Part shown: positions 1 through 64,000 of the stretch, piece by piece
Layout: every line of letters begins with the position of its first letter
How positions within the stretch are numbered: the first letter of the stretch is position 1
Source of the DNA: Sabellastarte sp. h YS-2021
Taxonomy: Eukaryota; Annelida; Polychaeta; Sabellida; Sabellidae
DNA: 64,000 nt
Reading direction: 5' to 3'
Assembly (NCBI GenBank): GCA_964017235.1
Contig: OZ024931.1
Location: forward strand, 96,180,221-96,244,220
The notes under the pieces: model-generated
What the model saw: only the letters and a program-made list of their open reading frames with translations
Told to the model about the DNA's origin: nothing
The model's database searches: none
Translations under genes and position numbers: made by a program

Positions 1-57
1 CTGCAATTTCACTATGTTATAGCTGACCAAAAATTCTGTGAATAACATATTTAACAA
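1..57 (+). repeat. A-family repeat fragment at window edge
   Basis: The first bases match the middle of the A-family unit (the CTATGTTATAGCTGACC stretch followed by GTGAATAACATATTTAAC). The same variant, with AAAAATTCTG, occurs at about 36573-36620. It is cut by the window start and gives way to unrelated DNA near base 58. Confidence 0.8.
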
Positions 58-259
58 ACTAGAAATAGGACGCCCTGTTGATAGTAGATGCGAATAGAAA
101 CAGGATAGCATAGAAGAACACACATTATCATGTGTAATGTCCACCCCATGAACCTTTTGCCAAAATTGTACAGTAGTCTTACAAGACCCTGTTTCATTTG
201 TAAAATACATCAATGATGCTTAAATATTTATTAGTGTAGATGTAAATTATTTCAGCTTC
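58..259. other. Unassigned AT-rich spacer
   Basis: No repeat family, open frame or RNA motif is recognised here. It separates an A-family fragment from the E array. Confidence 0.5.
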
Positions 260-1335
260 ATGCCTTTTTGCATTAAATTTGTGTTTTGCCATTTTTGGCA
301 AAAATTCGAAAAATCAAAATTTGAAAAATTGCAAAGATTACATTCCTTAGATACCCTGTGGGTCGAAAATTTCGACGAAATTGCTCTATCTCGCACGGTT
401 AAGGAGATAGAAGCAAATTTGTGTTTTGCCATTTTTGGCAAAAATTCGAAAAATCAAAATGGCCGCCATTTTTGGGGAGGGGAAAATTTTTTGAAAATTG
501 CAAAGAGTACATTCCTTAGATACCCTGTGGGTCGAAAATTTCGACGAAATCGCTCTATCTCGCACGGTTAAGGAGATGGAAGCAAATTTGTGTTTTGCCA
601 TTTTTGGCAAAAATTCGAAAATTCAAAATGGCCGCCATTTTTGGGGAGGGGAAAATTTTTTGAAAATTGGAAAAGAATACATTCCTTAGATACCCTGTGG
701 GTCGAAAATTTCGACGAAATCGCTCTATCTCGCACGGTTAAGGAGATAGAAGCAAATTTGTGTTTTGCCATTTTTGGCAAAAATTCGAAAATTCAAAATG
801 GCCGCCATTTTTGGGGAGGGGAAAATTTTTTGAAAATTGCAAAGAGTACATTCCTTAGATACACTATGGGTCCAAAATTTCGACGAAATCGCTCTATCTC
901 GCATGGTTAAGGAGATGGAAGCAAATTTGTGTTTTGCCATTTTTGGCAAAAATTCGAAAATTCAAAATGGCCGCCATTTTTGGGGAGGGGAAAATTTTTT
1001 GAAAATTGCAAAGAATACAATGGTCAGATACCCTGTGGGTCGAAAATTTCGACGAAATCGCTCTATCTCGCACGGTTAAGGAGATAGAAGCAAATTTGTG
1101 TTTTGCCATTTTTGGCAAAATTTCGAAAATTCAAAATGGCCGCCATGTTTGGGGAGGGGAAAATTTTTTGAAACTTGCCAAGAATACAATGCTCAGATAC
1201 CCTGTGGGTCGAAAATTTCGACGAAATCGCTCTATCTCGCACGGTTAAGGAGATAGAAGCAAATTTGTGTTTTGCCATTTTTGGCAAAAATTCGAAAATT
1301 CAAAATGGCCGCCATTTTTGGGGAGGGGAATATTT
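260..1335 (+). repeat. E satellite array, 169-bp period, about six units
   Basis: The ATGGCCGCC landmark recurs at 459, 628, 798, 967 and 1136, a period of 169-170 bp. Each unit contains three perfect palindromes: TTTGCCA/TGGCAAA, ATGGC-C-GCCAT and GTCGAAA-A-TTTCGAC. Short frames are open on both strands (peptides containing KFSTHRVS or NGRHFWGGENF), but they simply follow the repeat and use no independent start context, so I regard them as non-coding. E is related to E' at 30950-32230, and more distantly to F. Confidence 0.9.
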
Positions 1336-2776
1336 TTCAAGTTATAGCTGATTTACTCAACAGTCAGTACCTGAGAATAGCTATTGCTCAGTTGTGCCAT
1401 GAGCTATAGGTCTATAATTTCACTATGTAGCTGACCCAAAAGTAGCTGAATAACATATTTGCACAAATTTCTGTAAATGCAATAGTTTTCCAATTATAAC
1501 TGATTTACTCAACAGTGAGAACTTCAAAGTAGCTATTACTCAGCTATGAAATGAGCCACACGTCTGAAACTTCACTATGTTATAGCTGACCCCAAAATAG
1601 GTGAATAACATATTGAAACAAAATACTCTAAATGCAATAGTTTTCAAGTTATAAGTGATTTACTCAACAGTGATAACCTAAAAGTAGCTATTACTCAGCT
1701 ATGCCATGAGCTACAGGTCTGAAATTTTACTATGTTATAGCTGGCCCAAAAGTAGCTGAATAACATATTTATACGAAATTCTCTAAATGCAATAGTTTTT
1801 AAGTTACAAGTGATTTTACTCATGATGGAAGTTACTGAAAAGCCCAAAAGTAGCTATTACTCACTTAGCTATTGAGACAGACACCCAACTTACTCACCAT
1901 ATTGTAGCTATGAAAAAAGTAGCTGAATAACATATTTTAACAAAATGCTCTAAATGCAACACTTTTCAAGTTATAAGTGATTTACTCAACAGTGATAACC
2001 TAAAAGTAGCTATTACTCAGCTATGCCATGAGCTACAGGTCTGAAATTTTACTATGTTATAGCTGACCCAAAAGTAGCTGAATAACATATTTATACGAAA
2101 TTCTCTAAATGCAATAGTTTTTAAGTTACAAGTGATTTTACTCATAATGGAAGTTACTGAAAAGCCCAAAAGTAGCTATTACTCACTTAGCTATTGAGAC
2201 AGACACCCAACTTACTCACCATTTTGTAGCTATGAAAAAAGTAGCTGAATAACATATTTTAACAAAATGCTCTAAATGCAACACTTTTCAAGTTATAAGT
2301 GATTTACTCAACAGTGATAACCTAAAAGTAGCTATTACTCAGCTATGCCATGAGCTACAGGTCTGAAATTTTACTATGTTATAGCTGACCCAAAAATAGC
2401 TGAATAACATATTTATACGAAATTCTCTAAATGCAATAGTTTTCAAGTTATAAGCGATTTACTCAACAGTGATAACCTAAAAGTAGCTATTACTCAGCTA
2501 TGCCATGAGCTACAGGTCTGAAATTTCACTATGTTATAGCTGGCCCAAAAGTAGCTGAATAACATATTTATACGAAATTCTCTAAATGCAATAGTTTTTA
2601 AGTTACAAGTGATTTTACTCATAATGGAAGTTACTGAAAAGCCCAAAAGTAGCTATTACTCACTTAGCTATTGAGACAGACACCCAACTTACTCACCATA
2701 TTGTAGCTATGAAAAAAGTAGCTGAACAACATATTTTCACAAAATGCTGTAAATGCAACACTTTTGAAGTTATAAG
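1336..2776 (+). repeat. A satellite array (about 158 bp, 322-bp dimer order)
   Basis: Units carry the landmarks GATTTACTCAACAGTGA, GCTATTACTCAGCTATG, CTATGTTATAGCTGACCC and CTAAATGCAATAG. A two-unit higher-order repeat of about 322 bp is marked by the variant containing GAGACAGACACCCAAC at about 1876, 2198 and 2678. The block is nearly identical to 36943-38043, which continues at 44426 across a DIRS insertion, so positions 2754/2755 are the uninterrupted version of that insertion site. Confidence 0.9.
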
Positions 2777-3220
2777 TGATTTAGTGCATGATTTCATGAA
2801 TTTTAATGCATTAAAAATTATTAAAAAAAATTATTAAAAAAAAAGTAAGACAGATCCAGGTCTCATACTCACACAAGAGAATCTACCTCTGGCCTAGTAC
2901 ATATATGCAAGATATGAGAGAAATCCCTGCAATAGTCACTGAGAAAATTGTGATAAAAAGTTGAAATTTTCACACTTTTGGTGGGGGTACCCCCCTTGTA
3001 ATGTCTCTAGCAAACAGACGAACAGACAGATTTGCATGCCTTGAACAATTTTTCATCCTCGATAGATAAGGTATCTTTTAAAAAAAACAGCATGTCTCTA
3101 GGCCTTGTAGTTTTGGAGAAGAAGTTGTTCACGCGGACGCGGACGCGTACGCGGACGCGTACGCCCACGCCGCAGAGTGATGACATAATGTCAGCTGACT
3201 GACAAGTCAGCTGACATAAA
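2777..3220 (+). mobile_element. Tail1 module: terminal part of a Helitron-like element
   Basis: This conserved non-tandem module begins GTGATTTAGTGCATGATTTCATG and ends in a perfect hairpin at 3189-3216 (TGTCAGCTGACT, loop GACA, AGTCAGCTGACA), then TAA. A GC-rich run of GGACGC/GTACGC hexamers lies at 3131-3171. Other copies are at 17920-18328, 26432-26870, 27108-27409 (interrupted), 44447-44876 and 63591-63895. Read on the minus strand it would be the 5' end of the element. A minus-strand frame (peptide including SIEDEKLFKACKSVC) recurs in several copies but has no support as a gene. Confidence 0.8.
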
Positions 3221-3719
3221 AATTTAAAGCATTATAAACTACTTCCTAGCAAGATCAAATATTGTTTTCTGACATATTATTTAACAATATTCAATGTTAA
3301 AAACATATTATTTCAAAAAATAAAAATATTGCATGGCCCACTGTTGGCCCACCAACTACCACTGTTAGTGGCTGTAGCTCAGGGACCAGCCTATGCCCGC
3401 TGGTGTAAAATTCTGGGAAAAATTAGATAAAATGTGCATTTTCTTTCACTAAACATCAGTGTCATTTATATAAAAAACCTATTCTATACTCCTTCATTTT
3501 GCTCAGTCAGTCTTTCCTCCACTTTATTACTTTATATATTGCTTGCTTATATATTTGCCACATTGATCCATCAATGGCCCACCCACTACATAAATGGGCC
3601 ATTGGTTTCATATATTTTATTTTTGGTGAAGGTTAAAGAAAGATATCTTCATTTTTTCCATTTGATATAATTTTGTGTTGTAATGAAACCTAAATTTATC
3701 CCAAATTTTTTTTATTTGA
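3221..3719. other. AT-rich unique spacer
   Basis: This stretch is likely host DNA between two repeat blocks. It contains two short TGGCCCAC-rich segments (near 3337 and 3575) but no repeat family seen elsewhere in the window, and no convincing exon. A frame at 3434-3670 has poor coding character. Confidence 0.5.
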
Positions 3720-5130
3720 CACATGCAAAATCTGGTCAAATCTGACCACACCAAACTATTCTCAGCCTATGATTTCCTATAAGTTGGTTTACCATCCCAA
3801 ACCTCTAGGACCAATAATAAGCGAGTTATAAGCACTTTTAAGTTTGGCTATCCTTGCTCGACCTTAAAGGGAGGGTCCAAGGTCAAATCTGACCACACCA
3901 GAAAATTCCCAGCCCATGATTTCCTATAATTTGGTTTACCATCCCAAACCTGTACGACCAATAAGAAGCGAATTATAAGCACTTTTAAGTTTGGCTATCC
4001 TCGTTTGACCTTGAAGGAGGGGCCCAAGGTCAAATATGACCACACCAAAAGATTCCCAGCCCATGATTTCCGAAAGGTTGGTTTACCATCCCAAACCTCT
4101 AGGACCAAGAATAGGCGACTTATATGCACTTTTAAGTTTGGCTCTCCTCGTTTGACCTTGAAGGAGGGGTCCAAGGTCAAATCTAACAACACCAAAAGAT
4201 TCCCAGCCCATGACCTCCTATAAGTTGGTTTACCATCCCAAACCTCTAGGACCAATAATAAGCGAGTTATAAGCACTTTTAAGTTTGGCTATCCTTGTTT
4301 GACCTTGAAGGAGGGGTCCAAGGTCAAATCTGACCACACCAAAAGATTCCCAGCCCATGATTTCCTATATGTTGGTTTACCATCCCAAACCTCTAGGACC
4401 AATAATAAGCACTTTTAAATTTGGCTATCCTCGATTGACCTTGAAGGAGGGGTCCAAGGTCCAATCTGACAACACCAGAAGATTCCCAGCCTATGATTTC
4501 CTATAAGTTGGTTAACCATCCCAAACCTGTACGACCAATAATAAGCAAATTATAAGCACTTTTAAGTTTGGCTATCCTCGTTTGACCTTGAAGGAGGGGT
4601 CCAAGGTCCAATCTGACCACACCAGAAGATTCCCAGCCTATGATCTTCTATAAGTTGGTTTGCCATCCCAAACCTCTAGGACCAATAATAAGCGAGTTAT
4701 AAGCACTTTTAAGTTTGGCTATCCTTGTTTGACCTTAAAGGAGAGGTCCAAGGTCAAATCAGACCACATCAAAAGATTCCCAGCCCATGATTTCCTATAG
4801 GTTGGTTTACCATCCCAAACCTGTATGACCAATAATAAGCGAGTTATAAGCACTTTTAAGTTTGGCTATCCTCGTTCAACCTTGAAGGAGGGGTCCAAGG
4901 TCAAATCTGACCACATCAAAAGATTCCCAGCCCATGATTTCCTATAGGTTGGTTTACCATCCCAAACCTGTACGACCAATAATAAGCGAGTTATAAGCAC
5001 TTTTAAGTTTGGCTATCCTCGTTCGACCTTGAAGGAGGGGTCCAAGGTCAAATCTGACCACACTAAAAGATTCCCAGCCCTATAGGTTGGTTTACCATCC
5101 CAAAACTCTAGGACCAATAATAAGGGAGAT
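3720..5130 (+). repeat. D satellite array, 147-bp period, about 9-10 units
   Basis: Landmarks are TTTGACCTTGAAGGAGG, TCCAAGGTCAAATCTGACC, AAAAGATTCCCAGCCCATG and CCAATAATAAGCGAG. The period of 147 bp is a multiple of three, so long frames can stay open across units on both strands (peptides with FPAHDF and KVKSDHTKR). These frames look like a by-product of the repeat rather than genes. Each unit carries a 10-bp inverted repeat, TTTGACCTTG/CAAGGTCAAA, with an 11-bp spacer. Confidence 0.9.
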
Positions 5131-5312
5131 ATAAGCACTTTTCATGACTGACAAAGAAACACTCGTGGCGGCCAAAGCCCTTGCTGAAAGTCGAAAAAAC
5201 GCCCATGGCGGCCATTTTGTTTTTCAAAATGAGGCCACAAATATTCCCAGGCAAGATTTTATGGTTATGAATATATCCTGCAAATTTGAGAAGGCTAGCT
5301 ATAATATTTTTT
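5131..5312 (+). repeat. J module following a D array
   Basis: This non-tandem module contains TGGCGGCCATTTTG, TTTTTCAAAATGAGGCCA, ATATTCCCAGGCAAGATTTTATGG and GCTAGCTATAATATTTTT. It follows D repeats in all places seen: here, twice in succession at 7626-7915, and at 36300-36440. It is probably an internal part of a composite element. Confidence 0.75.
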
Positions 5313-5640
5313 TTAGTTAGAGCGGTAACGGTGAAATCTCTCTACTCACTGCGGCAACAGTTTTTTAATCAAGTAAATAAATATACACCATTCATACTTA
5401 TCAATTTCAATCAAATATGCTTCTCCCTTTTAATCGGTCAATTCCACGCAACAGAGAAAAGCCCTGTAGAGAAAATCCACACAAAGAAAATTTTTTACAC
5501 CTGTGGAGAGAAGCCCTTTTTAGATTGTTACAAAGTACAAAAATGTACTGTATCAAAATTATATATCATTTTTATTATTTCAAAATTAATAATATTTTGA
5601 GTATTCTACAGAACCCAGGGACATAGAACTGTTTTGGGGC
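5313..5640 (+). other. Unique spacer with a weak zinc-finger-like remnant
   Basis: Around 5450-5535 the plus strand reads as peptides ATEKSPVEK and YTCGEKPFLDC, reminiscent of TGEKPF linkers of C2H2 zinc-finger proteins. The two linker-like motifs are 51 bp apart instead of the usual 84 bp, and no full Cys2-His2 finger is present. It could be a small decayed zinc-finger fragment or chance. No other content is recognised. Confidence 0.25.
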
Positions 5641-6110
5641 ATTTTTTTGTATCTCATTACCACAAGATAGCAAGTGATTTCCATGATATAGTAAGTTGTT
5701 CCCTCAAGATAGTAAGTTGTTCCAACAAGATAGTATGTCGTTCCCACAAGATAGTAAATCAGCAAGTCATTACCACAAGATACCAACTCATCCCATGAGT
5801 TAGTAATTCATTACCACAAGATATGAAGTCATATCCAAGAGTTACCAAGTAATGCTTTGATGTCAATGTACTGGCAATTTCTTTGTATATGATACCTATG
5901 CCCAGGAAGAGACATAGGACTGTTTCATTATCATTTTTTCTCTTGTGCCCATGAGTTAGCAAGTTGCTACCACAAGATAAAATGTGATTCCCACAACTTA
6001 GTAAGTCGTGGTAATGAGATACTAAGTTGTAGGAATGAGATGCTAAGTAGTGGAAATAAAATACTAACTTGTGGGAACCAGATACAAAGTGGTTACAACA
6101 AGGTTTTAAA
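5641..6110 (+). repeat. Degenerate short-period minisatellite (about 22 bp)
   Basis: Repeats of the type CCACAAGATAGTAAGTTGTT are followed (about 6000-6100) by an altered version, GTGGTAATGAGATACTAAGT. The minus-strand translation shows a repetitive YYLVGTT pattern, which comes from the repeat. Units are diverged, suggesting an old array. Confidence 0.8.
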
Positions 6111-6172
6111 TCCTTGTGTTTTTATTTATATCCATCACTTACTAACTCATTGCCAACATTTTGCAAATTTAA

Positions 6173-6240
6173 CTAGACCTATCGCATCGGAGAACCGATG
6201 CAAATTGTATCCACCAGAAGAAAACTCACCAAAGCCATTC
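6173..6240 (-). mobile_element. Head3: Helitron-like 3' terminus (CTAG plus hairpin)
   Basis: The element starts CTAGACC after host A, then has a perfect hairpin GCATCGG-AGAA-CCGATGC at 6184-6201, then a conserved stretch (AAATTGTATCCACC). Read on the minus strand this is hairpin, short spacer, CTAG, then host T, as in Helitron 3' ends. A second copy of the same terminus starts at 47155. The other end of this copy was not identified; D repeats and J modules to 7915 probably belong to it. Confidence 0.7.
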
Positions 6241-7625
6241 TAACATCGCTTAACCTTGAAGGAGAAGCCCAAGGTGAAATCTGACCATATCAAAAGATTC
6301 TTAGGCCATGATTTCCTATAGGTTGGTGTGACACTGCAACCCTCTAGGAATACGAATAAGCAAGATATAAACACTAATTTTGGCAATCCTCATTTGACCT
6401 TGAAAGAGGGGCCAAAGGTCAAATCCGATCACACCAAAAGATTTCCAGCCCATGATTTCCTAGATTTTGGTTTACCATTCCAAAGCTCTAGGACCAATAA
6501 TAAGCGAGTTACAAGCACTTTTAAGTTTGGCTATCCTCGTCTGACCTTGATGGAGGGTCCAAGGTCAAATCCGACCACAGCAATAGATTCCCAGCCCATG
6601 ATTTTGTGTACTATCCTCATTTGACCTTGAAGGAGGGGCCCAAGGTCAAATCCGACCATAGCAATAGATTCCCAGCCCATGATTGCCTATATGTTGGTTT
6701 ACTATCCCAAACCTCTAGGACCAATAATGAGCGAGTTATAAGCACTTTTAAGTTTGGCTATCCTCATTTGACCTTGAAGGAGGGGTCCAAGGTCAAATCC
6801 GACCACACCAAAAGATTCCCAACCCATGATTTCCTATAGGTTGGTTTACCATCCTAAACCTCTAGGACCAATAATAAGCGAGTTATAAGCACTTTTAAGT
6901 TTGGCTATGCCCGTTTGACCTTGAAGGAGGGGTCCAAGGTCAAATCCGACCACACCAAAAGATTCCCAGCCCATGATTTCCTATAGGTTGGTTTACCATC
7001 CCAAACCTCTAGGACCAATAATAAGCGAGTTATAAGCACTTTTAAGTTTGGCTATCCTCGTTTGACCTTGAACGAGGGGCCCAAGGTCAAATCTGACCAC
7101 ACCAGAAGATTCCCAGCACTTGATTTCCTATATGTTGGTATACCATCCCAAACCTCTAGGACCAATAGTAAGCGAGTTATAAGCACTTTTAAGTTTGGCT
7201 ATCCTCGTTTGACCTTGAAGGAGGGGTCCAAGGTCAAATCCGACCACACCAAAAGATTCCCAGGCCATGATTTCCTATAGGTTGGTTTACCATCCCAAAC
7301 CTCTAGGACCAATAATAAGCGAGTTATAAGCACTTTTAAGTTTGGCTATCCTCGTTTGACCTTGAAGGAGGGGTCCAAGGTCAAATCCGACCACACCAAA
7401 AGATTCCCAGGCCATGATTTCCTATAGGTTGGTTTACCATCCCAAACCTCTAGGACCAATAATAAGCGAGTTATAAGCACTTTTAAGTTTGGCTATCCTC
7501 GTTTGACCTTCAAGGATCGGTCCAAGGTCAAATCCGACCACACCAAAAGATTCCCAGCCCATGATTTCCTATAGGTTGGTTTACCATCCCAAACCTCTAG
7601 GACCAATAATAAGGGAGATATAAGC
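6241..7625 (+). repeat. D satellite array, 147-bp period, about nine units
   Basis: Strict spacing is visible: GACCTTGAAGG starts at 7211 and 7358, and the next at 7505. The units between about 6780 and 7600 are very similar to one another, suggesting recent homogenisation. An irregular, partly deleted unit lies near 6600. Frames such as 6606-6839 and 7062-7280 are repeat-driven. Confidence 0.9.
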
Positions 7626-7915
7626 ACTTTTCATGACTGCAAAGAAACGCCTGTGGCGGCCATCTTGTTTTTCAAAATGAGGCCAAAAATATTCCCAGTC
7701 AAGATTTTATAATGAGGAACATATCCTGCAAATTTGAGATCTCTACCTATAATACCCTTTGCTCTAGAGGGCCAACAAAAGTCCTTGTTTAAAGTCGAAA
7801 AAGGCCCGTGGCGGCCATCTTGTTTTTCAAAATGAGGCCAAAATTATTCCCAGGCAAGATTTTATGGCTATGAATATATCCTGCAAATTTGAGAAGGCTA
7901 GCTATAATATTTTTC
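7626..7915 (+). repeat. Two tandem J modules
   Basis: The module with GGCGGCCATCTTGTTTTTC, AAAATGAGGCCAAAA and CAAGATTTTAT occurs twice in succession (about 7626-7750 and 7800-7915), ending at GCTAGCTATAATATTTTT like the copies at 5131 and 36300. Confidence 0.75.
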
Positions 7916-8560
7916 CCACTGTAAAAACTCTATTGTGGGTCAATATACCATATATGTGCCCAAAAGTGTCTCTTTCTGCATGTTTTTCCCCATACAATAA
8001 TCAATCAGCCCTCAGTCAGTCAATTGTGGCCTACTTGACCTGAAATTGCTCTTGTTACCAGTGATTCTGCTACATGAAAAGTCCGGCCGGACATTCTGTC
8101 CTAAGACTAGGAAAACGTTTAGGGCATTTTCAGAGAATTTAGGACAGAATTCTTGTCAATCAAATTTTCATTCTACAGGTTGCTAAAATTAAGTCATTAA
8201 AGTCAATGACCCTATATGAATGGCATATAAAGTAAAATTTACTGAATCATAATAAAAATCTCATTTTAGTTAAAATGTCAAAAAGTCTTTATGATGTTCA
8301 ATGATCATGTATTACTAAAACGAGAACTCACGGCCACAGAACCTAAGTATGGTGAATCGGTGATCCATGAGATTTTCATGCTATTAAAATGTCCACTGGC
8401 AGTAAACATTACAGCTAGCAAATAAACTTTCAATCTGATTTTTTTCAGTGCAATTATTAATAAAAAGAAATATTAATCAAAGCAAAAATTCAGAATATTA
8501 CAGTAAAATTTATGTGGAACCCTACAGAAAACAAAATCTACAATTACACAAAAATACCAG
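7916..8560. other. Unique intergenic DNA
   Basis: No coding exon is recognised. A short inverted pair (GACATTCTGTCCTAA near 8090 and TTAGGACAGAATTC near 8140) and a GTCCGGCCGGAC palindrome are present. The sequence is not shared with other parts of the window. Confidence 0.5.
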
Positions 8561-8900
8561 ATGACCATAATTAATATTCATGAGAAGATATGAGGACACA
8601 GATTTTCCCTGGGATTTCCTTGCAATATTTTATAAAAGGTTTATAAAATGGAAGCATAGACGAAAATCAAATAATTTAAACTCGAGAACTCACGGCCATA
8701 GCACCCAAATCATTAATATTCATGAGAAGATATGAGGACACAGATTTCCCCTGGGATTTCCTTGCAATATTTTATAAAATGGAAGCATAGGCGAAGATCA
8801 AATACTTTAAACTCGAGAACTCACGGCCACAGCAGCCAAGTCATTAATATTTATGAGAAGATATGAGGACACGGATTTCCCCTGGGATTTCCTTGCAGAT
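8561..8900 (+). repeat. Three-copy tandem repeat (131-142 bp)
   Basis: The landmark TTAATATTCATGAGAAGATA recurs at about 8571, 8713 and 8844, each followed by GAGGACACAGATTT and later CTCGAGAACTCACGGCC. A related GAGAACTCACGGCC stretch begins earlier, near 8322. The family was not seen elsewhere in the window. Confidence 0.8.
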
Positions 8901-8929
8901 CACGTGGCTTGTCACGAGATTTCATAAAA

Positions 8930-9129
8930 GACGTCTAGACCTTGCTACAATAAAAAAATTTAAAATCACGTAGATCTCGCGAGATTTTAGGGTTGTAACG
9001 TGACTTCATATTTTGTAAATAAAAAGACGTCTAGATCTTCTATTATCGCCCACGGATACGACTCGGACAATATGTCCTAATATTCTACTTAAAATTCGGG
9101 GTTTTGTTGCAAAATTCGGTCAATGACCG
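8930..9129 (+). promoter_or_regulatory. Candidate CpG-containing promoter with TCTCGCGAGA
   Basis: TCTCGCGAGA lies at 8975-8984. This palindrome is a known core-promoter element of metazoan housekeeping-type genes (bound in vertebrates by BANP and possibly ZBTB33). It sits about 145 bp upstream of an ATG in good context at 9130. Two imperfect repeats with AAAGACGTCTAGA flank it. Local CpG density is higher than in surrounding AT-rich DNA. Promoter function is inferred. Confidence 0.4.
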
Positions 9130-9171
9130 ATGGCCGACGCGAATCTGAAACCCTGGTTACTAGAGTTTAGT
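9130..9171 (+). CDS. Candidate first coding exon of an unknown gene
   Basis: The ATG follows TGACCG and is followed by G, a reasonable start context. It lies downstream of the TCTCGCGAGA motif. The short frame MADANLKPWLLEFS runs to a possible splice donor (AGT then GTGAGA at 9172). The frame stays open to 9366 (78 codons) if unspliced. No family is recognised and no partner exon was found, so this is a weak prediction based on position and base composition. Confidence 0.25.
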
Positions 9172-10019
9172 GTGAGAAAAGCGCTCGTCAAATTTGGTTG
9201 GTCTTTATGTTATGCTTTCTTATCATGTGACCTCAATAAAGGTCAAAGATCAAACTTTGCCACATCTAGAGATTATAATTGCCAAAAATCTTTTCCGCAG
9301 GTCTTATACAAAAGGAGACAGTCAACTTGGAAAAATTTTTACTGCAGAGAAAATGGCAAAAGCTAGGTGAAAATATAGAAATATCGACCCATCATTACCA
9401 GCTGTTGTGCATCTCAAACCCATTAGACATAGCTAAATAATTAATTTCAGGCCATTAGCAATTAGACTGGGCTGAGCCAACACCAACATATCCCCAGATG
9501 GGCCATCTCTCATGCCACCTAGGTTAATTGGATATTTTTGGTGGATATGATTTTCTGTACACAACAATTACTGACAGTGAAAACATATTCTAAAATGGTA
9601 GGCTGCGCAGTGACCTTGGACACGTCTTTTGCGTAATTCAGAAATCGCGAATATAGAACGGTAATTAAAGTAATGCTGTTGAATTCTACGTACATCATCC
9701 CTTTGCGTACAAATGTAAACAAACGATTCACGGTAAAATAAGTGGTTAAAATATTCATAAAATTGTTATTTCTTGCTTGATTTTAATAAATAGCATATCG
9801 TTTTAAAGTTTACAAAAAATTGAAAGCATCTACAGTGACAATCTCTCAATATTTCATAACAAATTCTATGAAAATAGAGTGACAAAAATACTTACTTTTT
9901 TTACCCTGGATATCGCTATGTACGGTATGTTTCACTGATAGAACAGCCAACATGGCGTTGGATTTGTTTTGATTTTTACTGCTTATTTTTACCAAAATAT
10001 TAATGTAACCATTTTAGAA
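9172..10019. other. Unique DNA without assigned gene
   Basis: The stretch near 9464-9510 (GACTGGGCTGAGCC, then CAACATATCCCCAGATGG) resembles the CTAG-ended terminus at 32768 and is probably a degraded copy. A minus-strand ATG at 9953 followed by a consensus donor (GTAAGTA from 9895) could be an exon but has no support. No other feature is recognised. Confidence 0.45.
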
Positions 10020-10021
10020 TA

Positions 10022-10171
10022 GGAATAAAAGACAAATTCTCGTGCTTTATGATGGTTTTAAACTATCGATCTGCTGTATTAAAGCACTCAGCCCTTCGGG
10101 CTTCGTGGCTTTAATGTAGCCGATCGATAGTTTAAAACCATCATAAAGCACTCGAATATGTCTTTTATTCC
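10022..10171. mobile_element. 150-bp foldback MITE flanked by TA
   Basis: Terminal inverted repeats of 50 bp (10022-10071 and 10122-10171) match at about 47 of 50 positions, starting GGAATAAAAGACA. A 50-bp centre includes the mini-hairpin GCCCTTCGGGC. TA dinucleotides flank both ends, consistent with a Tc1/mariner-type target duplication. It has no coding capacity. Confidence 0.85.
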
Positions 10172-10461
10172 TATATCAATAAACACCTGGCCATCTGAGA
10201 AATCAATCAATTCAAACTACCATAGTTATAATTGTACAGTGTTTCCTGAGCCCCCTTTTTGGAGATAAAGTGACCCCAGGCTTTGAAAACCAGGGGTCAA
10301 TGGAAATTTTGGAGGGTCGGTTATGCCAACAGGCTTGACCCATTCTCTTAAAACTGCTGGGTAGAAAAATAATAGAAAAACAATGCCGAAATACCGCACA
10401 ATGCCTGTGTTTGCATTGGAGTAATGAAATGTGGGGTACCATTTCCCCCAGGGGTATCAAA
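10172..10461. other. Unique spacer before a Helitron-like element
   Basis: This stretch of single-copy-looking sequence has no recognised exon. It ends GGGGTATCAAA directly before the CAAG start of the head1 module at 10462. Confidence 0.5.
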
Positions 10462-10620
10462 CAAGCAATCAGTGGCCGTGAACGGGCTCTGTGTCACCTG
10501 ACTGTGTGTTTTGAGTTTCAGAGTAGAAGTGAAAGAAGGTCACAAAGGTTGTGCCCTGCAAATGGTATTTAAAAGTAAAGTTAGCTGTTAAGGTGTAAAA
10601 AGTAGGTGGAAAACATATTT
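10462..10620 (-). mobile_element. Head1 module: CAAG plus hairpin terminus
   Basis: The module begins CAAGCAATCAGTGGCCG and has an imperfect hairpin (AGTGGCC/GGGCTCT) followed by a conserved non-repeat stretch (CTGACTGTGTGTTTTGAG, then a TTGTGCCCTGCAAATGG segment). Related copies start at 21722, 27410 and 62460. In the latter ones the stem is better (AGTGCCC/GGGCACT). It leads into A or D repeats. Read on the minus strand, it is hairpin, 5-8 bp, CTTG. Confidence 0.75.
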
Positions 10621-11302
10621 CAACAAAATACTGTAAATGCAATAGTTTTCAAGTTACATGTGATTTAATCAACAGTCATAATCTCCAATTAGCTTTTGCT
10701 CAGCATTGTACTGAGCTACAGGTCTGCAATTATACTATGTTATAGCTGAGTGAAAAGTAGGTGAATCACAGATTTAAACCAAATACTGTAAATCAACTAG
10801 TTTTCAAGATACAACTAGCCTGAAACTTTACTATGTTATAGCTGTTCAAAAAGTAGCTAAATAACATATTTAAAGGAAATTTTGCAATAGTTTTCAAGTT
10901 ACAATTGATTGACTCAACATTGAAAACCTGAAAGTAGCTACTGCTCATGTATGCAATGAGCTGCAGGTCTGCATCTTTACTATATTATAGCTGACCCAAA
11001 ACAGGTGAACAACACATTTAAAAAATACTGTAAATGCAATAGTTTCAAGTTACAACTCATTTACTCAACTGTGACAACCTGAAAGTAGCTATTGCTCAAC
11101 TATGCTATGAGCTAAAGGTATACAATTTCATTATGTTATAACTGGCTGAAAAGTAGATGAATAACACATTTACACAAAATACTGTAGATGCAATAGTTTT
11201 CAAGTTACAACTGATTTACTCAACAGTGAGAACCTGGAAGTAGCTATTGTTTAGTTTTCCAATTAGCTACATGTCTGCAATTTTACTATGTTATGGCTGA
11301 CC

Positions 11303-11882
11303 CAAAAGTAGATAGAATAGAATAGAATAGAAACATTTATATAGCGCAAAATTGATGCAACATCCTCTAATGCGCTTGAAATCAAAAAGGGAAAGTCGAG
11401 GGACGTTCGAGGTCATGATCCAAGGTTAGCGCCCGCCAGGGAGATGTACTATGGTGGAGGATATGCTAATCTAAACAAGTAGGTCTTTAGCTGGCTACGG
11501 AAACCTGTTACTGTTTGTTGTGATCGTACTGATTGTGGGAGTCTGTTCCATTCTATGGGGGAAGCCACTACAAAACCTCTCCTACCGATGGCCTTTTTGT
11601 GAGAGGCTGAGGAAAGAGAAAGACGATTTCCACGTGTTAGACAACTGGTTTTGATCAAGGATGATAGGTATATGGGTTGAGAGAAATTTATAGCCTTGAA
11701 AGTAATTAGATTGTACTTAAACAATATACGGTAAGTGATAGGAAGCCAGTGTAGTTTTTGAAGAAAAGGAGTGACATGGCTAGTTCTATCAAGTCTAAAA
11801 ACAATTCTACAAAGGGCATTTTGTATCTTTTGGAGTTTAGCAACATTGTACTTACTGATGCCATAACTATTAATAACATATA
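11303..11882 (-). mobile_element. 5'-truncated CR1/L2-like LINE
   Basis: The minus strand encodes the C-terminal end of a non-LTR retrotransposon polyprotein, then a 3' UTR ending GCGCTATATAAAT and a short ATTCT microsatellite tail (11308-11335), as is typical for CR1/L2-type elements. The element is truncated at its 5' side, so only the last part is present, and it sits inside an A repeat unit. Confidence 0.85.
11449..11882 (-). pseudogene. C-terminal fragment of LINE reverse transcriptase ORF2
   Basis: Recognisable family motifs, in order, are KLQKIQNALCRIVF, LHWLPITYRILFK, FKAINFSQPIYLSSLI, FVVASPIEWNRLPQSVR and FRSQLKTYLF. They match the conserved region after the palm domain in CR1, L2 and related LINEs. 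The endonuclease and catalytic RT motifs are absent because of 5' truncation. The frame continues upstream into satellite sequence, which is not part of the element. Confidence 0.85.
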
Positions 11883-13369
11883 AGATTAATAACATATGTA
11901 AAGAAAATTCTTTAAATGCAATAGTTTTCAAGTTACAAGTGATTCACACAACAGTGATAACCGGTAAATAGCTATTGCTCAGCTATGCAAGGAGCTACCG
12001 GTCTGCAATTCCACTATGTTATAGCTGACTGAAAAGTACATGAATAACATATTTAAACAAAATACTTTAAATGCAATACTTTTCAAGTTACAACTGATTT
12101 ATTCAACATTGAGAACCTCAAAGTAGCTATTGCTCAGCTATGCTATGAGCTACAGGTCTGCAACTTTACTATGTTATAGTTGACCCAAAAGTAGATGAAT
12201 AACATATTTCAAGGAAATTCTCTAAATGCAATAGTTTTCAAGTTACAACCGATTTACTCAACAGTGAAAACCTGAAAATAGCTACTGCTCAGCTATGCAA
12301 TGAGCTACAGGTCTCCAGTTTTACTATGTTATAGCTGACCCAAAAGTACATTAATAACATATTTAAACAAATTACTCTAAATGCAATTGTTTTCTAGTTA
12401 CAACTTATCAGATTTACTCAACAGTGATAATCTCAAAGTAGTTATTGCTCAGCTATGCTGGGGGCTACAGGTATACAATTTCACTATGTTGTAGCCTACC
12501 CAAAAGTAAGTGAATAACATATTTAAAGAAACAAACTTCTCTAAATGCAACAGTTTTCGAGTTAAAACTGATTTCCTCAACAGTGAGAACCTGATAGTAG
12601 CTATTGCTCAGCTATGCAATGAGGTACAGGTCTGTAGTTTTGCTATGTTATAGCTGACCCAAAACTAGGTAAATAATATATTTAAACAAAATACTGTAAA
12701 TGCAATAGTTTTCAATATACAACTGATTTACTCAACAGTGAGGACCTCAAAGTAGCTATTCCTCAGCTATGCAATGAGCTACAGGTCTGCAATTTTTTTA
12801 TGTTATAGCTCACCCGAAAGTAGGTGAATAAAATATTTAAACAAAATACTCTAAATGCAATAGTTTTCCGGTTTAAAATGATTTACTCAACAGTAAGAAC
12901 CTCAAAGTAGCTATTACTCAGCTATGCTATGAGCTACAGTTCTGCAATTGCAGTATGTTAATGTGAATAACATATTTAAAGAAAATACTGTCAAAACAAT
13001 AGTTTTCAAGTTACAACTGATTTACTCAACAGTGATAACCTCAAAGTAGCTATTGCTCAGCTATGCAATGAGCTACTGCTCAGCAACTTTACTATGTTAT
13101 AGCTGACCCAAAAGTAGGTGAATGACATATTTAAACAAAATACTCTAAATGCAATAGTTTTCAAGTTACAACTGATTTACTCAACACTGAAAACCTCAAA
13201 GTAGCTATTACTCAGCTATGCAAGGAGCTACAGGTATGCAATTAGACCATTTTATAGCTGACCCAAAAGTAGTTTAACAAGACCACTGCCGTGGTATGAT
13301 CTCCCGCCGCACTACATCTGCAATACTTCTAGAGATAATTCGCATATACTCATTTTCAGTAGGCGAGTA

Positions 13370-15430
13370 ATTAGCTATGGGTCTGAAACTTCACTATGTG
13401 AAGGCCCTTGCAAAAGTAGGTGAATGAGTTATTTGAGAAAAAATTGGCTATCTGCAATACTTTTCAGAGATAATTCGCATTTACTCATTTTCAGTAGGTG
13501 AGTAATTAGCTATGGGTGTGAAACTTCACCAAGTGAAAGCTCTCCCAAAAGTAGGTGAATGAGTTATTTGAGAAAAATTGGCTATCTGCAATACTTTTAG
13601 CAATAATTTGCACTTACTCATTTTGAGTAGGTGAGTAATTAGCTATGAGTGTGAAACTTCACCAAGTGAAAGGTCTCCCAAAAGTCGGTGAATGAGTTAT
13701 TTGAGAAAAATTGGCTATCTGCAATACTTTTAGAGATAATTCGCATTTACTCATTTTCAGTAGGTGAGTAATTAGCTATGGGTGTGAAACTTCACCATGT
13801 GAAAGCTCTTCCAAAAGTAGATGAATGAGTTATTTGAGAAAAATTGGCTATCTGCAATACTTTTAGCGATAATTCGCATTTACTCATTTTCAGTAGGTGA
13901 GTAATTAGCTATGGGTCTGAAACTTCACCATGTGAAAGCTCTCCCAAAAGTAGGTGAATGAGTTATTTGAGAAAAATTGGCTAAGTACAATACTTTTAAG
14001 AGATAATTCGCATTTACTCATTTTGAGTAGGTGAGTAATTATCTACAGGTCTGAAACTTCACCATGTGAAAGCTCTCCCAAAAGTAGATGAATGAGTTAT
14101 TTGAGAAAAATTGGCTATCTGCAATACTTTTAGAGATAATTCGCATTTACTCATTTTGAGTAGGTGAGTAATTAGCTATGGGTGTGAAACTTCACCAAGT
14201 GAAAGCTCTCCCAAAAGTAGGTGAATGAGTTATTTGAGAAAAATTGGCTATCTGCAATACTTTTAGCGATAATTCGCATTTACTCATTTTCAGTAGGTGA
14301 GTAATTAGCTATGGGTCTGAAACTTCACCATGTGAAAGCTCTCCCAAAAGTAGGTGAATGAGTTATTTGAGAAAAATTGGCTAAGTACAATACTTTTAAG
14401 AGATAATTCGCATTTACTCATTTTGAGTAGGTGAGTAATTATCTACAGGTCTGAAACTTCACCATGTGAAAGCTCTCCCAAAAGTAGATGAATGAGTTAT
14501 TTGAGAAAAATTGGCTATCTGCAATACTTTTAGAGATAATTCGCATTTACTAATTTTGAGTAGGTGAGTAATTAGCTATGGGTCTGAAACTTCACCAAGT
14601 GAAAGCTCTCCCAAAAGTAGGTGAATGAGTTATTTGAGAAAAATTGGCTATCTGCAATACTTTTAGCGATAATTCGCATTTACTCATTTTCAGTAGGTGA
14701 GTAATTAGCTATGGGTCTGAAACTTCACCAAGTGAAAGCTCTCCCAAAAGTAGGTGAATGAGTTATTTGAGAAAAATTGGATATCTGCAATACTTTTAGC
14801 GATAATTCGCATTTACTCATTTTCAGTAGGTGAGTAATTAGCTATGGGTCTGAAACTTCACCATGTGAAAGCTCTCCCAAAAGTAGGTGAATGAGTTATT
14901 TGAGAAAAATTGGCTAAGTACAATACTTTTAAGAGATAATTCGCATTTACTCATTTTGAGTAGGTGAGTAATTATCTACGGGTCTGAAACTTCACCATGT
15001 GAAAGCTCTCCCAAAAGTAGATGAATGAGTTATTTGAGAAAAATTGGCTATCTGCAATACTTTTAGAGATAATTCCCATTTACTCATTTTGAGTAGGTGA
15101 GTAATTAGCTATGGGTCTGAAACTTCACCAAGTGAAAGCTCTCCCAAAAGTAGATGAATGAGTTATTTGAGAAAAATTGGCTATCTGCAATACTTTTAGC
15201 AATAATTCGCATTTACTCATTTTCAGTAGGTGAGTAATTAGCTATGGGTGTGAAACTTCACCAAGTGAAAGCTCTCCCAAAAAGTAGGTGAATGAGTTAT
15301 TTGAGAAAAATTGGCTATCTGCAATACTTTTAGAGATAATTCACATTTACTCATTTTCAGTAGGTGAGTAATTAGCTACGAGTCTGAAACTTCACCATGT
15401 GAAAGCTCTCCCAAAAGTAGATGAATGACT
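13370..15430 (+). repeat. B satellite array, 133-bp period
   Basis: Units contain GTAATTAGCTATGGGTCTG, AAACTTCACCAAGTGAAAGC, CTCCCAAAAGTAGGTGAATG and TTGGCTATCTGCAATAC. A variant with GGCTAAGTACAATAC recurs at about 13981, 14381 and 14921, spacings near 3 and 4 units, showing higher-order organisation. The units align along their whole length with A units, so A and B share ancestry. Confidence 0.9.
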
Positions 15431-16400
15431 TAAAAAGTAGATGAACAACTTATTTGAGAGAAATTGTGTAGCTGCAATACTTTTGAAGATATAGGGCATT
15501 TACTCATTATGGTTATCATTAAAAATTGACAAAGTACCTATTACGGTTTGCGAGATATTTGTCATTTTTCACATTTTCACCAAAAGTAGCAATAAAGTAG
15601 GCATTACTCACTTGTACATTGAGCAACAGTTGTGAAACTTAAATATGTTACAGTTCACAAAAAAGTAGATGAACAACTTATTTGAGAGAAATTGTGTAGC
15701 TGCAATACTTTTGAAGATATAAGCCATTTACTCATTATGGTTATCATTAAAAATTGACAAAGTAGCTATTACTCACTTAGCTATGGAGATACACTTCCAA
15801 ACTAGTGACCATGTTGTAGCTCTGGAGATAGTAGCTGAACAACATATTGGAACAAAATTGTGTAGCTGCAATACTTTTGAAGATATAAGCCATTTACTCA
15901 TTATGGTTATCATCAAAGTAGCTATTACTCAGTTAGCTATGGAGTTACAGCTGTGAAAATTCACAATACAGTATATCCAAAAGATAGGTGAACAACATAT
16001 TCGACAAAAATCCTCTATATTCAATAGTTTTTGAGTTATAAGTGACTTGCTGAATGGTCAAATGTTAAACTTAGTATAGCTATTACTCAGTTAGCTATGG
16101 TGCTACACCTTGGACACCTCACCATGATATAGTACATGAAGGAGTTGTTGAACAACATATTTCAGGCCAATATTGTAAGTAACAGTTACAAAGACAAAAT
16201 CAATTTACTCATTTTGCTCATTGTTAATAACAGAAAATAGCTATTACTCACTTAGCTATGAAGATAGAACCCTAAAAATGGTACCATCTTGTAGGCATGG
16301 AGAAAGTAGCTGAACAACGTATTTTACAGAAACACTCTAAATGCAGTCGTTTTGGAGTTATGAGCACTTTACTCAAAGTAGCCACCATTGCTATTACTCA
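15431..16400 (+). repeat. C satellite array (about 170-bp period)
   Basis: Landmarks are TGTAGCTGCAATACTTTTG, AAGATATAAGCCATTTACTC, TTATGGTTATCATTAAAAA and CTATGGAGATACACTTCC. Some units are strongly diverged toward the right. The same family lies at 54960-55440 and 61190-62100, in each case leading into a CA-rich microsatellite and the tail2 hairpin. Confidence 0.85.
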
Positions 16401-16529
16401 CTTAGCTATGGTCCTAGGTGTGAAATAACAGCATCAAATGAAAGGACATAAGCAATAAGGTCATAAAAAACATTGAAAAGGCCAAGGAGAAACAACCAGT
16501 GTGATGTACAGCCCTTTATAAAAGCGTGA

Positions 16530-16582
16530 CACACACTCAATAACACACGAACACACGCACACACGCACACACGCACAGAATG
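16530..16582 (+). repeat. CA-rich microsatellite inside tail2
   Basis: This tract of ACAC/CGCACACA type lies just before the tail2 hairpin. Equivalent tracts occur at 55438-55463 and 62226-62270, so the microsatellite travels with this terminus. Confidence 0.85.
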
Positions 16583-16618
16583 CATTTTATAATCTCCCGC
16601 CCGGCCGGCGGGAGATAA

Positions 16619-17919
16619 TAACTTATTTAAACAAAATACTGTAAATGAAATAGTTTTCAAGTTACAACTGATTAACTGAACAGTGAGAATCTAAAAGTAG
16701 CTATTGCTCAGCTATGCCATGAGCTACAGGTCTACAATTTCACTATGATTTAGCTGACCCATAAGTATGTGAGCAACATATTTAAACAGATTACTCTAAA
16801 TGCAATAGTTTCCAAGTTACATATGATTTACTCAACAGTGAGAAAACTTGAAAGTAGCTATTGCTCAGCTATGCCATGACATACAGGTCTGCAAATTCAC
16901 TATGTTAAAGCTGACCCAAAAGTAGGTGAACAACATTTTCATAAAAAATATTTAAAATGCAATATTTTTCAAGTTACACTGATTTACTCAACAGTGAGAA
17001 CCTTGGAATAGCTATTACACAGCTATGCCATGAGCTACAGGTCTACAATTTTACTATGTTATAGCTGACCCAAAAGTATCTGAATAACACATTTATACAA
17101 AATACTGTAAATGTAATAGTTTTCAAGTTACAACTGATTTGCTCAAGAGTGAGAAGCTCAAAATAGCTATTGCTCAGCTATGAAATAAGCTACAGGTCTG
17201 CAATTTTACAATGTCAGAGCTGATCCAAAAGTAGGTGAATAACATATTAAAACAAACTACTCTAACTGCTAAGTTATGAAGATACAACTGATTTACTCAA
17301 CACTGATAACATTAAAGTAGCTATTAATCAGCTATGGAAAGAGCTAAAGGTCTGCAATATTACTATGTTATAGCTGACCCAAAAGTATCTGAATAACATA
17401 TTAATACAAAATACTGTTAACGTAATAGTTTTCAAGTTACAACTGATTTACTCAAGAGTGAGAAGCTCAAAATAGCTATTGCTCAGCTATGAAATAAGCT
17501 ACAGGTCTGCAATTTTACTATGTTATAGCTGATCCAAAAGTAGGTGAATAAGATATTAAAACAAAATACTCTAAATACAATAGTTTTCAAGTTATAAGTG
17601 ATTTACTCAACAGTGATAACCTAAAAGTAGCTATTACTCAGCTATGCCATGAGCTACAGGTCTGAAATTTTACCATGTTATAGCTGACCCAAAAGTAGCT
17701 GAATAACATATTTATACAAAATTTTCTAAATGCAATAGTTTTCAAGTTACAAGTGATTTTACTCATGATGGAAGTTACTTAAAAGTCCAAAAGTAGCTAT
17801 TACTCACTTAGCTATTGAGATAGACACCCAAGTTACTCACCATGTTGTAGCTATGAAAAAAGTAGCTGAATAACATATTTTAACAAAATGCTCTAAATGC
17901 AATACTTTTCAAGTTATAA
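16619..17919 (+). repeat. A satellite array
   Basis: This continues the A array interrupted at 13277; the first bases, TAACTTATTTAAAC, complete the split unit. About eight units follow, the last with the ATAGACACCCAAGTTACTC variant that also precedes other tail1 modules. Confidence 0.9.
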
Positions 17920-18328
17920 GTGATTTAGTACATGATTTCATGAATTTTAATGCATTAAAAATTATTTTAAAAATTCATAAAAAAATAATTCAGAAAGATC
18001 CAGGTCTGACACTCACACAAGGGAATCTACTTGTGGCCTAGTACATATGTGCAAGATATGAGAGAAATCCCTGCAATAGTCACTGAGAAAATTGTGATAA
18101 AGTGTTGAAATTTTCATACTTAGGGTGGGGGGTACCTCACTTATAATGGCTCTAGCAAACAGACGAACAAACAGATTTGCATACCTTGAACAATTTTTTC
18201 ATGCTAGATAGATAAGCTATCTTTTAAAAAACCAGCATGTCTCTGGGCCTTGTAGTTTCGTCGGAGAAGTCCCTCACGTCGCAGAGTGACGACATAATGT
18301 CAGCCGACTGAGAAGTCAGCTGACATAA
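17920..18328 (+). mobile_element. Tail1 module ending a head1 element
   Basis: This is the same module as at 2777-3220, more diverged and with the GC-rich hexamer run nearly lost (only CCCTCACGTCGCAGAG remains). It ends with AAGTCAGCTGACATAA at 18328. With the head1 at 10462 it could delimit one element of about 7.9 kb that carries the LINE and element 2. Confidence 0.75.
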
Positions 18329-19400
18329 AAACTCTAAATGCAATAGTTTTCACTTTACAACTGATTTACTCAACAGCGATAACCTCAAACCAGCTATTGC
18401 TCAGCTATGCAATAATGTTACAGGTGTTCAATTTTACTATGTTATAGAGGACTGACAATTATGCGAATAACAAATTTAAAGAAATTACTGTAAATGCAAT
18501 AGTTTTAAAGTTACAACTGATTTACTCATCAGGGAGAACCTCAAAGTAGCTATTGTTCAGCTATGATATTACAGGTCTGCAATTTCACTATATTATAGAG
18601 GACTAAAAAGTAGGCAAATAACATTACAGAAATTACTGTAAATGCAATAGTTTGAAAGTTACAAATGATTTACTCAACAGTGAGATCCGCATAATAGCTA
18701 TTGCTCAACTATGCCATGAGCTATATGTCTGCAATTTTACTATGTTACAGATAACCCAAAAGTAGATAAATAACATATTTAAATAAATTTTCTAAATGCA
18801 ATAGTTTTCAAGTTAAAAGTAATTTACTCAACAGTGAGAACCTCAAAGTATTAGCTACATATCTGGAATTTCACTATGTTATAGCTGACCCCAAAATAGG
18901 TGAATAACATATTCAAACAAAATACCCTAAACATAATTGGTTGCAACTTACATGTGATTTACTCAACAGTGATAACCTAAAAGTAGCTATTACTCAGCTA
19001 TGCTATGAGCTACTGGTCTGCAATTTTACTATGTTATAGCTGACCCAAAAGTAGCTAAATAACATATTTATACAAATTTCTCTATATGCAATAGTTTTCA
19101 AGTTACAAGTGATTTTACTCATTATAGAAGTTACTGAAAAGTCAGAAAGTAGCTATTACTTATTTAGATATGGGGATAGATGTCCAGGTTACTCACCATG
19201 TTGCACCTATGAAAGAAGTAGCTGAATAAGATATTTTATCACAATGCTCAAAATGCCATACATTTCAAATCATGGAATGTACTGAAAAATCAGACTAACT
19301 ATTACTCACTTAGCTATAGAGATAGACTCCCAAGTTACTCATCATGTTGTAGTTATAGAAAAAGTAGCTGAATAACACATTTTTACAAAATGCTCTAAAT
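18329..19400 (+). repeat. A satellite array, interrupted by a DIRS copy
   Basis: About seven A units, partly diverged and with some shortened, end at CTCTAAAT. The unit resumes with GCAATACTTTTC at 27087, after the DIRS insertion. Confidence 0.85.
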
Positions 19401-21451
19401 TTGAAAATTTTAATTACTTAAATGTAGCTTTTATAAGCTACAAGCTTACCATATGGGACTGAATGCTGTTCTCGGATGGCCCCAAGGCATCAGGCCAACG
19501 TCTAAGTAAAATAGACATTTATAGTTGGCCGTAGCCTCAAGTTGTCGTCTCGTGGTACACTTGTGAGAACTCGTCCTACATTCTCGTTGAAATTTTTAAA
19601 CCTTACCCCTCAGCTGTAATACAACAGGGAGGCAGGGTGGGACTCTTCTCAGTCCCACATGGTAAGCTTGTAGCTTATAAAAGCTACATTTAAGTAATTA
19701 AAATTTTCAATTTTATTGCGCTACAATAGCTTACCATGTGGGGCTGAATGCTGAATCCAACCGCCCGGTGGCGGGATAACAGCTGAGACTGGAAGATATG
19801 TCAATTTTTCTTAGATTTTGAAGTAATTAGAATGAATGTTAGAAATACCAGTCTGAGTCCCGTAACAGTGCCCCAATCCCGAAGACCGGGCCTGTGATGA
19901 GCCACCTGAATAGAATGAATGACAGTGCTAAAACTGTCAAGATGTTTTGATTGTAGGAGAGAAGTGCAGCCGTGCTCACTTTAAGAAGTGTAAGGGCCCT
20001 TAGGGTCCACGAGTGAAAACCAGCCCAATGGTTGGAATTCTCATAAATTTTTGCCACTGAATATGAGATTAATGACAACCTTGATAAGTCCTTAATACAT
20101 ATATACCTGATAAACTAAAAATGACCTTACCCATAACATCTTGAAAGGTAAACCTATACCTAGACCCTGGGATTAGACTCCTGAAGACTTGGTTGCAGCG
20201 GATGTGTCCCCCCCCCCCCCCCTTCTTTTCTTTCCGAGGATAACTGGTCTGAGGGGAAGGGTCTAGGACTTGTTGTGCCGCCACCACTGGTCCCAGATAC
20301 ATATTGTTGTCATTGTCTGACCAAGTAAGGTCTTTTAGGTAAAAATTTGTAAATGTGTTGTGAGCTTTCCAGTGACAGGCTTGCATGATTTGGTCCACCG
20401 ATACCCTACCGTAACAGGCCTTAGAGGCCGCGAAGGCCCTAATGTCATGCGCTTTAACTTGGACCAAGTCTAAGGCTTGTTGGTCTGCTTGTTTATAACA
20501 AAGTAGAATGGTTTGTTTCAACCAGGAAGAGAGAGTAGCAGGTCTGATGTCTGAGGTGTGTCCTTTCTTGAAGGATATGAAAAGGAGGGATCGAGACCCT
20601 ATCAGGTCTTTGGTTCGATCCAAATAGTACCTCAGGGCCCACACCGGACACAAGGTCCTGTCTTCTTTGAATTGTCTATCTACGTCTGTAAAGAGTTGTG
20701 GTCTTTGGGATGAAGGTCTGCACCTCTCATCATGTTTGAGGGATCTTGCCACCATTCTAGGAGAGCTGAAATGGTGTCTGACCAAGGAAGAATAGTTTCC
20801 AATGACTGAGGACATCTCCAGTGCTCCTTGAGGTGAAACTGAAAGGGCCTCATGTGAAGGCATCCCTCCGACCCTTTCTATTGCATTCAATGACAGAAGA
20901 GACTAGACACAAGCGGCCAGAGCTCGGTCTTTTTAAAGGGTCTTGTATCCTGAGTGAATCTGGCTAGTTTTGGTCTTGAGATGAATGGTAGAATGTAACC
21001 ATTGGTAATAATGTTTAACACGTCGTTTGAACATTTGTTTGTTTGGCAGTCTCTTCTGAAAGAACGGAGGCAACCTCCTACTGGTGGACTGAGGGAGGCT
21101 TTTAAGGAGTCATTGGGGGGAGGGGTTTCCACGCCCTCTTCCCCTTGACTGGGGTTGAAAACGAAGTTAAGAGCCTCTGTTGTTCAATTTTCCCCTAACT
21201 GAGAAAAATGATTGGTTACTGCTTTGAGAAGAGTGGCCCCTATAGGGGCACTTTCTGTAGGAGCCTCTTTTCTTATTGTGGTGGGGACCACGAATGGGCT
21301 TATTTTGATATGGTCCAAAATCCTGTGATTCTTTAGGGATGCCTTTTTTAAGGAGGAACTCTTCTCCATCCTTAACCAACTGAGACTTGAACAAAGGAGT
21401 AGGCCAAAATGGCGAATTTGCAAATTTAATAAGTAAATTAAATTTTTATAA

Positions 21452-21715
21452 GTTAATACCCTATCCAATGGACAATAGCTTTACCGGCCCGTGCGACCGG
21501 TCCCGCCAAACGTCAGAAAAAGACGTCCTGTAAAACTACCAGCAGGACCGGTCACAGAGTGTGCATTCGCCAGGTGGCGCAAGGTATATCATTTCCTGTC
21601 GGGTCATAATGACGTCATAGCATCTTTTTTGTGTCTAATCCTATTAAGACCACTAGTAAGCTGATAGCGGGGCCAGATGGGTGGGCCTTGCCTGTCCATT
21701 GGATAGAGTATTAAC
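21452..21715. mobile_element. 264-bp MITE with TTATAA target duplication
   Basis: Terminal inverted repeats begin GTTAATAC and continue into CTATCCAATGGACA at both ends. TTATAA lies directly outside each end (21446-21451 and 21716-21721), the target duplication of piggyBac-type transposons. A GC-richer interior has the inverted pair GGACCGGTC/GACCGGTCC and a TGACGTCA. There is no coding capacity. Confidence 0.85.
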
Positions 21716-21999
21716 TTATAACAAGAGGAGAGTGCCCGTGAATGGGCACTGTGTCAGCTGACTGAATGTTTTTGATTTGTGATGGTGATAATGAGAGGAA
21801 AGCATAATTATCAGGGAAAGGGCTGTACAGAAATACAGTAAATGGTAACTGAACAGCATGTTCGAAAGATATTCCGAAGCTGACAGAAAAAAAGGACAAA
21901 AAAGTTGTGCCATGCAAATGGTATTATGAAATAAAGTAACAAGGTTAAGTGTAAAAAGTAGGTTAAAAATATTTAAAGAAATACTATAAATGCAATATC

Positions 22000-23310
22000 T
22001 TCGTTCGACCATGAAGAAGGGGTCCAAAGGTCAAATCTGACCATACCAAAAGATTCCCAGCCAAAGAATTTAGGATGGTTTACCATCCCAAACCTCTCGG
22101 ACCAATAATAAGTGAGTCATAGGCACTTTTTAAGTTTGGCTATCCTTGTTTGACCTTGACGGAGGGGTCCAAGGTCAAATCCGACCACACAAAAAAATTC
22201 CCAGCCCATGATTTCCTGTAGCTTGTTTACCATCCCAAACCTGTAGGACCAATAATAAGCGAGTTCTAAGCAATTGTAAGTTTGGCTATCCTCAATTGAC
22301 CTTGAAGGAGGGGTCCCAGGTCAAATCTGACCACACCAAAAGAATCCCAGCCCATGATTTCCTATATGTTGGTTTACCATCCCAAACCTCCAAGACCAAT
22401 AACATGCGAGTTATAAGCACTTTAAGTTTGGCTATCTTCGTTTGACCTGGAAGGAGGGGTCCAAGGTCAAATCCGACCACACCAAAAAATTCCCAGCCCA
22501 TGATTTTCTATAGGTTGGTTTTCCATTCCAAACCTCTAGGACCAATAATAAGCAAGTTATAAGCACTTTTAAGTTTGGCTATCCTCATTTGACCTTGAAG
22601 GAGGGGTCCAAGGTCAAATCCGACCACACCAAAAAATTCCCAGCTCATGATTTTCTATAGGTTGGTTTTCATTCCAAACCTCTAGGACCAATAATAAGCG
22701 AGTTATAAGCACTTTTATGTTTGGCTATCCTCATTTGACCTTGAAGGAGGGTTCCAAGGTCAAATCGGACCATATTAACAGATTCCCAGCCCATGATTTC
22801 CTACAGGTTGGATACAATGATTTACTCAACAGTGAGAACCTGAAAGAAGCTATTGCTCAGCTATGCCATGACACAGAGGTCTGCAATTTCACTATGTTAT
22901 AGCTGCCCAAAACGTCTGTGAAAAACATATTTAACAAAATACTCTAAATGTAATAGTTTCAAGTTACTACTGATTTACTCAAGAGTGAGAACCTCACGGG
23001 CTGGGAATGATTTTCTATAGGTTGGTTTTCCATTCCAAACCTCTAGGACCAATAATAAGTGAGTTATAAGCACTTTTAAGTTTGGCTATCCTCATTTGAC
23101 CTTGAAGGAGGGGTCCATGGTGAAATCCGACCACACCAAAAAATTCTCAGCTCATGATTTTCTATAGGTTGGTTTTCATTCCAACCTCTGGGACCAATAA
23201 TAAGCAAGTTATAAGCACTTTTATGTTTGGCTATCCTCATTTGACCTTGAAGGAGGGTTCCAAGGTCAAATCGGACCATATTAACAGATTCCCAGCCCAT
23301 GATTTCCTAC
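22000..23310 (+). repeat. D array with a duplicated D/A junction block
   Basis: The 147-bp D units run to about 22810, then A sequence begins at ATACAATGATTTACTCAAC. A block of about 500 bp covering the D/A junction is repeated: 22717-22990 and 23220-23500 are almost identical, including the rare D variant with GGACCATATTAACAG. The short frames at 22717 and 23154 are products of this duplication. Confidence 0.8.
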
Positions 23311-26300
23311 AGGTTGGATACAATGATTTACTCAACAGTGAGAACCTGAAAGAAGCTATTGCTCAGCTATCCCATGACATAGAGGTCTGCAATTTCACTA
23401 TGTTATAGCTGACCAAAACGTCTGTGAATAACATATTTAACAAAATACGATAAATGTAATAATTTTCAAGTTACAACTGATTTACTCAACAGTGAGAACT
23501 TCAAAGTAGCTATTACTCAGCTATGCAATGAGCCACAGGTCTGGAACTTCACTATGTTATAGCTGACCCCAAAATAGGTGAATAACATATTGCAACAAAA
23601 TACTCTAAATGCAATAGTTTTCAAGTTATAAGTGATTTACTCAACAGTGATAACCTAAAAGTAGCTATTACTCAGTTATGCCATGAGCTACAGGTCTGAA
23701 ATTTTACTATGTTATAGGTGACCCAAAAGTAGCTGAATAACATATTTATACTAAATTCTCTAAATGCAATAGTTTTCAAATTACAAGTGATTTACTCAAC
23801 ATTGAGAACTTCAAAGTAGCTATTACTCAGCTATGCAATGAGTCACAGGTCTGGAACTTCACTATGTTATAGCTGACCCCAAAATAGGTGAATAACATAT
23901 TGAAAGAAAATACTCTAAATGCAATAATTTCCAAGTTATAAGTGATTTACTCAACAGTGATAACCTAAAAGTAGCTATTACTCAGCTATGCCATGAGCTA
24001 CAGGTCTGAAATTTTACTATGTTATAGCTGACACAAATGTAGCTGAATAACATATTTATACTAAATTCTCTAAATGCAATAGTTTTGCAATTACAACTGA
24101 TTTACTCAATAGTGAGAACCTCAAAGTAGTTATTACTCAGCTATGCAATGAGCTACAGGTCTGAAATTTCACTATGTTATAGCTGACCCAAAAGTAGGTG
24201 AACAACATATTTAAGCAAAATACTCTAAATGCAATAGTTTTCAAGTTACAACTGATTTACTCAATAGTGATGACCTAAAAGTAGCTATTACTCAGCTATG
24301 CCATGAGCTACAGGTCTGAAATTTTACTATGTTATAGTTGACACAAATGTAGCTGAATAACATATTTATACTAAATTCTCTAAATGCAATAGTTTTGCAA
24401 TTACAACTGATTTACTCAATAGTGAGAACCTCAAAGTAGTTATTACTCAGCTATGCAATGAGCTACAGGTCTGAAATTTCACTATGTTATAGCTGACCCA
24501 AAAGTAGGTGAACAACATATTTAAGCAAAATACTGTAAATGCAATAGTTTTCAAGTTACAACTGATTTACTCAATAGTGATGACCTAAAAGTAGCTATTA
24601 CTCAGCTATGCCATGAGCTACAGGTCTGAAATTTACTATGTTATAGCTGACCCAAAAGTAGGTGAACAACATATTTAAGCAAAATACTGTAAATGCAATA
24701 GTTTTCAAGTTACAACTGATTTACTCAATAGTGATGACCTAAAAGTAGCTATTACTCAGCTATGCCATGAGCTACAGGTCTGAAATTTTACTATGTTATA
24801 GCTGACCCAAAAGTAGCTGAATAACATATTTATACGAAATTCTCTAAATGCAATAGTTTTCCAATTACAACTGATTTACTCAATAGTGAGAACTTCAAAG
24901 TAGCTATTACTCAGCTATGCAATGAGCCACAGGTCTGAAACTTCACTATGTTATAGCTGATCCCAAAATAGGTGAATAACATATTGAAACAAAATACTCT
25001 AAATGCAATAATTTCCAAGTTATAAGTGATTTACTCAACAGTGATAACCTAAAAGTAGCTATTACTCAGCTATGCCATGAGCTACAGGTCTGAAATTTTA
25101 CTATGTTATAGCTGACCCAAAAGTAGGTGAACAACATATTTAAGCAAAATACTCTAAATGTAATAGTTTTCAAGTTACAACTGATTTACTCAATAGTGAT
25201 GACCTAAAAGTAGCTATTACTCAGCTATGCCATGAGCTACAGGTCTGAAATTTTACTATGTTATAGTTGACCCAAATGTAGCTGAATAACATATTTATAC
25301 TAAATTCTCTAAATGCAATAGTTTTGCAATTACAACTGATTTACTCAATAGTGAGAACCTCAAAGTAGTTATTACTCAGCTATGCAATGAGCTACAGGTC
25401 TGAAATTTCACTATGTTATAGCTGACCCAAAAGTAGGTGAACAACATATTTAAGCAAAATACTGTAAATGCAATAGTTTTCAAGTTACAACTGATTTACT
25501 CAATAGTGATGACCTAAAAGTAGCTATTACTCAGCTATGCCATGAGCTACAGGTCTGAAATTTTACTATGTTATAGCTGACCCAAAAGTAGGTGAACAAC
25601 ATATTTAAGCAAAATATTGTAAATGCAATAGTTTTCAAGTTACAACTGATTTACTCAATAGTGATGACCTAAAAGTAGCTATTACTCAGCTATGCCATGA
25701 GCTACAGGTCTGAAATTTTACTATGTTATAGCTGACCCAAAAGTAGCGGAATAACATATTTATACGAAATTCTCTAAATGCAATAGTTTTCCAATTACAA
25801 CTGATTTACTCAATAGTGAGAACTTCAAAGTAGCTATTACTCAGCTATGCAATGAGCCACAGATCTGAAACTTCACTATGTTTTAGCTGATCCCAAAATA
25901 GGTGAATAACATATTGAAACAAAATACTCTAAATGCAATAGTTTCCAAGTTATAAGCCATTTACTCAACAGTGATAACCTAAAAGTAGCTATTACTCAGC
26001 TATGCCATGAGCTACAGGTCTGAAATTTTACTATGTTATAGCTGACCCAAAAGTAGCTGAATAACATATTTATACGAAATTCTCTAAATGCAATAGTTTT
26101 GAAGTTATAAGCGATTTACTCAACAGTGATAACGTAAAAGTAGCTATTACTCAGCTATGCCATGAGCTACAGGTCTAAAATTTTACTATGTTATAGCTGA
26201 CCCAAAAGTAGCTGAATAACATATTTATACGAAATTCTCTAAATGCAATAGTTTTTAAGTTACAAGTGATTCTACTCATGATGGAAGTTACTGAAAAGCC

Positions 26301-26431
26301 CAAAAGTAGCTATTACTCACTTAGCTATTGAGACAGGCACCCAACTTACTCACCATATTGTAGCTATGAAAAAAGTAGCTGAATAACATATTTTAACAAA
26401 ATGCTCTAGATGCAACAGTTTTCAAGTTATA
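23310..26431 (+). repeat. Long homogeneous A array
   Basis: About 20 units of about 158 bp show high mutual identity and a higher-order pattern: variants with CAATAGTGATGACC, CAATAGTGAGAACC and CAACAGTGATAACC recur in ordered blocks. The last unit before the tail has the GAGACAGGCACCC variant, as in the other copies. The high similarity suggests recent expansion. Confidence 0.9.
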
Positions 26432-26870
26432 AATGATTTTGTGCATGATTTCATGAATGTTAATGCATTAAAAATTATTAAAAAAATTTATTAAAAAAAA
26501 AGTAAGACAGATCCAGGTCTCATACTCACACAAGAGAATCTACCTGTGGCCTAGTACATATATGCAAGATATGAGAGAAATCCCTGCAATAGTCACTGAG
26601 AAAATTGTGATTAAGTGTTGAAATTTTCACACTTTTGGTGGGGGTATCCCCCTTGTAATGTCTCTAGCAAACAGACGAACACACAGATTTGCATGCCTTG
26701 AACAATTTTTCATCCTCGATAGATAAGGTATCTTTTAAAAAAAACAGCACGTCTCTAGGCCTTGTAGTTTTGGAGGAGAAGTTGTTCACGCGGACGCGGA
26801 CGCGTACGCGTACGCCCACGCCGCAGAGTGACGACATAATGCCAGCTGACTGACAAGTCAGCTGACATAA
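26432..26870 (+). repeat. Tail1 module (internal view)
   Basis: This tail1 copy includes a GC-rich hexamer run at about 26787-26822 and the terminal hairpin with one mismatch (GCCAGCTGACT/AGTCAGCTGAC). The minus-strand frame 26664-26972 runs through it and is considered non-coding. Confidence 0.8.
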
Positions 26871-27107
26871 AAACAGTAAAATATATATGAGTGATAATAA
26901 ATGCTTGCTAGTCATGCAGCCAATTAGAAAAGAAGGAAGAATGTGAAAGAATGCTACAAGGATCACGTACAACCTGGGGATTCGGTCAACAGTAAATGTC
27001 TATTTTTCTTGGACGTTGGCTGGATTCCTGCGGCCTCCCGAGATAGCATTCAGTTCCACATGGTAAGCTAATGTAGCGCAATAAAAGCAATACTTTTCAA
27101 GTTATAC

Positions 27108-27409
27108 GTGATTTAGTGCATGATTTCAGGAATTTAATGCATAAAAAATTATTTTAAAAATTCATAAACAATTAAGAAAGATCCAGGCCTGATACTCATA
27201 AAAATCAATCTACTAGTGGCATAGTACATATATGCAAGATAAGAGAAAAATCCCTGCAATAGTGAATGAGAAAATTGTGATAAAGTGTTGACATTTTCAC
27301 ACTTTGGGTGGGGGTATCTGACTTGTAATAGCTCTGGGGAATAGACAAACAAACAGATCTGCATGCCTTGAACATTTTTTCATCCTCGATATTTAAGGTA
27401 TCTTAAAAA
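27108..27409 (+). mobile_element. Tail1 module, left part, interrupted by the next element
   Basis: The tail1 sequence runs from GTGATTTAGTGCATG to GGTATCTTAAAAA, where a head1 element starts. The missing part (AAACAGCATGTCTCTGGG onward) is found at 44877, on the far side of that element. Confidence 0.7.
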
Positions 27410-28309
27410 CAAGAGGAGAGTGCCCGTGAACGGGCACTGTGTCAGCTGACTGAGTGTTTTTGATTTGTGAAGGTGATTAGAGGACAGAATAATTATCAGG
27501 AAAAGGGCTGTACGAAATACAGTAAATGGTAACTGAACAGCAAGTTCGAAAGAAATTCTGAAGCTGACAGAAGAAAAGGATAAAAAAGTTGTGCCCTGTA
27601 AATGGTATTATGAAGGAAAATAACAAGGTAATTGTTTAAGTGTAAAAAATAGGTTAAAACATATTTAAAGAAATACTACAAATGCAATATCCTCGTTCGA
27701 CCTTGAAGAAGGGGTCCAAGGTCAAATCTAACCACACAAATACATTCCCAGCCCATGATTTCCTATGGTTTACCATTCCAAACCTCTAGGACCAATTATA
27801 AACTAGAGGATCGCTCGCAAAAAAAAAAGATAATGTTTTGCATAGCAAAAACAAAGCGTCCCGAAAAGGATATAAAGGTGAGTGCTAAAGTATTAAGAAA
27901 ATGCTTCGTTTCTAGCCTTATACTGTTGTGGCAACCAAAGCCAGCGCAGTCTGCTCTATCTAGCACGGTTTTCAAGATATAAGCATTTTTGTGTTTTGCA
28001 AAAAATAAAAAAATTAAAAATGTCCGCTATATTTGGCGAGACAAAAATATTTTGAAAATTGGCATGGCTACTCTGCAGAGATACCCAGCAGGTCAAAAAT
28101 TTTGTTGAGTTCGCTCCATATAGCACGGTTTTCGAGATATAAGCATTTTTGTGTTTTGCAAAAACTTTGAAAATTCAAAATGGCCACCATTTTTGGGGAG
28201 ACAAAAATTTTTGTCAAGACCACTGCCGCGGTGTGTATCTCCTGCCGAGCATTAAAGCAGAAGAAATAGCTTTTCCGAGATATTCACAATTTTTCATTTT
28301 CCTGTGTGA

Positions 28310-30950
28310 AAGCTCTTCCAAAAGTAGGTGAATGAGTTATTTGAGAAAAATTGGCTATCTGCAATACTATTAAGAGATAATTCATATTTACTCATTTTGA
28401 GTAGGTGAATAATTATCTATGGGTCTGAAACTTCACCAAGTGAAAGCTCTCCCAAAAGTAGGTGAATGAGTTATTTGAGAAAAATTGGCTATCTGCAATA
28501 CTTTTAGAGATAATTCGCATTTACTCATTTTGAGTAGGTGAGTAATTAGCTATGGGTCTGAAACTTCACCATGTGAAAGCTCTCCCACAAGTAGATGAAT
28601 GAGTATTTGATAAAAATTGGGTATCCGCAATACTTTTACAGATAATTAGCATTTACTCATTTTGAGTAGGTGAATAATTAGCTATGGGTCTGAAACTTCA
28701 CCAAGTGAAAGCTCTCCCAAAAGTAGGTGAATGAGTTATTTGAGAAAAATTCTCATTTACTCATTTTGAGTAGGTGAGTAATTAGCTATGGGTCTGAAAC
28801 TTCACCAAGTGAAAGCTCTGCCAAAAGTAGGTGAATGAGTTATTTGAGAAAAATTGGCTATCTGCAATACTTTTAGAGATAATTCGCATTTACTCATTTT
28901 GAGTAGGTGAGTAATTAGCTATGGGTCTGAAACTTCACCATGTGAAAGCTCTCCCAAAAGTAGGTGAATGAGTTATTTGAGAAAAATTGGCTATCTGCAA
29001 TACTTTTACAGATAAATCACATTTACTCATTTTGAGTAGGTGAGTAATTAGCTATGGGTCGGAAACTTCACCAAGTGAAAGCTCTCCCAAAAGTAGGTGA
29101 ATGATTAATTTGACAAAAATTGGCTATCTGCAATACTTTTAGAGATAATTCGCATTTACTCATTTTGAGTAGGTGAGTAATTAGCTATGGGTCTGAAACT
29201 TCACCAAGTGAAAGCTCTCCCAAAAGTAGGTGAATGAGTTATTTGAGAAAAATTGGCTATCTGCAATACTTTTAGAGATAATTCACATTTACTCATTTTG
29301 AGTAGGTGAGTAATTAGCTATGGGTCTGAAACTTCACCAAGTGAAAGCTCTCCCAAAAGTAGGTGAATGAGTTATTTGAGAAAAATTGGCTATCTGCAAT
29401 ACTTTTAGAGATAATTCGCATTTACTCATTTTGAGTAGGTGAGTAATTAGCTATGGGTCTGAAACTTCACAGAGTGAAAGCTCTCCCAAAAGTAGGTGAA
29501 TGAGTTATTTGAGAAAAATTGGCTATCTGCAATACTTTTAGAGATAATTCGCATTTACTCATTTTGAGTAGGTGAGTAATTAGCTATGGGTCTGAAACTT
29601 CACCGAGTGAAAGCTCTCCCAAAAGTAGGTGAATGAGTTATTTGAGAAAAATTGGCTATCTGCAATACTTTTAGAGATAATTCGCATTTACTCATTTTGA
29701 GTAGGTGAGTAATTAGCTATGGGTCTGAAACTTCACCATGTGAAAGCTCTGCCAAAAGTAGGTGAAGGAGTTATTTGAGAAAAATTGGCTATCTGCAATA
29801 CTTTTAGAGATACTTCGCATTTACTCATTTTGAGTAGGTGAGTAATTAGCTATGGGTCTGAAACTTCACCAAGTGAAAGCTCTCCCAAAAGTAGGTGAAT
29901 GATTAATTTGACAAAAATTGGCTATCTGCAATACTTTTAGAGATAATTCGCATTTACTCATTTTGAGTAGGTGAGTAATTAGCTATGGGTCTGAAACTTC
30001 ACCAAGTGAAAGCTCTCCCAAAAGTAGGTGAATGAGTTATTTGAGAAAAATTGGCTATCTGCAATACTTTTAAGAGATAATTCGCATTTACTCATTTTGA
30101 GTAGGTGAGTAATCATCTACGGGTCTGAAACTTCACCATGTGAAAGCTCTCCCAAAAGTAGGTGAATGAGTTATTTGATAAAAATTGGGTATCCGCAATA
30201 GTTTTTGAGATAATTAGCATTTACTCATCTTGAGTAGGTGAGTAATTAGCTATGGGTCTGAAACTTCACCATGTGAAAGCTCTGCCAAAAGTAGGTGAAG
30301 GAGTTATTTGAGAAAAATTGGCTATCTGCAATACTTTTAGAGATACTTCGCATTTACTCATTTTGAGTAGGTGAGTAATTAGCTATGGGTCTGAAACTTC
30401 ACCAAGTGAAAGCTCTCCCAAAAGTAGGTGAATGATTAATTTGACAAAAATTGGCTATCTGCAATACTTTTAGAGATAATTCGCATTTACTCATTTTGAG
30501 TAGGTGAGTAATTAGCTATGGGTCTGAAACTTCACCAAGTGAAAGCTCTCCCAAAAGTAGGTGAATGAGTTATTTGAGAAAAATTGGCTATCTGCAATAC
30601 TTTTAAGAGATAATTCGCATTTACTCATTTTGAGTAGGTGAGTAATCATCTACGGGTCTGAAACTTCACCATGTGAAAGCTCTCCCAAAAGTAGGTGAAT
30701 GAGTTATTTGATAAAAATTGGGTATCCGCAATAGTTTTTGAGATAATTAGCATTTACTCATCTTGAGTAGGTGAGTAATTAGCTACGGGTCTGAAACTTC
30801 ACCAAGTGAAAGCTCTCCCAAAAGTAGGTGAATGAGTTATTTGAGAAAAATTGGCCATCTGCAATACTTTTAGAGGTAATTCGCATTTACTCTTTTTGAG
30901 TAGGTGAGCAATTAGCTATGGGTCTGAAACTTCACCAAGTGAAAGCTCTT
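28310..30950 (+). repeat. B satellite array, 133-bp period, about 20 units
   Basis: Spacing is exact at 133 bp (AGTAGGT at 29301, 29434, 29567). Higher-order structure is clear: variants with GAAGGAGTTATTTGAG (29766, 30298) and GATTAATTTGACAAAAA (29898, 30430) repeat every 532 bp, or four units, after an earlier six-unit spacing. This points to recent block duplication. Confidence 0.9.
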
Positions 30951-32230
30951 TGGGATAGCTGCTCTGCAGAGATACCCTGAAGATAAAAAATTTCGTTGAA
31001 ATCGCTCTATGTAGCACGGTTTTCGAAATATTAGCATTTTTGTGTTTTGCAATTTTTGCGCAAAAATTCGAAAATTCAAAATGGCCGCCATTTTTGGCGA
31101 GACAAATTTTCTTTGAAAATTGGCATGGCTACTCTGCAGAGATACCCTGTGGGTCAAAAATTTCGTCGAAATCGCTCTATCTAGCACGGTTTTCGAGATA
31201 TAAGCATTTTTGTGTTTTGCAATTTTGCGAAAAATTCGAAAATTCAAAATGGCCGCCATTTTTTGCGAGAAATTTTTTGTCTGTAAATTGGCATGGCTAC
31301 TCTGCAGAGATACCCTGTGGGTCAAAAATTTCGTCGAAATCGCTCTATCTAGCACGGTTTTCGAGATATAAGCATTTTTGTGTTTTGCAATTTTGCGAAA
31401 AATTCGAAAATTCAAAATGGCCGCCATTTTTTGCAAGAAATTTTTTGTCTGAAAATTGGCATGGCTACTCTGCAGAGATACCCTGCAGGTCAAAAATTTC
31501 GTCGAAATCGCTCTATCTAGCAGGGTTTTCGAGATATAAGCATTTTTATGTTTTGCAATTTTTGCGAAAAATTCGAAAATTCAAAATGGCCGCCATTTTT
31601 GGCGAGACAAAATTTTTTTGAAAATTGGCATGGCTACTCTGCAGATATACCCTGTGGGTCAAAAATTTCGTCGAAATCGCTCTATCTTGCAGGGTTTTCG
31701 AGATATAAGCATTTTTATGTTTTGCAATTTTTGCGAAAAATTTGAAAATTCAAAATGGCCGCCATTTTTGGCGAGAAAATTTTTTTTCAAAATTGGGTTA
31801 ACTACTCCTCAGAGATACCCTGTGGGTCAAAAATTTCGTCGAAATCGCTCTAACTAGCACGGTTTTCGAGATATAAGCATTTTTGTATTTTGCAATTTTT
31901 GCGAAAATTTCGAAAATTCAAAATGGCCGCCATTTTTGGCGAGACAAAAATTTTTTGAAAATTGGGAAAAGTACTCCGCATAGATATCCTGCGGGTCAAA
32001 AATTTTGTCGAAATTGCTCTATCTAGCACGGTTTTTGAGATATAAGCATTTTTGTGTTTTTCAATTTTTGCGAAAATTTCGAAAATTCAAAATGGCCGCC
32101 ATTTTGGGCGAGATAAAATTTTTTTGAAAATTGGGAAAACTACTCCGCAGAGATACCCTGTGGGTCAAAAATTTCGTCGAAATCGCTCTATCTAGCACGG
32201 TTTTCGAGATATAAGCATTTTTGTGTTTTC
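30950..32230 (+). repeat. E' satellite array, 168-bp period
   Basis: ATGGCCGCC occurs at 31081, 31249 and 31417. The period of 168 bp is 56 codons, so a 193-residue frame is open on both strands across three to four units (31040-31621 plus, 30912-31493 minus), with repeating peptides such as KFENSKWPPFF. The frames end where unit length changes, and there is no start context or separate conservation, so I do not call a gene. Confidence 0.9.
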
Positions 32231-32602
32231 CTTATTTGGAAAATTCGTAATGATTAATTAATCATTAATTACTCGGCCATTTCTTGACCAATCAATGCCA
32301 AAATCTAATGATTTCCAGATTTTAATAGAATGAATGTATTTGCCAAGTTTCAGGTGAATTGATAAAATTCCTTTCAAGTTATCATCCGGACAAGCTTCCC
32401 CATCGAAAAAAGACATTTTTGGTCATGTGACCTCTCTGATTGGTTGAAATGTCACTGCAGCATATTCAAAAAAATTCCCCAAGGCTACTGCCTAAACCTG
32501 CCAAATTTGAAAAGAATCCGCCTAACGGTTACAGAGTTATAAGGAAAACAAAATGCGGAGCCGGCGCAGCCGGCGGAGCCTGAAGCTCTCCCATACACAA
32601 AC
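32231..32602. other. Unique right-hand part of element 5
   Basis: This non-repetitive stretch (TTAATTAATCATTAATTACTC palindrome, CCAATCAATGCC, GGTCATGTGACC) is shared almost exactly with 53066-53430 in copy 2. It ends with GGAGCCGGCGCAGCCGGCG and the terminal hairpin. It is probably the sequence needed for mobilisation at the 5' end. Confidence 0.6.
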
Positions 32603-32626
32603 AAGCGTCCCTTGCGGGACGCTTAA

Positions 32627-32767
32627 TGAGTTATAAGCACTTTTAAGCTTGGCTGTCCTCATTTGACCTTGAAGGAGGGCTCCAAAGGTCAAATCTGACC
32701 ATACCAAAAGATTCCGAGCCAATGATTTCCTATGGGATGGTTTACCATCCCAAATCTCTGTCACCAA
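32627..32767 (+). repeat. D unit between two nested elements
   Basis: A nearly complete D unit starts TGAGTTATAAGC and ends CTGTCACCAA. It completes the D unit broken at 27802 and is itself broken by element 4; its continuation, TAATAAGCGAG, is at 35992. Confidence 0.85.
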
Positions 32768-35700
32768 CTAGATTGGGCCAACTCGGCGCCAACATATCCC
32801 CAGACAGGTCATCACTCACGCCACAGGTTTTGATCGGGAATTTTTTAAAACATAATTACCCATTATTATATGAACTTCAGCACATCAATCTACTCTGTTT
32901 ATATCTTCCCAAGAAAGATGGTGTATCCCCAGACGCCGAATACATAACTCAAATTATATTTTCAATCTTCCTGCAATGATAACTCTAAACCTATTTTCAA
33001 AGTATTTAAATGATTGATGATTGAATGTCCATTCTAAAATAATAATCCCAAAAGAGCATATCTGTTTCTATATTTGTTGACAAATAAAATATTATTTTAA
33101 CTCAACTCATCATACTTTTCAATCTTCCTTCAAAGTATTTAAATGATTGATGATTCAATGTCCATTCTAAAATTCATAATCCCAAAAGCGCATATCTGTT
33201 TCTATATTTGTTCACAAATAAAATATTATTTAAAAAAAAATTATTTATATTATTATTTTATTATATTATTTTTAGAATTTGCAAATTGTTTTCAGTTATT
33301 CATTTCCTCTATACCTATATATGTGGTCCATATATATGCAACCTAAATATGTGACACAATCTCAGTTCTGACTCCCCTTTGTGTTATATGTAATGAAGCC
33401 CACTACCTCCCACCCCCACCCCTCTCCCCTTCTCCACACCTCTCTCACTATTACACAAGATCTGCAACCCCATTGAGTTCTTTGTTTCTCATCTGATATC
33501 ATTAAATACCTTTGTTTATTTAGTGTCACTCAATATAGCTGGAGGTCCCAGAGGTGGGGATAAATGGTAAACAAACAATCTATATAAAAGGGGTACTCAA
33601 ATACAAAAAGAATTGAGAATTTTAAGTATGTGATTATCAACTGAAATGAGTTCATAACTGTAGGAGCTGTGTCAAAATTAACTGAGGCAAGTTGAATAAA
33701 ACTGGGCTAGTTGAGGGTTAAAAATCCCCTAGTTTTACTACATAAGGATATAATTTCATTAATATTGGGACTTAAAGCTCACTTAAAGTGTCCATTTTGT
33801 CCACTTGAATATGTTTAACCAGTTTCATTTTAAAAAGTTAAAAACTCAGCAAGCAGAGGTATAACACACAAAAATAAGTTCTTAAAAGACTAAGATAGCC
33901 ATAACATTATTAATAATCAAAATTTAAATAGACAGGCATTTCCTTTGAAAAATTCAAAGATTTCAGCTCTATAACCCACATAGTTTGACAGTTACTGGGC
34001 TTTAAAGTGGCATAATGTCCATAAATTGGGTTTCTGTGGGCATTTTATAATTGTTAAAGAGACCTTAGTAATTAAACTACAGATCTGAAACTTTTTGGGG
34101 GACATACATAACAAACAAAAATTATATATAATACAGTTTAAGACTTGTCACACTAAGCATTTCCAAATAACAGGGCAAAATACGGAAAAAATGTCAAAAA
34201 AGGCACTTGGGCGAGTGTCTATGGCCCTCATACACAGGTTAAATGTCTACTAAAAACCTTGATTTTCGGCACATGTAAAAAGGACATAATAATGTATTCC
34301 CAGATGGGATTTCAGCTCCATCAATCACATAGTTTAACAGTCACAGGGCTTAAAGGTGGTAAAAAGTCCAAATATTGGGTCTCTGTGGGACTTTTAGAGA
34401 TCTCGATGTGGCTTTCAAATTAAAGCTTCAGACTTAAAATTTGTTACATACTAAGATTACACATAGAATATGTATCTAATAAAGTTTGAAACTTCTCAGA
34501 CTTACCATTTCCAAGTTACAGAGCAAAATATGTGAAAAATGTCTTAAAAGTGTCACTCAGGTGGGTGTTTAAGGTCCTCATACACAGGTTAAATGTCTAC
34601 TTGAAGCCTTGATTTTTGGCACATGTAAAAAGAACATAATAATGTATTCCCAGATGAGATTTCAGCTCTATCAGTCACATAGTTTAACAGTCACAGGCCT
34701 TAAAATTGGCAAAAAGTCCAAATACTGGGTCTTTATGGGGCCTTCTAGAGACCTAAATGTGGCCTTTAAATTAAAGCTTCAGACTTAAAATTTGTCACAT
34801 ACTAAGATTACACATAGAATATACATCTAATACAGTTTGAAACTTCTTAGACTTACCATTTCCAAGTTACAGGGAAAAATATGTGAAAAATGTCTAAAAA
34901 TGGTCACTCGGGTGGGGATTTATGGTCTCATACACAGGTTAAATGTCTTCTTAAAGCCTTAATTTTTGGCACATATAAAAATAACATACTAATATCTTCC
35001 CAGATAGGATTTGAGCTCTATCAGTCACATAGTTTGACAGTCACAGGGCTTAAAAGTAGCAAAAAGTCCAAATATTGGGTCTTTGGGAGCCTTTTAGAGA
35101 CCTCAATTTGACCTTCAAAATTAAAGCTTCATACTTAAAATCTGTTACATACTAAGATTACACACAGAATATATATCTAATACAGTTTGAAACTTGTCAG
35201 ACTTACCATTTCCAAGTTACAGGGAAAAAGATGTGAAAAATGTCTTATAAGGGTCACTCGGGTGGGTGTTTATGGTCCTGATACACAGGTTAACTGTCTA
35301 TTAAAGGCCTAAATGTTGGGGCACATATAAGAAAACACATAGATATATTCCCAGATGATATTTAACTTAGATGAGAGACATAGTTTGAAAGCTACAGTGC
35401 TTGAAAGTGGCAAAAAGTGCATAAATTGGGTCTCTGTGGGCACTTTTGAGACCTTAAGTCGACCCCTTTGGGTAAACCTACAGCCCTAAAATTTTCTACA
35501 GACAAGGATTACATATCAAAGTTATACCTAGCGCAGTTTGAGACTCATCCGAATTACCACTTCCAAATTATAGGGCAAAATATATGAAAAGTATAGCAAA
35601 AAATCCCTAAGTGGGGGTATTTATGGGCCTCAAACACAATTTTCTCCTCAACTTAAAGTCGTGATTTTCGGCACATGTACTAAGAACATATTAATGTGTT

Positions 35701-35991
35701 GTCAGGTAAAATTTCAGCCAGCTGAGCATCATAGTTTGTGACCTACAAGGCTCTAAGTGGCCAAAAGTCCAATTTCTGATCTTAAGGTGGCCATAAGTTC
35801 TTTTTTACTGGGAGTTTAAGGTCACCTTAAAATAGGGATCTTTCTTTGGGCACCCTTAACATGTGTACCAAGTTTGAAAAAAAAATATTAATTTGTTTTT
35901 GAGTTATCGCGTCCACAAGGAAATTTCTACGGCGGCGGCGGCGCGACGGACCTGAATCCAATATATCCCCGACTTTCGTCTGGGGATATAA
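32768..35991 (-). mobile_element. Helitron-like element 4 (3.2 kb)
   Basis: The left end is CTAGATTGGGCC with an imperfect hairpin (TTGGGCC/GGCGCCAA). The right end is a hairpin ATATCCCC/GGGGATAT (35963-35989), then AA, preceded by a CGG-repeat tract. Flanks CACCAA and TAATAAGCGAG rejoin as a normal D unit, giving an A/T insertion with no duplication. The interior holds a 128-bp direct duplication (32985-33240), unique AT-rich DNA and a roughly 345-bp tandem repeat. No transposase is seen. Confidence 0.75.
33770..35800 (+). repeat. Tandem repeat of about 340-350 bp
   Basis: Landmarks are CATACACAGGTTAAATGTCT, CCCAGATGGGATTTCAGCTC, CACATAGTTTAACAGTCACA and AAAAAGTCCAAATATTGGG, seen at intervals near 345 bp from about 34200 to 35250. 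More diverged units lie on both sides. The family was not seen outside this element. Confidence 0.8.
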
Positions 35992-36299
35992 TAATAAGCG
36001 AGTTGTAGGCACTTTCAATTTTCGCTATCCTCATTTGACCTTGAAGGAGGGTTCCAAGGTCAAATCGGACCATATCAACAGATTCACAGCCCATGATTTC
36101 CTGTCTGTTTACCATCCCAAACCTCTGGGACCAATAATAAGCGAGTTATAAGCACTTTTAAGTTTGGCTATCCTTGTTTGACCTTGTAGGAGGGGTCATT
36201 GAAGGTCAAATCTGACCACACCAAAAGATTCCCACCCCATGATTTCCTACAGGTTGGTTTATCATCCCAAACCTCTAGGATCAATAATAAGGGAGATAT
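35992..36299 (+). repeat. D units continuing after element 4
   Basis: The D unit resumes at TAATAAGCGAGTTGTAGG. Two further units follow, the first carrying the CGGACCATATCAACAG variant also found at 22760 and 23270. Confidence 0.85.
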
Positions 36300-36489
36300 A
36301 AGCACTTTTCATGACTGACAAAAAACACCTGTGGCAGCCATCTTGTTTCTCAAAATGAGGCCAAAAATATTCCCAGACAACATTTTATGGTTATTAATAT
36401 ATACTGCAAACTTAAGAAAGCTAGCTATAATATTTTTTTTCATCAGAGCAGTAATGGTGAAATCTCTCTCTACACACTGCGGCTATCCA
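36300..36489 (+). repeat. J module before an A array
   Basis: This J module copy (GCAGCCATCTTGTTTCTC, AAAATGAGGCCAAAA, GCTAGCTATAATATTTTT) is followed by a segment ending CACACTGCGGCTATCC, which joins directly to A sequence at ACAATGATTTACTCAAC. It shows that D, J and A are adjacent parts of one element. Confidence 0.75.
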
Positions 36490-38043
36490 GTGGATACAAT
36501 GATTTACTCAACAGTGAGAACCTGAAAGTAGCTATTGCTCAGCTATGCCATGACATAGAGGTCTGCAATTTCACTATGTTATAGCTGACCAAAAATTCTG
36601 TGAATAACATATTTAACAAATTACTCTAAATGTAATAGTTTTCAAGTTACAACTGATTTACTCAACAGTGAGAACCTCAAAGGAACTATTACTCAGCTAT
36701 GCAATGAGCTACATGTCTGAAATTTTACTATGTTATAGCTAACCCAAAAGTAGGTGAACAACATATTTAAGCAAACTACTGTAAATGCAATAGTTTTCAA
36801 GCTACAACTGATTTACTCAGAACCTGAAAATAGCTATTGCTCCGCTATGCTATGAGCTATAGGTCTGTAATTTCACTATGATATAGCTGACCCAAAAGTA
36901 GGTGAACAATATATTTTAACAAAATACTCCAAATGCAATATTTTTCAAGTTATAGCTGATTTACTCAACAGTCAGTACCTGAGAATAGCTATTGCTCAGT
37001 TGTGCCATGAGCTATAGGTCTATAATTTCACTATGTTATAGCTGACCCAAAAGTAGCTGAATAACATATTTGCACAAATTTCTGTAAATGCAATAGTTTT
37101 CCAATTATAACTGATTTACTCAACAGTGAGAACTTCAAAGTAGCTATTACTCAGCTATGAAATGAGCCACAGGTCTGAAACTTCACTATGTTATAGCTGA
37201 CCCCAAAATAGGTGAATAACATATTGAAACAAAATACTCTAAATGCAATAGTTTTCAAGTTATAAGTGATTTACTCAACAGTGATAACCTAAAAGTAGCT
37301 ATTACCCAGCTATGCCATGAGCTACAGGTCTGAAATTTTACTATGTTATAGCTGGCCCAAAAGTAGCTGAATAACATATTTATACGAAATTCTCTAAATG
37401 CAATAGTTTTTAAGTTACAAGTGATTTTACTCATGATGGAAGTTACTGAAAAGCCCAAAAGTAGCTATTACTCACTTAGCTATTGAGACAGACACCCAAC
37501 TTACTCACCATATTGTAGCTATGAAAAAAGTAGCTGAATAACATATTTTAACAAAATGCTCTAAATACAACACTTTTCAAGTTATAAGTGATTTATTCAA
37601 CAGTGATAACCTAAAAGTAGCTATTACTCAGCTATGCCATGAGCTACAGGTCTAAAATTTTACTATGTTATAGCTGACCGAAAAGTAGCTGAATAACATA
37701 TTTATACGAAATTCTCTAAATGCAATAGTTTTCAAGTTATAAGCGATTTACTCAACAGTGATAACCTAAAAGTAGCTATTACTCAGCTATGCCATGAGCT
37801 ACAGGTCTGAAATTTCACTATGTTATAGCTGGCCCAAAAGTAGCTGAATAACATATTTATACGAAATTCTCTAAATGCAATAGTTTTTAAGTTACAAGTG
37901 ATTTTACTCATAATGGAAGTTACTGAAAAGCCCAAAAGTAGCTATTACTCACTTAGCTATTGAGACAGACACCCAACTTACTCACCATATTGTAGCTATG
38001 AAAAAAGTAGCTGAACAACATATTTTCACAAAATGCTGTAAAT
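36490..38043 (+). repeat. A satellite array up to the DIRS insertion
   Basis: About ten units, nearly identical to 1336-2754, including the dimer variants and the order of units, break off at GCTGTAAAT where DIRS copy 1 begins. The rest of the unit, GCAACACTTTTGAAG, is at 44426. Confidence 0.9.
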
Positions 38044-38293
38044 TTGAAAATTTTAATTACTTAAATGTAGCTTTTATAAGCTACAAGCTTACCATGTGGG
38101 ACTTAATGCTGTTCTCGGGTTGCCACACCCGGGGCCAACGTCTTAGAAAAAAAGACCGTTCTTGTTAGCCACCGGATATACTGGTAGTTGTCGTCACGTG
38201 ATACCTTCTGACCAATCGTCCTACTTTCTCGTTGAAATTTTTAAACCTACCCCTCAGCTGTAAACAGCGGGGAGGCAGGGTGGGACTCTTCTA

Positions 38294-38396
38294 AGTCCCA
38301 CATGGTAAGCTTGTAGCTTATAAAAGCTACATTTAAGTAATTAAAATTTTCAATTTTATTACGCTACAATAGCTTACCATGTGGGACTTAATGCTG
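38294..38396. repeat. Internal complementary region of DIRS copy 1
   Basis: Positions 38294-38353 are the reverse complement of the left terminus (38044-38103), and 38354-38396 of the right terminus (44383-44425). This juxtaposition of both ends is the template used by DIRS1-type elements to join their ends in a circular intermediate. Confidence 0.9.
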
Positions 38397-38817
38397 AATT
38401 CAACCGCCCGGTGGCGGGATTACAGCTGAGACTGGAAGGTATGTCATTTTTTCTAAGATTTTGAATTAATATTTATAGAATAGTGCCAGAAATACCAGTC
38501 TGAGTCCCATTTACAGTGCCCCGATCCCGAAGGCCGGGCCTGTAACGAGCCAAAAACCTAAGTAAATGAGAGACAGTACTAAAAACTGTCTAGATGTTTT
38601 ATTGTAGGACGGAAGTGCAGCAGTGCTCACTCCGAGGTCTGAGGGTCCAAAAGGGCCCTTCACGTATGACTGACCAACCCAGTGGTTGGGCGTCTCATAA
38701 AATTTTTACAAGCTGAATATGAGATTAATGACAACTAAATAAGTCCTTAATAGAAATTACTTGATAATTAAAGAATAAAATGACCTTACCCGTAACATCT
38801 TGAAGGTAAAGGAATAC

Positions 38818-39960
38818 CTAGATCCTGGGAAAGACTCCTGAAGACTTGGTTGTAGCGGATGTGCCCCCCCCCCTTTTTTCTTTCCGAGGACAACTGGTCT
38901 GAGGGGAAGGATCTAGGACTTGTTGTGCAGCCACTACGGGTCCCAGGTACAAATTGTTGTCGGTGTCCGACCAAGTAAGGTCTTTTAGGTAAAAATTTGT
39001 AAATGTGTTGTGAGCTTTCCAGTGACAGGCTTGCATGATTTGGTCCACCGATACCCCACCGTAAAAGGCCTTAGAGGCCGCGAAGGCCCGGATGTCATGC
39101 GCTTTGACTTGGACCAAGTCCAAGGCTTGTTGATCTGCTTGTTTGTAACAAAGTAAAATGGTTTGTTTCAACCATGAAGAGAGTGTAGCGGGTCTGATGT
39201 CTGAGGTATGTCCTTTCTTAAAGGAGATGAAAAGGAGAGAACGAGACCCTCTCAGGTCTTTAGTTCGGTCCAAATAAAACCTCAGGGCCCGTACGGGACA
39301 CAGGGTCCTGTCTTCTTTAAACTGTCTATCCACAATGGTAGTCAGAGCAGGGATAGTCACCGGAGACACACTTTGAGAACCTTCTCTTGCTAGTTGGTTT
39401 TTGGCTATGAAATCAGAAGAAGGGAACAAGGCAACCTTTTCCCATTGGCCTAAATTGGATACTTTGTTAGCGACCCAGGCATGGATTTCGCTGCGGCGCT
39501 TGCCGGAGGCCAAGGCTAGCAAGAAAGCAGTTTTTAAAGTGAGATGTTTGAGGTCTGAGTCTTTCATGGGCTCAAAAGGTGCTTTGGTGAGCTCGTTAAG
39601 GACAACAGAAAGGTTCCACTTGGGTAAGTTTCTGGAACTTTTAGGACGATCCCTGTGAAAACTGGAGAGTAACCTATGAAGGTCTGCATTGTGTGCAATA
39701 TGTTGGGCCGTTGGGCCCAAAGTGTCAACGATTGCAGTCCTGTAGCCATCAATGGTCGAGGGGCGCCTGTTTAGGTCTTGGTACAGGTACATGAAGAAAT
39801 CTGAGATTTGTTTCACAGATGGAGTGGAGAAATCCACCGAATTTTCTCTGCACCATTTTTCAAATAGGGCCCACTTTGACTTGTAGATGGTCCTTGTTGA
39901 TGACCGCTGAGGGGCAGCAATTCTCTCTGCCACCTCCACAGAGAAGCCTTGTTCTTGGAG
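38818..39960 (-). CDS. DIRS tyrosine recombinase region (element gene)
   Basis: A SAM-like N-terminal part (near FEKWCRENSVDF and the DGYRTAIVDTLG segment) is followed by a catalytic domain with LALASGKRRSEIHAW, VKAHDIRAFAASKAF and a NFYLKDL tail, as in the phage-integrase-like recombinases of DIRS elements. The frame is also open upstream beneath the RT frame, but that part looks like overlap rather than domain. It would act in integration of the element through a circular form. Part of a mobile element, not a host gene. Confidence 0.85.
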   Translation of the reverse strand, partial: LQEQGFSVEVAERIAAPQRSSTRTIYKSKWALFEKWCRENSVDFSTPSVKQISDFFMYLYQDLNRRPSTIDGYRTAIVDTLGPTAQHIAHNADLHRLLSSFHRDRPKSSRNLPKWNLSVVLNELTKAPFEPMKDSDLKHLTLKTAFLLALASGKRRSEIHAWVANKVSNLGQWEKVALFPSSDFIAKNQLAREGSQSVSPVTIPALTTIVDRQFKEDRTLCPVRALRFYLDRTKDLRGSRSLLFISFKKGHTSDIRPATLSSWLKQTILLCYKQADQQALDLVQVKAHDIRAFAASKAFYGGVSVDQIMQACHWKAHNTFTNFYLKDLTWSDTDNNLYLGPVVAAQQVLDPSPQTSCPRKEKRGGGTSATTKSSGVFPRI

Positions 39961-42119
39961 TTGTCCGCTCCTAGACACCAGGCGTGGAGGTTCAGGTGCT
40001 GGGGGTTGTTGTGGAACACCAGCTTGTGGGACTGTTTGAGTAGGGTTGTTGACACTGGGAGTTGCAGTGGGATCTCTGTTGAGAGCTGCACTAGGTCCCA
40101 AAACCAGGGCATCCCTGGCCAGCCTGGGGCTATTACGATGATCAGGCACTGGCATTGCCTGATCTTTTGGATCACCTTGTGAAGGAGAGCCGTAGGAGGG
40201 TACGCATATGCTGTGAGGTTGGTCCAGTTTATGTTCAGAGCATCTATGTCCCAGGCCTTTGGGTCTGGGATAGGAGACACGTATAGAGGGAGTTTGTGGT
40301 TCAGGTGAGTGGCAAACAAGTCTACATGAGGGGTGAACCACTTCTGGCAGATCTGTTTGAAGACCTGTGGGTGCAGAGACCATTCGGTTGACTGCACTTG
40401 GTTGGACCTGGATAGCAGGTCGGCCATCACATTCAGGCACCCTGGAATGTGCCTGGCTTTCAATGTTATGTGATAGTGATGGCACCAGGTCATGATCTTC
40501 CACAGGAGAGCACACATCTCTGCCGAGTGTGTTCCTCCTTGTTTGTTGATGTAGGCTACCACTGTTGAGTTGTCCGTCGCAACCAACACTGTTTGATTCT
40601 GGCACTGGTCCTTGAAGTCTCGAAGGGCCAGGGAGACCGCCTTCAATTCTAGGACATTTATGTGAAGCCTTTTTTCCCGATCTGACCACAGACCTTTGGT
40701 AAAATTTTGGTCTAAGTGAGCGCCCCAACCTTCGTTTGAGGCGTCGGTAAAGAGTTGGATACTGTGGTCTTTGGGATGAAGGTCTGCACCTTTCATCACC
40801 TTGGAGGGATTTTGCCACCAATCTAGGTGGGCTGCAATGGCTTCTGTCCAGGGAAGGAGGTTGTCCAGCGACTGAGGATATCTCCAGTGCTCCTTGAGAT
40901 GAAACTGAAAGGGCCTCATGTGAAGGCGTCCCTCCGGGACCATTTTCTCCGTTGAGGCTAGCAACCCAATTAGAGACATCAAACATCTTGCAGTCAAAAC
41001 ACGTTTTGACTTGAGTCGTAGGATCAAATCCTGAAGTTTGAGCCATCTCTCTTGAGTGGGTTTTACAAGGGCTGAATCGAGGTGGTATTCGTAGCCCACG
41101 AACGAAAACACCTGTGTAGGTTTCAGTTCTGATTTTTCCTGATTTATTATCCATCCCAAGGACTGAGTCAGTTCTACTACTGCCTGAGTGTTCACTTGTG
41201 CTTCCTCCTGAGACTGGGACCTGATCAGCCAGTCGTCCAGGTATTGGTGAATTCTGAGTCCTCTTGAGAGGGCCATTAGTTTCACTTCCTTTACGATCAT
41301 TGTAAAGACCTGGGGGGCTGTGGCTAGTCCGAACGGGAGGGAGGTGAATTGGAACACCTGAGCCTTGTAGCAAAACCTTAGGTATTTCCTTGAGTTTGGG
41401 TGGATGGGGATATGCAGGTAGGCGTCCGACAGATCTATCGACGATACCCACTCCCCTGGAATCAGGGAGGTCCTGATGGACTCTGGAGTTTCCATTTTGA
41501 ACTTTTCTACGTGTAGAAAAGTATTGAGCCTGCTTAAGTCTATGACTGGCCTCCACTTTTGGTGAGGCTTGGGTACTAGGAACAGGCGACTGTAAAACCC
41601 GAGAGATTTTACATTGTCTACCCTTTCGATAGCGTTCTTTGACAGGAGAGACTGGATACAAGTAGCCAAGGCTTGGTCTTTTTGTTGGCCCTTGTACTCT
41701 GACAGAATCAGAGGAAATCTGATCAAGTTTGGCTTTGAACGGAATGGCAGAACGTAGCCATTGGTGATAATGTTTAACACGTTTTGAGAACATTTGTTTG
41801 TGAGCCAGTCTCTCCTGAAAGAACGGAGGCGACCTCCTACTGGTGGACTGAGTGAGGCTTTGGAGGAGTCATTGGGGAGGGGGGTTTCCACGCCCCCTTC
41901 CTCTATTGTGGGGTCGAAAACGACCCCTGAAGCCTCTGAAGTTGGATTTTCCTCTTCCCGAAGGAAAGGACTGGTTACTGCTTTGAGAGGTATTGCCCCC
42001 ATAGGGGCGTTTCCTGTAGGAGCCTCTTTTCTTGTGGGGACCACGAAAGGGCTTATTCTGGTAGGGTGGAAAACCCTGAGAATCTTTTGAGGTGCCTTTT
42101 TTGAGAAGGAAGTCCTCAC
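39813..42119 (-). CDS. DIRS reverse transcriptase/RNase H (element gene)
   Basis: RT motifs in order are FLVPKPHQKWRPVIDLSRLN, SSIDLSDAYLHIPI, LPFGLATAPQVFT and the catalytic YLDDW. An RNase H domain follows (LFTDASNEGWGAHL, NVLELKAVSLAL, VATDNSTVVAYI), then a region with HVDLFATHLN and PGWPGMPWFWD that is typical of DIRS proteins. The frame overlaps the gag-like frame on its 5' side and the recombinase on its 3' side, as known in the family. Confidence 0.9.
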   Translation of the reverse strand: MRTSFSKKAPQKILRVFHPTRISPFVVPTRKEAPTGNAPMGAIPLKAVTSPFLREEENPTSEASGVVFDPTIEEGGVETPLPNDSSKASLSPPVGGRLRSFRRDWLTNKCSQNVLNIITNGYVLPFRSKPNLIRFPLILSEYKGQQKDQALATCIQSLLSKNAIERVDNVKSLGFYSRLFLVPKPHQKWRPVIDLSRLNTFLHVEKFKMETPESIRTSLIPGEWVSSIDLSDAYLHIPIHPNSRKYLRFCYKAQVFQFTSLPFGLATAPQVFTMIVKEVKLMALSRGLRIHQYLDDWLIRSQSQEEAQVNTQAVVELTQSLGWIINQEKSELKPTQVFSFVGYEYHLDSALVKPTQERWLKLQDLILRLKSKRVLTARCLMSLIGLLASTEKMVPEGRLHMRPFQFHLKEHWRYPQSLDNLLPWTEAIAAHLDWWQNPSKVMKGADLHPKDHSIQLFTDASNEGWGAHLDQNFTKGLWSDREKRLHINVLELKAVSLALRDFKDQCQNQTVLVATDNSTVVAYINKQGGTHSAEMCALLWKIMTWCHHYHITLKARHIPGCLNVMADLLSRSNQVQSTEWSLHPQVFKQICQKWFTPHVDLFATHLNHKLPLYVSPIPDPKAWDIDALNINWTNLTAYAYPPTALLHKVIQKIRQCQCLIIVIAPGWPGMPWFWDLVQLSTEIPLQLPVSTTLLKQSHKLVFHNNPQHLNLHAWCLGADNSKNKASLWRWQRELLPLSGHQQGPSTSQSGPYLKNGAEKIRWISPLHL

Positions 42120-44034
42120 CTTCCTTCACTAATTGAGACTCGAACAAGGAGGGGTCCCAAAAGGACGAGTTCCTGAGTTCTTGACGTCTCGTTTCTCCTA
42201 ATTGAGGATGTAATAGAGTCATCTCGGCTTCGCGCCTAAGCAAGCCGGTATTAGCCATAGAGTATAATTCCCTCTGCAAAATATGGGCTAGAGATTTGCT
42301 GAGACAAGTGAGGGCCCTGTGTTGAACAAGTACTGTCTTGTTCCAAAAATCTAAGTAGTCAGCTACTTCCTCATATCCGCGCTTTGCTGCTCTCTCAGGA
42401 TCGGCACCTTTTTGAATCTGAGATTTAATCTTCTTGACCGTAGACTTGATGCTATGTTGGCATTTTTCCAATGAAGCATTGCAAGAAGAGGAGGTCTTGG
42501 CAAAAGCAGCGGTGAAGTTGAGGGTAGAGATATTTTGTCTAGCCTGAAGTTCTAGCTCCTTGAGGACTGGAAGGGGAACTCTGGCTACTGGGGGCCCAGA
42601 CGGTCTAGGAGTAATACAGATCTTAGCAAAGTCTGTATTCAACTCCTGGATTTTGTCTTGAAAAGTTGGTTGTCCCACCTTGTACCACTTTGAAGTTGAG
42701 GGAGGAGGCTTGACATATTTTCCCTCAGATAAGTTGGCAGCCTTAAAGTCATGTTGGAATTTATCAAAGGCGTCCTTGATAACTGAGCTAAGTGGAAGAA
42801 TAGAGGAGGGACCTCTAGGTCTGAGCTCTTGACGGCCTTTTTCATCATCCAGACCCAACACCGAGGTGGAAGACCTGGGCATAGATTCCCTGGGGTCAGG
42901 GAGAGACAAAATACGCCTGAAGGTATCAACTTCCTCAGAGTATTGTGAGGGCATGTCAGACAAAGCTACTGCCCTATAATAAGGGGGGTCTGGATCATGT
43001 TGTGGGAGGTCTTGATCAGAAGCAACTCCTGAGGGCTGAGCCCTAGAGGGCTTAGAAGACCTGTGTCTGGCTACAGGGGAGTGGTCCTCCTCTGAGGTAA
43101 AAGACACGTATCTAGATCTTGATTTATGTTTGCTCTTGTCAGAGTGCTTTTTGGATCTAGAAGAAGGGATCCGAGGTTCATCGGAATCCTCATTTAGTTG
43201 GTCCGAGGCAGAGCTCGGGTCAACTGGCTGCCTATGGCTTTGCTTTTTGTGAGAGTACGAAACCTCTTCGGGATGACCTTCAGAGGGGGCAACGTACTGA
43301 TCCGAGGAAGGTTGAGTAGATACTAAACGGGGAGGAAGAGTTGGACCGTAGTCCACATCCATATCCTCGCTTGGAATGTTAGTACCAGATCTCGGAGGGG
43401 GCAAATCCAGAGGGGCAGCAGAAGTACTGGACAAGCCAGGTTTTGAAGCAAGAGTCGAGGGCTGTGCCTCGACTTTCTGTTTTACAGTCAACTCCTCTCG
43501 GAGTGACCTAAAAGCTTCCAACATGGATGCCTGAAAGGAACCCATTTGCTGCTGTAAGTGTATATTTAAGGAATCACCGAGTGATTTCTCTAAATTTGAC
43601 TGGATTTTATTTTGCAAAGCAGTGCCAGGGGTGGGTGGGACGGTTTTTGCTGGCGTTTTCAAAGACAGGGAACTGAAGGCAAGAGGTTGTGGACGGGGGG
43701 GTGAGGTAAAAAGGCTATCAGCCGCACACTCGAGGTCTGCATTAGACCCAGTGAAGGAATCCCCGTCGCCTTCACCCAAAAGATCTAGTTCATCTTTGGA
43801 ACTAGTTGTCGCTTTCTGCTTTTTCAAATACCGTTTCCGGTTTTGGATTTTCTGAAGTTGCTCATCTGTAAAAGACGTGCAAACTTCGCAAGGGGTTTCA
43901 AAGGTGACACAGGGGTCATCTCCCTTGCCAGCCTCCCTACAGGTAGGGCAGAAATTATGTGTATCAAAACTAAAGCAGAAATGGCGGCATTTCTGCGCTC
44001 TCGGTTTGTCTTTATTTGCTTGATGTGTAGACAT
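41869..44034 (-). CDS. DIRS gag-like protein (element gene)
   Basis: I take the start as the ATG at 44034 (MSTHQANKDK), though the frame is open to 44103. Near the N-terminus is a Cys/His-rich stretch (HNFCPTCREAG, then CEVC) that may bind metal. The middle is Ser/Pro/Gln-rich and low complexity. Toward the C-terminus lie helical segments and an Arg/Gly-rich end (GRGRGNPPPQ). Length and position fit ORF1 of DIRS elements; function as a nucleic-acid-binding structural protein is inferred. Confidence 0.75.
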   Translation of the reverse strand: MSTHQANKDKPRAQKCRHFCFSFDTHNFCPTCREAGKGDDPCVTFETPCEVCTSFTDEQLQKIQNRKRYLKKQKATTSSKDELDLLGEGDGDSFTGSNADLECAADSLFTSPPRPQPLAFSSLSLKTPAKTVPPTPGTALQNKIQSNLEKSLGDSLNIHLQQQMGSFQASMLEAFRSLREELTVKQKVEAQPSTLASKPGLSSTSAAPLDLPPPRSGTNIPSEDMDVDYGPTLPPRLVSTQPSSDQYVAPSEGHPEEVSYSHKKQSHRQPVDPSSASDQLNEDSDEPRIPSSRSKKHSDKSKHKSRSRYVSFTSEEDHSPVARHRSSKPSRAQPSGVASDQDLPQHDPDPPYYRAVALSDMPSQYSEEVDTFRRILSLPDPRESMPRSSTSVLGLDDEKGRQELRPRGPSSILPLSSVIKDAFDKFQHDFKAANLSEGKYVKPPPSTSKWYKVGQPTFQDKIQELNTDFAKICITPRPSGPPVARVPLPVLKELELQARQNISTLNFTAAFAKTSSSCNASLEKCQHSIKSTVKKIKSQIQKGADPERAAKRGYEEVADYLDFWNKTVLVQHRALTCLSKSLAHILQRELYSMANTGLLRREAEMTLLHPQLGETRRQELRNSSFWDPSLFESQLVKEGEDFLLKKGTSKDSQGFPPYQNKPFRGPHKKRGSYRKRPYGGNTSQSSNQSFPSGRGKSNFRGFRGRFRPHNRGRGRGNPPPQ

Positions 44035-44425
44035 TTTGTACGCAATAAAAGACGTAGAAAGAAATAGCCTGAACCGAGGAAAACTCAAAACACGCGACTG
44101 CAATAAAAATACTTATCCTGTGGAAATGAAACTTTAACAGAATAATCTATGATATATATTACAAGAAATATGCAAATATTAGCCTCCAACAATAAGTAAA
44201 GACTGAGAAATAAATGAAAATGTCTGTATATTTACAAACTGCTACCAGTCAATCGTGGCCAACGAGAAAGTAGGACGATTGGTCAGAAGGTATCACGTGA
44301 CGACAACTACCAGTATATCCGGTGGCTAACAAGAACGGTCTTTTTTTCTAAGACGTTGGCCCCGGGTGTGGCAACCCGAGAACAGCATTAAGTCCCACAT
44401 GGTAAGCTATTGTAGCGTAATAAAA

Positions 44426-44876
44426 GCAACACTTTTGAAGTTATAAGTGATTTAGTGCATGATTTCATGAATTTTAATGCATTAAAAATTATTAAAAAAA
44501 TTTATTAAAAAAAAGGTAAGACAGATCCAGGTCTCATACTCACACAAGAGAATCTACCTCTAGACTAGTACATATATGCAACATATGAGAGAAATCCCTG
44601 CAATAGTCACTGAGAAAATTGTGATAAAAAGTTGAAATTTTCACTTTTGGTGGGGGTACCCCCCTTGTAATGTCTCTAGCAAACAGACGAACAGACAGAT
44701 TTGCATGCCTTGAATAATTTTTCATCCTCGATAGATAAGGTATCTTTTAAAAAAAACAGCATGTCTCTAGGCCTTGTAGTTTTTGAGAAGAAGTTGTTCA
44801 CGCGGACGCGGATGCGGACGCCCACGCCGCAGAGTGATGACATAATGTCAGCTGACTGACAAGTCAGCTGACATAA
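44426..44876 (+). mobile_element. Tail1 module after DIRS copy 1
   Basis: The rest of the interrupted A unit (44426-44446) is followed by a complete tail1 with short hexamer run (44799-44825) and perfect terminal hairpin. It is nearly identical to 2755-3220. Confidence 0.85.
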
Positions 44877-45075
44877 AAACAGCATGTCTCTGGGTGTTGT
44901 AGTCTTGGAGGAGAAGTTGTTCATGCAGACGAGGACATGTACCCCAACGCCGCAGAGTTATGACATAAAAACAGCATGTCTCTGGGCCTTGTACTTGGTG
45001 GAAAAGTTTTTCACATGGATGCGGATGCCACAAAGCGATGCCATAATATCAGTTGACTGACAAGTCAGCTGACAA
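44877..45075 (+). mobile_element. Two further partial tail1 ends in tandem
   Basis: AAACAGCATGTCTCTGGG begins at about 44877 and again at about 44969. Each copy runs through the GC-rich and GCCGCAGAG part; the first ends ATGACATAA, the second has the hairpin TCAGTTGACT/AGTCAGCTGAC. The first is plausibly the displaced remainder of the tail1 cut at 27409. Confidence 0.6.
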
Positions 45076-45649
45076 AAACTCCTTTTAGGTTTCTTATTAT
45101 TGTTCCTAGAGGTTCAGAATGTGAAAACAGTCCAAAGGAAGTCATGGCCTGCAATCATTTTGCTGTGAAAAATTTTGGTCTTATTTTTGAAAGACAAAAT
45201 AGCCAAATTTGCCGATTCTTTGAACTCATAAGATGCTCTAAATCTTGAAATATTGCAAATATTTCAACCAAAGATATGTGGCTAGGAAAGCTAGCATGAT
45301 AGTAATTTTAGCCTTATATCTCCATTATTATTGGTTCTACACCTTTGACATTTGAAAACAACCTACTCAAAATCTTGCCCTATGAATCTTTAGCAAGTGT
45401 AAAATATGATCTTTGACCCTTGCTTCAAAGTCAAGTGCAAGGTCAACAAGCTAAAGGCCAAATTTGGGATATTTCTTGACATTTTGGCCTAGTACTAAGA
45501 TACAGAAGGACATATCATCCTATGGCTAATATAGATAATACAAATAAATGTCCCTTGTATCCATAGTCTTGCTTTGTGGTGTTCCACTAGAAGACCAATG
45601 GAAGCCTTCTAAATGTCAAATTCAAGGCATTTCTTCTGGCACAAATAAA
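45076..45649. other. Unassigned sequence
   Basis: No repeat family seen elsewhere is recognised here, and no exon. It probably belongs to the interior of the inverted F element that ends at 46265. Confidence 0.4.
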
Positions 45650-46265
45650 AAATGTTGATTTTCTCAAAAACCGTTAGGGATACAGCAATTTTGGAAAATT
45701 ATGGACCCTCTGGGTTCTGTAGACCTTGGAAATTATGCCTTTGAAATATTTTAATTTTCTGAATTCTGACTGTCATCTTGAAGTTTGCCAGAAATGGAAA
45801 ATGTTGATTATCTCGTAAACTGTTAGAGATACAGCAATTTTGCTCAAATTTTGGCTTCCAGATACTGTTGACGATGGATATAATGCCTCTGAAAAATTTT
45901 TTAATTTTCAGAATTTTAACCGTCATCCTGAATTTTGCCGGAAATGGAAAATGTTGATTATCTTGAAAACTGTTACAGATAGAGTTATTTCAAGCAGATT
46001 TCGGACCCTTTGGGTACTATAAACCCAGATATAATACCTCTGAAAGATTTTGTTATTTTCTGAATTCCAGCGGCCATCTTGAATTTTGATGGAAATGGAA
46101 AATTTCGACAATCTCAAAAACCATTACAAATACAGCGATTTTGATCAAAATGTTTGACCCTGGGTCATGTATTTAAAAGGCCTTTTGAACACCTTTTTGT
46201 TGTTAAACTTTCACCATTTCTACTTAATACACGGTTGGGGGATAAACACCATGGCAGTGGTCTTG
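45650..46265 (+). mobile_element. Inverted F-type repeats ending in head2 (CTTG)
   Basis: Units of about 150 bp (GGAAAATGTTGATTATCTCG near 45795 and 45944, related at 46098) are diverged F repeats in reverse orientation. They end in the reverse complement of head2: hairpin ACCATGGCAGTGGT (46248-46261) and CTTG (46262-46265). This element therefore points opposite to the others in the window. Its far end was not found. Confidence 0.55.
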
Positions 46266-46713
46266 TTATCTTTATGGATTTTTTTTACACAATCCATTGG
46301 AATTTACATGTTTGTATTTCAAGTTCATTTTAATGGCTAATATCCTTAAATATCTTGTTTGTTTTGCACTTGAATTTGCCTGAAAATGCTCAATCGCAAA
46401 TTGTTATAAGATAAATAACATTTTCCATTACTGCCAAAACTCAAGGTGTTGGCCATTTTTAATGGCTGTAAAAACTTGTCCTTACCACCAACAGAGGCCA
46501 AAATTTATACAAAATCACTCTACTTTTATGGTTTTCGAGATGAAACAACATTTTCCATTTCCACCAAAAATCAAGATGGCAGAGAAATCCCATGAGGTGA
46601 TCTATTTTTGAGTTATTGCATACACAAGGAAATTTCTACAGTGGCGGCAGTGGCGGCAGTGGCAGCAGAGCAATGGAGTTGAATCCAGTATACCTTTTCG
46701 TTTAGGGATATAA
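46266..46713 (-). mobile_element. Terminal fragment of an element-4-like Helitron-like element
   Basis: An F-like unit is followed by CACAAGGAAATTTCTAC, a GGCGGCAGT trinucleotide-like tract and an end with GGGATATAA at 46713. It matches the right end of element 4 (35890-35991). The end falls 8 bp from the predicted splice donor of the collagen-like exon. Confidence 0.65.
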
Positions 46714-46721
46714 TTATTTAC

Positions 46722-46794
46722 CTGGAGGGCAAGAACAATCCATGTCTACATTTCTTTCTTTTCTTGATTTTTGAATGAAATTCTTCTCCAGCTC
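46722..46794 (-). CDS. Transmembrane collagen-like gene: exon entering the triple helix
   Basis: This 73-bp exon lies between an acceptor (ACTTTCTTTAG) and a donor (CCAG/GTAAATA). It begins in phase 0, matching the end of the upstream exon, and ends in phase 1 within a Gly codon. The peptide starts ELEKNFIQKSRKER and ends DMDCSCPPG. A short basic stalk with an RKER (RXXR, furin-like) site, then CxCPPG leading into Gly-X-Y repeats, is the arrangement seen in membrane-bound collagens. It sits in unique DNA between two mobile elements. Helix exons were not found. Confidence 0.6.
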
Positions 46795-47154
46795 CTAAAG
46801 AAAGTCAGACAATTATTAAAATATACTGGAACACTTTTATTTCCACATGAAAATAATTTCTACTCCCGTGGAGGAAAAAAAATCAGACAATGCAAAGAGT
46901 AAATTCCACTCGTCATTTGAGATTAAATAGAGTAAAGGACAAATAAGCAATCAGTGACCCATGAAAGGAGTATTTTTCTTGAGTCGTGGACAGACCTCAA
47001 TAAATAAAGAGAAAGTTCACCCAACCAAACGATTTTGCTCTGGACTTCATATCACAATCAGTTATAACCAGTGTACAAGCATTATGTTTTAGAGTGTATT
47101 CATTTGTCTGTTGATCTGTTTCCTTGACTGTGTTGCCAATAACACCAAAAACAA
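46795..47154 (-). other. Unique intronic DNA of the collagen-like gene
   Basis: This single-copy-looking sequence extends from the acceptor of the small exon to the insertion point of the composite element at 47155. Joined to 55508-55832 it gives the pre-insertion intron of about 685 bp. Confidence 0.6.
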
Positions 47155-47219
47155 CTAGGCCTATGCATCGGAGAACCGATGCAAATTTGTATCCACCGAA
47201 AAGACAACTCACCAAAGCC

Positions 47220-48512
47220 AGTGAACCATTGTTTGACGTTGAAGGAGGGGCCCAAGGTCAAATCTGAAAACATCAGAAGATTCCCAGCCCATGACCTCCT
47301 ATAAATTGGTTTCATATTGCAAACCTCTTGGACCAATAATAAGCAAGTTATCAGCACTTTTAAGTTTTGCTATTGTCGCTTGACCTTGAAGGAGGGGCCC
47401 AAGGTCAAATCTGACCACATCAAAAGATTCCTAGCCCATGATTTCCTATAGGTTGGTTTCACATTACAAACCTCTAGGACCAATAATAGGCAAGCTATAA
47501 GCATTTCTAAGTTTGGGTATCCTCGTTTGACCTTGAAGGAGGGACCCAAGGTCAAATCTGAGCATATCAAAAGATTCCTAGCCCATGATTTCCTATATGT
47601 TGGTTTCACTTTGCAAACCTCTAGGACCAATAATAAGCAAGTTATAAGCACTTTTAGGTTTGGATATCCTCTTTTGACCTTGAAGGAGAGGTCCAAGGTC
47701 AAATCTGACCACACCAAAAGATTCGCTCAAAATTGCTCTATCTCTTACGGTTTTCATGATATTCATACTTCATACAAATCCGACCACACTAAAATATTCC
47801 CAGCCCATGATTTCCTATAGGTTGGTTTACCATCCCAACCTCTAAGACCAATAATAAGCGAGTTATAAGCACTTTTAAGTTTGGCTATCCTTGCTTAACC
47901 TTGAAGAAGGGGTCCAAGGTCAAATCTGACCACACAAAAAGATTCCCAGCCCATGATTTCCTATAGGTTGGTTTACTATCCCAAACCTCTAGAATCAATA
48001 ATAAGTGAGTTATAAGCACTTCTACATTTGGGTATCCTCATTTGACCTTGAAGGAGGGGTCCAAGGTCAAATCTGACCACACCAGAAGATTCCCAGGCCA
48101 TGATTTCCTATAAGTTGGTTTACCATCCCAAACCTGTACGACCAATAATAAGCGAGTTATAAGCACTTTTAACTTTGGCTATCCTTGTTGGACCTTGAAG
48201 GAGAGGTCCAAGGTCAAATTAGACCATATCAAAAGATTCCCAGCCCATGATTTCCTATAGGTTGGTTTACTATCCCAAACCTCTAGAACCAATAATAAGT
48301 GAGTTATAAGCACTTCTAGGTTTGGGTATCCTCGTTTGACCTTGAAGGAGGGGTCCAAGGTCAAATCTGACCACACCAGAAGATTCCCAGGCCATGATTT
48401 CCTATAAGTTGGTTTACCATCCCAAACCTGTACGACCAATAATAAGCGAGTTATAAGCACTTTTGACTTTGGCTATCCTTGTTTGACCTTGAAGGAGAGG
48501 TCCAAGGTCAAA
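47220..48512 (+). repeat. D satellite array with an F insertion-like junction
   Basis: About nine D units are broken at about 47725-47780 by a short F-type stretch (TTCGCTCAAAATTGCTC, TTACGGTTTTCATGATA). The same D-to-F junction recurs at 54027, so it marks a duplicated block inside this element. The array ends at AGGTCAAA, where element 5 copy 2 starts. Confidence 0.85.
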
Positions 48513-48889
48513 CTAGAGGATCGCTCGCAAAAAAAAAAGATAATGTTTTTGCATAGCAAAAACAAAGCGTCCCGAAAAGGATATAAAGGTGAGTGCTAAA
48601 GTATTAAGAAAATGCTTCGTTTCTAGCCTTATACTGTTGTGGCAACCGGCAGAGATACCCAGCAGGTCAAAAATTTTGTTGAGTTCGCTCCATATAGCAC
48701 GGTTTTCGAGATATAAGCATTTTTGTGTTTTGCAAAAACTTTGAAAATTCAAAATGGCCACCATTTTTGGGGAGACAAAAATTTTTGTCAAGACCACTGC
48801 CGCGGTGTGTATCTCCTGCCGAGCATTAAAGCAGAAGAAATAGCTTTTCCGAGATATTCACAATTTTTCATTTTCCTGTGTGAAAGCTC

Positions 48890-51800
48890 TTCCAAAAGTA
48901 GGTGAATGAGTTATTTGAGAAAAATTGGCTATCTGCAATACTATTAAGAGATAATTCATATTTACTCATTTTGAGTAGGTGAATAATTATCTATGGGTCT
49001 GAAACTTCACCAAGTGAAAGCTCTCCCAAAAGTAGGTGAATGAGTTATTTGAGAAAAATTGGCTATCTGCAATACTTTCAGAGATAATTCGCATTTACTC
49101 ATTTTGAGTAGGTGAGTAATTAGCTATGGGTCTGAAACTTCACCATGTGAAAGCTCTCCCACAAGTAGATGAATGAGTATTTGATAAAAATTGGGTATCC
49201 GCAATACTTTTACAGATAATTAGCATTTACTCATTTTGAGTAGGTGAATAATTAGCTATGGGTCTGAAACTTCACCAAGTGAAAGCTCTCCCAAAAGTAG
49301 GTGAATGAGTTATTTGAGAAAAATTGGCTATCTGCAATACTTTTAGAGATAATTCGCATTTACTCATTTTGAGTAGGTGAGTAATTAGCTATGGGTCTGA
49401 AACTTCACCAAGTGAAAGCTCTCCCAAAAGTAGGTGAATGAGTTATTTGAGAAAAATTGGCTATCTGCAATACTTTTAGAGATAATTTGCATTTACTCAT
49501 TTTGAGTAGGTGAGTAATTAGCTAGTTGTCTGAAACTTCACCAAGTGAAAGCTCTCCCAAAAGTAGGTGAATGAGTTATTTGAGAAAAATTGGCTATCTG
49601 CAATACTTTTAGAGATAATTCGCATTTACTCATTTTGAGTAGGTGAGTAATTAGCTATGGGTCTGAAACTTCACCAAGTGAAAGCTCTGCCAAAAGTAGG
49701 TGAATGAGTTATTTGAGAAAAATTGGCTATCTGCAATACTTTTAGAGATAATTCGCATTTACTCATTTTGAGTAGGTGAGTAATTAGCTATGGGTCTGAA
49801 ACTTCACAGAGTGAAAGCTCTCCCAAAAGTAGGTGAATGAGTTATTTGAGAAAAATTGGCTATCTGCAATACTTTTACAGATAAATCACATTTACTCATT
49901 TTGAGTAGGTGAGTAATTAGCTATGGGTCGGAAACTTCACCAAGTGAAAGCTCTCCCAAAAGTAGGTGAATGATTAATTTGACAAAAATTGGCTATCTGC
50001 AATACTTTTAGAGATAATTCGCATTTACTCATTTTGAGTAGGTGAGTAATTAGCTATGGGTCTGAAACTTCACCAAGTGAAAGCTCTCCCAAAAGTAGGT
50101 GAATGAGTTATTTGAGAAAAATTGGCTATCTGCAATACTTTTAGAGATAATTCGCATTTACTCATTTTGAGTAGGTGAGTAATTAGCTATGGGTCTGAAA
50201 CTTCACCAAGTGAAAGCTCTCCCAAAAGTAGCTGAATGAGTTATTTGAGAAAAATTGGCTATCTGCAATACTTTTAGAGATAATTCGCATTTACTCATTT
50301 TGAGTAGGTGAGTAATTAGCTATGGGTCTGAAACTTCACAGAGTGAAAGCTCTCCCAAAAGTAGGTGAATGAGTTATTTGAGAAAAATTGGCTATCTGCA
50401 ATACTTTTAGAGATAATTCGCATTTACTCATTTTGAGTAGGTGAGTAATTAGCTATGGGTCTGAAACTTCACCAAGTGAAAGCTCTCCCAAAAGTAGGTG
50501 AATGAGTTATTTGAGAAAAATTGGCTATCTGCAATACTTTTAGAGATAATTCGCATTTACTCATTTTAAGTAGGTGAGTAATTAGCTATGGGTCTGAAAC
50601 TTCACCATGTGAAAGCTCTGCCAAAAGTAGGTGAATGAGTTATTTGAGAAAAATTGGCTATCTGCAATACTTTTAGAGATAATTCGCATTTACTCATTTT
50701 GAGTAGGTGAGTAATTAGCTATGGGTCTGAAACTTCACCAAGTGAAAGCTCTCCCAAAAGTAGCTGAATGAGTTATTTGAGAAAAATTGGCTATCTGCAA
50801 TACTTTTAGAGATAATTCGCATTTACTCATTTTGAGTAGGTGAGTAATTAGCTATGGGTCTGAAACTTCACAGAGTGAAAGCTCTCCCAAAAGTAGGTGA
50901 ATGAGTTATTTGAGAAAAATTGGCTATCTGCAATACTTTTAGAGATAATTCGCATTTACTCATTTTAAGTAGGTGAGTAATTAGCTATGGGTCTGAAACT
51001 TCACCATGTGAAAGCTCTGCCAAAAGTAGGTGAAGGAGTTATTTGAGAAAAATTGGCTATCTGCAATACTTTTAGAGATACTTCGCATTTACTCATTTTG
51101 AGTAGGTGAGTAATTAGCTATGGGTCTGAAACTTCACCAAGTGAAAGCTCTCCCAAAAGTAGGTGAATGATTAATTTGACAAAAATTGGCTATCTGCAAT
51201 ACTTTTAGAGATAATTCGCATTTACTCATTTTGAGTAGGTGAGTAATTAGCTATGGGTCTGAAACTTCACCAAGTGAAAGCTCTCCCAAAAGTAGGTGAA
51301 TGAGTTATTTGAGAAAAATTGGCTATCTGCAATACTTTTAGAGATAATTCGCATTTACTCATTTTGAGTAGGTGAGTAATTAGCTATGGGTCTGAAACTT
51401 CACCAAGTGAAAGCTCTCCCAAAAGTAGGTGAATGAGTTATTTGAGAAAAATTGGCTATCTGCAATACTTTTAGAGATAATTCGCATTTACTCATTTTGA
51501 GTAGGTGAGTAATTAGCTATGGGTCTGAAACTTCACAGAGTGAAAGCTCTCCCAAAAGTAGGTGAATGAGTTATTTGAGAAAAATTGGCTATCTGCAATA
51601 CTTTTAGAGATAATTCGCATTTACTCATTTTGAGTAGGTGAGTAATTAGCTATGGGTCTGAAACTTCACCAAGTGAAAGCTCTCCCAAAAGTAGGTGAAT
51701 GAGTTATTTGAGAAAAATTGGCTATCTGCAATACTTTTAGAGATAATTCGTATTTACTCATTTTAAGTAGGTGAGTAATTAGCTATGGGTCTGAAACTTC

Positions 51801-52610
51801 ACCATGTGAAAGCTCTGCCAAAAGTAGGTGAAGGAGTTATTTGAGAAAAATTGGCTATCTGCAATACTTTTAGAGATACTTCGCATTTACTCATTTTGAG
51901 TAGGTGAGTAATTAGCTATGGGTCTGAAACTTCACCAAGTGAAAGCTCTCCCAGAAGTAGGTGAATGATTAATTTGACAAAAATTGGCTATCTGCAATAC
52001 TTTTAGAGATAATTCGCATTTACTCATTTTGAGTAGGTGAATAATTAGCTATGGGTCTGAAACTTCACCAACTGAAAGCTCTCCCAAAAGTAGGTGAATG
52101 AGTTATTTGAGAAAAATTGGCTATCTGCAATACTTTTAGAGATAATTCGCATTTACTCATTTTGAGTAGGTGAGTAATTAGCTATGGGTCTGAAACTTCA
52201 CCAAGTGAAAGCTCTCCCAAAAGTAGGTGAATGAGTTATTTGAGAAAAATTGGCTATCTGCAATACTTTTAAGAGATAATTCGCATTTACTCATTTTGAG
52301 TAGGTGAGTAATCATCTACGGGTCTGAAACTTCACCATGTGAAAACTCTCCCAAAAGTAGGTGAATGAGTTATTTGATAAAAATTGGGTATCCGCAATAG
52401 TTTTTGAGATAATTAGCATTTACTCATTTTGAGTAGGTGAGTAATTAGCTACGGGTCTGAAACTTCACCAAGTGAAAGCTCTTCCAAAAGTAGGTGAATG
52501 AGTTATTTGAGAAAAATTGGCCATCTGCAATACTTTTAGAGGTAATTCGCATTTACTCTTTTTGAGTAGGTGAGCAATTAGCTATGGGTCTGAAACTTCA
52601 CCAAGTGAAA
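48890..52610 (+). repeat. B satellite array, 133-bp period, about 28 units
   Basis: This long homogeneous array has ordered variants: AAACTTCACAGAGTGAAAGC near 49800, 50335, 50870 and 51530; GAAGGAGTTATTTGAG near 51030 and 51830. Block duplications of several units are evident. The first four and last few units match those of copy 1 almost exactly, while the middle differs in number. Confidence 0.9.
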
Positions 52611-53065
52611 GCTCTTTGGGATAGCTGCTCTGCAGAGATACCCTGAAGATAAAAAATTTCGTCGAAATCGCTCTATGTAGCACGGTTTTCGAAATACTAG
52701 CATTTTTGTGTTTTGCAATTTTTGCGCAAAAATTCGAAAATTCAAAATGGCCGCCATTTTTGGCGAGACAAAAATTTTTTGAAAATTGGGAAAATTACTC
52801 CGCAGAGATATCCTGCGGGTCAAAAATTTTGTCGAAATTGCTCTATCTAGCACGGTTTTTGAGATATAAGCATTTTTGTGTTTTTCAATTTTTGCGAAAA
52901 TTTCGAAAATTCAAAATGGCCGCCATTTTGGGCGAGACAAAATTTTTTTGAAAATTGGGAAAACTACTCCGCAGAGATACCCTGTGGGTCAAAAATTTCG
53001 TCGAAATCGCTCTATCTAGCACGGTTTTCGAGATATAAGCATTTTTGTGTTTTCCTTATTTGGAA
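52611..53065 (+). repeat. Short E' array in element 5 copy 2
   Basis: Roughly two and a half E' units correspond to the first and last units of the copy 1 array (30950-32230), with the central units absent. Frames on both strands are repeat-driven. Confidence 0.85.
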
Positions 53066-53439
53066 AATTCGTAATGATTAATTAATCATTAATTACTCGG
53101 CCATTTCTTGACCAATCAATGCCAAAATCTAATGATTTCCAGATTTTAATAGAATGAATGTATTTGCCAAGTTTCAGGTGAATTGATAAAATTCCTTTCA
53201 AGTTATCATCCGGACAAGCTTCCCCATCGAAAAAAGACATTTTTGGTCATGTGACCTCTCTGATTGGTTGAAATGTCACTGCAGCATATTCAAAAAAATT
53301 CCCCAAGGCTACTGCCTAAACCTGCCAAATTTGAAAAGAATCCGCCTAACGGTTACAGAGTTATAAGGAAAACAAAATGCGGAGCCGGCAGAGCCGGCGG
53401 AGCCGGCGGAGCCTGAAGCTCTCCCATACACAAACAAGC

Positions 53440-54020
53440 GACCACATCAAAAGATTCCCAGCCCATGATTTCCAAAAGGTTGGTTTACCATCCCAAACGT
53501 GTACGACCAATAATAAGCAAGTTATAAGCAATTTTAAGTTTGGTTATCCTCGTTTGACCTTGAAGGAGGGGTCCAAGGTCAAATCTGACCACACCAAAAG
53601 ATTCCCAGCCCATGTGTTCCTATAGGTTGGTTTACCATCCCAAACTTCTAGGACCAATAATAAGCCAGTTATAAGCACTTTTAAGTTTCGCTATCCTCAT
53701 TTGACCTTGACAGAGGGGTTATAAATCTGACTACACCAGAAGATTCCCTGCCCATGATTTCCTATAAGTTGGTTTACCATCCCAAACCTGTACGTGAGTT
53801 AAAAGAACTTTTAAGTTTGACTATCCTCATTTGACCTTGAAGGAGGGGTCCAAGGTGAAATCAGACCACATCAAAAGATTCCCAGCCCATGATTTCCTAT
53901 AGGTTGGTTTACCATCCCAAACCTGTACGACCAATAATAAGCGAGTTATAAGCACTTTTATGTTTGGCTATCCTCGTTTGACCTTGAAGGAGAGGTCCAA
54001 GGTCAAATCTGACCACACCA
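53440..54020 (+). repeat. D units resuming after element 5 copy 2
   Basis: About four D units, one shortened (near 53720), end in the D/F junction CAAAAGATTCGCTC at about 54027. Confidence 0.85.
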
Positions 54021-54960
54021 AAAGATTCGCTCAAAATTGCTCTATCTCTTACGGTTTTCATGATATTCATACCTTTTCCGCTAAAATCCAAGATGGCCGC
54101 CCAAAGTGGCGAAAATTGAAATTTTTACCCTAGGGACAGGTTACTCCTAAACTAAACTGTGGGGTCAAAAATTTCCTCAAAATCGCTCTAACTGTTTTCG
54201 AGATATTTTCAATGGTTTTTTTTTTTTCACTAAAATCCAAGATGACCGCCAAAAGTGCCGAAAACTGAATTTTTTCCCCTAGGAACAGGATATTCTTGTA
54301 CTGCCCTGTGGGTCAAAAATTCGCTCGAAATCGCTCTATCTCTAACCATTTCCAAAATATTTTCAATGTTTTATTTTCCGCTAAAATCCAAGATGGCCGC
54401 CAAAAGTGGCGAAAATTGAGATTTTTCTCCTAGGAACAGGATACTCCTGTACTACACTGCGATTCAAAAATTCGCTCCAAATCGTTCTCTTACCGTTTCC
54501 ATGATATTTTCAACATTTTACTTCCCGCCAAAATCCAAGATGGCCGCCAAAAGTGGCAAAAATTGAAAGTTTTCCTCTTTGCATAGGATACTCTTGTACT
54601 ACCCTGTGGGTCAAAATTCGCTCGAAATCACTCTATCTCTTACCGTTTACGAGATATTTTCAATGTTTTATTTTCCGCTAAAATCCAAGATGGCCACCAA
54701 AAGTGGCGAAAATTGAAATTTTTCCCCTACTCACAGGATACTCCTGTACTACCCTGCGGGTCCAAAATTCGCTCGAAATCACTCTATCTCTTATGGTTTT
54801 CAGGATATTCACACTTTTTCATTTTCCGCTAAAATCCAAGATGGCCGCCAAAAGTGGCGAAAATTGAAATTTTTCCCCTCTGTATACAACGCTCTTGTAC
54901 TACCCTGTGGGTCAAAAATTTGCTCGAAATCACTCTATCTCTTACGGTTTGCGAGACATT
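54021..54960 (+). repeat. F satellite array (about 150 bp, six units)
   Basis: ATCCAAGATGGCCGCC recurs at 147-151 bp (54093, 54242 diverged, 54393, 54540 and onward). Other landmarks are CTGTGGGTCAAAAATTCGC and CGCTCTATCTCTTACGG. F shares the ATGGCCGCC and GGGTCAAAAATT...CGAAATCGCTCTATCT parts with E and E'. Confidence 0.9.
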
Positions 54961-55437
54961 TGTGATTTTTTCACATTTTCACTAAAATTAGCAATAAAGT
55001 AGCCATTACTTACTTGTACATTGAGCAACAGGTGTGAAACTTAAATATGTCACAGTTCACAAAAAAGTAGATGAACAACATATTTGAGAGAAATTGTGTA
55101 GCTGCAATACTTTTGAAGATATAAGCCATTTACTCATTATGGTTACCACTAAAAATTGACAAAGTAGCGGCAATCACTTAGCTATGGAGATACACTTCCA
55201 AACTACTGACCATGTTGTAGCTGTGGATAAAGTACCTGAACAACATATTGGAACAAAATATTCTAAATGTAATAGTTTGAGAGTTATAAGTCATATAATT
55301 AGGTAAAAGTGCCATTACTCACTCAAAAGTAGGCCAAAGTTCACCAAACCCAAAAAATACTGAAGAGCGTAAAATTTCATTAGGATAAATAATTTACCAA
55401 AAATGTGCAACTGTAGTAGTTTAAGAGAAACTGCTTG
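54961..55437 (+). repeat. C repeats leading to tail2
   Basis: About two and a half C units (GTAGCTGCAATACTTTTG, TACACTTCCAAACTACTG) are followed by a short unique stretch and the CA-rich tract at 55438-55463. The arrangement is the same as at 61190-62290. Confidence 0.85.
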
Positions 55438-55507
55438 ACACACACACGCACGCACACACACATGGTGCAAATTATAATCTCCCGCCGGCGAGCTGGGCGG
55501 GAGATAA

Positions 55508-55832
55508 TGAGGCCATGATGGGGTTTCTAGCCATATTTTACAAACAGAAGATCCAGCCAACCAGTCTACTTTCGTCTGCAAATGTGAATAATTTAATTAA
55601 CCAATGAAAACAATTGTCACTGAAACTTCATTCGATACAAAATTCTGGAGAGCGGCAATCTGTACTGCAGCATATTTTCTACGGAAAAGTTTTACCGTAC
55701 CGCAGCCATGCCCCATATTTTAATATAAATTTTAAATATCTCCTCAAATGACACCCATAGATAATATATTAGAAGGTAGTACATACTAAGCACATTCCCT
55801 ACATGCCCATTTTGTAAAGAGTCTATACTTAC
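55508..55832 (-). other. Unique intronic DNA of the collagen-like gene
   Basis: This host sequence lies between the composite element and the donor of the transmembrane exon. Its first bases, TGAGGCC, join to ACAA at 47154 in the inferred pre-insertion state. No additional exon is recognised. Confidence 0.6.
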
Positions 55833-56105
55833 AGATTCCAAAATGTCACTGATGACACTGTACACAGATTCTTTCTTTATACAATCCATTTCTAATTTTT
55901 GAACACGTGTTTCAAGTTGTAACAGTGTTGTATGAAACCACAGAAATATCCATAATATAAATCCCACAGACAAAAGTACACAAATAACTGCAGTTATTGC
56001 TTTCACTGTTTGTACAGAGACATTTCTTTTCTTGAAAGTTTCTTGGGAATGAAATTTGTTAGCATCAATGTCTCTCTTCCTTTCACTTTTCATCATGATT
56101 TCTTC
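55833..56105 (-). CDS. Transmembrane collagen-like gene: transmembrane exon
   Basis: A 91-codon exon between a strong acceptor (TTTTCTTTACAG) and consensus donor (TCT/GTAAGTAT), phase 0 at both ends. Translation probably starts at ATGATG (56096). Counting from there, residues 1-31 are basic (KSERKR, FKKR), about 34-54 form one hydrophobic transmembrane helix, and 58-73 a short coiled coil (LLQLETRVQKLEMDCI), with an extracellular Cys. No signal peptide is evident, so topology would be type II. This is the N-terminal plan of membrane-bound collagens (types XIII, XXIII, XXV, gliomedin, ectodysplasin). Family identity is inferred from topology and from the downstream CSCPPG exon. Confidence 0.6.
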
Positions 56106-56380
56106 CTGTAAAGAAAACAATTCACTACATTTTCATGTTAAACAAATTAAACTCTACAAACATTCCCTTAAAACTTGTACTGTACTTTGTAAGCACAGTT
56201 AACTAATATTTCGAGGAAATAGCTTGAACCATTTGATTCTCTGCATAGCCCCTCAACTTAAAACTTTCTATTTCCAAGATTTTCTTCATTTTCAAAACTT
56301 GTAAAATCACAAATCTATTATAGCTGTTAATTTCTTTTTAATTTTTATCCTACAACCTTCACAGATGGTGGGAGGGGAGC

Positions 56381-56654
56381 AGGGGGGCACAGTGGTAACA
56401 CACTTGCCTTCCACCTCTGAGATCAGAGTTCAAATCTCAGACTGACCTCATTTGGGAAAACTGGTAGTAACTTGTCGTTGGTCGGCAGTTTAGAGAACAG
56501 AACCTTGACCAACTGTATGTACTGGTTTCCTCTGCCCTTCCACCTACCCACACAATATAAGTGGTAAGGTACTAGGCATGATGTAAAAACCACTAATTAA
56601 ATCATGTTACGGAGTGAATTTTTGTATACATATTTATATATATATATATATATT
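56381..56654 (+). mobile_element. tRNA-derived SINE with TA-repeat tail
   Basis: The head resembles a tRNA: an A-box-like GCACAGTGGTAACAC and a B-box-like GAGTTCAAATCTC (56425-56438), about 40 bp apart. A non-tRNA body follows (TGGTTTCCTCTGCCC, ATTAAATCATGTTACGG), with a (TA)n tail at about 56634-56652. No similar full copy was seen in the window. Confidence 0.65.
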
Positions 56655-56668
56655 CACCTTAAATAAAC

Positions 56669-56770
56669 AAGGGTGCAGTGGCTGACTTCTGCCAACCACG
56701 GAGTCAAATCTTTAGACAGCACTGGGTCTGGAAATTGGTAAACTCTGTATTATCATCGCCCACATTCGCA
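56669..56770 (+). mobile_element. Short tRNA-like SINE, copy 1
   Basis: The body AGGGTGCAGTGGCTGAC...GGAGTCAAATCTT resembles A and B boxes and continues to CTGTATTATCATCGCCC. A related copy is at 58696-58785, which supports a dispersed family rather than a single tRNA gene. It lacks the pairing expected of a functional tRNA. Confidence 0.55.
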
Positions 56771-57325
56771 AACCACTTACAAAGATGTTGTTACAGATCT
56801 GTGTGGCGAGATGTGTTGGGTATTTGATACGTGACCAGATACATGACGTGAAAGGTTACAAATATTGGGATCATCTGTGTAACTGCGCGGTTTGAATTTT
56901 GATTTTGAAAGGAGAAGACGTACAGTAGTATTTTATATTTGAAGTGTATATATAAAATAAGTTTAGCAAAATGGTTTATTTTGTAAATATAAAACAACTG
57001 GAAGACATAAACTTAAGTGGTAAATGAATATTTTACACAAGTATACTGTACGTATTTTTTTAAAATATTCAATAATTAAAATAATATTGCTTTCAAATGT
57101 TCTTGGTCTGTGTATATGCAGTCTGTACCTTTCGTGTAGCGTCTTTCTCCAATATTTCTTGTGGCCATATATTTGATACTGATTTATACTGTGACAAGAG
57201 CCTTCAATGAAAATATGCACTCAGTAGTTCCAGCTATGTGATTTGTTCACAACAAATGCTTTGTAAATTTGTCATGCTTTGATGAATGAAGTCACATGGA
57301 TGCGCAAACAATGATTTTACCTTAC

Positions 57326-57545
57326 CTGCATGATAAACCAGCAGATGGATAAATATGAACTTTACTTGGGGATTTGCAAGACAACTATTTTACATTTGCA
57401 CTGACTGCACATACACCTCCATCAGTAGAAACCAGCAGATGAAACCGTTAAAAAAGACTCCTTTGAATATGCAAAGACAATGGAGAAGACAATAGTTTCT
57501 AGGAAATACGGGACCTTACACAAAGGCAGATGTAGTCCTAGACAA
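57326..57545 (-). other. Candidate 5' UTR exon of the collagen-like gene
   Basis: On the minus strand this stretch ends in a strong donor (ATGCAG/GTAAGGT, donor G at 57325), upstream of the transmembrane exon, whose own start codon lies only 9 bases after its acceptor. A leader exon is therefore expected about here. A related sequence without that donor lies at about 60790-60990. No promoter motif was identified with confidence. Confidence 0.3.
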
Positions 57546-57612
57546 AGTTTTAAGCGAGAGCCTCGAAAGAGCTCGCGCTTCTACGGATCACTTTTTTTTG
57601 TTTCCAGACTTT

Positions 57613-57740
57613 CATCAGCTGTGGCGCAGCATGATGAGTATTTGTCTGCTCATTGAAGTTAAGCAGCAATGGGCTACGTTGGTACTTGGATGGGTGACCG
57701 TCTGAGTTCTAGACCAGCTGTGGGATGTGCCTGAGTTTGA
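57613..57740 (+). mobile_element. 5S rRNA-like sequence (5S-derived SINE or pseudogene)
   Basis: Internal promoter regions of 5S rRNA are recognisable: GAAGTTAAGCAGC (box A region, 57655-57667), GGGC and GGTACTTGGATGGGTGACCG (box C region, 57681-57700), followed by TCTGAG...CAGCTGTGGGATGTGCC like a 5S 3' end. The 5' third differs strongly from normal 5S, so a functional 5S gene is unlikely. A 5S-headed SINE or retrocopy is more likely. Confidence 0.65.
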
Positions 57741-57869
57741 ACTTCTTTGTGTCCCCAGACTTTCGTAAATTTTAGTGCACTACTCGTGTCTCTGATGGCT
57801 TGCGCTAGGGGACCAAAACACCTTTTGGCCTTGTCTTTTCTAACATATACCTTAACAAAACATTTAAAA

Positions 57870-58694
57870 CAAGACCACTGCCACGGTATGTATCTCCCGC
57901 CGAGTACCGCAGGGGAAGAAATACTAAATTGAAAATTTTCCCCTTTGCATAGGACACTGTTGTACCATCCTGTGGGGTCAAAAATTCGCTCGAAATCGCT
58001 CTATCTTTTACGGTTTTCGAGATATTGACACTTTTCCATTTTCCGCAATAATCCAAGATGGCCGCCAAAAGTGGCGAAAATTGAAATTTTTCCCCTTTGC
58101 ACAGGACACTCTTGTACCACCCTGCGGGTCAAAAATTCGCTCGAAATTCCTCTATCTCTTACGGTTTTCGAGATATTGACACTTTTTCATTTTCCGCAAA
58201 AATCCAAGATGGCCGCCGAAAGTGGCGAAAATTGAAATTATTCCCCTTTGCACAGGAGACTCTTGTACCACACTGTGGGTCAAAAATTCGCTCAAAATCA
58301 CTCTATCTCTTACGGTTTTCGAGATATTGACACTTTTCCATTTTCTGCGAAAATCCAAGATGGCCACCGAAAGTGCCGAAAATTGAACTTTTCCCCCATT
58401 GGACAGGAGACTCTTGTACCACCCTGCGGGTCAAAAATTTGCTGGAAATCGCTCTATCTCTTACGGATTTCGAGATATTGACACTTTTTCATTTTCCGCG
58501 AAAATCCAAAATGGCCGCCGAAAGTGGCGAAAATTGAAATTTTCCCCCTTTCCACAGGACACTCTTGTACCACCCTGTGGGTCAAAAATTCGCTCGAAAT
58601 TGCTCTATCTCTTACGGTTTGCGAGATATTTTTGATTTTTGACATTTTCACTAAAAGTAGCAACAAAGTAGCCATTAAATATGTTACAGTTCAC
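57870..58694 (-). mobile_element. Head2 terminus with F array
   Basis: CAAGACCACTGCC with hairpin ACCAC/CGGT and TCTCCCGCCGAG starts the element at 57870, after host AAAA. About five F units follow (ATGGCCGCC at 58058, 58209 and 58360; period 151 bp), then a short C fragment. No tail was found before the SINE at 58696. Confidence 0.7.
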
Positions 58695-58695
58695 A

Positions 58696-58785
58696 AACTA
58701 GGGTGAAGTGGTTGGCATTCTGCCAGCCACAGAGTCGAATCTTAGGACAGCAGTGGGTGTTGAAATCTATAAACTTGCTATTATC
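58696..58785 (+). mobile_element. Short tRNA-like SINE, copy 2
   Basis: TAGGGTGAAGTGGTTGGC...AGAGTCGAATCTTAGG, then GCTATTATCGCCCGC. It parallels copy 1 at 56669 along about 90 bp. The GAGTCGAATC part resembles a B box. Confidence 0.55.
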
Positions 58786-60605
58786 GCCCGCAAGACAGAG
58801 TGAGGTACAGTGACAGTAAAATATTGCTGGATTATATATTTGTAAAATGTTGTTAGAAACCCCTTCGTAGCCTCACGTTTTCATCACTCTGTGGATGTAC
58901 AACTACCAGGGCCCGTATTCACTAACATGGATCAAGCTGAGCGAAAAATCAGCTCAAGATCAGATCAAGATCAAGGAAAATGGCTCAGCTGATCTTTGGC
59001 TCAAGTCTGTATTCACAAAGGAAGGATCAGCTGAGCCAAAAATTTGTAAAAATTTCTCTTAGCAACGCACAAGTTAATTACTTTTATTCATTGTAAACAG
59101 CCTTTTTGTGTCTGAATTTCCACAAAATATACTTTGATATAAATTTGGTTCATTATTTTTTTTCACTGAAGAATTTTTAAATATTTCAAATTTAATCCAA
59201 AAATTTAGGCTCCGCCCACTTTTGATCCAGAATAAACAACAAAAACAGACCCATTTTACACATCAATATAAGCCTACTTAAAACAAGTAAAAAGGATTAA
59301 AAACTTATTAATTAACAACATAAAGGATTGAAGATTATTAACTAATGATTTAATTTTCATATGTTTGCTATTTTAGTTAAATGTAAAGCTACAAACTTTG
59401 ATCCAAAACTTAATCCATCAACCTAGCTGGATCAAAGTTAAGCCAAAATTTGAGCCAAAAATCAGCTCAAATTCTTTGTGAATACTAACTTGATCCTGAT
59501 CCAGTTTTTAGCTTAACTTGAGCCAAAAATCAGCTTAAGTTGAGCTTGATCCCTTTTGTGAATACGGCCCCAGCATTTGATATTTTATTTGTTTTAAATA
59601 TTGCGAGAAGACGGAGTGAGGTGCGGTGACAGTAAAATATTGCTGGATTATATATATTTGTAAAATATTGTTAGAAATACCATTGTGGCCTCACATTTTC
59701 ATCACTCTGTGGATGAACAACTACCAGCATTTGATATTTTATTGCGAGAAGACAGAGTGAGGTGCGGCGACAGTAAAATATTGCTGGATTATATATTTGT
59801 AAAATATTGTTAGAAACCCCATTGTAGCCTCACGTTTTCAGCACTCTGTGGATGTACAACTACCAGCATTTGATATTTTATTTGTTTTAAATATTGCGAG
59901 AAGATGGAGTGAGGTGCGGTGACAGTAAAATATTGCTGGATTATATATATTTGTAAAATATTGTTAGAAATACCATTGTGGCCTCACGTTTTCATCACTC
60001 TTTGGATGAACAACTACCAGCATTTGATATTTTATTGCGAGAAGACAGAGTGAGGTGCGGCGACAGTAAAATATTGCTGGATTATATATTTGTAAAATAT
60101 TGTTAGAAACCCCTTTGTAGCCTCACGTTTTCAGCACTCTGTGGATGTACAACTACCAGCATTTGATATTTTATTTGTTTTAAATATTGCGAGAAGACGG
60201 AGTGAGGTGCGGTGACAGTAAAATATTGCTGGATTATATATATTTGTAAAATATTGTTAGAAACCCCATCGTAGCCTCACGTTTTCATCACTCTGTGGAT
60301 GTACAACTACCAGCATTTGATGTTTTATTTGTTTTAAATATTGCGAGAAGGCAGAGTGAGGTGCGGTGACAGTAAAATATTGCTGGATTATATATTTGTA
60401 AAATATTGTTAGAAACCCCATTGTAGCTTCATGTTTTTATCACTCTGTGGATGTACAACTACCAGCATTTGATGTTTTATTTGTTTTAAATATTGCGAGA
60501 ACACGGAGTGAGCTGCGGTGACAGTAAAAGATTGCTGGATTACTGGTATATATTTGTAAAATATTATTAGAAACCCCATTGTAGCCTCACGTTTTCATCA
60601 CTCAC
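58786..60605 (+). repeat. Minisatellite of about 140-157 bp, interrupted by a MITE
   Basis: Units contain GAGTGAGGTGCGGTGACAG, AAAATATTGCTGGATTATA, AACCCCATTGTAGCCTCACG and ACAACTACCAGCATTTGA. About eight units alternate between a short form and a form with TTTATTTGTTTTAAATATTG. The first unit is split by the MITE at 58910-59570. Confidence 0.85.
58910..59570. mobile_element. 661-bp MITE with CAG target duplication
   Basis: Ends GGCCCGTATTCAC and GTGAATACGGCCC form a terminal inverted repeat (one mismatch in 13, with weaker matching to about 30 bp including GGATCAAGCT). CAG lies on both sides (58907-58909, 59571-59573), and the neighbouring minisatellite units give the empty site CTACCAGCATTT. 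A 3-bp duplication suits PIF/Harbinger-type elements, though CAG is not their usual TWA. The interior repeats TCAGCTCAA-like motifs. Non-coding. Confidence 0.85.
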
Positions 60606-61042
60606 TTCTAGTACATGCAAAAGTGCCTTCGAGTGGTTGAATGTAGAACTACAGAGTTTGAATATTTTCATTGTCTCTGCCAGAGGTGTTCTCGAATCTG
60701 ATTGGCTGAACAATAAATGTGTAGTACTACCGTGACGTCACTTCATTCATTAATTTCTTTGCGGTTTATTTGTTTCACAAATTAGTAATAGGCTGTAGAT
60801 GCGCAGACAACAAATTTACATAAACAGTAACTGCGTGATAAACCCAGCAGACAAATAAATTAATTGGGGTTTCCACATCTAGAAACCAGCAGACGAAACC
60901 GTTAAAAAAGACTCGTTCGAGTAGGCCATTACAATGGCAAACACAATAGATTCTAGGACATACGGGTCCTAGGAGAAAGCCAGACGAAGTGCCAGACATG
61001 CTTTTTACTTCATAAAATATAACTTAATAAAGGCATTAAAAA
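60606..61042. other. Unique DNA with CRE-like site and a duplicated block
   Basis: TGACGTCA at 60733-60740 is a perfect CRE. The stretch 60790-60990 is a diverged copy of 57290-57545 (shared ACCGTTAAAAAAGACTC, GAAACCAGCAGA). No exon is recognised. Confidence 0.45.
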
Positions 61043-61190
61043 TCTTCAAAATGGCAGAGTGTATAATATACACCTTAATGTACAGATATGTGAAGAAATA
61101 TTATGCAGAATTTGATATTTAAGGGCTTAAACAGCCAATTTAAAATCGTGGCCGCAACTCAGTACATAACTCGAATCAAAGATTCGACTA
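61043..61190 (+). repeat. Left copy of a direct repeat flanking a C-repeat element
   Basis: GGCAGAGTGTATAATATAC...CAGAATTTGATATTTAAG...AACAGCCAATTTAAAAT resembles 62300-62459 along about 150 bp. Confidence 0.7.
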
Positions 61191-62299
61191 AAAAGTACAT
61201 GAACAAGATATTTAAGAGAAAATGTGTAGCTGCAATACTTTTGAAGATATAAGCCATTTACTCATTATGGTTATCATAAAAAATTGACAAAGTAGCTATT
61301 ACTCACTTAGCTATGGAGATACACTTCCAAACTACTGACCATGTTGTAGCTGGGGAGAAAGTAGCTGAACAAACATATTGGAACAAAATTGTGTAGCTGC
61401 AATACTTTTGAAGATATAAGCCATTTACTCATTATTAGGTAAAAGTGCTATTACTCACTCAAAAGTAGACCAAAGTTCACCAAACCTTTTTCCACTTAGC
61501 ATAGGATACTCTTGTACTACCCTGTGGGTCAAAAATTCGCTCGAAATTGCTCTATCTCTTACGGTTTGCGAGATATTTTTGATTTTTGACATTTTCAGTA
61601 AAAGTAGCAATAAAGTAGCCATTACTCACTTGTACATCGAGCAACAGGTGTGAAACTTAAATATGTTACAGTTCGCAAAAAAGTAGATGAACAACATATT
61701 TGAGAGAAATCATGTAGCTGCAATACTTTTGAAGATATAAGCCATTTACTCATTATGGTTATCATAAAAAATTGATAAAGTAGCTATTACTCACTTAGCT
61801 ATGGAGATACACTTCCAAACTACTGACCATGTTGTAGCTGTGGAGACAGTAGCTGAACAACATATTGGAACAAAATTGTGTAGCTGCAATACTTTTGAAG
61901 ATATAAGCCATTTACTCATTATGGTTATCATTAAAAATTGACAAAGTAGTTATTACTCGCTTAGCTATCGAGATACACTTCCAAACTACTGACCATGTTG
62001 TAGCTGTTGACAAAGTAGCTGAACAACATATTGCAACAAAATACTGTAAATGCAATAGTTTGAGAGTTATAAGCCATATAAATATATTAGCTAAAAGTGC
62101 TATTACTCACTCACAAGTAGGCCAAAGTTCACCAAACCCAAAAAATATTGAAGAGCAAAAAAATTCATTAGGACAACTAATTTACCAAAAATGTGTAACT
62201 GTAGTAGTTTCAGAGGAAACTGCGTGACACACGCATGCACGCACGCACGCACGTACGCACACACATGGTGCAAATTAAAATCTCCCGCCCGGCAAAAAA
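61190..62299 (-). mobile_element. C repeats with one F unit and truncated tail2
   Basis: About five C units (one F-type stretch at 61490-61570) are followed by the unique ATTGAAGAGC...AACTGTAGTAGTTTCAG stretch, an ACGC/CACA microsatellite (62226-62270) and TCTCCCGCCCGGC, where the tail2 hairpin breaks off. It is related to 54960-55507. No head was identified. Confidence 0.7.
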
Positions 62300-62459
62300 G
62301 CAAAATGACAGAGTGTAAATTATATACCTTAATAATGTACAGATATGTGTACAAATATTTTGCAGAATTTGATATTAAAGGGCTTAAAACAGCCAATTTA
62401 AAATAACGGCTGCAACCCAATACAACACTCGAATAAAAAATTTGAGTAATAAAGTATAA
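62300..62459 (+). repeat. Right copy of the flanking direct repeat
   Basis: This second copy of the 61043-61190 sequence (GACAGAGTGTAAATTATATACC, CAGAATTTGATATTAAAGGGC) lies immediately after the broken tail2 and immediately before head1 at 62460. Confidence 0.7.
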
Positions 62460-63590
62460 CAAGCTATCAGTGCCCGTAAATGGGCCCTGTGTCAGCTGAC
62501 TCTGTGTTTTGAGTTTCAGATTAGAAGTGGCAGAAAAAAGGACACAAAAGTTGTGCCCTACAAATGGTATTCAGAAGTAAAGTAACAAGGTAACTGTTTA
62601 GGTGTAAAAAGTAAGTTCAAAATATATTTAAAGAAAATACTGCAAATGCAATAGTTTTGGAGCTGCAACTGATTTACTCAACAGTGAGAATCTCAAAGTA
62701 TTTTATGCTCAGCTATGCAATCAGTTACAGGGCTGCAATTTTTATAGCTCACACAAAAGTAGGTGAATAACATATTTAAAGAAATACTGTAAACACAATA
62801 GTTTTCAAGTAACAGCTGATTTACTCAACAGTGAGAACCTCAAAGTAGCTATTACTCAGCTATGCAGAAGCTACAGGTGTGCAATTTTACCACATTATAG
62901 CTGACCCAAAAGTAGGCTTACAATATATTTAAACAAAATAGTGAAAATGCTATAGTTTTCAAGTTACAACTGAATAACTAAACAGTGAAAACCTACAAGT
63001 AGCTATTGCTCACCTATGAAATGCTACTGGCTACAGGTCTGCAACTTTACTATGATATAGCTCACCTAAAAGTAGGTGAACGGCATATTTAAAGAAAATA
63101 CTCTAAATGCAATAGTTTTTAAGTTACAACTGAATTACTCAACAGTGAGAACATGAGAATAGCTATTACTCAGCTATGTCATGAGCTACACGTCTGCAAT
63201 TTCACTATGTTATAGCTAATTCAAAAGTAGATGAATAAGATATTTAAACCAAATTCTGTCAATGCAATGGTTTTCAAGTTACAACTGATTTACTCAACAA
63301 AGTAGCTATTGCTCAGCTAAGCCATGATCTACAGGTCTGCAACTTACTATGTTATAGCTGACCCAAAAGTAGGTGAATGACATATTTAAACAAAATACTC
63401 AAAATGCAATAGTTTTTTAGTTACAAGTGATTTTACTCATTATGGAAGTTACTGAAATGCCAGAAAGTAGCTATTATTCACTTAGCTATGGGGATAGACA
63501 CCCAAGTTACTCAACATGTAGCTATGGAAAAAGCAGCTGAATAACATATTTTCAGAAAATCCTTTAATTGCAATACTTTTCAAGTTATAA
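62460..63590 (-). mobile_element. Head1 element: head and A array
   Basis: It starts CAAGCTATCAGTGCCCG with a hairpin (AGTGCCC/GGGCCCT), then a leader with TTGTGCCCTACAAATGG and about six diverged A units. The last unit has the GATAGACACCCAAG variant typical of the unit before tail1. Confidence 0.75.
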
Positions 63591-63895
63591 GTGATTTAGT
63601 GCATGATTTCAGGAATTTTAATGCATTAAAATTATTTTAAAAATTCATAAAAAAATAATTAAGAAAGATCCAGGCCTGATACTCACATACCGGAATCTAC
63701 TTATGGCCTAGTACATATATGCAAGACAAGAGAGAAATTCCTGTAATAGTCAATGATAAAATTGTGATAAAGTGTTTAAATTTTCACACTTTGGGTTGGG
63801 GTACCTCACTGGTAATGGCTGTGGCGAACAGACGAATGAACAGATCTGCATGCCTTATTTTTTTATCCTCAAAAGAGAAGGTCTCTTTTAAAAGT
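63591..63895 (+). mobile_element. Tail1 module, incomplete
   Basis: Tail1 from GTGATTTAGTGCATG to about TCTCTTTTAAAAG; the GC-rich and hairpin part is missing, replaced by other sequence. Confidence 0.7.
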
Positions 63896-63954
63896 AGAGG
63901 AAATAGTTTTACTTACTCCTAACTTTTCAGCAATCTTTAGAGGATTGGCTGTTT

Positions 63955-64000
63955 GGCTTTCCTCGTTTGACCTTGAAGGAGGGACTCTTTGTCAAATTTG
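63955..64000 (+). repeat. D repeat fragment at window end
   Basis: TCCTCGTTTGACCTTGAAGG followed by AGGGACTC and GTCAAATTTG is the start of a D unit, cut by the end of the window. Confidence 0.75.

Follow-up and report, generated by a model that had tools for sequence, protein, structure and literature searches.

A 64,000-nucleotide stretch of the genome of the sabellid annelid Sabellastarte sp. h YS-2021 (assembly GCA_964017235.1, contig OZ024931.1, positions 96,180,221 to 96,244,220; hereafter the window) holds satellite-filled elements with hairpins at both ends, and the question that it raises is whether these form a separate group of Helitron-like transposons or belong to a kind already known. 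A preliminary description had suggested that they may define a separate group, having read the elements on the plus strand and compared them with canonical Helitrons only. The functional strand is most likely the minus strand, on which the order is TT, a palindromic 5′ subTIR, a microsatellite, satellite arrays, an inverted copy of the subTIR, a hairpin, CTAG or CTTG, and TT. The plan of Helentrons (HINEs) is known from mites, flies and oysters. Because the minus-strand reading fits this published plan, we regard the elements as new families of a known kind: they are non-coding, satellite-filled transposons, very probably HINEs, that is, non-autonomous Helentron-type rolling-circle transposons, nearly all of which lie on the minus strand in the window.

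The window contains 15 left ends (heads) and 11 right ends (tails) in plus-strand order, which make up four matched families (H1 to H4) and one represented by heads only (H5). The terminal types that had been described, five among heads and four among tails, were all found at or near their reported places; for the H5 heads (GCATCGG) no matching tail was found within the window. Left ends read CAAG or CTAG, apart from one relic TTAG (plus strand); on the minus strand the 3′ terminal letters are thus CTAG in H3, H4a and H5, CTTG in H1 and H2, and CTAA in the H4 relic. AA precedes 13 of the 15 left ends, corresponding to TT after the 3′ end on the minus strand, and the two left ends that do not have it (28215 and 48789) are one internal junction common to both H3 copies. 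Right ends had been said to carry a second perfect hairpin followed by TAA. A palindrome followed by AA is present in nine of 11, with one to three mismatches in some H1 ends, and the remaining two, near 53437 and 62290, are cut within the palindrome. On the minus strand, TT stands before the palindrome in all nine non-truncated 5′ ends, and none begins with TC. The base before the 5′ end is A in all four non-truncated ends outside H1, whereas H1 5′ ends sit in runs of five Ts. A mismatch-tolerant end scan missed the head of H2a and the cut tail of H3b; both were identified from the sequence otherwise.

Each tail motif recurs, inverted, within its own head, a recurrence that the preliminary description overlooked. 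The longest exact inverted matches between the two ends of one element were 12 nt in H1b, H1c and H4a, 11 nt in H2a and 10 nt in H3a, lengths reached in 0 (H1b, H2a and H4a), one (H1c) and two (H3a) of 2,000 shuffles, and matches between families were only 4–7 nt long. H1a, whose subTIR is degenerate, gave a 6-nt match that was equalled by 633 of 2,000 shuffles. The 5′ and 3′ ends are therefore paired above chance in five of six pairs, with H1a as the exception, and in these five the subTIR lies 2–3 nt from the 5′ end and 21–51 nt from the 3′ end (21–30 nt in H1, H2 and H4). We used this targeted own-pair test instead of a general scan for head-palindrome pairs, which returned seven heads, against none in 19 of 20 shuffles and one in the other; those at 13278 and 27803 alone were element pairs, the other five being satellite palindromes, one place in a retroelement region and self-overlaps, and H1b, H1c and H4a were missed.

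All six paired elements have a 5′ end that folds as one hairpin, with a bulge in H4a. A hairpin scan and the subTIR test placed the palindromic 5′ subTIRs, all on the minus strand, at 16592–16616 in H2a (ATCTCCCGCC), 32603–32624 in H3a (AAGCGTCCC), 35962–35990 in H4a (ATATCCCC) and 44845–44874 in H1c (TGTCAGCTGACT). The 3′ palindrome is clear in H1b, H1c, H5a and H5b; that of H2a is short, that of H4a has a bulge and that of H1a is degenerate. It had been placed within about 10 bp of CTAG or CAAG, which does not hold for H3, where the hairpin lies about 31–52 nt inside the CTAG end; it is 9 bp long in H3b, and in H3a the loss of a single base interrupts it, so that the best stem is 6 bp and fold computation preferred another pairing. 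The Helitron2 feature of asymmetric inverted repeats plus a hairpin at each end is present, with H1a and H3a as exceptions. The regular 5′ hairpin that had been called unusual does exist, and is the palindromic subTIR of the Helentron/HINE layout. As it has a copy just inside the 3′ hairpin, which is the layout already described, we rejected a new group defined by this hairpin.

The elements do not stand side by side but form a nest: H2a lies in H1a, H1c contains a DIRS-like retroelement as well as H3a and H4a, and H3b lies in an array behind an H5 head. Coordinates below refer to the minus strand unless indicated. H1a (10462–18328; end scan) is an old element with a CAAG..AGTGGCCG head and a TGTCAGC-palindrome tail, and hosts H2a and a probable non-LTR fragment; its end pairing is uncertain owing to its degenerate subTIR, the want of an empty site and the presence of satellite on the right flank only. 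H1b (21722–26870; arrays and subTIR test) carries a 147-bp and then a 155-bp array, and H1c (27410–44876; subTIR test and joined flanks) sits in the A-run of another H1 tail. The end scan added H1d (62460–64000), the 3′ part of an H1 element that runs out of the window, and the 5′ palindrome of an H1 element (3188–3219), the head of which was not found within the window. H2a (13278–16618; arrays, subTIR test and empty site) contains 133-bp and approximately 166-bp-like repeats, with (ACACACGC)n beside the 5′ palindrome. A probable H2 element (57870–62290; end scan), whose ends we infer to be a pair, joins the H2d head to 151-bp and 166-bp arrays and a tail with half of its palindrome. A relic H2-type 3′ end, CTTG then TT, lies in the opposite orientation (46233–46265, plus strand; end scan), and the array of a further H2-type 5′ end (55477–55507; arrays and end reading) is fused at about 54028 to a 147-bp array, making a chimera.

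H3a (27803–32626; subTIR test and joined flanks) has 133-bp and 169-bp arrays. The second copy, H3b (48513–53437; end reading and alignment to H3a), has a 5′ end cut within the palindrome, and outside the arrays the two agree at 747 of the 749 bases aligned (99.7%); as they are near-identical, H3 looks to have been active recently. H4a (32768–35991; subTIR test and joined flanks) has a 350-bp array, and the end scan found a relic H4-type 3′ end (9462–9498) with TTAG instead of CTAG (plus strand). The same scan found two H5 3′ ends and no 5′ partner for either: H5a (6173–6216), with CTAG and the GCATCGG hairpin, and H5b (47155–47197), which continues into the 147-bp array containing H3b. Satellite arrays are found inside all six paired elements. 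H1, H2 and H3 each have one or more copies in which a microsatellite adjoins the inner side of the 5′ palindrome, and H4 has a short (GGC)n; a core of microsatellite and tandem repeats occurs in many, though not all, of the HINEs described.

Joining the flanks of H2a gave uninterrupted satellite monomers: of the 80 alignments that spanned the junction, 78 were gap-free to a distance of 10 nt from it. The joined flanks of H3a and H4a, both inserted in 147-bp arrays, were gap-free to the same extent in 38 of 40 each; these counts are of alignments and not of independent sites, since the matched monomers recur within the same arrays. The joined flanks of H1c had bases missing relative to all four aligned sites, an ambiguity of A/T run length, and the joined-flank search gave no spanning empty site for H1a, H1b or the presumed H2 element at 57870–62290. 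The three exact empty sites that had been described are thereby borne out, although their split between A and T is not unique: because TT (minus strand) stands on both sides, the same letters would result from T|T, from A|T or from duplication of 2 nt. Beyond this TT ambiguity there is no duplication at the three sites, and insertion between A and T fits H2, H3 and H4, with H1 in T-runs instead. The earlier view of Helitron-like, satellite-filled elements with no clear target duplication is supported.

A Pfam scan of all 19 open reading frames of at least 110 aa in the window found no Rep/helicase. The lone helicase-related name, BDHCT (5759–6121), was a 17-residue match under its cut-off. A PCAF_N match just above its cut-off (E = 1.6e-5) fell in a repeat frame of the 169-bp array and was taken for chance. 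Searches of viral contigs gave no match for any of three satellite patterns and two stretches for the T2 end palindrome, and in 207 bases of one of these the palindrome alone resembled the window; the T1 end palindrome had no match in a genome contig collection. By analogy with Helitrons and Helentrons, a Rep/helicase, perhaps with an endonuclease, would be made elsewhere in the genome and recognize the subTIRs. It may nick the T-rich 5′ end and peel off one strand as far as the 3′ hairpin and CTAG or CTTG, and the freed strand, presumably as a circular intermediate, would be joined into a TT or ATT site with no target duplication. The arrays would be cargo that may expand, contract and swap between element families.

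Several observations sit less easily with HINEs. A precedes the four non-truncated 5′ ends outside H1, as expected under A|T targeting; the 3′ subTIR of H1, H2 and H4 is nearer the end than the 38–60 nt of mites; the H1a subTIR is degenerate, the H3a 3′ hairpin is broken and H5 has no 5′ partner; and none of the 19 open reading frames is a Rep/helicase with these ends. It is possible, though unlikely, that the elements are one lineage with termini of the proto-Helentron type (TT...CTAG/CTTG, inserted after A) and subTIRs that are fully palindromic, as in Helentrons. Its mover would be either a single Rep/helicase able to recognize four or more different subTIR sequences or a number of such enzymes, and the lineage would represent a living intermediate linking the ends of Helitrons with those of Helentrons. 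We consider it improbable that they are Helitron2-like or proto-Helentron-like elements whose mover has no endonuclease, even though Helitron2 combines an asymmetric TIR with a hairpin at each terminus (PMC5148889) and H3a and H4a can be read like proto-Helentron-Pi, with 5′ TT, 3′ CTAG and A|T insertion (PMC4067079); the order of arrays and microsatellite is that described for oyster HINEs (PMC7492417), and the main difference from HINEs would be the protein. About equally improbable are canonical Helitrons (Helitron1), a class of Rep/helicase elements that run from TC to CTRR and show A|T insertion, here bearing an extra 5′ hairpin. The CTAG ends of H3, H4 and H5 have the CTRR form, A and T flank the ends as above (T after 13 of 15 3′ ends), and the lepidopteran Hel-2, which has AT flanks and TC...CTRR ends, carries a microsatellite in addition to subterminal inverted repeats and an inverted repeat at the 5′ end, so that subTIRs alone do not prove a Helentron (PMC4344730); but 5′ TC is replaced by TT throughout, H1 and H2 end in CTTG, and H1 lies in T-runs. 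Foldback or MITE-like cut-and-paste elements, which would account for palindromes at both ends, inverted repeats and a 2-nt TT duplication, are scarcely credible given that the repeats are asymmetric (2–3 nt from one end, 21–51 nt from the other) and that the clean empty sites show no duplication beyond TT.

With HINEs as the preferred reading, the window is a readable case of Helentron-type elements that carry and nest satellite DNA, in four end families of which several have related monomers, and it supplies new cases that bear on whether the true target is TT or A|T, and on the hunt for autonomous partners. The CTTG ends are a minor variation; we found no mention of them in the running text compared from Helentron/HINE papers, as distinct from the terminal-sequence figures and tables. 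That text already describes the Helentron/HINE plan (PMC4067079, PMC7492417) and hairpins at both ends of Helitron2 (PMC5148889), so that a separate group is not supported.

Among the systems compared, the likeness to mite and oyster HINEs is one of layout by description and not of family sequence. Fusarium oxysporum Helitron2 (FoHeli) shares asymmetric inverted repeats and, in some subgroups, hairpins at both ends, but has TCAG...ATTTT or TGCCT...CTCCTGT termini and another insertion preference (PMC5148889). Lepidopteran Hel-2 also shares the 3′ hairpin, but has a 250-bp consensus (PMC4344730). Proto-Helentron-Pi of Phytophthora infestans is, unlike the elements here, coding and approximately 14 kb long, and the passages compared liken its ends to those of typical Helitrons and name no palindromic subTIR or satellite arrays (PMC4067079). 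Closer are HINE-Mo and Helentron-Mo of the mite Metaseiulus occidentalis (Thomas et al. 2014, PMC4067079), with palindromic subTIRs 2–4 nt from the 5′ end, a palindrome near the 3′ end, no duplication, and a T-rich target with two or more Ts at each end, the distribution of which is described as unclear; some of the mite copies also contain tandem repeats or microsatellites. The mite subTIRs are 12–15 bp long, compared with exact matches of 10–12 nt here, and lie 38–60 nt from the 3′ end, compared with 21–51 nt, and an autonomous partner is known in the mite. Cg_HINE of the oyster Crassostrea gigas (Vojvoda Zeljko et al. 2020, PMC7492417), to which no autonomous partner could be linked, has a 5′ subTIR with a complementary inverted repeat, a microsatellite, a single satellite-like array or two in succession, with their orientation fixed, a 3′ subTIR and a palindrome, prefers TT without duplication and includes related arrays with different ends; the elements in the window differ from it in being nested in each other's arrays.

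Motif searches and reading of the window's 64,000 bases, from which alone this anatomy is drawn, located 15 left ends, of which 14 lie on the plus strand and one is oppositely oriented. Together with 11 right ends, they fall into five end families: H1 (four left ends, or heads, and five right ends, or tails), H2 (five heads, three tails), H3 (two of each), H4 (two heads, one tail) and H5 (two heads, no tail in the window). A tandem-repeat search found long arrays; most have periods of 131-170 bp, and a single one has a period of 350 bp. The preliminary description had delimited satellite-filled elements by CTAG or CAAG with a hairpin and by a hairpin with TAA, and the 15 left ends, 11 right ends and long arrays largely uphold both these bounds and the filling. 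The hairpin does not lie beside CTAG in H3, where it sits 31-52 nt inside (9 bp in copy H3b, broken in copy H3a). Heads and tails could be matched into six pairs: H1a (10462-18328), H1b (21722-26870), H1c (27410-44876), H2a (13278-16618), H3a (27803-32626) and H4a (32768-35991). The H1a pairing is doubtful because satellite occurs on its right flank only. On the minus strand, the likely functional one, tails are 5' ends and heads 3' ends. Two of the 11 5' ends (near 53437 and 62290) are broken off within the 5' palindrome, as if palindromes were deletion-prone or 5' ends were sometimes lost during transposition. At 44752-45078 the H1 5' tail unit, palindrome included, recurs in part as a tandem repeat.

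An inverted copy of the 5' palindrome sequence, a subterminal inverted repeat (subTIR), lies 21-51 nt from the minus-strand 3' end. The inverted match is exact over 12 nt in H1b, H1c and H4a (equalled in 0, 1 and 0 of 2,000 shuffles), 11 nt in H2a (0 of 2,000) and 10 nt in H3a (2 of 2,000); ends of different families share just 4-7 nt, and H1a has 6 nt (633 of 2,000). This 5'-3' pairing, absent from the preliminary description, is the feature that points to Helentrons and their non-autonomous relatives, HINEs.

Where three elements sit in arrays, their joined flanks aligned with uninterrupted monomers, and the alignments were gap-free for 10 nt around the junction in 78 of 80 (H2a), 38 of 40 (H3a) and 38 of 40 (H4a) cases, counts that represent repeated monomers, not independent sites. 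H1c gave four aligned sites, each with bases missing in an A/T run, and neither H1a nor H1b had a spanning empty site in the window. Exact empty sites had been claimed, split between A and T without duplication; they are clean for H2a, H3a and H4a, but T|T or a 2-nt duplication fits equally. On the minus strand, TT precedes the palindrome at all nine non-truncated 5' ends and directly follows 13 of the 15 3' ends, so that the letters are compatible with insertion at T|T or at A|T and also with a 2-nt duplication, an ambiguity also met in the available text of Thomas et al. 2014 (PMC4067079). The A preceding TT in all four non-truncated non-H1 5' ends counts toward A|T, and the five Ts at all five H1 5' ends toward T-runs. 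Proto-Helentron-Pi, as described there, has 5' TT, 3' CTAG and A|T insertion, so this combination is already in print.

The elements are nested: H2a within H1a; H3a, H4a and a DIRS-like retroelement within H1c; and H3b in an array of 147-bp monomers that follows an H5 head. Related monomers in the same orientation (155, 133 and 166 bp; 169 and 151 bp) occur in elements with unrelated ends. At about 54028, the 147-bp array directly joins a 151-bp array ending in an H2 5' end, and the block is now bounded by an H5 3' end and that H2 5' end. Both H3 copies contain the same internal H2-type 3' end (28215 and 48789), preceded by GT, not AA, which may record a past end capture or fusion; H3 was therefore probably chimeric before its copies spread. 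Outside arrays the copies are 99.7% identical (365/366 and 382/383 aligned bases, in alignments with 138 and 31 gap columns), which suggests recent movement.

The DIRS-like retroelement (38039-44434) has reverse transcriptase (E 1.6e-20), inverted terminal repeats and a weak, below-cut-off Pfam match to phage integrase. It and a partial copy (19396-21412) occupy the same position in two H1-type arrays, in each case in the final 155-bp monomer, with identities of 88.0% at the start and 78.5% in the middle, and 77.9% in the satellite flanks, reflecting either same-site insertion or shared descent. A 164-aa minus-strand frame in H1a (11449-11943) had no Pfam match; we take it to resemble the terminal part of pol from a non-LTR retrotransposon.

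A Pfam scan found no Rep/helicase among the window's 19 ORFs of at least 110 aa, a scan that split genes would escape. Two hits were taken as chance: a 17-residue BDHCT match, below the cut-off, and one to PCAF_N that falls in a repeat frame. From the likeness to Helentrons, transposition would best be read as rolling circle with Rep/helicase supplied in trans; strand polarity and any circular form are inferred, as is this protein.

In the parts of the literature available, the palindromic subTIRs of mite HINEs lie 2-4 nt from the 5' end and are accompanied by a 3' palindrome; their targets are T-rich, carry two or more Ts at each end and are left unmodified (PMC4067079). Lepidopteran Hel-2, in the account available, has TC...CTRR ends and AT flanks but also carries inverted repeats, one at its 5' end and others in subterminal position (PMC4344730); subTIRs therefore favour Helentrons, short of proof. 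Other oyster papers, as far as their accessible text goes, likewise report satellite arrays within Helitron/Helentron elements (PMC8268682, PMC11136912). Judged on sequence, the window elements are very probably new families of HINE type, ordinary in kind and useful in detail. The separate Helitron-like group that had been proposed is unsupported, as ends, subTIRs and arrays follow the HINE order in the published portions at hand (PMC4067079, PMC7492417). Oyster Cg_HINEs, in the sections available of Vojvoda Zeljko et al. 2020 (PMC7492417), run from subTIR through complementary inverted repeat, microsatellite and one or two satellite-like arrays to a 3' subTIR and palindrome, with a TT preference, and the window elements have their parts in that same order, including the microsatellite.
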